DNA from: Onthophagus taurus
Lineage: Eukaryota; Arthropoda; Insecta; Coleoptera; Scarabaeidae
Assembly: GCF_036711975.1 (NCBI RefSeq)
Contig: NW_027248941.1
Coordinates: forward strand, 496,001 to 560,000
Reading direction: 5' to 3'
DNA length: 64,000 nucleotides
Shown here: in pieces, positions 1 to 64,000 of the stretch
How the letters are laid out: every line of letters starts with the position of its first letter
Position numbering within the stretch: the first letter of the stretch is position 1
The notes under the pieces: generated by a model
Seen by the model: only the letters and a program-made list of their open reading frames with translations
Databases searched by the model: none
Told to the model about the DNA's origin: nothing
Position numbers and translations under genes: made by a program

Positions 1-2268
1 AACGTTTCAGTTCAACAACAACAAAAAGTGCAACAAACTGTTTCTGTACAGTGTGAGTTACAAAAAAGAGATGACACGTCAGCTTCTGTAAGGACTATTA
101 TTGATGGGCGAAACCCAAATAGTAACAATAATAATCATCATAATAATCGACCAGCTGTGGTTATGTTGAGTGGAGCTACCGAGGATGTTTCTGGAATTAC
201 GTTCGGATTCGACTTCGAGCAGCTCCTCTCGAACGACGTTTGCGCCGATTTTATGGCACGATACGTGCCCCCAAGATGTAATGATGTCGGGAAAAGTTTT
301 AATTTGGATAAAATTGTTAATTTTATTGGAATAGGTAAGTAATTTCAAATTTTTAATCGAAACATAACCTAACTTTTGATAATTTGTCAAAAAATAATTT
401 TAATTTAAATCAAATTAATTAATTTTTTTAAATTTTTGTGTTTTATTAGATTAAAAACGATTCGATTTATTTAATTAATTAACTTATTTTAAATTAAAAC
501 TTACAAAAAAAATCGTTTTTAAATAACTTTTTAGCTCCATCTATTGGTTGTATTAATAAACGTCATTTAATGACGTTTAAATTTGAGATTAATTTTATTT
601 TGTGCTTTAATTTAGCAATTTCGAATCAATTTTTTTAAACTTTTTCTTTAATTGATACAAAACGATTCGATTTATTTATTAATTAATTAATTTTAAATTA
701 TGATAAAAGAAAAAATCGTTTTTGAATCACTATTTAGCTCCATCTATTGGTTGTCTTAATAACTGTCAGTTAATGACGTTTAATATTGGGGAGAATTTTA
801 TTTTGTGTTTTAATTTAGCAATTTAAAACTTAATTTTTTTAAATTGTTGTTTTATTTGGTACAAAACGATTCGATTTATTTATTAATTAATTAATTTTAA
901 ATTATGATAAAAAAAAAAATCGTTTTTGAATCATTATTTAGCTCCATCTATTGGTCGTATTAATAACTGTCAGTTAATGACGTTTAAAATTGGGGTTAAT
1001 TTCATTTTGTGTTTTAATTTAGCAATTTAAAAATTAATTTTTTTAAATTGTTGTTTTATTTGGTACAAAACGATTCGATTTATTTCATTAATTAATTCAT
1101 TTTAAATTAAAAATTTTAAAAGAACGTTTTTAAACAACTTTTTAGCTCCATCTATTGGTTGTATTAATAAACGTCAGTTAATGACGTTTGAATTTGTGGT
1201 TAATTTTATTTTGTGTTTTAATTTAGCAACCTCAAATCAATTTTTTTAAATTTTTGATTTATTAGATACAAAACGATTCGATTTATTTCATTAATTAATT
1301 CATTTTAAAGTAAAATTTAAAAATATCGTTTTTAAATAACTTTAGCTCCATCTATTGGTTGTATTAATAAACGTCAGTTAATGACGTTTAAATTTGAGGT
1401 TAATTTTATTTTATGTTTTAATTTGGCAATTTCAAATTAATTTTTTTTTTAATCTTGGTTTTATTAGAGTCAAAATGATTCGATTTATTTAATTAATTAA
1501 TTTATTTTAAGTAAATGTTAAAAAAATCGAAATTAAATAACTTTTTAACTCCATCTATTGGTTGTATTAATAAACGGCACTTAATGATGCTTAAATTTGA
1601 CATTAATTTCATTTTGTGTTTCAATTTAGCAATTTCGTATGATTTTTTTTTTAATTTTTGTGTTAATTGACACAAAATACTCGATTTATTTAATTAATTA
1701 ATTTATTTTAAATTAAAATTTTAAAAAATCGTTTTTAAATAACTTGTTAACTCCATCTATTGGTTGTATTAATAACTGTCAGTTAATGACGTTTAAAATT
1801 GGGGTTAATTTCATTTTATGTTTTAATTCAGCAATTTCAAATTAATTTTTTTTAAATTTCGGTTTTATTTCGTACAAAATGTTTCGATTTATATAATTAA
1901 TTAATTTGTATAAAATTAAAATTTAAAAAAAAACTCTTAACTCCATCTATTGGTTGTATTAATAACTGTAATTGGGGTTAATTTTATTTTGTGTTTTAAT
2001 TAATCAATTTCAAGTTAATCTTTCTTGATTTTTGTTTTATTTGGTACAAAATGGTTCGATTTATTTAATTAATTTATTTATTTTAATTAAATGTTAAAAA
2101 AATCGTTTTTAAATAACTTTTAGCCCCATCTATCGGTTGTATTAATAACTACATGTGTCACTCAATGACGTTTAAATTTGAGGTTAAATTTAATTTTGTG
2201 TTTTAGCTTGGGAGGATGTCGTCAAAGAGACGAACGGAAAGGTTCAATATTACACAGAGAGCTTATAA
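1..2268 (+). CDS. Last two exons of an unrecognised Gln/Asn-rich protein gene (5' end outside window)
   Basis: The reading frame is open from base 1 to 334 and ends in a good donor (GTAAGT at 335). It joins in frame to an exon at 2207-2268 (acceptor TTTTAG at 2201-2206) that ends in TAA. The visible C-terminus is about 131 residues: a Gln-rich start, an Asn/His run near residues 38-48, then a compact conserved-looking end with an ITFGFDFEQLL segment, a YVPPRCND segment and a tail reading AWEDVVKETNGKVQYYTESL. The contrast between low complexity and an ordered C-terminal module suggests a large regulatory or RNA-related protein, but I do not recognise the family and assign no function. Base 10 ends in TTTCAG, so an acceptor just inside the window is possible. 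The 1.87-kb intron is filled by a tandem array. I am confident it is coding; its identity is unknown. Confidence 0.7.
400..2206. repeat. Tandem array, ~203-bp unit, about nine copies, inside the terminal intron
   Basis: The phrase CTCCATCTATTGGTTGTAT recurs near 536, 736, 941, 1145, 1346, 1549, 1753, 1938 and 2124, a spacing of about 185-209 bp. Each unit also carries ATTAATAA, a TCAGTTAATGACGTTTAA dyad, TTTTGTGTTTTAATTTAG, ACGATTCGATTTATT and an AATTAATTAATT run. Copies differ by substitutions and small indels, so this is an old, diverged array. The last copy is a distinct variant (GTCACTCAATGACG), and its TTTTGTGTTTTAG supplies the splice acceptor of the terminal exon at 2207. Confidence 0.9.
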
Positions 2269-4157
2269 TTGGAACTAAAAAACCTTGTGATCACACGGCG
2301 GCTCATCCGTGGAAAGTGAAGAGGATGGATGTGCCGTTGGCTAGTCAAAGAGTCGTTCGCTTTCCTTTTTTTGTTTAGAAGATTTGGGAACAAGACACGA
2401 AAAGTTATATTAACTATATAAAAAGAGAAAAAAATGGAGTAAGAATACTGTGCTTTAGTAGTGTTTTACAAAATGCTGCATTTCAGCCCTACGGAAGTGA
2501 TTTTTGTGTACGATGATGGACTTAGTTGTTGCAGATTACATTTTTTTTTTGATTCGAAGAATAATTTAAGCCCAAAAATCGATTAGTTTTGAAGTTGTTT
2601 AATAAACCCTATTGAAAGTTGCATTTAAATTATTTTAATCTGCATAAAAAGTGAGGGAAAAGTAAAAAGCACAGCACAGAGCCGTTTTTTAATTATTTTT
2701 AATTTGCTTTTGCGAATTTTGTCGTGTAAATTAAAAAAAATCGTAATATACCGTCGATATTTTCGTGTATACTCTAGAAATAATAATTAATAAAAAATAT
2801 ATACAAAAAAATGATAAAATAAAACATAAAGCATACAAAGATATGCGTAACTATAAATATTAGGGGTTAAGTAGATTATTATTATTCCTTTTTTCTTGTT
2901 TCATTGATTAAAAAAACAATAATCGTGCAATAACCACACAAAATTCTTAATTCGTCTAGAAAGAATCAAAAAAAAAAATATGGTAATTTTTTTTTTATTA
3001 ATATTTTAATGTGGTACCACTTCATTGTAATCAAACTTCAAACTTAATGTATGAATTGTCAATGTCAAAATTGTCAGTGTCGAAATCAACTACAATCGTA
3101 ATAATTTTTATGTTTATTTTGAGTTATAAAAGCGATGTGATGAAAATAATTTGATGCTAAAAGAATGTACTTTATTTTGGGTTTGTTTTGTGAATTTTCT
3201 TTTGGTGAAGTTAACCAAAATTATCGACCTGTATCTAAGTGTAACATAAACTGGAAAAGATTAATTAGTTCCGCAATCATTTAGAATTTTTTTATTATTT
3301 TGTAGCAATACAATCGGAGGAAAAGATAAAGGTAAATCAAATCGAAAATTTTTTGAAAAAAAAAATGAATAAATAAATAAAGGCAGTAAGTAGCATCTTT
3401 ATTAAAAAAAAAAAACAACTAAAACTACTATTTACTACTACTATAAAATGTACAGTGTTAATTTTCATATTTGTATCGATATAATTATAAAAAATATATA
3501 TGCATAATATATATTTTTAAGATCTCTAGAGAAAAAAAAAAGATTCATTAACATTTCTTCGTTTAATTTATTCGCAGATGAGTTCTTCTCTTTCAATTTA
3601 ACGTTAAAGGAGCGTAATTTTACTTGTAAAAGGAAAAAAGAAGCCTTTTTTGTCTCTAAAATAAAACGTTTATGCTAAGTATCTTTTCGAAATTGTTACT
3701 TAAAGGAGTAAATTCTAAAAAAAGGAGATTGTTTTGTTTTATATTTATAAAATAATAAAGAAAAGTATAAAATGATTTAAATTAATTTATTAAAATACAA
3801 CATAACCGCAACTGTCAAAAAAATTATTGTAAATTTTTTATTTTAAGTTGGCAGGTATGAAAATCGGCCATTTTAGTTAATGTTGTTGTTGGGTGAACAC
3901 GTCAAGTTGACGTTTATAAAAATGAGGAAGAAGTGTGGTGTATCAAAAGTGATTTCGATTAATACCGAAGTTAATAAATTCAGATTATATGATATAAGTT
4001 AAGCAGGTTAGTAATATTGAAGGGTTTTGCAATAAAATAGTGTTTATTTGTTAGTTGTGTTGAAGACTTTGAAGAGAAGCAAATAGAACACGGAATAAGC
4101 CTCGAAAGATAAAGGAGGAGCCCTAGATAATGGCAGGTTATTGTGTTTTTTTTTTTA
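2269..4157. other. 3' UTR of the first gene, then AT-rich intergenic DNA
   Basis: No credible reading frame lies here. The first few hundred bases after the stop at 2268 are probably 3' untranslated. AATAAA-type signals occur at 2601, 2789 and 2818. The remainder is AT-rich with A and T runs. A slightly GC-richer stretch at 3860-3930 could be regulatory, but nothing in it is diagnostic. Confidence 0.5.
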
Positions 4158-4159
4158 AT

Positions 4160-4259
4160 TAGAACTAACACTAGAACTAGAAACATTCAGTTTTAGCCGT
4201 CTTTAGAGACGTGCGGCTAAATCCGAATGTTTTTAGTTCTAGCTCTAGTGTTACTTCTA
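4160..4259. repeat. Foldback element, ~40-bp imperfect arms
   Basis: The left arm at 4160-4199 (AGAACTAACACTAGAACTAG at its outer end, TTTTAGCCG at its inner end) is mirrored at 4213-4259 (CGGCTAAA ... CTAGTGTTACTTCT) with a few mismatches and a short loop containing CTTTAGAGACG. The arm ends resemble the hairpin at the centre of the family A elements elsewhere in the window. Confidence 0.8.
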
Positions 4260-4309
4260 ATGATAGGACTATGTTATGCTAAATAGCACTATATTATAGT
4301 GCTATATTC

Positions 4310-5030
4310 TTATAATTAACTAAAATCGTTTTTAAATAACTCTTTAGCTCCATCTATTGGTTATATTAATAAACGTCACTTGATGACATTTAAATTTGAG
4401 GTTAATTTTATTTTGTGTTTTAATTTAATAATTTATCAATTTTTTTAAATTTTGGTTCTATTAGAGTCAAAATAATTCGATTTATTTAATAAATTAATTT
4501 ATTTTAAATTAAAATTTAAAGAAAGTAGTTTTTGAATAACTTTTTAACTCCATCTATTGGTTTTATTAATAAACGTCACTTGATGACATTTAAATTTAGG
4601 GTTAATTTTATTTTGTGTTTTAATTTAACAATTTCTTATCAATTTTTTTAAATTTTGGTTCTATTAGAGTCAAAATAATTCGATTTATTTAATTAATTAA
4701 TTTATTCTAAATTAAAATTTAAAGAAAGTAGTTTTTGAATAACTTTTTAACTCCATCTATTGGTTGTATTAATAAACGTCACTTAATGACGTTAAATTTG
4801 AAATTACATTTATTTTGTGTTTTAATTTAGCAATTTTTTTTCAATTTTAGTTATATTTGATACAAAATGACTCAATTTATTTTAATAATTAATTTATTTT
4901 AAATTAAAATTAATAAAAAATTATTTTTAATCAATTTTTAGCTCCATCTATTGGTTGTATTAATAAATATATTTGTCACTCAATGACGTTTAAATTTGAG
5001 GTTAAATTTTATTTTGTGTTCTATCTAATA
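4310..5030. repeat. Second array of the ~203-bp unit, four copies
   Basis: The CTCCATCTATTGG phrase recurs near 4348, 4550, 4750 and 4941. The array ends, like the first one, with a copy carrying the special variant GTCACTCAATGACG followed by TTTTGTGTT, after which the sequence becomes unique (CTATCTAATACTAAATAG). It lies between the first gene and the dehydrogenase gene. Confidence 0.88.
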
Positions 5031-5255
5031 CTAAATAGCATTAGATAGCGATAAGTTGTTATATAGAAAAACACCTAAAAAGCTTTTATTGACTCTAAAA
5101 AGGTAATAAAATTGAATAATTTTCTTTTAAAGTTAAATTATATAATAATAATTAGGGTTATTTTAATTTTTACAATTGGTATTAATCAATTGTCAATTTT
5201 GACATCTGTCAAAATTATTTCATTTAAATTTTGCGTTTTATTTAAAAAAATAAAA

Positions 5256-6140
5256 ATGTTATCTTTATTGGAACGTTGGGTAAATAAAATAGCAATCGTA
5301 ACCGGGGCTAGTTCAGGAATTGGAGCTGCGATTGCTCAAAAATTAGTCCAAGGAGGACTTATCGTAACGAATATCTCTTCGACGAATCATTTAATTTTAA
5401 TCATTTTTATTTTTTAATTAGGTTGTTGGAATCGCTAGACATGTGGAAGTAATCCAAACGATTTCGGAGAAGTTAAAAAATGCGAAAGGGAAGCTTCATC
5501 CGTTTAAAGCGGATGTTACGAAAGAAAACGATATCCTCGCACTCTTTGAATTCGTCAAAACCAAATTAGGACCCGTTCATGTTTTGGTTAATAACGCGGG
5601 GATTGCGCGAAGCACGAATCTTTCTAACGGGGATACTTCTAAGTGGAAAGAAATTTTAGATACGAACGTTTTGGGGCCTTGCATCGCTACGAGAGAAGCG
5701 ATCCGAGTAATGAAAAAGCACTCAATCCAGGGACAAATAATTCACATTTCGAGCATTTTAGGACACTATGTTGGTGTTAATATTCCTTTTTTGAACATGT
5801 ACCCAGCTTCGAAGTTTGCAATTAGGGCTTTAACGGAAACTTTAAGACAAGAATTTGTGGCGGAGAAAGTTCCGATAAGAGTTTGTGTAAGATTCGAAAC
5901 TTAATTAATTAATTAACTAATTTTTGCTTATTTTAGACGATTAGTCCAGGTTTTACCGACACTGAAATTATTAAACCCCTATCACAATACAAGGGAAATG
6001 CGAGTTTCGCTAAAGCCTTTGAGGAAACGCCCAAATTAAAATCGGAGGATATCGCGGATGCTGTTGTTTATATATTATCGACCCCTCATCATGTACAAAT
6101 TCAGGATATTATGATTCGTCCGCTTGGAGAGCGCTTTTAA
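5256..6140 (+). CDS. Short-chain dehydrogenase/reductase, farnesol dehydrogenase/DHRS11-like
   Basis: There are three exons (5256-5363, 5422-5886, 5937-6140) with clean GT-AG introns of 58 and 50 bp, giving 258 residues, the usual size for a classical SDR. The Rossmann glycine motif TGASSGIG is at residues 16-23, NNAG at 93-96, the active-site Asn at 118, the catalytic Ser in HISS at 144-147, and YPASK (Y163, K167) completes the tetrad. The family oxidises or reduces alcohols and carbonyls with NAD(P); insect relatives of this type act on farnesol and similar isoprenoids, but the substrate cannot be read from sequence. The frame is open upstream to 5112; I chose the ATG at 5256 because family members start a few residues before the ERWVNK segment. 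There is no signal peptide or membrane anchor, so it is probably cytosolic. Confidence 0.9.
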
Positions 6141-6181
6141 ATCAATTAAACATAAAAATTAATGTTAATGTGACAATAACA

Positions 6182-6187
6182 AATAAA
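6182..6187 (+). terminator. Poly(A) signal of the dehydrogenase gene
   Basis: AATAAA lies 42 bases after the stop codon at 6138-6140. Confidence 0.65.
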
Positions 6188-6429
6188 TTGTGATTAAAAA
6201 TTTAACTATATTGAGGTTAAATTTCATTATAAGTTTTTGTTTTTTTCGTTTTTTAAAGAATTTTCAAAAATATATTAATTTTGAATTAAATGTGCCATCT
6301 ATTGAGATAATTGAAAACTGAAATTTAAAGGATTCTGTTTTTGTATTAGGATACAATTCGTAATTTTACTAATTTTTGTTTCCATTGGATGTTTTATTTT
6401 TGAATAAATTTAACTGAAAAGTTTCAAAA

Positions 6430-6715
6430 TGTTTCCTTGTATCACCCCTAATTGGCCTTGACCTAGTTTAATTTGAAAATTTTTCTCGTAACTTCGAGGA
6501 TGTCTCCTTGAGTTCACCTTGAATGACCTCTAATTCACCTTGACCTAGTTAAAATTGAAAATTTTTCTCGAAACTTTGAGGATGTCTCCTTGAGTTCACC
6601 TTGAACGACCTCTAATTCACCTTGACCTAGTTAAAACTGAAAATTTTTCTCGAAAGTATGAGGTTGTCTCCTTGAGTTCACCTTGAACGACCTCTAATTG
6701 ACATTGGTGAAGATA
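6430..6715. repeat. 82-bp tandem repeat, three copies
   Basis: GAAAATTTTTCTCG recurs at 6475, 6557 and 6639, exactly 82 bp apart. It is accompanied by GTCTCCTTGAGTTCACCTTG and CCTCTAATTCACCTTGACC. The copies are only slightly diverged. The array lies between the convergent dehydrogenase and LIM genes. Confidence 0.88.
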
Positions 6716-6719
6716 AAAG

Positions 6720-7953
6720 TGAATCGTTTTCTGCCTAAATAATTATATCTTCTGATACTTTGGGAAATATTAATCGATTTAGGTTACGGTTTAAATTAAA
6801 ACATTTATTTATAGATATCAATATTTATTCATTTTATAAGTTAATTAATTACACTTAGTCAAGTTTCAAACCGCCGAATTGGTTCGTAACTAGTCTAATT
6901 TCCGTTAGTTGCGATATTAAATAACAGATGTCGCTCGATTGTTTTAAAAACATTTTATTTTAATAAATCTATTACATTATTTATAATTAATTTTATTATA
7001 TAATGTTAAATTTATACATTAACTTATTCAATAAAGGTTTCTTAATTATTATTCAATTAAGGCTTCTCCTTAACGGAGATGTTACTGATAAACTCTCTAA
7101 ACAACACAGAATAAACAAAAATTACGAAATTAACTTACCAATTTGATAATTCCTCACAGATTATTTATTTAACACTATTAAACAATAACTTTTTTAATTA
7201 TTAACATCACCACACTCCACATAAGTCAACAAAAATTGATTTTAAAAGTTAGGTTAGAAACTGTCAAATGTCAGAATTAAATATATTGATATAGACTTTT
7301 TCCGACAGATGGCGCTATCTCTATGCGTCTTTTTCAAGTGACATTTTTGATGTTTTATAAAAAAAAATTTAGTCTTTGACGCATGACATAACCTTAAAAT
7401 TTCAAGTTTTAGTTTTATTTCTTATTTTATCGGCGGAAAAAGTGAGGTTAAGTTAAAGTTTTCGACCGTTACCATGGTGATTTGTCAATTTTAGAACTGT
7501 CAAAATAGAAAATTGTAAGTTGCAAATTTTAATTAATTTAAATTGAAACATACATAAAAATAACTTTTTAAATTATTAACCTCACTACACACTTCACATC
7601 AATCAATAAAAGTTAATTTTAAAAGTGAATTGAATCAATTAATTGAAATAGCCAACCTTAAAACACTAAATTAGGTTGGTAATGATTTGAAATGTCAAAT
7701 TTGAGATAAAATTTATTTATTACATACAAAAAGAATCAATAATTATAAATTGCATGAAATTTCTTTCGAATTACTCCATAAATTTGATTAAAAATATAAT
7801 TTCCAATTTTTTTTCCTTTAATACACTTACATATATCACATTAAAAAGATCGATTATTAATACGTTTTTTTCCATCTTCGGTGGTCGTACGCACATTTAT
7901 ATATAAAGTTTCGATAATATTTTTCTTTCTTAATTAGTTTCGATTATTAAAAC
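6720..7953. other. Intergenic DNA and 3' UTR of the LIM gene, with one family A fragment
   Basis: No coding frame is visible. A minus-orientation family A fragment lies at about 7290-7490 (CAGATGGCGCTATCTC near 7305 and GTTACCATGGTGA near 7468). The part next to 7953 is probably the 3' UTR of the LIM gene on the minus strand. Confidence 0.55.
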
Positions 7954-8279
7954 TTACGCTACGGTCGCATTCCACTTCTCTTTGCGTTGCTCGACGCCGA
8001 ACGCGGTGTCGTAATTGCCTTTCGAGATGAACAAGCGTTTAAAATGTGGGATGCAATAAACTTTACCTTGATTATACGTATACGAATCCATCCTACAACA
8101 AATTCATTAATTAAACGATTTTATTAATAATTAATAATAATGAGTCACCTTAAAATCGTTCCACATTCGGTACATTTAAAACATTTCTTGTGGTAGTTGA
8201 GGTTATGTACGGTGATCTTTTCCAGGGGGTAAATACGTTCTTTGCAACCATCGCAAGAATCCAAACCGCTCGTTGTATC
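7954..8279 (-). other. Exons coding the C-terminal LIM domain
   Basis: Two exons (8149-8279 and 7954-8092) encode [15 protein letters not shown] and, after the intron, [11 protein letters not shown]. These give the eight zinc ligands of one LIM domain, followed by [10 protein letters not shown] and a short tail ending at TAA (7954-7956). The SKGNYD extension after the LIM domain is characteristic of the LIMA1/LIMD2/XIRP group. The intron splits the domain at the same place and in the same phase as in the upstream LIM domain. Confidence 0.9.
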
Positions 8280-11200
8280 CTGTGGATATAATCAAGTTTT
8301 TTTTTTGACATTTCGCGAAAAAAATTTTTTTTTTTGACAGTTTATTAATTAAATAAATAAATAAAGAGAAAGTAATAAAGAGAAGAAATCGTTAAATAAG
8401 AGAACATTTAAGTATACCTTTTTTATTTTCACACTAATGTATACAAAAAGAGAAAAGAACTAAGAGAGAAAAAAAAATTTGGTTGGCACTATTTGCTATA
8501 ACGAAGTGAAGTTAGGGTTTGAAAAGAGGGAGACAAAAAATTGATTGTTATTAATTAATTATCTTTTAAACGGAAGACTAAGAGTTGAAATGGAAAGATT
8601 TTTCTTTCTAAAAAGATACATTAAAACATTTCTTTAATGTACATCGAGAAAACAACAATAATAACTCTAATTTACATTGTTTTTTTTTTCTAAAAAAGGG
8701 TTAACATACAGATATAAAAAGTTTTTTTCGATTTCTTCATCAAATTCCTTTTTTTTCAACGTGGGTGATAATGAATTAGTAGAAGATTAAAGACGTTTAA
8801 AAATTGACACGGTCCCATGTAAATCTCTCGAAAATCTCAATTATTTTGTTTTAATTCAGTCTTTTAGCTTAATTAATCCAATTTTTAAGAGTGTTAATTA
8901 ATTAAGTATTTTTTTAAAAAGGGGGTAACATATAAATGTACAAATATTGTGGTAAAACTCTAAACGCTAAAAAACGAAAAAATAATAATAATAATAATAA
9001 AATAGTTAATCAATTAATTAATAGCAGCAAAAAAAATATTTTTTTTGTCATCATTTTGGCTTTTTTCATAATTTTTTTTTATAATTAACAAAATCGTGTT
9101 TAATGTATCCGGTGGGCGCCTGAGGTTGTCTCCGGCGAGTCTTCTCCTCGCGATTTTACTGAAACCAACAAGAAGAAATCGTGTCCAAAAACAATTTGAA
9201 CCGAAAACAACCGGAACAACATCCAAAAAATTGCGATTTGTGCTTTGCTTTGCTATATCATGCGATTATTAACCAACAAAATCGATTAATTCAAGAAAAA
9301 TAAACAAAAAACGATAAAGTGAGGGGGTTGGTTGGAGACGATAAAGTGCGAAGTGCAAAAGTTATCAAAATTAAGAAATAAGAAGGAAAACTAATTATTA
9401 CATAGCAATAAAAAATGTTGCTCATAAGATTTGGTGTGTTATTACAAGCCGAGGCAGTGGAGGTTTTCCTTATAAAGCAATAAGAAAGAAATTCTGATGT
9501 GTCATTACAAGCCGAGGCAGTAGCTTTGTTTAATACAAAACAATAAGAAAAAGTTTTTCTATACACTTGAAAAAGTTAGGTTAGGTTGAAAAAAATGATA
9601 ACGTAATTTTAACAACGCAATAAATAACTAATTCGTTACAAAAATTGAATGTACTCACTCTGCCTTAAAAGCGTATCTTTCAGCTTCATTTAATGTGGAA
9701 ATTGTTTAATATAATTATTATAAAACGTTTTTTTGATGCAACAGGTGATTTTTTTAAAGATGTCGGTGTTTATTGACAAATCACCATGGTAACGGCAGGG
9801 TTGAAAACTTTGAAACGAAAAATTATTTTAGTCGCAAAATTTTCGTAGACTTTTCCGCTGATGGAATAAGAAATAAAACTAAAATTAGAAATTTTTTAGG
9901 CATAACCTCAAAATTTCTAGTTTTAGTTTTATTTCTAACTCAGAATGAGTTAAATGAATTTTTTTTTTAATGAAACGTCAAAAATGTCATTTGAAAAAGA
10001 CGCGTAGGAGGTAGCGCCATCTAGTAAAATTTATTGGCATTAATTAATTTTTTTTTAATTTTTAATGAATTTGTTAAAAATTCGAAGAATAACTCGTTTT
10101 AACAAAACGCACAAAGACACACGGCATAACCTCAAAATTTCTAGTTTTAGTTTTATTTCTAATCCAAAATTAAATCAGATTTTATTTAATGAAACGTCAA
10201 AAAATGTCACTTGAAAAAGACGCATGGGTGATAGCGCCATCTGTTGGGAAAACTCCAAAAATTTTTGTAACTATCTTCTCATCATGTCAAATATTTTAAA
10301 ATTTAAATTGGAGAAAATTTTATTTTCGAAAATTAGAAACGGTTTATATAGCAAATTAATACTATAGTTCGTTTTTTTTCTATAATACTTGTCGATGTAA
10401 ATTATTTAGGGTTTCTGTTGGTATTATCTAGGACCCTTATAAAATTTGTTGTTTTCATGATTTTTAGTAACATTGTCAGTAACTAATTAGTTGAGGTTAA
10501 AATACTAATAAATTTTTAGATAAATACGATTTTGACGAAGTACATATGTTATAAAAACGTGCTACAAAGTAATTACATAGAATAAAATACCTTTTCTAGG
10601 TAAGTAAATGGCAAATAAACACCCCACAACACTTTTTATGCACCTTTTCTTTTTGAATAACGAAAGCTCAAACGTCAATGTGACATATTTACTTCAAAAC
10701 ATGATAAAACAAAACTCCCTGTTAATTTTGCCAACTTTACAACAATTTGACAGGTATTATAGAAAAAAAATGAACTATAGAAGAATTGATTTTGAGATCA
10801 ACTTTAATTATATCTGCCATAAATACGTAAAAAAGTCAAATTCATTACAAACTGTCATTGTCATAAAAAATTCGACGCGTGTTGAAAACGTTTAAACATT
10901 ATCAGGTTATTTTGTTGAGTTTATGAACGTTTTTTACGTTTAATTGAAGCTAAAAGGTATGTTTTTAAGGCAAATTTAGTAAATTGACGATTTAATGACG
11001 AGATAAATAAATTAAAAAGTTAACCTAAAAAATTGAAATTGTAGAAACTTTTTTTTTAATTATAATGAGGAAATGATTGGGCGCGTTCACCAACTGTCAA
11101 CGTTTGCAAACGGAGACCAAACTGTTGGCAACATTTCTGGTGAACGCAATGCTAACTTCAAACGTGTTTGGTAAACGGCCGCCATTTTATCAATCGTATG

Positions 11201-14200
11201 ATTTTTCCGTTAGCAAACGCAAATGGTGTTTGGTGTTTGTGTCATCTTAAATTTAAAATCAACAAAAAAGAATGGCAGAAGCCCGAAATTATTTATTTAA
11301 TGGGTTTTATACTATCTTTGAAAATGAAGAAATTCATGATAAATTGAGCGGTATGATCTATAAATTAATTAAAATTGTAAATAATTGTTATTAAAGCGCC
11401 ATCTGTTGTTATCAAACCATGTCTATAGAAAAATTGGCCGTTCACCAAATAACCAACGCAATCGTAACCCGTTTGCGTTTGCCAACGTAAACGGAATTCT
11501 CTGGTGAACGCGCCCATTTATATCTTAATTGTTATTAATACTTCTTTATTAAAAAATAATTTAGTTATTTAGCAAAATAATTTAGCACAGCTGCCTCAGC
11601 CTACAACAACATATCATTACTACAGAAAAACATTTTTTTAATCGTTTTGTAATAAAAAAAAGCTTCTGCTTCGGCAGCACACTGCAATAATATGTTATTA
11701 CTACCGAAAAACATTTTTTTAATCGTTTTGTAGTAAAAAAAGCTACTGCTTCGGCAGCACAGCTGCCTCAGCCTGCAATAATATGTTATTACTAGAGAAA
11801 AACTTTTTTTACTTGTTTTATAATAAAAAAGCTACTGCTTCGGCAGCACAGCTGCCTCAGCCTACAATAACATATCATTATTACAAAAAAACATTTTTTA
11901 AATTATTTTGTAATAAAAAAACTTTTGCTTCGGCAGCAAAGCTGCCTCAGCCTGCAATAACATATCATTACTACAGAAAAACATTTTTTTAATCGTTTTG
12001 TATTAAAAAAGCTTTTGCTTCGGCAGCACAGCTGCCTCAGCCTGCAATAAATTATTATTACTAGAAAAAAAACATTTTTTAAATAATTTTGTAATAAAAA
12101 AGCTTTTGCTTCGGCAGCACAGCTGCCTCAGCCTGCAATAATATATCATTACTACAGAAAAACATTTTTTTAATTGTTTTGTAATAAAAAAAAAACTACT
12201 GCCTCAGCAGCACAGCTGCCTCGGCTTGTAATAATATATCATTACTACAAGAAAAACATTTTTTAAATTATTTTGTAATAAAAAAACTTTTGCTTCGGCA
12301 GCAAAGCTGCCTCAGTCTGCAATAACATATCATTACTACAGAAAACATTTTTTCAATCGTTTTGTATTAAAAAAGCTTTTGCTTCGGCAGCACAGCTGCC
12401 TCAGCCTGCAATAACATATCATTACTACAGAAAAACATTTTTTTAATTGTTTTGTAATAAAAAAAACTACTGCCTCAGCAGCACAGCTGCCTCGGCTTGT
12501 AATAATATATCATTACTACAAGAGACATTTTTTAAATTATTTTGTAATAAAAAAACTTTTGCTTCGGCAGCGAAGCTGCCTCAGCCTGCAATAATATATC
12601 ATTGCTACAGAAAAACATTTTTTTAATTGTTTTGTAATAAAAAAAACTACTGCCTCAGCAGCACAGCTGCCTCGGCTTGTAATAATATATCAAAAGAAAC
12701 CTTTTTTAATTGCTTTATAATATTTAAACCACTGCCTCGGCCTATAATAATATATCATTACTAAAAAGAAACCTCGTCTAATTGTTTTGTAATACTTGAA
12801 CCACTGCCTCAGCAGCACCACCGCCTCAGGTTCATAATATGTGTTAATACAGAAAATAAACCTTTGTTACAAACCTTAGTTATAATAAGCTAAGTTCAAA
12901 ATAAGCCAATACAAATACATCAAAATCATGCTTTAAAAAGGTATCTATTTTGGTTTCTTTTCTTTTTTTCTCTTAACAACAACAAAAACAATTTTCTACT
13001 CACCACGAATCGGTTAACTTTAACCTTAGGCTGACGGTTGGTCTCATTTTGGGTATCTTTCAGCGATTCAAACTTAGCCCTTAACCTAAGACATAATTAA
13101 TTTTAAATAGTTTAATCGTCGAAATTTTAAATAAAAATTACACTTTGGTGGACTCGATTTGTTGGCCTGGTTGGTCGCTGTACTCCTCGATAATATTAAC
13201 TTGTTGTTGTTCGCGTTTGATTTCTTTCGCCTCCCATTTTTCGAATTTGGCGCGCAATTGCTGGGCGCGCGCCGCTTTTTGAGCTTCGAGCAAATCAACG
13301 TCTTGAAGTTTATTATCGACCTCTTCGATCGATTCGCTTTCTTCCTCGCTTTCTGAGCCTTCCGCCTCGCTACTCGATTCCGGTTTAGTCGGTTCTGGTG
13401 GAGGAGTAAACCTTTTTAATGGTTTTGGACCTAAAAATCAACAATATAATAACCTAAAATAATTAAAAGTATTTTTACCTAGATTTAACGGTTCTTTATT
13501 TAAATTTTCCTCCATTTGCCGGAATTTATTAAGAACTTTCGTGGTGGTGTGAGATTCTTTAGCGATAACGGAATCTTCAACGTGCTCATCAGCTCTGATT
13601 ACTTCAGGATCGTGGTAGATGTCTCGGTCTGGGGAGTCACCCTGGAAACAAAAATATCTTAAAATAAAACGAACACAAATTTAATCACATCATGTTAATT
13701 CAAATTAAAATTCGTATTATTTTTAGTAGTGATGTTAATGAGTCATTTTCGGCTTAAACATTGAATAAAAATCAAATGGGAGCCTTATTCTGCAAATCAT
13801 CCTTCATACGATTAATACAAGATAAGGCCACTCCTTGTAGAAGACTTGATGCTACTTCCAGAAGATTAAACACTACTTGAAGAAGTCCACTTTATGTAAT
13901 CACACAATTAACGATAAACGAAATATTGAATCCTTTTTCTTGCAGAATAAGGCTCTACAACAATTTTTTTTTAATAAATCGATGAATAAAGGAGGAGATT
14001 TAATAAAGTTTTTAGCCCCAACATTAATTTTAATCAAATTGAATTGAAAAACGTCGTTTTTAGAAACGTCATTACGAAATTGTCATTAGACACGCAGTTG
14101 TGCCAACCTAAATCGATTCAATGCAGCTAATTTCAGGTTAAATTAATTTTTTGATTTTAAACTTTATTTTTATTTTTTTAACTTTTTTTATTGGAAAAAC

Positions 14201-17200
14201 ATTTTAAATCAAACCAAAATTACCTTATTTGTCTTTTGTTAAAGCAATATAATTTTAAAAATGCGTTTTTTTTTTCGTTTTTAACAAAGCTTCAAATTTG
14301 TAGGTTAAGTTGATGACGTTTCGACATTTTGATAGGTTTTTAAAAGAATTTTTATAAATTAATGACAGAAATTCAATAAAAACTGATAAATTAAAAATGC
14401 TCTACTACTTAAAATGCTTTAAAAATAATAAATTAGTTTTAATGGGAAATTAGCAAAACTAAAGGGCTAGATGTTTAGGTTGGCACCACTGCGTTTCTAA
14501 TGACAGTTCTAATAATGACATTTGTCTTTTTTAATATAAAAAAAGGGATTATTTCGTTATATTAAATCAATTTAAATGTTTCTAATTGTTTATAATTATT
14601 TCAGATTGTATTTATTACAATATTAATTGTTATTGAAGCCCAAAAACTTTCTTAAACTTTTCTAACCTCACCCATTCAAGAAAATGAGATGGTTTCGATA
14701 AAAATTAAAGTGAGTTCATAAATTATGTGATAATTATGTTTTAATCAAATAAATCAAGCTAATTTATGAACTCACATAATAAATTAAAAAAAAAACGGTG
14801 CAAACTCCAGTCCCAGAAAGTATTGCAACCGGCCAAAAAAGCGACACGCCACCAAAATAAAAATAAAAAACAACCAAAAAATAATAAACATTAAAAAACA
14901 GTGCTCAAGCACAACGCAAAAAGTGGATAACGATGCCAAAAAAAAAGGTAAAAGTAAGAAGATTTTTTATCCTTTTCGTTTGATTAATTTGTTTAAAGGA
15001 GTGATTAAATAAAGTGATGATAATAAGCGAGATAAGTAATGTTTTTTTGTTGGGGGGTATGGGGGAGTTAGCGAGCTTGACACCAGAGTCGAAAGCAGAC
15101 CTTCTGCTGGCCGTCTCGAGGCGGCGTTATTCTAAACTGCTTCCGTTCCTTCTCCGGCTCCTTGTACGTTTCGAAAAACTTAAACCGCTGTTGAATGTCA
15201 GACGTTTCGATCTTAACGTCGTCGAGTTGTTCGGACGATTTAACCGTGTCCTCTGATGACTGCCTCGCCATGTAAGCCTACATTATAACAATAACAAAAA
15301 AGGGGGCCCACGTTTTAATCGATTATACTCTATTTTTTTAATTCGGAGGAGTAAAATGAAAAGTCACGTTTATTTATAACTAACAAATAAAACTAGACTA
15401 ATAATACTAGCACTAAAACTAACACTAGATCTAGAAATATAATTATTTTTAATACAAAATCAGTTAAATAAAATTTTTAACGTCAAAAAATGACACTTGA
15501 TAAGACGCATAGGAGATAGCGCCATCTATCGCAAAAAGTCTAAAAATGTACTTTTGTAACTATCTTCTCATCATGTCAGATATTTTTTTATATCACGTAA
15601 AACGTGTACGAGTGACTAAAACGAGCTTCTATGACGCAAATTTCTTTTTAGTTTTATTTCTAAAACTGAGTGAGTTAAATAAAAATTATTAATTCAACGT
15701 CAAAAACATGTCATTTGAAAAAGTGAGGTTAGGTTGTGCTCGAAAAGTGGAATTAGAAATCCTCAACACCATTTTAAGGTACATTTTTAAATCAACACGG
15801 CCGTTTTCGAAGACATCGGCCGCCCCCGAAAGCACTCAACGTAGAAAATGACGTAAATTTCACTTAAAACTTATAAACAAACTGATTTTGTCAAACGATC
15901 GGTATGAAAGGAAGGGCTACCAACCAAATTTTTTTTTCAAATTTAAAACAATCTGATTGTCAAATGATCGGTATGAAAAAAAGTACTATTAAAATCATTT
16001 TTTAACATAAACATCGCGGTTATAATTAAATTTGAAATAAATTACAAAATAATTATTTATTGTCAATAGGTCAATAGTAGCGACATCTATGAGTGTCGTT
16101 TGATGACAGTTCTATTTTGATAGAAAATAAATAACTACATATATCAAAATTAATAGTTTAGCTAGAAATGATCAAAAATGAATCGATTCTTGACTTTAAA
16201 GCATAATTAAACATTTAATAATTATAGTAAATAAGATAAATTTCACTTCAACCTTGAAAATAATCCGATTATGTCAATTGTCAGAAGTCAATCAGTATGA
16301 AAGGAAGGGCTACCAACCTAATTTTTTTTTAAATCCCAAATTATTTTTTTTTAATTTGAAAATAATCCGATTCTGTCAAGTGATCGGTATGAAAGGAACT
16401 GTCATTAACTTCATTTTTTAACATAAACATCGCGGTTATAACTAAATTTGCAAGGAATTACGAAATAATTATTTATTGTCAATGACAGGTCAATAGCAGC
16501 GACATCTATGAGTGTCGTTTGATGACAGTTTTAGGTTGATAGAAAATAAATAACTACACAATACATTAAAACTCATAGTTTACCTAGAAATGATCAAAAA
16601 CGAATCGATTCTTGACTTTAAAGTATAATTAAACATTTAATAATTATAGTAAATAAAATAAATTTCACTTCAACGTTGAAAACAATCTTATTATGTCAAC
16701 TGTCAGAAATCAGTCAGTATGAAAGGAAGGGTTACCAACCTAATTTAATTAACCAACCTATAAAACTTAAAAATGTTGTCACTTCAATTTGAAAACACTC
16801 CTCCGAATTAAAAAATAGAGTATAATAATTAAAAAAAATCGCGAATAAAACTTAATTATAATTTTTTGGGACAAATCTTTCTAATAAAAAAAATAAAATT
16901 TACCTCTCGAGCTTTTTTCACGTCAGCTTGTTGTTTCGGGGGCGAAACTGGAGATAATTGGGGCGCTTTCGAAGCGTTAGCATCCAATTCGAGGAATATC
17001 GATCGAGATTTCTTACTGATACCGCTTTCAAAAACCGACATATCCTCATCCATTTCTTTTCGGTTCTCTTCCGTGTAAATTTCACCCTTTTCGAATTTTT
17101 CCTTAATCGATTTAGTAGCACAAACTTCCACAGGGGGTGGGGTGGTTGGTCGTTTTATATTCGTTCCCGATTCCGATTCCATCACAGCTTGTTGATAAGC

Positions 17201-20200
17201 TTCTTTCATTTTTCCTTGTTTACCCTAAATGATTAAAACATTTTTATTGATTTATTTTAATTGGTTAAAATGGTTTACCATAAAAAGTCTATTTCGAATC
17301 GTTTGTATTTCTTGTTTACGTTCTTCTCTCCTTTCATCTTTAGAATTTTGCTCTCCATGCTCCCATTTACTTTTTACGTCCGACATTCCGGTGAAATGGA
17401 ACGGTTTCTCTTTTTGGACGCGTTTCGCCCTGATCAAATCGGCATCTTCACCTTCGACCTCCTCTTCTTCCTCATTTTGGATCTCCTCGTCTGAGGAGCT
17501 TTCATCAATTGGAATTCCATTAAGAGATTCGACAGGAACTCCAACATCCATCCCTTTAGCTTGAAACCTACAAAATAATGTTTTAAATAAAATCAAAATT
17601 AATTTATTAATGAATTACTTGGCTAATTTCGATAAAATCGACGGTGAGCGTTTAACATTTACAGCCCCAGCGGCTGTTGCGTTTTTCTCTGAAGCCTCCT
17701 CTTGAAAGTTTTCAAAAACTTGGAATCGCTCCCGAACGTTCAAACTTTGTAACTCTTCCAACCCCAAATCAGGTTTATCACTAGCTGTTAATCAAAAAGA
17801 ATTAATTAATCACACACAAAAAAAATTAACAAACTTTGGGGATTATTTACAAAGAAAAAGTTGGGTTATCTTTTTTTTTAGTACAACTTAACAAAAATTG
17901 TTAACGAAAGCTCGTTCTAAGGCGTTTTATTTTTAATTTAACTCTTTTTTTACATTTTTCGTGCGAATGCAAACGAAAAGTACCTCTAACAACGTCTGGG
18001 GGTAACTCTAACGGTTGATTTTCACGTATTATTAGTTCGTGTTTCTTTGGTATCGCTGGAATGTCATAAAATTTTAAAAAGAAAACATAAAAAAACTTTC
18101 CTAATCATTTTTATCGCATTAAAATCAATAACTTACGTTGTTGATCGTCCTCGACGGCTTTTGGGGCGAAAAGACTCTTGAAATGGGGCTTGCAATAAAC
18201 CGTGCCTTCGTTACTTTGATATGTATCCACCCTTTATAAAGTAACAACGATATATTAATTATAAAAAAGGTTTATTAATTGAGGTAAAAACGTTACGTTA
18301 ATTGTTTATTGCACTCTTGACATCGGAAGCAATTTTTGTGCCAAACGGAGCGCTCCGCTTTGATCTGTTCCATTTGGAAGACGACTTTTCCGCAGGATTT
18401 ACAATTTGAAGTGTCCACCGCTTGGGCTCCCTAAAAAAATAACATTATTAATTTAAATTAATATAAAAATGTTTGAAATAAACTAAAACACAAATGTTGA
18501 CAGATGATCATAACCTCAAATGTCAAACACTCTTGAAGAAAATAAAATAACTCGTTTAAACTTTAAATTATTAATATGAATTATTTAAAATAATTAATAC
18601 ATCAAATTAAAAGTATTAATTAATTAAAAATTTAATGAAATAACTCCCAAAATTATATTAATCAAATATTATTTTAATTTTTTTTTATAATTTATGTTGG
18701 CATATTTGAAAAGTGGCCATTTTAATCAAACGTCGATTTAATTATTTTTTTAACAAGACGTTTTAAAACTTAACCTCACTTTGTATTAAAACGATTTTTA
18801 CGTTAGAAAAGAAATTTATAGTAATAATAGTATATTGTTTTATATGGAAGAGAAGCAGTGCTTTTTATGGCGTGGTCTGTCGCTTAGCGACGAACGCAGT
18901 GAGTCGCTAATGACAGATGAGCCGTTAAAATTGTGGCGTGTCCGACAGTTTGCCGGACGAACGAAGTGAGTCCGGCAATGACGGACCAGCCACAAACGAA
19001 TCTGCTTCTCTTCCGAATAAAACATAGTATTTTTTCTTCAAACGTTGCAAATAATACGGCGCTAAAGTGAAATGTTCTTCAACGTTATGGCGCTAAAGTG
19101 AAATTTACTTTAGCGCCATAACGCTGAAGTACTTTTTTGCTATGTTGATCTTAGCAACCGTCGTTATGCAACAATGACTTACTTCTACCGCGAGTAAACA
19201 CGACAACAAAGTTGTCATTTAATGACGTTTGAAGAAAAAAAGTTTTACCTTAATATAAATAACCAAAAAGGAATCGGTTTTTGATATATAAACATAACTC
19301 AACGTAAAAAATAACGTAAATTTCACTTCAAACTTGTAAACAAACCGATTCTGTCAATTGATCGGTATGAAAGGAAGGGCTGCCAACCTAATTTTTTTTT
19401 AATCCCAAATTAATTTTTTTTCATATTTGAAAATAATTCGATTCTGAAAAATGATCGGTATGAAACGAACTATTAACTACATTTTTTAACATAAACATCG
19501 AGGTTATAATTAAATTAGTAATAAATTACGAAATAATTATTTTAGGTTTTTGTGGTTGACAAGCTCAATAGTAGCGACATCTATGAGTGACGTTTGATGA
19601 CAGTTTTAGGTTGATAGAAAATAAATAACTACATATATCAAAACTCATAGTTTACCGAGAAATGAATCGATATTCGACTTTAAAGTATAATTAAACATTA
19701 TAATTATAGTAAATAAAATAAATTTCATTTCAACCTTGAAAACAACCCGATTCTGTCAAACGTCGGAAATCAATCAGTATGAAAGGAAGGGCTACCAACC
19801 TAATTTTTTTTTAATCTCAAATTATTTTTTTTTCTATTTTGATAACAATCCGATTCTGTGTGAATGATCGGTAAGAAAGAAAGTGCTATTAATTTCATTT
19901 TTGAACATAAAAATTGCGGTTATAATTAAATTAGCAATAAATTTAGGTTTTTGTGGGTTATTGTCACGGACAGCTCAATAGTAGCGACATCTATGAGTGA
20001 TGTTTGATGACAGTTTTATTTTGATAAAAATAAATAAAAGTATAAAAACTCATAGTTTATCTCAAAAACGAGTCGATTTTTGATTCTAGTTCTTGGTCTA
20101 GTGTTAGTTTTAGTTGTAATTTTTATTAAATAAAATAAATTTCACTATAACCTTGAAAATAATCTAATTCTGTCAACTGTCAAAAACTTAACTTTTTAAA

Positions 20201-23200
20201 TAAAATTAAAACTTACATTAAACTTTTCTTGAGCTTTAGACGAATCGCTCGATCGAACATGAAGCACATTCTTCTTTTGAAGAGCATCGAATTTATTAAA
20301 ACTTGATTTCTATAACCAAAAAAATTAGTATTAAAAAATGGAGACAATTTTTTGAGGCAATTATTAATAATTTCATAAAAACCAGATTAGTCACTGTTAA
20401 AAAGTGTGAAAAAAGCACACTTTTCGCCTTAAACTCACCCAAGCTTCCGTGGAAACCTCCAAATTGAGCCGTTTTTGATTAGTGTTAGTAGTTCGGCTTC
20501 CAAACGTAAATTTATCCCTCTATTTTTATTTTTTATTGTTAGTAACCATGCACAAACAAAAACATGCAAAAATAAATCAAAATTAATTAAACGCTAATTA
20601 ATGCAAAATGCAACATCACAACAAGCTAAAACGATTTTATTGTATTTATGATTTAAAAAAATAAAATCTTACCAAAGCGCTAACTGAAACGCCGTTAAAA
20701 ACGTTTTCCAACGCCCTTAAAGGTAAATCCAAGTGGACGCTATCAACCGAATTCGCCCTCTTCATCACAAATTCATCAAGAAGCAAATTACATGCGATTT
20801 AGTTTTTTTTTAATCGGTTAAGGCAGCGGGGAAGCGACATATACAAAAAAATTCCTCTTTATTTAATTTTAGTTGTTTTTGAGGTGAAACTTACGTCTCT
20901 AGGTCGGTTAAGAAGCTTTTTATTCGACCCGTCCACCAAATCCGTCAAATTACCAAAACTGCGACACTAAAAATTCGATTTCCAAACAAATTATAACATC
21001 TCAAGTCTTTTTGTTGGATCAAAACGAATACAAACATTAATTTTAAGCAAAAAGAAATTAATTTTTTTCTTTTTTGAGTACGTACCAAGTGTTTAACGCT
21101 AACATTGTACCGATATCCATCCGATTCGTTATGGTTGTTAGTTAAATCTAAGTTCGTCTAAAGAGAAACATGCAAAAAAAAATTAAGCAAAACCACAAAA
21201 TTAGATTAATCGATTAAAAAAAGTTATTTAAGGATGCAATTTAAAAAAAAATAAATAAAATAGTGAGGTGGTAAAATAAAACTTACAAGTGAAATATTCT
21301 CTTTATCGTGACTCCTCGATTTCTTACTTTTCTTCTTCTTTAATGATTTATCCTGAATTTGGCCGGTTGAGGAGGTTTCGAATGTGCTCGTGGTCGTTGT
21401 TTCCATGTAAGTTTCGGTTGTTTCGGTACTCTAATTAATTAAATAAAGGAAAAGAAAAGAAATAAAATTAAATAAAAAAAAATTACCTTTTAAATTAATC
21501 TTTTATCTATTTTTTTTTACGAATAATTTATCTTTTTTAACTTTAAATTTATGGTTTCAATGTGACAGATAAACAAAATGACAACATCAAAATCGAAACA
21601 TGCGGCAAACTTTAAAACAAAAAAAACACTCAACATTCTTGCGTTACTTACAAATCTCTCCTTTTTTAGGTTAACTTTTTCGTTTCTTCTTCATTAAGCG
21701 ATTTCTTCCGTTTCTTTGAGACTTATTAAATTTACGTTCTTAAAAATTAATTTAATATCATGAATTAATCTAATTTCATTTAAAATCATCATTTTCTTTA
21801 AGATACAACGTTAAGTTAAAATTGGAACTGTCAAAAATGACATTTCAACGAAATAAATAAAGATTTTTTAACGACATCTATGAGTGATTTTTGACACCAC
21901 ACTTACATTTTGATTTAATTAATATAATTTTAATTTGAATGAAATCACACAATAAACTTTAAATTTTACTTTGATTATTAAAAATTAATCAATAATGTGT
22001 TTATGACGCATAAACGGGGTTGCGGAACAACTTCACTTTGCATCATTAATATAAATATTGTTACGAATTCGGCGAAAATTAATTAGTAATATGACAAATC
22101 ATGTTTCAACCAATATTAAGGTCAATAACATCGCGGTTTTAATTAAATTTGAAATAAATTACGAATTAATTGTTTTAGGATTGAATAGTAGCGACATCTA
22201 TGAGTTACTTTTGACACCACTATTATTTTGATTTAATTAAAATTTAATTCAAGACAAAATTAATTAATAAAATAAATGAATAAAATAATAAATAAAAGTT
22301 ATAAAATCGTGAAATAAAACTAAATTTGATTTTTTTTTCCGTATAATACATGTCAAGGTCAAATTTGTTTGTGTTGGTATTAAAATTAATGACGTTTCCA
22401 GACTCGTAGTAACATTTTCGATAATTGAGATAACTAATTATAATTAGATAAGTAATAATAATAAACGATTAAGATTCTTAAAGAGGCGTTGATTCTTCTT
22501 TTGAATGTCGAAAGTATAAACGTCAACATGACATAAAGCGATTTCAAAACGTGATTTAACAAAATTCCCTGTTAATCATACCAACTGTTACTAACAACAC
22601 ACTTATTAAAACATATGGAGTTTACAAGAGAAGATTTTCGTGTCTCGTATGTCAGTCCTAACCTCACTTTTCCAACCTAACATAACCTAACTTTCTCAAG
22701 TGACATTCTTTGACGTTGCATTAAAAAGAAAATTTTAAAGATTCATAAGAAGCCATCTCGCTTGAAACAACTATAAAAAGTAACCTCGGCCGACTTCGAA
22801 GACGTCGGCCGCCCCCGAGAGCACGAAATCTCCATTCTCACAAATGTAAGTACTCGAGGTTTTCACTGTTTTAGCGTATACAATGGCCGGGGCGGCCGAT
22901 GTCTTCGAAAACGGCCGTGTTAGTTTAAAAGTGTGCTAAAAAATGATGTAGAGGATTTCCACTCTCATTTTTCCAACCCAACCTAACCTCACTTTTTCAA
23001 ATGACATATTTTTGATGTTTCATTAAAAAAGTTTTATTTAACTCACTCAGTTTTAGAAATTTGCGTCATAGAAGTTCGTTTTAGTCAATCATACACGTTT
23101 TACGTTATATCAAAAAAAAATCAAATAATAATTCGCGTTTCTCGTGGTTTCAAATTACGTTAAAATACTTGACATGATGAGAATATAGTTACAAACGTAT

Positions 23201-26200
23201 ATTTTTAGATTTTTGCCAATAGATGGCGCTACCTCCTAATACGTCTTTTTCAAGTGACATTTCTTGACGTTTCATTAAAAAAAAATTATTAACTTATTTT
23301 GCATTTGAAATAAAACTAAAACTAGAAATTTTTTAGGTTTAGTTTTCAAAATTTCTAGTTTTAGTTTTATTTCTTATTACATCGGCAAAAAAGTCAAAAA
23401 AATACGACTAACATAATTTTTTGTTTCAAAGTTTTCAACCCTGCCGTTACCATGGTGATTTATCAATAAGCTCCGACATCCTTAAAAAAATCACTTGTTG
23501 CATCAAGAGAAAGTTTCTGATAATTATATTAATCAATTTTCGCTTTAAATGAAACTAAAAGATCCGTTTTTACGACAGAGTAAGTACATTCAATTTTTTT
23601 TAAATAGAAATTTTAAGCTATGCTTAACTCTCGTGGTTTTAAATTACTTTTAGACTTTCGCCAACAGATGGTGCGTCTTTTTCAAGTGACATTTTATTTT
23701 AACATTAAAAAATAATTTCAAAACTTACATCATCGAAATCATCCCCGCTTCCATCCTCGATCTCTTCTTGCGCGGCTTCGCAAACTCCATCATCTTCATC
23801 ATCATCTTTCCCCGAAGAAGTTTTATTCTCAAACTTAGTGATATGCTTCATAATATCCACAGTTCGGAGTTCCATCAATTCGTTTTTATCGACCGATTGT
23901 TGGACTTTAACCACTTCCTTAGCGTTACTCAAATATTTACTTTTCAAAGCATCCACCAATTTCGACGGGTTATCGACGAATTTCTCATCATCAAAATCGA
24001 CTTCGTTATTTTGGGTCTCATTTAAATCGCTTATCGGAATTTCGATTACATCTTCATCGTCGATTTGCATCTCTTTATCTTGCGGTTCCGTTAAAATCTC
24101 TTTATCGTTATCACTTTCGATGGTTTCCGTTTCCGTGGAGTCAGATTGAATTTCTTCTTCGAATTTATCTTTATCTTCAAGTAATTTAACCTCATCATCG
24201 GGATTGGATGACGAAGGGTCGATTATAAAATCATCATCGACTTTTTCAATGAGAGTAGCCTCTAAACAAACATCCGGAATTGGGTTTTTATTCCCCAAAA
24301 CGTTTTTATTTTTATTTTTATTCTCCTCCGTTGAATAATCCTCGGTGATTTCTTCTTGTGATATTTCGTTTTCGATAAACATTCGGCATTGCGCTTTAAT
24401 ATCGACGCGGCCGTGCGTAATAATCGGTTTTGGTTCGTTTAGGTTTTCGTAAATTGGTTCTGAGTTGTCTGGGGTGTCTTCTTCGAGTTTTTCGGAGATG
24501 TTTTCTTGGGTGTTATCGTTTCCTTGGGATTTTTCTTCGTTTTTTGATGAGCTACTTTCGGAGTTTTCTGCTCTAAATCCTTTTAAGAAGTCGATGTTCT
24601 CCTCTGAAGGGGTTAACATGGGGGAGGTGACGGTTTGGGTGAATAATAAGCAAGATGTGTCATCGGTGCTCAATAACATCCGATCTCGAGCCGATTTTAA
24701 GTCTTCCAAAACTTTTTTTGAATCCTCCTCCACGTTTTGATCGATTTCCTCTTGAACGATTAAGATGGGGTTGCTTAAATCTTTAACGTTTTCGTAAATT
24801 ATTTCGTGGCCGTTCTCGATGCCGTTTAAATCGTTTTTTTGAGTCTTTGTTGGTGTGATTTCTTCGTAAATATCCTCGTTTTTAGTTAAATTATAGGTTA
24901 TGTTAATTTCCTCCATTTCTTTGCTGCTTCCCGGTGGTTTAGGGACGTCGTAAATCACCTCTGAGTTGATTTCCTCGTAAATTTCTTTGTCGCCGAGGTC
25001 TTGAACCGATTGCACTTTTTCCTAGGTTAGTTTTTAAACAATTTTATTGAATTTGGCTATTTTAGGGGTCATGCGATAAGTTTGGGAGTAAGAAATCGAC
25101 AAAAACTCGGCGAGCTTTGAATAAGAATGGTTTAAAAACCGGAATTTCGAAATAATCGCGTTTTAATCGATTTTAGAAAAACAAGAATCGAGGTTATTTA
25201 CCACTCTCTCTTTAAATATAGACTCGAGATAAAAACGAGTCGATAAAGGGTCAAAAGCCCGGCGAGTTTCTGTAGGGTTAAAAAATACAACAAAAATCAC
25301 ACACTTGACTCAAACAGTGCTTTAGTCTCATATTAAATTCCTGCATGAGACTTTCCTCGAGATCGTCCTCACTTACTATTCTCGATTTCTTCACGGTCTC
25401 CGCCATCTAAAACAAATAAGAACCAAATCAGCAAGAATTAAGTTAAAAATTAAAACGGAACGTTTTGAACGAATCACCTAGCGGAGGATTTTAAACAAAC
25501 AACAGCAAAACGACAGATTGCGGACGAAGAAAACGGGTTAAAACCGTTTCAGATTCATTTCCAATTTGTAACGCTTATAACACATTTAATAATCCGTTAA
25601 TAATTAAGGTTATGTTTATCAACTGTCAAACGTTTGGAAACGTCCCGCTATTAACCGCAAACCGAATTACCTGAACGTAGCCTTTTTAATTTCCTTTTTA
25701 TCTAAATTTTCGTTCCTTTTTCGTTGTTGATGAGTAAAATATGCGAAGTTTGTGCCAAAAACACTCCTTTAAAGTACCCATGAAGAATCGCCAATGAGAA
25801 CGTTGAAAGAAAAAGAAATCCGTTCGATTCGTTCGCCGGCATTTAAATTAGATCGGTTTTACTTTCGAAAAAATCTCTTTGAACTTTGAATAAAAGAAAT
25901 GAATCCGAGTGAAACTTTAAAACATAAACCGTTTTTATTAATTTCTTATTCGGTGTAGAAATTTACGGTTAAAACTCGCGTTAAAACCAGAAAACTGTGA
26001 CGGTTTGTTGAACTGATAACGATCTTTAACGTTTTAAATCGTTCAAACTCTCCTTATAAAACAAAAAAAACCATGGAAATAAAACCCGATACAAAGACTC
26101 CATTCATTTGAGGCCCAGACGAGATTATTTATCGAGTTTACTCTTTTTTGTTATCGTTTCATTGACAAAGAAACAATTTTTCCAATAAAATGTGATTAAA

Positions 26201-29200
26201 AATGATCCTTGTAACTAAAAACCACCACGAAACGATGATCTAAGCCACTTTTTTCCTCTCTCTCCGTCTCTTTCTTGTATGTTGATTACTCCACGGCTTA
26301 AAAATAGCATGTGGAGCACCCGAGGACGGAAATAGACGGGGCCCTTTTTGTGTCCGCCGTTTTTGGCTCTAGACACCGGGAAAGCTGCATTCCGAGCATA
26401 TCTAACGATCTTCCGATCCGCTCAAAACGTTACGCGTTATGTAAATCCGCGTGAATAATCTAAAATGATTCAAAATTTGATTAAATTAAATTTTAGGTAA
26501 AATGAATCGACTTACAAATATTTATACAATTGACGTAAAAAAGATAGGTTATGTTTGAAATTTTATTACGATAAAAATCGTTTCGTGGAGTCTAAAATCG
26601 CTTTAAGCGAACGACTTGGATGTTTAAAAATGATTTTAAACGGGTTTTTTAGTTGAATCGCACGGTTTTTTGGTAAAAATTAATAATTTTTGTACGAATT
26701 TTTTCTTAAATGTCAAACGTACGATTAATATGGGGGATTACTACTAGATGGGGGTGATAAAAGAATTTAATTAATAAATTTGAAATAATTTATAAAAGTT
26801 TAATGAAAATTATGTTTATATTTTAAAAAATCGACGATTTTCGATTTAATTAAGCGTTAATATAACAAAAATGCAATAAAAAGTTATTAAATGAAATTAA
26901 ATTAATGTTTATAAATTTTGATAGATGGCGCTACTTCATCCTACGCGTTACGCGTCTTTTTGACGTGACATTTCTTGAGTTTCATTAAAAAAAATATTTA
27001 ACTCATTTTGCGTTAGAAATAAAACTAAAACTAGAAATTTTAAGGTTATAATAATAATAGTTTTAGTTTTATTTCTTATTCCATCGAAAGAAAAGTATGA
27101 AAATTTTGCGACTAAAATTATTTTTTGTTTAAAAGTTTTCAACCCTGCCGTTACCATGGTGATTAATCAATAAACACCGACATCTTTAAAAAAATCACCT
27201 GTTGCATCAAAAAAACGTTTTATAACAATTATATTAAACAATTTCCACATTAAATGAAGCTGAAAGATACGCTTTTAAAGCAGAGTAAGTACATTCAATT
27301 TCTGTAACAAATATTGCGTTGTAAAAATAATGTTGTGCATTTTTCTTAACATAACCTAACTTTTTCAAGGACTAAAACTAGAAATTTTAGTTACTTTTAC
27401 TACCAAATAGTGTTTTAATTAACTTAACCATCAATGAAAAGCTTGGAGAAATTGCTTGTTTCCACATAGCTCGAATTTAAAACATGTTTAAGAACTTCTT
27501 GGGCGTAGGATTCAACAAAATTAGACTAACGAGGAGTTAATAAGTTATTTTTAGTTAAAAATTTACCATAATTTTTAAAACAACCTAAGTGTTTTTAAAT
27601 TGACATAAAAAAGTTAGGTTATGTTATCGACTTTATCGATTAAATCGCTTTAAGCAAATAGTTTAGATGTTCAAAAACGTATTTAGACGGGTTTTTCGGG
27701 TGAATCACACCTTTTATTGATAAAATTTAATAACTAAATAAGCTGTGGGTTTTAAATGTCAAAAATGCGATTAATATGGATGATTACTACTAGATGGGGT
27801 GACTGAAAGATATTTTTTTATAAAAAAATTTAATTAAAATAATAATTGTAAAAAAAATGATGTTTTAAAGTAAATATGTTGAAAACTCCACGTTTTTCTT
27901 ATCTTTTATCTTAAAGGAAGTAAACCACTTCCTATTTATACGCAAAATTTATTCATAATACAAATATTGAAACGGGTTAGTCACGATTTTTTCTTTATAA
28001 TTAAATTTTTACTTAGCTTTTCTTTACAATGGAATAAAATTTACGGTGCAGTTCAGGTCGAGTGAAGGTCAAACAATGTATTTGGATATGCTGAACAAGG
28101 TTTGTTTATTGTTTACTCATTTTTTTTAAGGGGCCGATTACACAAACGGAAAGAAACGAATTCTTTCTTCTATTTTCGGACGATTTTGATCAATAATCCT
28201 TTTTTGTATTTAACCAAAATAGCATTGAAACATAAATCCACCAACACAAATTGTTTCAAAATGAAACGATTCTAGTTTTGAAGATGAGCCCCTTTTTTTG
28301 GAATTTGTCCAGTACGTTTACGCGTTTCTATTTAAAACGGCGCAAAATAGGGCGGAATTAAATCCGAAAATAAACTTTCTAAATCGAGATTTAAATATAA
28401 AGTAACATTTTTTGCTTAAAATGACATATAACAACTTCACGCGTATTAGTTTGTTGCTGTCATCACACTTATTACTAAATAACTTATAAAAATGACAAAA
28501 ATTCAATTAATCACACAAGTTGACATCAATTTCGTATAAATTATGTTGAAAACGTGTTATTCTTCGAATTTTTAACACATTCAATAAAAATTTTTAAAAA
28601 AATAATTAATGTTAATAAATTTTAATAGATGGCGCTACCTCCTACATGTCTTTTTCAAATGTCATTTTTTGACGTTTCGTTGGAAAAAATGTTATTTAAC
28701 TTTGAGTTAGAAATAAAACTAAAACTAGAAATTTTAGGTAATGCCGTGCGTCTTTAACGCGTGAATAATCTAAAATGATTCAAATAGTGATTAAATTAAA
28801 TTTTATGTAAAATGAATCGACTTACAAATATTTTTAAATTGACATAAAACAGTTAGGTTATGTCTAAAACTTCATTCCGAGATAAAAATCGTTACGTGGC
28901 GTCTAAATTCGGTTTAAATAAACGGTTAGGATGTTCAAAAATGTCTTTAAATGATTCTTTCGGTTGAATCGCACCTTTTTTTGGTAAAAAATAATTTTTG
29001 TACAAAAATACGATTAATGTGGGAGTGAACCACGAGATGGGGGTGACAAAAAAATTTAATTAACTAATTTGAAATAATTTATAACAATTTAATAAAAATT
29101 ATGTTTATATTTAAAAGAATCGGTGATTTTCGATTTAATTAAGCGTTAATATAACAAAATTCAATAAAATGTTATTAAAAAAAAATTAATTAATGTTTAT

Positions 29201-29955
29201 AAATGTCACTAGATGGCGCTACCTCCTACGCGTCTTTTTCAAGTGACATTTTCGACGTTTCATTAAAAAAAAATTATTTAAGTCATTTTGAATTAGAAAT
29301 AAAACTAAAACTAGAAATTTTTTAGGTTTTTTCAAAATTTCTGGTTTCAGTTTTATTTCTTATTCCATCGGCGGAAAAGTACGAAAATTTTGGGGTTAAA
29401 ATAATTTTTTGTTTAAAAGTTTTCAACCCTGCCGTTACCATGGTGATTTGTCAATAAGCACCGACATCTTTAAAAAAAATCGCTTGTTGCAACAACCGAA
29501 AGATTTATAATAATTATCGCGATTATATTAAACAATTTTCGTATTAAATGAAGCTAAAAGTTCCGTTTTTAAGACAGAGTGAGTACATTCAATTTTTGTA
29601 ACGAATTAGTAGTAAAAATGGTTGTACATTTTTCTCAACCTAACCTAACTATTTAACTCGTCCAATGACATATTATAACAACTTCACGCGTATTACTTTG
29701 TAGCTGTCATCAAATAACCTATAAAAATGACAGTTAAAATTTTAATTGTCAAATATTAATCGCACAAGCTCACATCAATTTCGTATAAATGATGTTTAAA
29801 ACGTGTTATTCTTTGAATTTTTAGGTAATAAAACGAAAATCCACAAAAAGAAAAAAAATAAAAATCCTAACCTGGGATTCGAAAAATTGTTGCTGGGACG
29901 TTGAGCCGGTTGAGGAGGAAACGGCCGCCTTCTTCACGATTTGAGTGTTGTTCAT
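7954..29955 (-). CDS. EPLIN/LIMA1-like two-LIM-domain cytoskeletal protein
   Basis: Twenty-one exons on the minus strand join in frame to about 1,356 residues: 29872-29955, 25305-25406, 23729-25021, 21287-21430, 21086-21157, 20895-20966, 20673-20759, 20439-20519, 20217-20309, 18297-18430, 18137-18231, 17984-18055, 17619-17784, 17279-17567, 16904-17224, 15101-15277, 13479-13641, 13144-13430, 13004-13072, 8149-8279, 7954-8092. LIM domains lie near residues 686-738 and at the C-terminus (about 1276-1330). Between them are charged, probably disordered regions with repeated RFxxFE/KFE motifs typical of EPLIN-like actin-binding proteins. LIM proteins of this kind bind and stabilise actin or link it to junctions; that role is inferred from family. 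The least certain junction is 13144/13072, where the frame requires the acceptor GCTAAG. A second possible start is the ATG at 25406, directly after an acceptor. Confidence 0.85.
9411..9566 (-). repeat. Two inverted copies of the ~90-bp CTGCCTCGGC minisatellite
   Basis: ATTACAAGCCGAGGCAGTG and ATTACAAGCCGAGGCAGTA occur 77 bp apart, each with AAGCAATAAGAAA-like flanks. On the reverse strand these read as the unit that makes up the array at 11575-12835 in the same intron, so a piece was copied in opposite orientation about 2 kb away. Confidence 0.75.
9575..10030 (+). repeat. Family A dispersed element
   Basis: This copy contains the landmarks of the family in order: GTACTCACTCTGCC, TGATGCAACAGGTGATT, TCACCATGGTAACGGCAGGG (9781), AATAAAACTAAAATTAGAAA with its mirrored TTTCTAGTTTTAGTTTTAT, GAAACGTCAAAAATGTCA and GTAGCGCCATCTAG (near 10012). 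It lies in the last long intron of the LIM gene. Confidence 0.8.
10120..10265 (+). repeat. Family A fragment (right part)
   Basis: It starts in the central hairpin (CATAACCTCAAAATTTCTAG) and runs through GAAACGTCAAAAAATGTCAC and GACGCATGGGTGATAGCGCC to CATCTGTTGGG. It directly follows the fuller copy at 9575-10030. Confidence 0.75.
10375..10900. repeat. Diverged repeat shared with 22330-22640
   Basis: Segments such as TATAATACTTGTC..., GTTGGTATTA..., GTAACATT...ATAACTAATTA, AACGTCAATGTGACAT and AACTCCCTGTTAATTTTGCC reappear in the same order at 22330-22640. The short open frame at 10608-10895 inside it has no family features and the repeat explains it. Confidence 0.5.
11079..11515. mobile_element. 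437-bp TIR element (GGGCGCGTTCACCA ends)
   Basis: The left end GGGCGCGTTCACCA (11079-11092) is the exact reverse complement of the right end TGGTGAACGCGCCC (11502-11515). Both ends are flanked by ATT (11076-11078 and 11516-11518), which fits a 3-bp target-site duplication. A second inner inverted pair, centred on CGTTTGCAAACG/CGTTTGCGTTTGCC-like sequence, adjoins the TIRs. The interior has no transposase; a short frame (MAEARNYLF...) near 11272 may be a remnant. The GGG start and 3-bp duplication resemble PIF/Harbinger MITEs, although ATT is not the usual TWA. Confidence 0.8.
11575..12835 (+). repeat. ~90-bp minisatellite, about 14 copies, with a GC hairpin
   Basis: The phrase CTTCGGCAGCACAGCTGCC (or CCTCAGCAGC variants) recurs near 11668, 11748, 11837, 11929, 12017, 12107, 12195, 12292, 12378, 12470, 12558 and 12650, every 80-97 bp. 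It alternates with AATAATATATCATTACTAC, AAAACATTTTTTTAAT and TTTTGTAATAAAAA. The core GGCAGCACAGCTGCC is a perfect inverted repeat with a 3-base loop. The last copies, near 12700-12835, are degenerate. It lies in a LIM-gene intron. Confidence 0.92.
13780..13955. mobile_element. 176-bp MITE-like element with 16-bp TIRs
   Basis: GAGCCTTATTCTGCAA (13780-13795) is the exact reverse complement of TTGCAGAATAAGGCTC (13940-13955). No target-site duplication is obvious and the 144-bp interior codes for nothing. It lies in the intron 13642-15100 of the LIM gene. Confidence 0.65.
14710..14775. repeat. 16-bp perfect inverted repeat
   Basis: GTGAGTTCATAAATTA (14710-14725) pairs with TAATTTATGAACTCAC (14760-14775), leaving a 34-base AT-rich loop. 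It lies in a LIM-gene intron. The rest of intron 13642-15100 shows nothing coding. Confidence 0.75.
15375..15840 (+). repeat. Family A copy, right half with GGCCG tail
   Basis: It runs from AATAAAACTAGACTAATA through TAGCGCCATCTATCGC (15520), AACTATCTTCTCATCATGTC, ACGTGTACGAGTGACTAAAA and GTGAGGTTAGGTTGTG to ACACGGCCGTTTTCGAAGAC (15797) and ATCGGCCGCCCCCG. This is the distal end of the family. Confidence 0.75.
15845..16760 (+). repeat. Family C tandem repeat, ~400-bp unit, first locus
   Basis: GTATGAAAGGAAGGGCTACC recurs near 15902, 16294 and (as GGGTTACC) 16718. Between them are ACATAAACATCGCGGTTATA, TAGCGACATCTATGAGTGTC, TTTGATGACAGTT and GAATCGATTCTTGACTTTAAA in the same order. Two full units plus a partial one lie in the LIM intron 15278-16903. 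Confidence 0.88.
18137..18430 (-). other. Exons coding the internal LIM domain
   Basis: Exons 18297-18430 and 18137-18231 encode [18 protein letters not shown] and, after the intron, [11 protein letters not shown], giving all eight zinc ligands (C-x2-C, H-x2-C, C-x2-C, C-x2-H). The next exon (17984-18055) encodes [20 protein letters not shown], a conserved-looking linker. Being internal rather than terminal, this domain gives the protein two separated LIM modules. Confidence 0.9.
18837..19023. repeat. 187-bp nested foldback element
   Basis: The outer arms 18837-18858 and 19002-19023 (GGAAGAGAAGCAG / CTGCTTCTCTTCC) pair at about 20 of 22 positions. Inside are two smaller, similar modules, GTCGCTTAGCGAC...GTCGCTAATGACA and GTCCG...CCGGACGAACGAAGTGAG...GTCCGGCAATGACGGAC, each able to fold. 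Its GC content is well above that of the surrounding intron. Confidence 0.75.
19078..19128. repeat. 22-bp hairpin arms, GGCGCTAAAGT
   Basis: 19078-19099 pairs with 19107-19128 (ATGGCGCTAAAGT / ACTTTAGCGCCAT at the core) with one mismatch and a 7-base loop. It is close to the preceding foldback and may be part of the same insertion. Confidence 0.75.
19310..20175 (+). repeat. Family C tandem repeat, second locus
   Basis: This is the same ~400-bp unit as at 15845-16760. GTATGAAAGGAAGGGCTGCC (19366) and GTATGAAAGGAAGGGCTACC (19777) bracket ACATAAACATCGAGGTTATA, TAGCGACATCTATGAGTG and TTTGATGACAGTTTTA, followed by a decayed third unit. Fragments also occur near 21865-21910 and 22120-22215. All lie in introns of the LIM gene. 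Confidence 0.85.
22330..22640. repeat. Diverged repeat shared with 10375-10900
   Basis: Ordered matches to the other copy include TATAATACATGTC, GTTGGTATTAAAATT, AACGTCAACATGACAT and AATTCCCTGTTAATCATACC. It lies in the LIM intron 21431-23728. That intron shows no coding potential other than the exons listed for the gene. Confidence 0.5.
22770..23610 (-). repeat. Family A copy, near full length with GGCCG tail
   Basis: Read on the minus strand it contains, in order, GTACTTACTCTGTC, TTACCATGGTGA (as complement, 23449), the mirrored CTAGAAATTTT hairpin, AATAGATGGCGCTACCTCC (23218), AACTATATTCTCATCATGTC, ACGTGTATGATTGACT, GTGAGGTTAGGTTG and a double GGCCG/TTCGAAGAC palindromic end at 22790-22920. 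Confidence 0.8.
23729..25021 (-). other. Large acidic exon of the LIM gene with tyrosine motifs
   Basis: This single 1,293-nt exon is phase 0 at both ends and encodes residues 63-493. It is very rich in Glu and Asp. Tyrosine motifs occur at Y77 (YEEI), Y86 (YDVP), Y114 (YEEI), Y138 (YENV) and Y253 (YENL). These match known SH2-ligand patterns: YEEI for Src-type, YDVP for Crk/Abl-type and YxN for Grb2-type domains. The exon ends in a near-continuous acidic stretch (DGSGDDFDD). Skipping it would preserve the frame. Confidence 0.8.
26440..27310 (-). repeat. Long family A copy (about 870 bp), duplicated at 28757-29600
   Basis: The left part (GTGAATAATCTAAAATGATTC, AATGAATCGACTTACAAATA, GGGGATTACTACTAGATGGG) is followed by GATAGATGGCGCTAC, GTTACCATGGTGATTAATC (27152), TGTTGCATCAAAAAAACG and CAGAGTAAGTACATTC. 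The same order and spacing is seen at 28757-29600, so this may approximate the full element. Confidence 0.8.
27360..27870 (-). repeat. Partial family A copy
   Basis: It keeps GATTTTTAAACGGG-like and GATTACTACTAGATGGGGTG (27779) segments but lacks the X-box-like core. The rest of intron 25407-29871 holds AT-rich sequence, and a further fragment lies at 28610-28745 (AATAGATGGCGCTACCTCC). Confidence 0.6.
28757..29600 (-). repeat. Long family A copy, direct duplicate of 26440-27310
   Basis: It carries all landmarks of the other long copy, including TCACTAGATGGCGCTACC at 29207 and GTTACCATGGTGATTTGTC at 29435. The two copies are in the same orientation about 2.3 kb apart within the second-last (5'-most) intron of the LIM gene. 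Confidence 0.8.
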
Positions 29956-30950
29956 TCTCGCCCGGAGAGGAGCACGTCGCAAAGAGAACGGGAACGGGAG
30001 ACGAGCGAAGGGAAGAGCGACGCGGCGAAGAGTGCTCGGATAGAGCAAGAAGGTGAAACGAAGAGAGAGGTAAGTAGTATATTGCCCTCTACACACAGAA
30101 CCGAGTCCGTAATAACCTAAATATAGAAATACGAAAGAGAAATATTTTTCGTTTACCCCGTTAATGCGTTTCAAAAAAAAAAAAAATTCGATCGATAAAA
30201 GTGAAAATTTCTAACTTTGTTTACGTACGTTGCGGGGTTAGTGCGTAAAAATGGTCCCCGGGACCAGTTCGACCGGTTTAAAGTCGTGTAGCCAAAAGGT
30301 CCCCCCATTTTGGAGGAGCTATGAAGACCTTTTCGGGTGGCTCCAAAAAGGGTGGGTGTGGTTCACACACCGATAAATAAAAATAAAACCAAAACCAACT
30401 AAAATTAATCCAATTTGATTTAAAAAAGATACAAAAAAATCAATTTAATAAAAACAAAATTTTTTTTTGAGGTTATGTTACCGATCGAAAACGACGCTCC
30501 CCTTTTTTTGCAACATTTACGACCTTTATTTCCTTTTAAAATAACGAAATATCGCACGGATTAGTAATAAAAGCTCACCTCCGTTAAAATTCAACAACTT
30601 CACGGGTTTTTTTTTCTCGTCCGGGACACAAAACAAATTTAAAAAATGAAATAAAAATAACTTATTGCACTTTTCTCTTGGGGTATTTCTTTTCTTTTGC
30701 TCTTTTTTTGTTCGGATTAGAGAGAGATTGATAAAGGTTCTTAACGCGAACGCGATTGCCGGCCAACTAAAAAGCCGGAGGAGGAGAGAATCCAGTGAAA
30801 CTTGAGAATTCTTCGCTCCTCTATTAATATTTCCGCGCGTGCGCGTTAACCTCTACGTTCGTTCGAAAAATAAAACGTAACGAAACGGTCAATTAAAGCG
30901 TTCGCTTCGATGTGATCGACACTTTTTTTTAATATACAACCAAACGCTAA
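29956..30950 (-). promoter_or_regulatory. 5' UTR and probable promoter region of the LIM gene
   Basis: Upstream of the ATG at 29955 the sequence is unusually GC-rich for the window (29960-30070), rich in CG and pyrimidine tracts on the minus strand, as expected for a 5' UTR. A second GC-rich patch lies at 30225-30370, with the palindrome GGTCCCCGGGACC and a possible donor on the minus strand near 30225. A third patch lies at 30770-30900 (CCGCGCGTGCGCGTTAAC). These may be alternative promoters or untranslated first exons. No TATA box is convincing. Confidence 0.4.
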
Positions 30951-32280
30951 ATAATTGTGTGTTTAATCAATTTCGGGGTATTTTTTTGATTGTTAACGTT
31001 TAAACGCGGTTAACCTTTCATTTTTAATTAAACGTCAACGTCAAATTGAATTTGGGTTTTAGTGTTGATTGTTGTTTTTAGATGGCGCTGCGTGTAAAGG
31101 TTGAATTTAATTATTATAAAAATAAAATTAAAATTGTTACTTAATTAGAATTAATTGTTAATTAGAAAAAAATAAGTAAATTAATTTATAATTAATTTTG
31201 AAATGATTTGTTGTAATTAAGTTTGTTGTTTGGTTAATAGATGGCGCTAAATACTGAACGATATTAAAGAATTAAACGTAATAAGATAGGCAACCGAATA
31301 TGCGCGTAATCAAATACATTCACCTAACATCAAAAGTTGATACAATTTATTTCTTAAAAATAAAAGTGATCTTTAAGAAACTTACAGGTTGTCCATTGAT
31401 TGTTTAATTTTTTATTGGGGCATGACTTAACCTTAAAATTTATTGTCAAATAAAATTAATGTCAATTTAAATTAATTAAAGTTTGCAACTTAGAGGTTAT
31501 CGGTTAAGGAGAAACCTTCTACGCTCAATGTAATTACTTTAAATTTACTTATTCAATTCAACTCAACCCAAATAAATTAATAGTATTAATTCATAGATAT
31601 ATTTTGGTTAGTTTTAATAAATTTAATTTTAAGGTTATGACATGGTTGTCAAAATTAAATTTACATATTCACCGACATCTTTTATTTAATAACGGAATTA
31701 GACAGTCATAATGGTTTGTAGCTAAACTAATTCGGGATAGTTCCGATATTAGTCAACAGATGTCGCTTGAAAATTTTCGAAAAATTTAACCAACGATAAT
31801 TTCTTAATAATACTAAACGAATATTTTGAACCTTAGTTATCATAAAATACTACAGTTTATTTTGAAATACCTGTCGAATTATTATTATGGCATGTTTTTA
31901 AGTCATTATGTCATATTGGCATTTTTCAAAGCAAGGTTATAACGATTTGTTGTAAATCATATTTTTAATTCCTTCAAGGTTATGATGGTCAATGTAGGGG
32001 CCCTATCACGGTACTTTATATATTTAGTTCAACCATAAACACTAAAAAAAATTTTTTGAGGTTATGTTACCACTTTAATTCTTGATCCAGACCTCATCCA
32101 TTTGGTTTTTTTAACTCATCGCTAGATGCTTTGTTTATAAACCAACTTAATTAATTAACCCTTTATTCGTTTCCTTCACAATAAATTAACATTAAATATT
32201 TATAATCTTCGTGCGTCTTTCACTGACATTTCTTAAAAAGGTAACTTCACTCATGTTCAATGACTTTTTATGTCATAGAA
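30951..32280. other. Gene-free AT-rich stretch
   Basis: No open frame or splice-linked exon is recognisable. Two diverged insertions end in GATGGCGCT (31081 and 31241) and GCCATCTAATG-like sequence, recalling the other repeats. The stretch separates the divergent LIM and trichoplein-like genes. Confidence 0.5.
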
Positions 32281-32379
32281 TTATTAACAACGATCTGGAA
32301 ACGTCGCTCGCTTCGCTTCTCTCAAAGAGAGAGAGAGCGAGAAGCGAAGCGAGCGACGTTTCCAGATCGTTGTTAATAA
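32281..32379. repeat. Perfect 41-bp inverted repeat, 17-base loop
   Basis: The left arm 32281-32321 and right arm 32339-32379 are exact reverse complements: outer end TTATTAACAACGATCTGG, inner end CGCTCGCTTCGCTTCTC. The loop is a GA-rich run. The arm contains far more G and C than the flanks. Confidence 0.95.
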
Positions 32380-32686
32380 AGTCGTTGTACTACTCATTTC
32401 GAAAACATTTCGTTTTTAAAAGTGAGTAATTTGAAGAATATACGAGGTTTAAAATAATTTTGATAATAAATATAACCGAAAGGTACGTAATTAATAAAAT
32501 TAAGAAGTAAATGAGGCTTGATTTGACATTTTTAGGTTAAATGTCATTTGTGAAATTGACAGTTAGGCTACGTTCATTTATATCTTATATCGTTTAGAAG
32601 TTGACGTAAAAGCATCAAGTTTTATTTAAGAAAAAAAGCTTTAAGCACGTTAATTAAAGGTAAAGTTTTTAATTTATTGCAAAAAG

Positions 32687-34189
32687 ATGGCTTCTTCGCG
32701 TATGAATTGCCAACAATTTCAAACCAAAATGGCAAAAAGACGTGAAAGAGATTTCCAACACCAACAAAATTGGGAACGCCAAGTAGATTATTACAAGAAA
32801 TTTGAAAAAACCAACTCAAAATTCGACGATTGGACATCTCCGAGATATTACGAATCAAACACTGAATTGGTGGATCGTTTAAAAGAAAAACGTAACAAAG
32901 AGGAGTCTTTGGAAAAACGTAGGGAGCGATTAAAAAAGTTATTTTCTGAGGATTCCGCGACGTACGAGATTGAAATGATGATGTCAAAAGCGAAACAAAT
33001 GGAAAAAGAACGTGTTAAATTAGATGATATTCCTACGGAGTTGTTAAAAGATTTAAATGTTGGGTTAAAAGTTGAAGAAGAGGAGCGTAGGAAGAAAGAT
33101 GCTGAGTTAAAGTTGTATCAACGATGGAGGAGGGATAATTTAGTTTTAAGAGATGTTGAGAGAAATAAAGGAATTAAAGATGTTAAGGTGTCTTGGTTGG
33201 ATCAACAAATTGAGAAAAGAATGGCCAAAGAAAAAGAAAAGGAAGAGTGTAAAAAGTATTTAAAGGAGCGAGATGAAAACATTCAGAAACAAAAAGATGA
33301 AGAAGAAAGGTTTAAAGAGGAAGTAAGAATCAAAAATGAGCAGTTAAAGGATGACTTAATGAAACAAATTGTTGAAATTAATTTGAAACAAAAAGAAAGT
33401 GAGGAATTAAAACGAATTGAAAAGAAAGAAATTGAAAAAAAACAAGAAGTTTTTGAGTTGGAACAAAAATTAAAAGAATTAGAACTTTACACAAGAAATA
33501 AACAAATTGCAATCCACAATTTAAAACAACACAAATTAAAATTACAAAAATATTACGCCCAAATCCAAGAGGATTTAATACAAGAACAAAACTTTGTCGA
33601 CGATTTAATTAAATCAAAAGCAACCGATTTAATACAAGACGCAAAAACAAAACGCGAAATTAAATCAACATTAGACGAATTCTTAAAATTCACTAAAGAA
33701 CAAAAAGAATTAGAGAAAAAACGCAAAAATCATCTCGATTTTATTTTCGATTCGGAACTAAAAGACGTTTTAAAAAAACAACAGGAAATATGGGACGGGG
33801 AAAACCTCGCTAGAAAAAATCTACTAAAACAAGTTTTAGACACCATTCAAAAACAAATTGACGAAAACGTGAAGAAAAATCGCGAGAAACAAAAAGAAAT
33901 TGTGAGGGATCGGGAACGCATTTTGGGGGATGTTGAACGGTACGAAAAGGAAATGAGAGATAATGAAATTAAGGAGAACGAGAAGAGATGTAGGTTAAAA
34001 GACGAAATTGAACGTGAAGTTCAACAAAAGAGGTTGAAGGAATTTAAATTGAAAGAGTTGGAGAAGAGGGATTATGATGTTGAGCTGGAAAATATGAGAT
34101 TGGAGGAGGAACGAGTTAAAAAGGAAATTGTTAAGATACAAAATAGTCATGCGCCGTTAAGATATGTTAAGAGGAGACCTTGGTATTGA
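32687..34189 (+). CDS. TCHP: Trichoplein-like coiled-coil centriolar/keratin-binding protein
   Basis: This is an intronless 500-residue protein, nearly all charged coiled coil (K, E and R make up much of it). Landmarks of trichoplein are present in order: an N-terminal RERDFQHQQNWERQ segment, LYQRWRRDNLVLRDVE near residue 145 followed by VSWLDQQIEKR, the IWDGENLARKNLLKQVL segment near residue 365, and IQKQIDENVKKNREKQKEIV after it. The length matches vertebrate trichoplein (about 500). That protein sits at centrioles and the mitotic centrosome, activates Aurora A and restrains ciliogenesis; the insect role is inferred. The ATG at 32687 follows an AAAAAG context and precedes the conserved start. 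AATAAA lies 61 bases after the stop. An intronless form beside intron-rich neighbours could reflect retroposition or intron loss. Confidence 0.85.
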   Translation: MASSRMNCQQFQTKMAKRRERDFQHQQNWERQVDYYKKFEKTNSKFDDWTSPRYYESNTELVDRLKEKRNKEESLEKRRERLKKLFSEDSATYEIEMMMSKAKQMEKERVKLDDIPTELLKDLNVGLKVEEEERRKKDAELKLYQRWRRDNLVLRDVERNKGIKDVKVSWLDQQIEKRMAKEKEKEECKKYLKERDENIQKQKDEEERFKEEVRIKNEQLKDDLMKQIVEINLKQKESEELKRIEKKEIEKKQEVFELEQKLKELELYTRNKQIAIHNLKQHKLKLQKYYAQIQEDLIQEQNFVDDLIKSKATDLIQDAKTKREIKSTLDEFLKFTKEQKELEKKRKNHLDFIFDSELKDVLKKQQEIWDGENLARKNLLKQVLDTIQKQIDENVKKNREKQKEIVRDRERILGDVERYEKEMRDNEIKENEKRCRLKDEIEREVQQKRLKEFKLKELEKRDYDVELENMRLEEERVKKEIVKIQNSHAPLRYVKRRPWY

Positions 34190-34249
34190 TTTTTATTGAT
34201 GTTAAATGTTTAATAATAGCGTAAATTTTATACAACTTTAATTTTTTTT

Positions 34250-34255
34250 AATAAA
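34250..34255 (+). terminator. Poly(A) signal of the trichoplein-like gene
   Basis: AATAAA follows a T run, 61 bases after the stop codon. Confidence 0.65.
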
Positions 34256-34499
34256 GAATGTCAATTTGACAAGATTTAAAAACATGACATAAAAAAAATC
34301 ACTGTTAATTTTACCAGGTGTTACCAACTTAAATTTAAATGTAGTTTAAATAATGTTTAGAACCTTTTTTATTTTAAATTTTTAATTTAAAACATCAATA
34401 AAAACAATATGAACCTCACTTTTCAGTGATTTTTTTTAAAGAACAACTTAACCTCACTTTTTCTAATCTATCTAATAAGAAATATTAAAAATAGAAATT

Positions 34500-35110
34500 T
34501 TCGTGCGTCAAAGACAACTAATTCGTTACAAAAGTTGAATGTACTTACTCTGCCTTAAAAACGGATCTTTGAACTTCATTTAATACGAGAATTGATTAAT
34601 ATAATTATTATAAAACGTTCTTTTGATGCAACAAGTGATTTTTTTAAAGATGTCGGCGCATATTGATAAATCACCATGGTAACGGCAGGTCGAAAACTTT
34701 CAAACAAAAAATTATTTTAGTCATCATTTTCGTAGACTTTTCTGTCTATTAATAAGAAATAAAACTAAAACTAGAAATTTTCTAGGTTATGCCGTGCGTC
34801 TTTGACGCACGGCATAACCTCAAAATTTCTAGTTTTAGTTTTATTTCTAACTAAAAATGAGTTAAATCAATTATTTTTTAATGAAACGTTGAAAATGTCA
34901 ATTGAAAAAGACGCGTAGTAGGTAGCGCCATCTAGTGAAATTTAGTAACACTAATACACTAATACTATAAATTATTTCTCGTGGTTATCACCCATATTAA
35001 TGGTATTTCTGACATTTCGTACAAAAATTATTAATTATTACCAAAAAAAAAAGGTGCGCTTCAACAGAAAGAAACATTTAAAGACATTTTTAAACATGCA
35101 AATCAATGCA
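34500..35110 (+). repeat. Family A copy with a near-perfect 45-bp central hairpin
   Basis: The order is GTACTTACTCTGCC, TGATGCAACAAGTGATT, TCACCATGGTAACGGCAGG (34673), then the hairpin 34755-34800/34804-34848 (GGTTATGCCGTGCGTC / GACGCACGGCATAACC at the tip), GTAGCGCCATCTAGTGAAA (34921), and the far end (CACCCATATTAATGG, AAAGGTGCGC). This is the best-preserved copy of the hairpin. It lies between the trichoplein-like and recombinase-like genes. Confidence 0.88.
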
Positions 35111-35335
35111 TTTAACAATTTGAAATAATTTTATTAGTATAAACATTTTATATTTTAATGACAAAATTAAGCGCCATCTAAACGTCAGTAGATGAACTAA
35201 CTAGCCAGCTTGTGTGTATAACGCGAATTAAAACTAACATAACCAAACTAATAATAATAAAAATGTTTACATCAAAAAACGTAATTATTAAACGAATAGT
35301 ATTGTTAACACGAGTTTAAATTAGTAACTAATATT

Positions 35336-36207
35336 ATGGAAGACGGAAAAGGGTTATCGGGAAGATCAACAACGAGTTACGAAAGAAACTATAACAGTTT
35401 TTTGCGATGGTGCGAAAATCAGAATGTAAAAGTGTACTCAGAAAAGGTATTCTTAAGGTATTTTATGGAAAAAGCGAAATCGCAAAAGTTATCGACGCTT
35501 TGGACTACTTATTCCATGTTGAAATCGATGTTTATTAGAAAACACAACATTGACATCTCCGGGTATAAAAAATTAACCCCTTTTATTCAACAACACGGTC
35601 TGGAACATAGCGCAAAACCATATAATTACGCATTTACTAAGAAGCAGGTGTTCCAATTCTTGGAAGAAGCTCCAAATGACACGTATCTTTTGTGGAAAGT
35701 AATTGTAACTTAATTAATGTTATAATGAAATATTAAAATGATAATTTTAAGGTTTTATTGGTGTTTGGTATCGCAGGGGGTTGCCCACCGGTTGAGTTAA
35801 AAAACATCATGACTCACCATATTGAAGATACAGACAGTATTTTAATAATTAAGGTTCCAGTTAATAAAAGTGGGAATATGCGTACATTCTTGATTACGGA
35901 GAGAACCTTTAGTACCAATAAGACAAATTCAATCGCCCTTTATAGAAAGTATTTGTTGTTGAGACCGAAACACATCAAACATGATTATTTGTTTATATCA
36001 TATTCTGAGAATAAGTGTACCCCCAAACGCGTTGGTATTCAAACCATCGAGAAAATCCCCGCTCAAATTGCGTTATTTTTAAACTTAGAGAATTATAACA
36101 ATTATACTTCGCACGTTTTTTGTAGAACATCCGCTTTGTTATTAGCCAAAGGCGATGCTGGTTTAGAAGCTGATAATACTACTAATTGTAATGAATCCGA
36201 ATTTTAA
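35336..36207 (+). CDS. Truncated tyrosine-recombinase-derived (Crypton-like) protein
   Basis: Two exons (35336-35698 and 35752-36207, 53-bp intron) encode 272 residues. The N-terminal half resembles the SAM-like core-binding domain of tyrosine recombinases (TTSYERNYNSFLRWCENQ, then YFMEKAKSQKLSTLWTTYSM). The C-terminal half resembles the catalytic domain: VLLVFGIAGGCPPVELKNI at the box-I position and YTSHVFCRTSALLL at the box-II H-x-x-R position. The expected box-I arginine is absent (GGCPPVEL), and the protein stops soon after GLEADN, before the segment that would carry the nucleophilic tyrosine. It is therefore probably catalytically dead, either a decaying Crypton or a domesticated DNA-binding gene. 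The intact frame over 272 codons and the clean intron favour a maintained gene. AATAAA is at 36244. Its role is unknown. Confidence 0.7.
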
Positions 36208-36243
36208 ATAATATATGTGAAGACATCTTTAATTGTAATTTGT

Positions 36244-36249
36244 AATAAA
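36244..36249 (+). terminator. Poly(A) signal of the recombinase-like gene
   Basis: AATAAA lies 37 bases after the stop at 36207. Confidence 0.6.
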
Positions 36250-36329
36250 ATCAATTTAAAGTTGGTGATTTTAATTATTGTCTGTTGGCACCAAAAAAAT
36301 CCAACTTAATGTTCTCAATGTTTGAGTGG

Positions 36330-36430
36330 TCAATTCAAAATGAGTTAATTCTTTTTAAATGAAACGTCAGAAAATGTCATTTAAAAAAGACGCGTGGGAA
36401 TTAGCGCCATCTAGTGAAATTTAGTAACAT
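36330..36430 (+). repeat. Family A fragment
   Basis: It carries AATTCAAAATGAGTTAATTC, GAAACGTCAGAAAATGTCA and TTAGCGCCATCTAGTGAAAT and nothing more, starting directly downstream of the recombinase-like gene. The following sequence is very similar to 37380-37470. Confidence 0.75.
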
Positions 36431-36761
36431 TATTTTTTTTTAATAACTTTCTATTAAATTTTTGCTATTTTAACGCTTAATTAAAATCGAATTAAATCAA
36501 AAAATAACAACAACCTAAATAAATTTCTATCTAACAATTAAGTGTTAAATAAATAAACTTTGTTATCAATTTGCAGCTTACAGTTTTCTGTTTTATGGCA
36601 GTTCTAAAATTGAAAATAATAAGATTTAGAACTTACCTTTACTAATCGCAGTAAGATTTTCTTCGTTTAGTCATCCTCTCGCGTTTGTACCAATTTCCTC
36701 CCATCTATAAACAATTTAAACAATACAAACAAGATTAACCTCAAACTTGAAAACTTTTAAC

Positions 36762-36806
36762 CACAGTATATATAACAGATGTATATCATCTGTTATATAT
36801 ACTGTG
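36762..36806. repeat. Perfect 20-bp hairpin with 5-base loop
   Basis: CACAGTATATATAACAGATG (36762-36781) is mirrored exactly by 36787-36806 around the loop TATAT. It lies just before a family A copy, upstream of EFTUD2. Confidence 0.9.
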
Positions 36807-36834
36807 TTTTAACACAACTTAACCTCACTTTTTT

Positions 36835-37390
36835 CGTCGATGAAATAAAACTAAAACTAGAAATTTTAAGGTTATGCCGTATTTCTAGTTTTAGTTTTAT
36901 TTCTAACGCTGGACGAGTTAAATGGTACTTGAAAAGGTTAGGTTAGGTTGTTAAAAACGTACAACATAATTTTTACAACGCAATAACAACTAGTTCGTTA
37001 CAAATAGTGAATGTACTTACCCTGCCTTAAATACGGATCTTTCAGCTTCATTTAATGCGAAAATTGTTTAATATAATTATCAAAAACGTTCTTTTTATGC
37101 AACAAGTGATTTTTTTAAAGATGTCGGCGCTTATTGATACATCACCATGGTAACGGCAGGTTGAAAACTTTGAAACCAAAAATTATTTTAGTCGCAAAAT
37201 TTTCGTACTTTTCTGTCGATCTAATAAGAAATAAAGACGCACGGCATAACTTAGAAAATGTCTAGTTTTAATTTTATTTCTAATTCAAAATGAGTTAATT
37301 CTTTTTAAATGAAGCGTCAGAAAATGTCATTTCAAAAAGACGCATGGGAGTGAGCGCCATCTAGTGAAATTTAGTAACATTAATTATTTT
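36835..37390 (+). repeat. Family A copy upstream of EFTUD2
   Basis: It begins with a collapsed hairpin (AACTAGAAATTTTAAGGTTA ... TTTCTAGTTTTAG), then GTACTTACCCTGCC, TCACCATGGTAACGGCAGG (37142), GACGCACGGCATAAC and GAGCGCCATCTAGTGAAA (37351). It ends about 240 bp before the EFTUD2 start codon. Confidence 0.8.
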
Positions 37391-37628
37391 TTTTAACTTT
37401 CTATTAAATTTTTGCTATTTTATCGCAAAATTAAAATCGAATTAACTCAATAAAAAAATAACAACCTAAACAAATTTCCATTAAAATTAACAATCAAAAT
37501 TATTAAAGTTTAAAATTTTTTTTTTTTTTATAAGATTTTAGGTTGGCACCATCATCGCGAAGTTTGACGTTATCGGCTAAACAACGTTTTAAAAACGTTT
37601 TCGTGTTGTGGTGAATTTAACCTCAAAA

Positions 37629-45425
<7,797 letters not shown>

Positions 45426-45447
45426 ATGGTTTTCATAAGAAATTTTT

Positions 45448-45453
45448 TTTATT
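45448..45453 (-). terminator. Poly(A) signal of NAA25
   Basis: AATAAA on the minus strand (TTTATT on plus) lies 93 bases past the NAA25 stop and only 23 bases from the EFTUD2 stop codon, so cleavage would fall at or inside the EFTUD2 coding end. Confidence 0.55.
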
Positions 45454-45545
45454 TATAATAATTGATTAATTACAACTAAAATAACTTAAAACTATCTTGG
45501 TATATTACACTTTTGCGTTTCATTTTGTCTCAATTTCGATCCAAA

Positions 45546-48500
45546 TTAAATCAAACCCATCAAAACTTTACATTTCAAATTAAGAACCGCCTTTAATTCC
45601 CTCAAAGCGTTTTGCAAACTCGCCTCCAACTTACTTATAACCCCCGTAAACGTCGTCTTATCAATCCTTAACCCCTCAATTTGCTTTTCTAACATCTCCA
45701 ACGAAAACTCCTTGGCGCACCATCCATCCAAACACAACACCGTCTCGTTTAAAACATTTATTTGATTCGACACCAAACCAGATAAAATCTCTTTCCCTTT
45801 TAACGAAGAATTCGAATCGATTTTATTTTTATTTTTCGATTTATTTTTCGTTTTCACCTTTAAAGTTTCGTTACAAAGCGTTAAAACGAACGCACAAAGT
45901 GTTAACAACTCAACAAAATTAACCAAAATTTCGATTGTCGTACTTCGACTAAAATAAACATCGTCCGAAGCAATTTCCGCCCGAATCAAGTCTTTAATTG
46001 AGGTTAGAATGGTTTCGTGGTACTTTTCGATCCTCTCCAAAACGTTCGCATCCATCTCGGATTCTTTCCCAGACGAAAAATAAATAAAAACCGCAAAGAA
46101 TTCACCCAAAACTTCGAAATACGGTACTTTAAAGTACGAAATTAATCGAGATTTTAACGGTAACGATACGAATCTTTCGGTTACGTTTAAATGGGTTAAA
46201 TTTGAATGTTGCGAGTTTAAGTTTTCCCATGATTTTAACGTCGATTTTAATTCCTCTAAATGAGGTGATTTTTCTACGGAAGTTTCGCTTATTCGAGCCG
46301 TTTTAAAAGCGATCGAGAAACAATTTACCATTAAACTTCTTATTTCAGCGAAAATTTGGTTTTGTTTGACGCGCAATTTAACGCAGTCCCATTTTTCGGG
46401 GGGATTCTCAATTCTTTCTGGATCCCATGATAAATAAACACTCAAATCGCTGTTATCACTGCAACAAATTCGTTTCATTATTTTTTTTAATTTTGAGGTT
46501 AAACGTCAATCTGACATTTTAATATTTTTGAGGTTAAATGTCAATCTGACGTTTTAATATTTTGAGGTTAAACGTCAATCTGAAATTTTAATATTTTTGA
46601 GGTTAAACGTCAATGTGACGTTTAGTGATTTTATCAATTGTTGCTAACTTCATGTATTTTTTTCTAACCTCACTTTTTGACAGTTTATTATAATCGTTTT
46701 TGATCCGGTTTCATTTAATTTTGTTTTTTAATCTTCATAACCCATTTAATACATTAAAACGTAAAAAAATTTAAAAAAAAACTCACCAAGCGGCTTCCCA
46801 ATCGATTTTTCTTTCCTTAATAGTCAAATCCGCCTCGGTTAAACCATCCAAAGAAGCGCTCTGCATCAAAGTTAACACAATTCGATCCATAACCACTTGG
46901 GTATAATGAAGGCTGTTATAAAGTTTCTCCCGGAAATCCATAAATTCGTCGATTTTCCCAAATGAACCATATTTATAAACAAACGTTAAGTGATCTGAAC
47001 TCTAAAAAAAAATTTTTAATCACAAATTATTTAATTTAATTATTTATTACTAACATCTCGGTAATTAGCGACGAAAAATTTGATTGTAGTCTCGTAAAGT
47101 TGTGAAGCTATTGTAAATAATCCTGTAGTTGGTAATCGTGAGCAATGAACATAACCCAAAGAGTCCAATTGGATGTGCTTCAAATCTAAGCTCTCATACA
47201 TGGAGTGAGCACAACTGCCTCCCCCCAATTGGTGATACAATTTAACACACAACAATTTTGCGTGAAAACAACTCTTGCTATTTTTTAACAAATTCTCCAA
47301 AACCACCAACGCGCAAATCAAAGGTTCCGAACTTTGCGTCTTCATACCGATATCGTAAAGTATATGAGATGCCACTAAACCATACGGATCTGATGGTCCT
47401 TGATCAGTAACCAAAAGATCTTTCCCATAACGCTCATAACCTAGGTTATAATGACCTGTTAAAATGTTCGCGATTTCGTAGAGAGTTTCTGGTTCTAAAT
47501 GCTGATACGTCCCGCTTAAACGCGATAATTGTATAGCGCTTATGTGGCGTTGCATTTGGTCCATCTAAAACAATCATTTTTTAAAACTTTAATACATTAA
47601 TTTTTTTTTTGTGATACTTACAGTGGTTGCAATGGAATTTGAGGCAACATTTAAATCCTTGAGGAGATTTTCGCACAACAACGCACGTTCCTCCGAATTT
47701 AATATGTTTAAATAAGAGCGTAAGTCGCTAACGCAACACGGTTTATGTCCAAATAGGCGAAAATACTCCACGAAAAGCTGGGCGGGTTCCCCGAGAAGAT
47801 CGTTGATTACGTTTGAGGTGATGTTGGTTGAAGCGGTGAGGCGTTGGTGAAGGCGTTGACATAATTCGATACGAGCCAAATATGGTCCTCTTTGAGCATA
47901 ACCTAAAAAATGAAAATTAATGAGATTTGAGGTTAAGAAATGAAACGTCAAAATTAAGTGTCATTTTAAATAGTCTTTGAAAAAATTAGTTACTTTATCT
48001 TAAAAGCGAATCTTTCAACTTCATTTAATACGAAAATTGATTAATATAATCGCGATAAATTATTGTAAAACTTTCTTTTAATGTAAAAAGTGATTTTTTT
48101 TAAAGATGTCGGTGTTTATTGATAAATCACCATGGTAACGGCAGGGTTGAAAACTTTTAAACAAAAAATTTTTTAATCACAAAATTGTCGTACTTTTCTA
48201 CCAATGCAATAAGAAATAAAACTAAAACTAGAAATTTTCGGGTTATGCCGTGCGTCTTAACCTCAAAATTTCTACTTTTAGTTTTATTTCTAACTCAAAA
48301 TGCGATATTTTTTTTTAATGAAACATCAGAAAATGTCATTTGAAAAAGACGCATATGAGGTAGCGCCATCTAGTGAAATTTATAAACATTAATTATTTTT
48401 TTTTAATAACTTTTTATTGAATTTTTGTTATTTTAACTCTTAATTAAATCGCTTAGGAAATAAAACGTCAAAATTAAGTGTCATTTGAAAAAGTGAAATT

Positions 48501-50769
48501 AGTATTGGAGTTATTATTTAAATGCAACAAAAAACGTGAGACTTCGAAGACGTCGGCCGCCCCCGAGAGTACGAAACGTCCATTCTAACAAATGTGAGAA
48601 CTTAAGGTTATTACTGTTTTAGCGTCCACGATGGCCGTAGGCGACCGATGTCTTCGAAAACGGCCGTGTTAGTTTAAAACTGTGCTAAAAAATTACGTTG
48701 GGATTCCTAATCTCACTTTTCCAATACAACCTAACCTCACTTTTTCATATGACATTTTTTTTGACGTTTCATTAAAAAAAGTTTTATTTAACTCACTCAG
48801 TTTTAAAGATAAAACTAAAAAGAAATTTGCGTCATAGAACTTCGTTTTAGTCACTCATACACGTTTTACGTTATATCAAATAAAATTAAATAGTAATTCA
48901 CATTTCTTGTGGTATTAAGTACGTTTTTAGATTTTTTCCCAACAGATGGCGCTACCTCCTAAGCGTTTTTTATTTATAAGTGACATTTTGACGTTTCAAA
49001 AAAAAATATTTAATTTAAGTTTGTTAGAAATAAAACTAAAACTAGAAATTTTTTAGGTTATGCCGTGCGTCAAAGACGCAATTACATCGACAGAAAAGTA
49101 CGAAAATTTTGTGACTAAAATAATGTTTTGTTTAAAAGACATCTTTAAAAAAATCACTTGTTGCATTAAGAGAAAGTTTAAGTAATATTAATCAATTTTC
49201 GCATTAAATGAACTTGAAAGATCCATTTTTAAGACGAAGTAAGTACTTTCAACGAATTAGGTATTATTGCGTTATTCCTAATCTCATTTTTCAAATGACA
49301 TTTTTATAATCTAAAGACTTTACTAAGAACAAATTAAAGCGCCATCTATTAACGAGTGACTACAATAAGCGGTGTTTCAAACCTAAATAAAAGTAATTCA
49401 ACATTTGAACATGTTCTAACAATTAAGTTAAAAAAATAATTTTACTCACCATTAAACCCATTTTCGATCAAACTACAAATAAATTCATGCGCCTTTTCCG
49501 GACTATCATCAGCGGTAACCTCAATCTCCCCATTTCCAGTCGAATTTTCCCCATTATTACCATTCTCGACTATTTCACCACCATCCTCAATCTTTTTATC
49601 CCGCTTATTTTCACTGGATTCCTTCATTAATTCAAACACCGAGTTTAAGTACTCCATCCAAATGTTCCACTTATCTATACTGTGTAAAACGAGACAAAAA
49701 TCGTTTAAAATTATTTAATTCAATAAATTTTTAGCAATTATACTTTACCTTTCATTTAAAATCTGCTTACAATAAACATTAACCTTTTTCCAACGTTTCA
49801 ATTTCACGAAAAATCGCAATCGATCGAATTGAATCGCACCGTTCAACAATTTATCACCCAAAGGTGTTGTTAAAAACGTCAAAATCTCCTGGTATTTCCC
49901 TTGTAAGTCTAAAATGTGCACATAAAGGTGACCTTCGTGTTCTCCTTCAGCTGATTTATTTTGCTTATCTAATAATTTCACCATCATACGTTCAGCTAAG
50001 TTGAGAAGTAGAGATCGTTTTTGATCATCTTTTGAGTCATCATAACTCCGCGTCGCTTGTAAAACGTTGCTCATAACAGCCCAAGTGTAATAAGGGGATC
50101 TAGGTTTTAATTTGTATAAAGCCATTGCGACTCGTTGTTGTTCTTTAAAATTGTTTACACGCACATACGACATAAAAAGATGTGTGTACAGTTCTTCACT
50201 GGTCTTATCCACTTTTAAAGCTGCTTCATAAAGTTTACAAATGTTTTCAACTAAAAAAAATTAATAAATTATTGATATAATTAAAATATTTTTTTTAACT
50301 AACATTCATTTGATTCTTTGTAACAAATTGAGATGGCCTGTAACGTCGCATCATCCGTGGGGCACTCATTGACCAATGCTTCCAAGATAACCTTCGAATC
50401 TCCAGCTTTCCCCAATCGTAATAAAGCGACCGCTTTTAATGCTTTGGCGCATTGTAAGTACGGCGTTTTTTTGAGAACTTTATCGCACTCCTGGAGCGCC
50501 TTTTTATGCATCCCATTATCTAACCAATCTAAAACAAGACGAAAATAAAAATTTTAACATCAAACATAACCTCAAAATGTCAAAACTCTAATTGACTTTT
50601 TTTTAATGAAATTAACCTACTTAAAGGAATCAAAGGGATAAAATCGGGTACTAAATGAGCGTTAGGCTTGGACTGAGGGTTCTTTTGTGTTATAGTTACC
50701 GTAAATTGGTCGTAATCTTCGTTCCATGATCGATGTGTCCCGCACGTGAGTTAACTTCGAAGTAGACAT
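45546..50769 (-). CDS. NAA25: NatB auxiliary subunit NAA25 (psidin homologue)
   Basis: Eight exons on the minus strand (50700-50769, 50304-50528, 49749-50250, 49450-49679, 47622-47902, 47055-47564, 46787-47001, 45546-46458) join in frame to 981 residues, against 972 in human. NAA25 is the TPR-type scaffold that anchors the NAA20 catalytic subunit to the ribosome for acetylation of Met-Asp/Glu/Asn N-termini. Family landmarks are the start region MERRLRPIYDWLDNG, the TPR blocks LQCAKALKAVALLRLGKAGD and ELYTHLFMSYVRVNNF, FGHKPCCVSDLRSYL, SLDLKHIQLDSLGYV and, in the last exon, DNSDLSVYLSWDPE, which aligns with DLNVFFSWDPK of the family. The last exon starts after TTTGTTGCAG at 46459; an ATG at 46478 that would make it look like a separate 310-residue gene lies in the intron. 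Confidence 0.93.
47940..48400 (+). repeat. Family A copy in NAA25 intron
   Basis: It contains AATGAAACGTCAAAATTAAG at its start, AAAGTGATTTTTTTTAAAGA, TCACCATGGTAACGGCAGGG (48127), the TTCTAC/CTAGAAA hairpin and GTAGCGCCATCTAGTGAAA (48361). Confidence 0.8.
48460..49270 (-). repeat. Family A copy, opposite orientation, same NAA25 intron
   Basis: Read on minus it contains the end module GATGTCTTCGAAAACGGCC (48643) with its mirror GACGTCGGCCGCCCCCGAG (48549), GTTTTAGTCACTCATACACG, CCAACAGATGGCGCTACC (48945), CTAAAACTAGAAATTTTTT and AAGTAAGTACTTTC. The X-box-like core is deleted here. It forms a long inverted pair with the copy at 47940-48400. Confidence 0.8.
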
Positions 50770-50939
50770 TGCGGGGGAATCTGAGCGAAGGCGTCGCGGC
50801 ACTTAAAGCAGGCATAAAAACGGATGGATTTCTCTGGTTGTTTGAACGTTTAAAATCGGCCCCTAATTTATACTTTTTTTTAATGAAGCGCTTCTTTTTT
50901 AAAGAGTAAAATTACCAAGAGCCATATTTGACGTGAGAA

Positions 50940-51700
50940 CCCGGTTCTCGCGAGTTCACCGACAAGCCGATAGATGGCATCTCAAACGTATTCAAAAATT
51001 CGATTAAATCGAAATTTTAGACGATTTTTAATGTAAATATAGAAATAAAGCTGATTTTTTCGTTTAATATTGAATTTTTATTATTAACAAGTTAAATTTT
51101 TATTTTAATTGTTTCATTTTAAATTTAATGTGTACATCTCGAAAAAGATTAAACATTCGTTTTATTTAAACAAAACAGTTTATTGTAGATGTAATTACCT
51201 CGTAATCACCACAAAATCATTCTAATTACATATTTAATGTTGTATTAGAATCATTCTTATTTATCAATTAAAACCTGATTTTTTCAAGTTCACCGACATG
51301 CCGATAGATGGCATCTCAAACGTATTCAAAAATGCGATTAAATTGAAATTTTCGACGATTTTTAATGTAAATTAAGAAATAAAAGTGATTTTTTCGTTTA
51401 ATATTGAATTTTTATTATTAATAAGTTAAATTTTTATTTTAATTGTTTCATTTTAAATTGAATGTGTACATCTCGAAAAAGATTAAACATTCGTTTTATT
51501 TAAACAAAACAGTTTATTGTAGTTGTAATTAACTCGTAATCACCACAAAATCATTCTAATTACATATTTAATGTTGTATTAGAATTATTCTTATTTATCA
51601 ATTAAAACCTGATTCTCTCAAGTACACCGACAAGCCGATAGATGGCATCTCAAACGTATTCAAAAATGCCATTAAATTGAAATTTTCGACGATTTTTAAT
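50940..51700. repeat. ~330-bp tandem repeat, three copies upstream of NAA25
   Basis: CCGATAGATGGCATCTCAAA recurs at about 50972, 51302 and 51635, each preceded by GTTCACCGACA and followed by CGATTTTTAATGTAAAT, GTACATCTCGAAAAAGATTA and AACAGTTTATTGTAG. The first copy starts in a small palindrome (GAGAACCCGGTTCTC, 50937-50951), about 170 bp upstream of the NAA25 start. Confidence 0.9.
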
Positions 51701-51709
51701 AATGTAAAC

Positions 51710-54051
51710 AACTTTTATGATTTAAATGCTTTGTGTATAAATGAGTTTAATTTAAATTTATTAGAAAATACTAAGTATATGTTTATTTTACAGTTAATTC
51801 CAATTCTTCTTATATTTGAAGTAACTTTTTTTATGTTGGTATTAAATACAATTTTGTAATTGACATTGACAGATCATAACAATAAAAGAAGAAGGTTATA
51901 ATTATTTAAAATAATAAATAATTAATTAAAAAACGTTTTCGATTTTTTTAAAAACCTTTTTATTTATTTTTTCGTAACTCAATCATCTTTATCATCATCA
52001 TCTTTAAAATAATATAACATTTCAATATATATATAATATATAAATAATGAAAAGTGTGTGTGTGTGTTTCGAGAGAATCATCTTCTCTTTATTAATTCTT
52101 TATACTCTTTTTTTTACACCATTTTTACTTACTTTTTCACCACATACGGTTTTAGCCAATTTTCATTTAACCTTTCAATTTATTTTAATTTTTTAATCTC
52201 TCGTGTTACTTTTTTTTACTTTACTTTTACCAAACTATAACCGCCTATTAAAACTGACTGACTTTTTTCTTCTTTTACGGTTTGTTTAAACACCACGAGT
52301 GGCGACAGCCGGATCTGCAAATCATAACTTATTTTCTTTCCCCCTTCATTATATTTCTTTTTCTTTAAGAAAAAACCTATCTAACCTTAAATCTCGAATT
52401 TTCTTTTATCTTTCGGGACAGACCGACCGCCGTTTAAGCCTACCTATAACATCTATTTACCAATGAAGAGAACACAACTCCTTACCTATTTTTTTTTTTT
52501 TTTTTTTTTATGTTTCCTCAAACCGATACCAGATCAAAATCAGAAATAGACTCCCGAGATGACGCTTCCGATGATTCTTTTTGGTTTCTTTTAATTTTAA
52601 TAGACTTCTTTAGTTAATTTCTATATAATATATACATTTATAAATCTTTTTTTTCCTTTTTCTAAACAATTTTAATTCAACAATATCATCGAGTTAATTG
52701 TAAATAACATTCATTTTAAATTAAAAACGAAAATCGCTTTGTTTCTTGACATCTTAATCTTCTTGAGCTGATATCGGTTAGATCGCTCTATATTTTTTTG
52801 CTTTTTCTTATTTTTTTTCTTCAATTAATTAATTAATTAGGTACTATTAGAAAAGATCTCCGGACGTTTATTCCGCTTATTTTCTGATTTTTTACATTTA
52901 TAAACACCTTCAAACGTACCAAAAACCTCCCATTATAACCCTTCAATAATTTTAACCTCACTTTTTAATCAACCATAACCTTATTTTTTTTTCTTTTTTT
53001 TATCGTTTATGTCAAACTCGATCCGAGATGAAAAGAGACGCACTATTAGATTAAATTAAGAAAGAAGGAGAGAGCTAATGTTGCGATCAAAAAATTCGTG
53101 ATAACGAAGATAAAAGAAAGAAAGATAAAAACACGACTAGTTTAAGGGAAATTAGATGGTTAATCGATTAATTTAACAAGAAAAAATTAAAAATAATAAT
53201 AAACATTTCCAACAATTAATTTAACTTCATTGGGCAGTGTTACCAACTCCGAAAAAAATTTGACTTTGACGTAATCGTAACCTCAAAATAGAATTTAAAT
53301 AAACAATTTTAATTTCAACAAGATCAAAAGAGATAATATATTTAATAGATTTGAAAGAGAGCAACAACAATCAAATAAAAATTCAAATCAACTCGCGACA
53401 CAAGACCAGATTTGTAACAAAGATAAAAGATATAAACTTAATGGGCGGAAGAGAGAGATGGAGATACATGACTAGTTTACGTATGGGGTGGGTTGGGATC
53501 AAAAAATTTTCTGTTATGGATTAAACCGTAACGAAAAAAAAAATAGGGGGATTAACGAAAAACGAAAATAGTGTTTTAAAAATAGTTAAAAAATAATAAT
53601 TAAAAATAATCAAAAATAACTCTTTAAATACTCTTTAAATAACCGTCAAAAACCCATAAAACTCGATTTGCCGTCTAAATATTAATAATGAAATTGATTC
53701 AACTTTAAACCATCTAGAAACTGCGATTAAAAAAGTGACCTAATCCTGACCTTTCCTTTCTTAATCCTTTTTATTTCATTTTCTCCATTTTCTTATCCTT
53801 TTCTTTGTCGTTTTTATTGTTATTGGTATGTTTGGAAAGCTTTAAAGAAGTCAAAGACGCCTCGACGCTATTCTTAACATGTTTTTTGACCTTTGTTTAG
53901 TGCTTTATTAGTTAATATTGTTGTTTTTGTTGTTCTTGTTGTTTTGGTTGGTTTTGGTTGGTAATTTTTTAATTTTACTTTAATATATATATTCTTTTTT
54001 TTAATTTTTAATTTGTTGATGGTGTTGAACACGGCGCGGCTTCTAAAACAT
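51710..54051 (-). other. AT-rich 3' flank, probably long 3' UTR of Pur-alpha
   Basis: No coding frame with family features is visible. The stretch is strongly AT-rich with simple tracts: an AT run at 52026-52050, (GT)7 at about 52054-52067 and a T run of over 20 at 52490-52512. It lies downstream of the Pur-alpha stop on the minus strand. Long 3' UTRs are common for this gene in insects, so part of it may be transcribed. Confidence 0.4.
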
Positions 54052-55729
54052 TTACTTCAGGGCCGGACCCGTGTCCTGCGGCGTTCCATTACCCTAAAAC
54101 AACAAAATTGAGGTTGATTACGATTAAAAGGGGATTAAAGCACCATTGGATGTTCGCCTTGTTGCTGTTGGTGCTGTTGTTGTTTCATTTTGTCGCAATA
54201 ATCGGCGAGGATGTCACGGAATCGAGGCCAGCTCTTTTCCGGGACGGTAATCGCCGTCCGAAAGTTCGTCTTCACCTCGCTGATGCGCATATAAACGCCC
54301 CGCGCATTTTGCCCCACGTCAAAATAGAAGTTTTTGTTGTCGACGTGCAAATGGCGACCCTCGGGCAATTCTTGCCTGTACGTCGCCTCATCGACGCTAA
54401 ACTCATCCAGCAAATCGGTCAAGGCGTCCCTAAACTCAATCATTCCTTGGGCGGGAATCGCCACCTGACTCCGTGGCCCCCCTCGAGTTATCGTTTGAGA
54501 TACGCGCAAAAAACGACCCCTCGAGTTCTCTTTTAAATCCAAATAATACCTAAAACACAAATAAATTAATAAAGGCAAAACAAAAAACAAAAAAATCACC
54601 TCCGATTATCCTTTAACATCATCTCACTCTTCAATTTACCATCCTCCGGGACGTTATCGGGATTCGGGGGCCCCAGCGACGAATAATAATCGCTGAAAGC
54701 GGAGAGGTGGTCACGAAATTCAGCGGCAGTGGTCAGCGCGAGGAAAATTTGGGAGCGACGGCCGTCCGCACCGATCTCGGCCACTTTTATAAAACGACCA
54801 CGCCGATTTTGCTTCACGTCGAGGTAGAAACGTTTACTCTGGATCTGGAGCATTTTGGTGGCAAGCTCCTGTTCCATCTGCCCCTGTTGACCTACAAATC
54901 ACAATCAAAATTTAAAAAAAATACAAAAAGAAAAAAGATTGAGGTTATGTTATTACCGGGGTCTCGCCAAAAAGTGATTTTATCAAAAAAATCCATTTTA
55001 GCACTAACATTCTCATCAAAAGTGAGTCTAAAAGCAAAATGAATCAGCTTTTGGAATACTAAAATTCTGAGAAACCTTCACTTCGCGTATAATGACTCAT
55101 TCATTCATTACTTTTTTGAATTTCCCGCCTTGTTAGTGAGTGAACCTAACCTCAATCACAAATTGGGACAAAAGAAGAAAAATTGGGTGAACTTACCCGG
55201 GTCGTAGTCCGCATTTCCCTGTTCCATTCCTTGATGGTACTCTGTGGAAAATGAAATCCTTAATTGTTTCTACTTTTTTTAAAATCGAGCAATATTAACC
55301 CGCGATTATCACCTTAAACTTCTTTCTTTTTTTTGACAAGTTACCTCTAAGTAAACGTCAAACAACAACAACAAAACTTTTTAATTTTAAATGCGATTTA
55401 AACGATTTCCGATCCCGTATGGAAAAACGTTCAATTCGAAACCGATCGGTTATCGCGTGCGCGTCCGATTAAATGAAAACCAAGTGAAAATTGACGAAAA
55501 ATTTCGATGTCGAATTCATCGGCGGCGGCCATCTTGCTTTAAGAACAAGAAGGTGTTTTGTATGCGTACGAAACGTCAAAACCGAAACGGCGATTTCGTC
55601 GGCGTTCGGTGGATTTTTGGGGCCACGGGGGCTTTCTAACGCACGTCAACGTTAACGGGGACGTGACGATGTACGACCGTACTCACTCTGCGAGCTCGAA
55701 CCTTCATCCCCGCTGCCTATATCGGACAT
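54052..55729 (-). CDS. Pur-alpha: Purine-rich single-stranded DNA/RNA-binding protein Pur-alpha
   Basis: Five exons on the minus strand (55687-55729, 55197-55241, 54600-54891, 54144-54549, 54052-54093) give 275 residues. Three PUR repeats are visible: [21 protein letters not shown], then [19 protein letters not shown] (split by an intron), then [20 protein letters not shown]. Each is followed by a helix such as [10 protein letters not shown] or [12 protein letters not shown]. The protein binds purine-rich single strands and mRNA in neurons and melts DNA. The N-terminus [14 protein letters not shown] is short and acidic. The C-terminus after the third repeat is Gln-rich ([15 protein letters not shown]) and ends in a 14-codon terminal exon ([13 protein letters not shown]); without that last splice (donor ATG/GTGCTT, weak) the frame would stop at 54135 after MVL. 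Both ends could be isoforms. Confidence 0.93.
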
Positions 55730-55859
55730 CGCACCAGCGCTCGGCCTTCTGACCCGGTGGGGACTTTCGTACCGACGATCCCAAACGGTTGGTAACGATA
55801 TTACCAAAACGGATTTTTCTTAAATTATTATAAATTCCCTTTTTATAAGTTCAATTTTC

Positions 55860-56815
55860 TTATTTTAATTAACAAAGTAATCGAAAACAAATCATAATTT
55901 ATTTAAATATTAATAATTTATTATTTGATTTTAATATTTATTAAATTTTTTTTTTTAGTGAAGCGCCATCTATTAATTGTTCTCAATAAAGTACATAAAA
56001 ATAAATTAAATTTAAATAAATAAAATAAAATTTGCATTAAAATTTAAAGTTTGTATCTAAATATAATTAATTAATACATATCAATTGAAATTATTTATTT
56101 GATATACATGTTTTATATTAATCATTTTTAATTATTAATTAAAACCTGATTCTCTCAAGTTCACCGACATGCCGATAGATGGCATCTCAAACATATTCGA
56201 AAATGCGATTAAATTGAAATTTTCGACGATTTTTAATGTAAATAAAGAAATAAAGTTGATTTTTTAGTTTAATTTTAAATTTTTGTTATTATTAAGTTAA
56301 ATTTTTGTTTTATTTAAAATTTTTTGTTCACATCTTGGAAAAGATTACACATTCGTCTCATTTAAACAAAACAGTTTATTTTAGATGTAATTAATTCGTA
56401 ATTATCATAAAATCATTTTAATTACGTATATCATGTTGTAATAGAATCGTTCTTATTTATCAATTAAAACCCAGTTTTCTCGAATTCACCGATAGATGGC
56501 ATCTCAAAATGTTCAAAAATGAATAAATCGAAATTTTCGACGATTTTTGACGTAAATAATGAAATAAAATCGATTTCGTTAATTTAATTAACAAAGTAAT
56601 CTAAAACAAATCATAATTTGTTTAAATATTAATAATATTTGATTTTAATATGTTAAATTTTTTTAAATTGAGCGCCATCTATTAATCGTTAAAAATAAAT
56701 TAAATTTAAATAAATAAAATAAAATTTGTATTAAAATTTAAAGTTTGTATTTAAATATAATTAATTAATATAAGTCAATTGAAATTATTTATTTGATATA
56801 CATGTTTTACTTAAT
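55860..56815. repeat. Interleaved duplications between Pur-alpha and VPS26
   Basis: A ~240-bp segment (AATTAACAAAGTAATC, AAACAAATCATAATTT, AGCGCCATCTATTAAT, TTTGATATACATGTTTTA) occurs at 55866-56112 and again at 56579-56812. Between and around them lie two copies of the ~330-bp unit (GATAGATGGCATCTCAAA at 56172 and 56492) also found upstream of NAA25. The block is a higher-order tandem of both units, with no coding content. Confidence 0.85.
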
Positions 56816-57030
56816 TACACCATAAATTAACCTAAAACTTAAATAATAAAAAAAATAACAATTACATAATTCATCTTTCAATTCTATATCTCAATTTTAT
56901 CTTAAACAATAATAATTAATAGACTTAATGTATTACGATTACAAAAAAAGATATTTACATCAATATTTTGCCTCCTAACCTCACTTTTTTTCATTTTTAA
57001 GGTTATGTACTTATTATTTTTGTGTTAAAA

Positions 57031-58410
57031 TCAATCGGCCCCTTCTCCCGCTTCAACTTCACCCCCATCCGCGCGCCCATCCACAACCCCCGCCGTATTA
57101 ACCACCGAGTCATCAATTTGTCCATCTCCGGCTTCTCGAAAAATATCTTGAATCCTCCCTTCAAACTCCATTCGCTTACAAAGCGCGTCCTCGGTTAAAT
57201 TTTCTTCCGATTGCGATTTGGGGGCTTTCGAAAAATCTTCTTTTACGTTTCTTTGACTCGAATTCTCTTTATTATCGTATGGGGTCACTAAATGTGTGGC
57301 GATTAACGATGTACCTCCTTGAATAGCCTTTTTTAGCTTTTCTCCTTTACGCCACAAGATAATTTCTTGCTGTTTGAAGTATCTGCGATCTTCGGTGTCC
57401 ATTAGGACCAAATTAAGGTAATAACGAACCGAGAATTTCTTGTTAATATCGCGCATCGTTGGAGTTAAATCGTATCCAGCGAGAAAAACGCGAATTGGAA
57501 TGCTTTCACCTAAAATAATAAATTTTGAGGGATATTTCGCTTTTATTTAAGTCAATCTTTAACCTCGAACTGGGGCACCATCCATAATTTCGTATTTAGC
57601 GATCGTTTCGTTTTCTGTAAACATGTTTGGACCTGAACCGGTGGTTTCTCGTTTAATAATCGCTATTTCCATGTGTTTTATTTTAATGCGTACCAAGAGG
57701 AAGTAAATTTTTCCTACAATAACGTCTTTTAAATGATATCTGGAAATAAAAAGGTTAATTATGACGAATTTATCTCTTAAATTATTAAATTAACTTGGAT
57801 TTGTTGTACTCGAATTCAATGTGAAGACAATCCTCGATCCCCACTTCCATTTTAATGGGGTTATTCATCTCGGGGTAACTCGATAAAGTGTGCACGGCCA
57901 CATCCATTTCTTTAACTAAATCGGCGAGTCTTCGTATAATGGTGACTCGTAAAAAGTATCTCAATTTTACATTTGACCCTGTATACACTTCGAAAGGCTT
58001 CTCAACACAGCTAAATTCGAAGGGATAACTCGTGTGTGTGATCATTTCTCCAGGACGGGCCAACTCCTTAACCAAACTAATAAATTCGTGATGATTCCCC
58101 CGGTCGTAATACAACTCGATTTGACCAATAAACTCTATTTTAATCCCTTGATGCTCCAACTTGCTCCCCACTTTCTTTAAACTTATATTCACCTTCCCCG
58201 AAACCGTTTCGCCATCGTAATACAACAACAATCGATCTTTTTTTCCATCTTCCGTTTTAACCTCGGCCGTTTTCCGTTGATCCTGACCGTCCAAATTGAT
58301 GTCGATCTCCGCTGATTGTCCGAAACCGAAGAAACTCTTAAAAAAACACGGAAATTTTTAGAAAACATAACCTCACTTTCCGAATTATCGTCGAATTCGC
58401 TTATTACCAT
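57031..58410 (-). CDS. Vps26: Retromer subunit VPS26
   Basis: Four exons on the minus strand (58408-58410, 57795-58336, 57564-57739, 57031-57509) give 399 residues. VPS26 is the arrestin-fold subunit of the retromer that recycles cargo from endosomes to the Golgi or cell surface. It begins SFFGFGQSAEIDINLDGQ after the initiator Met. It contains YYDGETVSGKVNISLKK, the IEFIGQIELYYDRGNHHEF segment, the arrestin-like core (ETIAKYEIMDGAPVRG), and ends the fold with FSVRYYLNLVLMDTEDRRYFKQQEIILWRK. Past that, about 80 residues form an acidic tail, longer than in vertebrates (327-336 residues) as usual for insects. The ATG sits alone in the first coding exon (ATG/GTAATA at 58410). Confidence 0.95.
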
Positions 58411-59053
58411 GCTGATTTTTGAGTGCCTTTTTGCGAGAAGCTGCGAAATTTAGAATTTTTAAACGCTTAAATCGATTTTAAATGATAAAACTAAAGAAAT
58501 TGAGTATTTTTTTGTGTTCTTGAGGCGTTTTGACAGAATCTGTCAGTTTTTATCTGTCAACACCACCAAAATTGATCTTTAATAAAAAGGAGTAGCAACT
58601 GTAATAAATGAAATAAATAAAGAACCCAAATTAATCCCTCTTTTTTTATAGTAACAAAATTTATGATAATAACCAACACAAATTATTCGTTTATTAGTTC
58701 CTTTATGATGTTAATTTAAAATGTGAAGATCGTTTATGATTCAAATTTATTTAGGAATTTAATTTAAATTAATTTAACGTATTTGATGAAAAATTTGGAA
58801 AGAAAAATTTAAAAAAATAATCGAGGTTGGTAACTTTGCGCATGCGCCTTTTCGGCGCTAACTTTAAGGTGGATATCGACAGCGGCCGACACAATCTGTC
58901 AAAAAACCTCAACCGTCGCCGTCAAATTTCGGCTGAAAATGCGGTTTATTTCTATTTAAATCGACTTTATTCAACAAAAATCGCATCGATCACGACCGCG
59001 CCGAACGCCACGTTTCGATACATGTTCGAAAAAAACCTTTAAAATCATTCAAA
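58411..59053. promoter_or_regulatory. Shared intergenic promoter region of VPS26 and CSP
   Basis: The two genes are transcribed divergently from start codons 643 bp apart. The GC-richest part (58840-59030, with CGCATGCGCC near 58837) lies just before the CSP start and is probably its 5' UTR. The open frame at 58827-59042 lies in this leader and shows no protein family features. AT-rich sequence follows on the VPS26 side. Confidence 0.5.
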
Positions 59054-60628
59054 ATGGACACGAAACGCAAACTCTCGTAAGTAACCCCAAAAATTCGTCA
59101 TCGATTCGGAAATATTTATAAAATTATAATTCATATTTATAATATTAATTCGTATTTTGCAGTACCCAGGGTGATTCTCTTTACGAAATCCTCGCTTTAC
59201 CAAAAACCGCAACCCAAGACGACATTAAAAAAACTTACAGACGTCTTGCCCTTAAATACCATCCAGATAAAAATCCAAATAATCCAGATGCGGCGGAAAA
59301 GTTTAAGGAGGTGAATCGAGCTCATACGATCCTTAGCGATTCCACCAAACGGAATATTTACGACAATTACGGCTCGTTAGGGCTTTACATTGCTGAGCAA
59401 TTCGGTGAAGAGAATGTTAATGCTTATTTCGTGGTTACTTCTACTTGGTGTAAAGTGAGATTTATTCATTATCTTATCTCATAAAGATATTAATCTTTTA
59501 TAAATAATAATATATATAAATAATTTTTAATTTTAGGCTCTCTTTGTCTTCTGCGGTATAATAACCGGTTGTTATTGTTGCTGTTGCCTCTGCTGTTGTT
59601 GCAACTTTTGCTGTGGAAAATGCAAACCAAGGCCTCCAGAAGATACAGGGGATTATCACAACTTGAATGTAAGTTAATTTCAATTAAAAAGTTTATATTT
59701 TTTAGTATTGTCGTATTTTTTGTTGTGTGTTAGCTTAATTTGTTTTTATAAATGAAAGATCTAGACTCTAAGGACCTGTTTGAAGGTAATGGGATGCTTT
59801 TTAATTATTTAGTGCTTGATTCTTACTCATTTTTTTAACCATTTAGTTTATTTTAATGATTTTTTTTTTAATTTTGAGGTTATATTGTTTCCCTAAGAAA
59901 GGTAAGTTAATTAATGTTTTGGGTTTCGTAGACACGAAATATACTATAAATGTTTGTCACTTTTTATTTCTACTACACATCTACATAACCTCAACTATCA
60001 CTTATTGCTAACTTCACATTCTACTTTTTACAGAAAACTACATTATCTTACAATTAGGCTTTCTTCATCAAGATTTTTTTTGTGTTTTTTAATCGATTTG
60101 CTTCATTTAACACATTTTGCTTTGAATTAAGTTATTTTTATTTTATTTTTATTTTTTTTTTTTTTAATTTTTCTCATTGACAGTAGCCGTATTTCTATTT
60201 TTTGCAGCGCGAAAACGACTCTGGCCAACCTCGTACTCAACAGCCCCAAAGAAGGGTAAGATTTGTTTCTGTTCCCCCCTAAACGTTTAGTTTTAATGAC
60301 GTTTTTTTTCTTACTTTGTAATTAACCCCACTTTTTTGCAGGAAGATCTTTCTGATGATGAAGGCGCCGCGCGACCCTCATCTCCTGGGGGCAACAAAAC
60401 ATCCGGTGGGGGGCCGATAACGTCTCAACCGACGCCCACGAAGCAACAGAACGCCCCCGTTTTCGCTATGCCAGCTCCCCCCACTGCTAATGTTGGTGAA
60501 AACGCCGCCTTAAACCAAGGGGATCATCCGGTTTACACCCCTGGTAAGAAATGTTGATGAGAAATTAGTTAATTCGATTTTTATGTGTCGTTTTAGGACT
60601 AACAAGTACCCCAAATAAGCAATGGTAA
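59054..60628 (+). CDS. Csp: Cysteine string protein (DNAJC5-type synaptic chaperone)
   Basis: Six exons (59054-59076, 59163-59454, 59537-59668, 60208-60255, 60342-60543, 60597-60628) give 242 residues. The J domain spans about residues 13-80 with HPD at 41-43. The string of 13 cysteines lies between C111 and C134, the palmitoylation region that attaches the protein to synaptic vesicles. The C-terminal part is low complexity ([13 protein letters not shown]) and ends [12 protein letters not shown] works with Hsc70 to fold SNAP-25 and other presynaptic clients. A 21-nt microexon is possible near 59775 in the 59669-60207 intron (ACTCTAAGG...AAG, donor GTAATG), but I could not support it and left it out. 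The donor phases all agree with the frame given. Confidence 0.95.
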
Positions 60629-60984
60629 CGAGAAAGGTAATTTAGAACGATTATAAAGTGGAATGAGTCGGATTGGAAGCGAATGTTGACCCAACACGTC
60701 GACTTAGACCCTTACTTTATTCCTTACCAAACCGTTAGTACCATAATTTAACAGTATTTTGTTCTTTTCGTTTACTTTTTATAGGTTATGTTCTTTTTTT
60801 GTTTACAATTTCGTTTTGTTAAGACTTGGGGGTTAATTTTTTTCTAAGTAGATGGATTTTAAGTAAAACAAATAATATTTTCGATTGTGATTTCGCTAAT
60901 TTTGATGTAAATATTTAAGTTTTTATTCTAAGATCGTTTTGCAAGTCTTCAAACGACTTATCGAAGTACATATTGATTATAAAT

Positions 60985-62260
60985 ATATATATAATATGAA
61001 TTAGGAGGTAATTCGAGTTTTAGCCTACGAGTTATAAGTAAATTCTAATTAAAACGAACGATATTCCGATTTAAAACTGTATTTATTGATGTCTAAATAG
61101 ACTAAATAACGATTTTTTGAGGTTATAACCAGTTTAATAACGATTTATAGAAAGGAAATTGGTTGTAACTTAAAATTACTATTACTACATTAATTTCGTT
61201 GGTTTTAATATATCATTAACCAAAATCTTATTATTTTGGGTTTTATTCAATAACCTAAAATAAACCTAACCTCACATTTCACCAAATTCTATTTCTCCAC
61301 TTCCTTAAATTATATTTTAATAATTTAATTAATCAATTTAAATCCAAAACTTGATACATTAATTAATAATAATTCAAATTATTATTATATTTTATTATTA
61401 TTACATTAATAAAAAATGTCGATGAGCTTAAGTTGGTTAGAAATCACCATGGTAACGGCAGGTTGCAAACTTTTAAACAAAAAGTTATTTTAGTCACCAA
61501 ATTTTCCTAGAATTTTCTGCCGATGTAATAAGAAATAAAACTAAACTAGAAATTGTCTCAAAATTTCTAGTTTTATTTCTAACACGAAATTAAATAAAAT
61601 TTTTTTTTAATGGAACCTCAAAAAATGTCACTTGAAATAGACTTAAAGGAGATAACGCCATCTATTGGAAAAAATCTAAAAGTAATTTATAACTATCTTC
61701 TCATCATGTCAAATATTTTAACGTAATTTAAAACCATGAGAAACGCGAATTACGATTTGATTTTTTTGGTATAACGTGTATAAGTGGCTAAAACGGACTT
61801 CTATGGCGCAAATTTCTTTTCTAAAACTGATTGAGTTACAAATTTTTTTTATGAAACGTCAAAAAAAAGGTCATTTGAAAAAGTGAGGTTAGGTTGTGTT
61901 TGAAAAGTGAGATTAGAACCTCAAGAGACTTATTGATTATAAAATAAGAGGTAATTCGAGTTTTAGCCTACGAGTTCTAATTCTAATTAAAACGAACGAT
62001 ATTCCGATTTAAAACTGTATTTATTGATGTCGAAATAGATTAAATAACGATTTTTTGAGGTTATAACCAGATAAATAATGATTTATAGAAACGAAATTGG
62101 TTACAACTTAAAATTACGCATTAATTTAGTTGGTTTTAATATATCATTAACCAAAATCTTATCATTTTGGGTTTTATTCAATAACCTAAAATAAACCTAA
62201 CCTCACATATCACCAAATTCTATTTCTCCACTTCCTTAATGAGTTTGGGGTAATTATATT
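60985..62260. repeat. ~320-bp direct duplication flanking a family A copy
   Basis: The segment AGGTAATTCGAGTTTTAGCC ... AACGAACGATATTCCG ... TTTTGAGGTTATAACCAG ... TAAACCTAACCTCACAT occurs at 60996-61315 and at 61940-62245. The family A copy lies at about 61430-61920 (TCACCATGGTAACGGCAGG at 61446; ATAACGCCATCTATTGG at 61651), between the two copies. The duplication follows the CSP gene. 3' UTR of CSP occupies an unknown part of 60629-60985. Confidence 0.85.
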
Positions 62261-62520
62261 TTAGATTATTAATAATTTAAATCCAAAACTTAAATACATT
62301 AATTAATATTTAAAATTAAATCAAGCACGTGGTAACTTTTAGCATTCAACAGTTGGTAGTGAATTTACCAGTTTAATACGCGTGTTAATAAATCACGTTC
62401 GAATCGTGTTTTGAATCCAAAAAATCGTTTTAAATATTGAAGATCGATTAAAATTGTCGATTAAAACGAAAAAGAAAGATTTTGTGAAAATAAAAAATGT
62501 TTGGCAAACCGGCTTTTATG

Positions 62521-62861
62521 GGTAGAGCAGAGTGACGTTCGCGCACGCGCCTTCACACCGATCAGAGAGCGACCGAAAACGTACGGCGCGCGGGGCAACA
62601 AAGAGAGCGACGACGACAAAATTCCGCCATTTTGCTAAAGTGAGATAGACGGTCGTGTTTTCGGGAGATATCACGTTGATTTGGGGCCCCCGGAGGCCCG
62701 ATTGCGCACGTTACGGACGCTGGTGATGTTCCGGAAGCGATTCTCGGGCGGTTGAAGCTGGTTCGACGGCGCCTCGCGGCCCCAACATTCACCGACTCGG
62801 ACGGATCGACGGCGTCACCGACGAAGGTTAACTCTAACTTCATCTCTCGTCGTCGTCGTCA
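62521..62861 (+). promoter_or_regulatory. GC-rich leader and promoter of the zinc-finger gene
   Basis: This 340-bp stretch is the most CG-rich in the window, starting about CACGCGCC (62542). It contains CCGCCATTTTG (62625), which matches the YY1/Pho core GCCAT. It ends in (CGT) repeats and a donor, CA/GTAAGT (62861/62862). It is probably the untranslated first exon, spliced to the exon starting about 63227. Confidence 0.55.
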
Positions 62862-63247
62862 GTAAGTTTTGTCTTCTTTGTTACTTTATCGTCTTATTTC
62901 ATTTTAGTTTTAGTTTTGTGTCTTTGTTGTGTTGGAAAGAGATCATTTTTTTAACGGAAAGATTTTTTTTGCAATTTTAGTTTTAGATTTTTTGGAGGTT
63001 AGTTTTTTTTTAATGGGCGACTTTTTTCTCGTCGCTTTTTTTTAAGTACGACTGGTACAAATAAGTGATTTTATTTTTTTTTTGTTTAGTACCAACTAAA
63101 CTTTAATTACCAACTATCTTCGCGATTGTTTACCATTTAATTTAAACAAACTCATTTTAGTGTCTCACTTCACGTTTGTTTACTAATTTAAATTTTTTTT
63201 GCAGGTTTTCTTAATTTTTTTTTTAGATACGACTTAAATTACGCAAA

Positions 63248-63979
63248 ATGTTCGATCCAAATTCGATGACCACCCAACAAAATCAAATATACACCCAACA
63301 GCCGCAAGATAAACCGGATAAATCGCAGGATTTAACCCCAAAAACGCAGCAACAACAGCAACAGGTGCAACAACAATCGCAACAAACGCAACAATTTCCG
63401 TCGTTTTGTTACGCGAACGTCAACATGATCCACAAGCTGGATCAGCCGCACAATTCGACGGTTAATATGTCGCAATTATCCGACGAAAAATGTTACATAA
63501 CCCAACCGTTTAGTTACAATTACGCCTTGGTCAATCAAATGAACACCATCACGTTTAAATGCGAAATTTGCGGTTTAGTTTTCACGCATCTCACACTGCT
63601 GAATCATCACAAACGCGTCCATCAGCAAGAACAAGGCGCTCAACAGCAGCAACAAACGCAACAAATCACCGTGCAAGTGCAACAACAGCCCCAGCAGATA
63701 CAAATTGTTTCAGCGGATCGAATTCGATTTGGTTGCGAGGAATGCGGGATGACTTTTGGGACGCAAGCGGATTTAAAAACGCATAAAATGACGGTCCATC
63801 AACAAACGAACCCCGGGCAGGGACAAATTCAGCAGCAACCAGGTCAACAGCAACCTCAGCAACCCCAACAGCAACAACAACAGCAACCGGGACAACAAAA
63901 TACGTTGAAAATAAAGAATTGCGAAACGTGTGGGGCTCCACTTCCGCAAGACACCAATAAAAAACGCGCTGTTATGAAG
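63248..63979 (+). CDS. Gln-rich C2H2 zinc-finger protein, first coding exon (partial)
   Basis: The ATG at 63248 opens a frame of 244 codons that ends exactly at a donor (AAG/GTAAAT, 63980); the rest lies outside the window. Two C2H2 fingers are complete: C105, C108, H121, H125 (CEICGLVF...H-x3-H) and C163, C166, H179, H184 (CEECGMTF...H-x4-H). A further CETC pair near the end begins a third zinc-binding unit. Between the fingers and before them are long Gln tracts (CAG/CAA repeats). It is most likely a DNA-binding transcription factor. The widely spaced fingers separated by polyglutamine are seen in several insect C2H2 factors, and I cannot name which. An acceptor at 63226 (TTTTAG) or 63204 (GCAG) precedes the ATG. 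Confidence 0.85.
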
Positions 63980-64000
63980 GTAAATGTAGTTTTAGTTTTA

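What the first reader, a model, noticed from the sequence alone, without database searches (positions are those of the whole stretch)
9575..61920. Dispersed family A elements carry an RFX X-box-like core
The sequence TCACCATGGTAAC appears in about seven plus-orientation copies (9781, 34673, 37142, 43779, 44711, 48127, 61446) and, reversed, in at least three (23449, 27152, 29435), with a shorter match near 7468. It agrees with the RFX/DAF-19 X-box pattern RYYNYY-AT-RRNRAC. The surrounding sequence has diverged more than this block. RFX factors switch on ciliary genes, and one copy lies just downstream of a trichoplein-like gene, which is a centriolar protein. A mobile element spreading X-boxes would be a notable regulatory system. 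The conservation may instead reflect something the element itself needs, such as replication or integration.
Basis: partly seen in the sequence, partly recalled or inferred. Interest (0 to 1): 0.7.

Follow-up and report, generated by a model that had tools for sequence, protein, structure and literature searches.

The report
RFX-type X-boxes in several transposon families
A short DNA word that fits the binding site of RFX, the transcription factor of cilia genes, is the best-kept part of a repeat in this animal genome and recurs in several other repeat families, which suggests that mobile DNA here has repeatedly adopted one host regulatory site.

Summary
The window has 11 exact copies of TCACCATGGTAAC (7 plus, 4 minus), always as ATCACCATGGTAAC, which fits the tightest Drosophila RFX pattern RTNRCC-N1-3-RGYAAC. 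In 29 family A copies picked by upstream flank, this 14-mer has 1 substitution in 406 site-copies against 5-16% elsewhere, lowest of 340 windows (tied with three overlapping ones). Private substitutions number 1 against about 9 expected. The genome holds 373 exact cores (reversed control 16); of 91 instances read, 79 belong to family B, a tandem-unit element with inverted ends and different flanks. A stricter X-box pattern excluding this core occurs 1,805 times (reversed control 44), many in further repeat families (C, D, E) with unlike flanks. The host encodes RFX DNA-binding domains. An RFX-type site shared by several repeat families is the best reading. The ciliary-gene story is not supported: one of 11 copies lies near a candidate ciliary gene, and family A is clustered (31 of 40 places found lie in 200 kb of contig C16). 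RFX binding is untested; what the site does for the elements is inferred.

The parts
7468..7481 (-). X-box-like 14-mer ATCACCATGGTAAC in a short family A copy
9780..9793 (+). X-box-like 14-mer in a family A copy (copy about 9575-10060)
23446..23459 (-). X-box-like 14-mer in a family A copy
27150..27163 (-). X-box-like 14-mer in a family A copy
29434..29447 (-). X-box-like 14-mer in a family A copy
34670..34683 (+). X-box-like 14-mer in a family A copy, about 0.5 kb downstream of the trichohyalin-plectin-homology ORF
37141..37154 (+). X-box-like 14-mer in a family A copy, about 0.5 kb upstream of an ATG at 37629 that I read as the start of the EF-Tu-type GTPase gene
   Evidence: the first exon is my reading of the sequence
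43776..43789 (+). X-box-like 14-mer in a family A copy; lies between stretches that I read as exons of the EF-Tu-type GTPase gene
   Evidence: exons by eye
44710..44723 (+). X-box-like 14-mer in a family A copy in the same presumed intron
   Evidence: exons by eye
48126..48139 (+). X-box-like 14-mer in a family A copy, about 0.6 kb from the NatB-subunit ORF (47040-47564, minus)
61443..61456 (+). X-box-like 14-mer in a family A copy with a truncated left part
49000..49300 (-). Stretch holding a family A copy that lacks the core; the deletion junction lies near 49,138
32654..34189 (+). ORF, trichohyalin-plectin-homology (trichoplein-like) protein; the only ciliary candidate noticed near a copy
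   Evidence: PDB chain 8snb_4F, E 6.1e-11; no Pfam match at E 0.001

Best explanation
ATCACCATGGTAAC is an RFX-type X-box carried as a constrained internal site by family A and, independently or by very old descent, by family B; other spellings of the X-box sit in at least three further repeat families (C, D, E). Shown: the motif fit, the strong conservation in A, variable positions falling mostly where the RFX consensus allows change, recurrence in repeats with unlike flanks, and RFX domains in the host. Inferred: host RFX binds the sites, and the binding serves the elements (open chromatin or expression in RFX-positive cells such as germline or ciliated cells, helping transposase reach them), so that elements with the site left more copies. 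Regulation of nearby host genes would be a side effect.
For: 11 of 11 window copies with a core fit RTNRCC-N2-RGYAAC (consensus read in PMC2375033). Family A, 29 rows selected by upstream flank: 1 substitution in 406 site-copies in the 14-mer, against 94 in 1446 in the 50 bases upstream, 46 in 918 at +18 to +50 and 402 in 2658 at +50 to +150 (coordinates from the 14-mer's first base); lowest of 340 windows, tied with three overlapping ones. The single change (C3T) stays inside the consensus. Private substitutions: 1 observed, about 9 expected, P about 0.001. 373 exact cores against 16 for the reversed control; 4.5 expected from composition. Families A and B share it with different flanks; the best A-B local alignment centres on the core, score 45 against a maximum of 43 in 500 shuffles. 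Strict X-box GTNRCCATRGNAAC: 1,805 places, reversed control 44, everted half-sites 140. Flanks read at 10 of these places show three further families, with 3 of the 10 unassigned; flank-only patterns give 448 D and 565 C copies. In A and B, 15 of 21 substitutions stay inside the consensus (tallied by eye; P 1e-4 if independent; 4 of 10 distinct kinds, P 0.04). RFX DNA-binding domain over the Pfam cut-off at three places.
Against: No binding or expression data. The left half AATCACC is not the usual RFX half-site (GTTRCC, recalled) and is identical in A and B, which RFX alone would not require. The conserved block of A runs 4 bases past the X-box (ATCACCATGGTAACGGCA: 2 substitutions in 522 site-copies), and a block about 30 bases upstream is nearly as conserved, although it lies inside the query used to pick copies. 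At least one copy has lost the core by deletion, and one row lacking the region (L085) was dropped. For B no flank-independent conservation test was made: the 100 listed copies all had perfect flanks. C, D and E were found with a pattern built from the X-box, so their fit is not independent evidence. One D copy with perfect flanks, read in L011, has its AAC broken. Two of the three RFX-domain matches carry a stop in the open frame. Non-coding elements do not need a promoter to move. The everted control also has a recurrent spelling, so a moderate-copy repeat can inflate a pattern.
Confidence: 0.6

Rival explanations
1. The core is a site read by the elements' own machinery (transposase or recombinase binding, or an assembly site), shared by A and B through common ancestry; the likeness to the X-box is partly coincidence.
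For: A and B share 15 identical bases including a left half that RFX does not demand, with weak similarity running on past it. Conservation extends beyond the X-box. B has inverted ends and, in one complete copy, a 9-bp target duplication, so a transposase acts on it. Crypton-like recombinase ORFs are present.
Against: In B the core is internal, repeated in units of about 350 bp, and not terminal. C, D and E carry other spellings of the X-box with unlike flanks, which one transposase would not explain. Substitutions lean towards RFX-tolerated changes.
Confidence: 0.22
2. Old shared ancestry and chance: one ancestral repeat had the word, A and B descend from it, and C, D and E are unrelated repeats that hold X-box words by luck among many repeat families.
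For: A few high-copy families can create large counts; the everted control pattern also has one recurrent spelling. The core is the best A-B match.
Against: Chance ancestry does not predict 1 private substitution where about 9 are expected or a divergence tied lowest among 340 windows. The control words reach at most 140 against 1,805.
Confidence: 0.13
3. The copies are host regulatory sites that turn on ciliary genes.
For: Copy-by-copy constraint in family A; one copy lies 0.5 kb downstream of a trichohyalin-plectin-homology ORF.
Against: No ciliary candidate was noticed beside the other ten window copies (ORFs of at least 130 aa, 10 of 18 scanned with Pfam). 31 of the 40 family A places found lie in 200 kb of C16. 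The nearest listed strict X-box to the B9-domain gene on C1 is 267 kb away; the other two B9 loci could not be compared.
Confidence: 0.05

Closest known systems
RFX/DAF-19 X-box of ciliary promoters (Drosophila screen, PMC2375033; passages and section 9 read)
   Same: Core fits RTNRCC-N1-3-RGYAAC, the least degenerate pattern used there; host RFX domains present.
   Different: Sits inside repeats, in or between genes, not mainly at ciliary genes; left half is AATCACC rather than GTTRCC (the latter recalled).
CERP2 and CELE2 miniature transposons of Caenorhabditis with HIM-17-regulated promoters (PMC9757741; abstract and section list read)
   Same: Non-coding transposon families tied to one host factor.
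   Different: There two related families were co-opted as germline promoters, with functional data; here several families with unlike flanks carry an RFX-type site and no function is shown.
Pig SINEs with RFX sites (PMC10471783; one passage read)
   Same: Transposable elements reported to amplify RFX-family sites.
   Different: SINEs of a mammal; here elements of an insect-like genome, with site-level conservation measured in one family.
TIR DNA transposons with 9-bp target duplications (comparison recalled, no call)
   Same: Family B copy L047 has ends CAAGGTCCGTTGAGTA / CAATGTCCGTTGAATA (14 of 16 alike) and the duplication GTTACAAAT.
   Different: No transposase was identified; internal tandem units of about 350 bp.

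Membership tests
RFX X-box | Fits a published insect X-box consensus (RTNRCC N1-3 RGYAAC) | tested here: met
   11 of 11 window copies with a core; consensus read in PMC2375033
RFX X-box | Fits the strict nematode form GTHNYYATRRNAAC (recalled) | tested here: not met
   0 matches in window; first base is A, not G
RFX X-box | More frequent than matched control words | tested here: met
   373 against 16; 1,805 against 44 and 140
RFX X-box | More conserved than surrounding sequence | tested here: met
   family A, 29 rows; not tested without flank bias for B, C, D, E
RFX X-box | Variation confined to positions that RFX tolerates | tested here: inconclusive
   15 of 21 substitutions, P 1e-4 if independent; 4 of 10 kinds, P 0.04; transitions only, P 0.06
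RFX X-box | Host encodes RFX | tested here: met
   PF02257 over cut-off at three places, two of them with a stop in the open frame
RFX X-box | Bound by RFX in vitro or in vivo | not testable with these tools
   needs EMSA or ChIP
Ciliary-gene regulatory site | Located at ciliary genes | tested here: not met
   window only: 1 of 11 copies near a candidate; family A clustered on C16
TIR DNA transposon (family B) | Inverted ends and target-site duplication | tested here: met
   one complete copy, L047
TIR DNA transposon (family B) | Transposase of an autonomous partner | not tested

The most novel reading that the evidence does not exclude
Several unrelated repeat families of one genome have converged on the X-box because host RFX binding improves their own spread, and in the C16 cluster the family A copies, many pairing an X-box with a CTCF-like AGCGCCATCTA word about 225 bases downstream, are now kept copy by copy as a regional array of RFX-bound chromatin sites.
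Probability: 0.12. Interest if true: 0.85.

Novelty: new variant of a known kind. Interest (0 to 1): 0.58.

Why it matters
Transposons that spread a host factor's sites are known. Several families with unlike flanks sharing one host motif in a single genome would point to a selective advantage for the elements and would give roughly 2,200 sites (1,805 plus 373; several can lie in one insertion) in which to test whether a ciliogenesis factor is exploited by mobile DNA. It would also warn that X-box scans for ciliary genes in this lineage pick up many transposon copies.

Tried and rejected
Kozak or start-codon reading of CACCATGG: the frames after ATG in A and B soon stop and differ (read by eye); not pursued. 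Recombinase crossover site: the Crypton-like ORF at 35309-36207 suggested it, but B's core is internal and B has inverted ends. Common origin of A and B over their full length: only the core alignment exceeds shuffles; the next blocks score 33, 29 and 24 against a 95% null of 35. Paper searches for RFX or X-box together with transposable elements: held 0 papers, 60 and 71 held 1 each, 66 held 19 of which 12 were listed; from titles and abstract starts I saw no insect case, and passages were read in two of the listed papers (the second holds the term only in a reference). 'Not in print' is therefore limited to that library and those terms. The RFX matrix scan asked for was replaced by published consensus patterns, as no matrix was at hand.

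Full report
Observation. The window has 11 exact copies of TCACCATGGTAAC, 7 plus and 4 minus, each preceded by A. All 11 fit RYYNYYATRRNRAC and the tighter RTNRCC-N2-RGYAAC, the least degenerate of the patterns used for Drosophila RFX targets (PMC2375033, passages and section 9 read). None fits GTHNYYATRRNAAC. The window lies at C16:496001-560000 of a 290.8-Mb genome.

Genome-wide. The 13-mer occurs 373 times, its reversed control 16 times. Reading 40 fetched places plus the window gave 91 instances: 11 of family A (the window), 79 of family B and one with flanks of neither kind (L017). These fetched places come from contigs C1 and C2 only. Family B reads TTTGGATCTTA-ATCACCATGGTAAC-CGAGTCAAGTTGGATAACC; neighbouring cores are mostly 333-370 bases apart, and arrays in L034 have a 355-base period. 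Flank-only patterns give 317 B and 38 A copies. One complete B copy (L047) has inverted ends CAAGGTCCGTTGAGTA (14 of 16 alike) and the 9-bp duplication GTTACAAAT. A is regional: 33 of 40 places found by an upstream query are on C16, 31 of them within 376-577 kb; by the flank pattern 29 of 38 are on C16, 27 of them in that span.

Conservation test. The 40 places were picked by bases -146 to -15, without the core. The 30 best were fetched and aligned. One row (L085), which lacks the region, was dropped. In 29 rows the 14-mer has 1 substitution in 406 site-copies; upstream 50 bases 94 in 1446; +18 to +50 46 in 918; +50 to +150 402 in 2658 (coordinates from the first base of the 14-mer). It is the lowest of 340 windows, tied with three that overlap it, and 13 of 14 columns never vary against 59 of 331 outside (Fisher P 7e-9, which ignores relatedness). 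Substitutions seen in one copy only: 1 against about 9 expected, so the constraint is not explained by shared subfamily history alone. Against this: the block runs on to GGCA, and a copy near 49,138 has lost the core by deletion. Of the 10 places not fetched, one search shows an intact core at three and the window at one, the window shows the deleted one, and five are unknown. For B no test free of flank selection was made.

Is it RFX? Among 100 listed B copies with perfect flanks (of 317) and 38 A copies, I counted 21 substitutions in the 14-mer (by eye from the listings); 15 stay within RTNRCC-AT-RGYAAC (P 1e-4 if independent). By distinct kinds it is 4 of 10 (P 0.04; transitions only 0.06). 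A stricter pattern that excludes this core, GTNRCCATRGNAAC, occurs 1,805 times against 44 for its reversed control and about 61 expected from composition. Everted half-sites give 140, and their reversed control 44. By eye the first 100 rows (96 places) hold a few recurring spellings; nine neighbouring pairs are under 1 kb apart. Reading about 165 bases at 10 places showed family D (three copies with shared flanks), family C (two copies; one with inverted ends), family E (the two arms of one pair), and three places not assigned. Flank-only patterns then gave 448 D copies (reversed control 6) and 565 C copies (reversed control 0). On C1 up to 16.2 Mb, 8 of 10 perfect-flank D places and 3 of 4 C places coincide with a strict X-box; one of the two D places that do not, read in L011, has one change, which breaks the AAC. 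The host has the RFX DNA-binding domain at three places over the Pfam cut-off, two of them with a stop in the open frame.

Reading. The most economical account is an RFX-type site kept by several repeat families. That host RFX binds it, and that this helps the elements, is inference. A transposase or other element-encoded reader of the core is the main rival for A and B, because they share a left half that RFX does not need; it does not explain C, D and E. The ciliary-gene idea fails on place as far as looked: one of 11 window copies lies near a trichohyalin-plectin-homology ORF, the other genes identified are of other kinds (10 of 18 ORFs scanned), and family A is regional. The CTCF-like word that accompanies many A copies is not better kept than its surroundings (15%).

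Known precedents. CERP2 and CELE2 in Caenorhabditis gave rise to HIM-17-regulated promoters (PMC9757741, abstract read), and pig SINEs are reported to amplify RFX-family sites (PMC10471783, passage read). What would be new is one host motif in several families with unlike flanks in one genome, with site-level conservation measured in one of them.

Changes made on checking. The odds of the boldest reading went from 0.15 to 0.12 because the CTCF-like word shows no extra conservation.

Noticed in passing
window, 22 places, e.g. 10014, 34925, 37354, 48363, 55963: GCGCCATCT[A/G] occurs 22 times against 0.1 expected, many inside family A about 225 bases after the core (15% divergence there) and others in unlike contexts. 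It resembles the insect CTCF motif as I recall it; the motif was not checked (paper not held).
   Followed up: partly
window 35309-36207: ORF pair with a weak phage-integrase N-terminal (SAM-like) match below the Pfam cut-off; the second part has 81 matches in the genome including itself, the next at 52% identity on C14. The two parts look like exons of a Crypton-like recombinase gene (recalled likeness).
   Followed up: partly
window 9576, 36938 (plus) and 29639 (minus): Three family A copies carry GTTAGGTTAGGTTG near their left end, about two insect telomere units (recalled); TTAGGTTAGG occurs 3 times against 0.1 expected.
   Followed up: partly
window 15799, 22902, 44300, 44413, 48651: GGCCGTTTTCGAAGA-type arms, in part as inverted pairs, lie near several family A copies.
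   Followed up: no
window 417-5020 and 40132-42552: Tandem arrays with about 204- and 372-base units; the first holds AGCTCCATCTATTGG, close to the CTCF-like word.
   Followed up: no
C1:284264, 580410 (L097, L098): Family C holds CCAATGAGA shortly upstream of its X-box, an NF-Y-like word next to an X-box as in MHC class II promoters (recalled).
   Followed up: no
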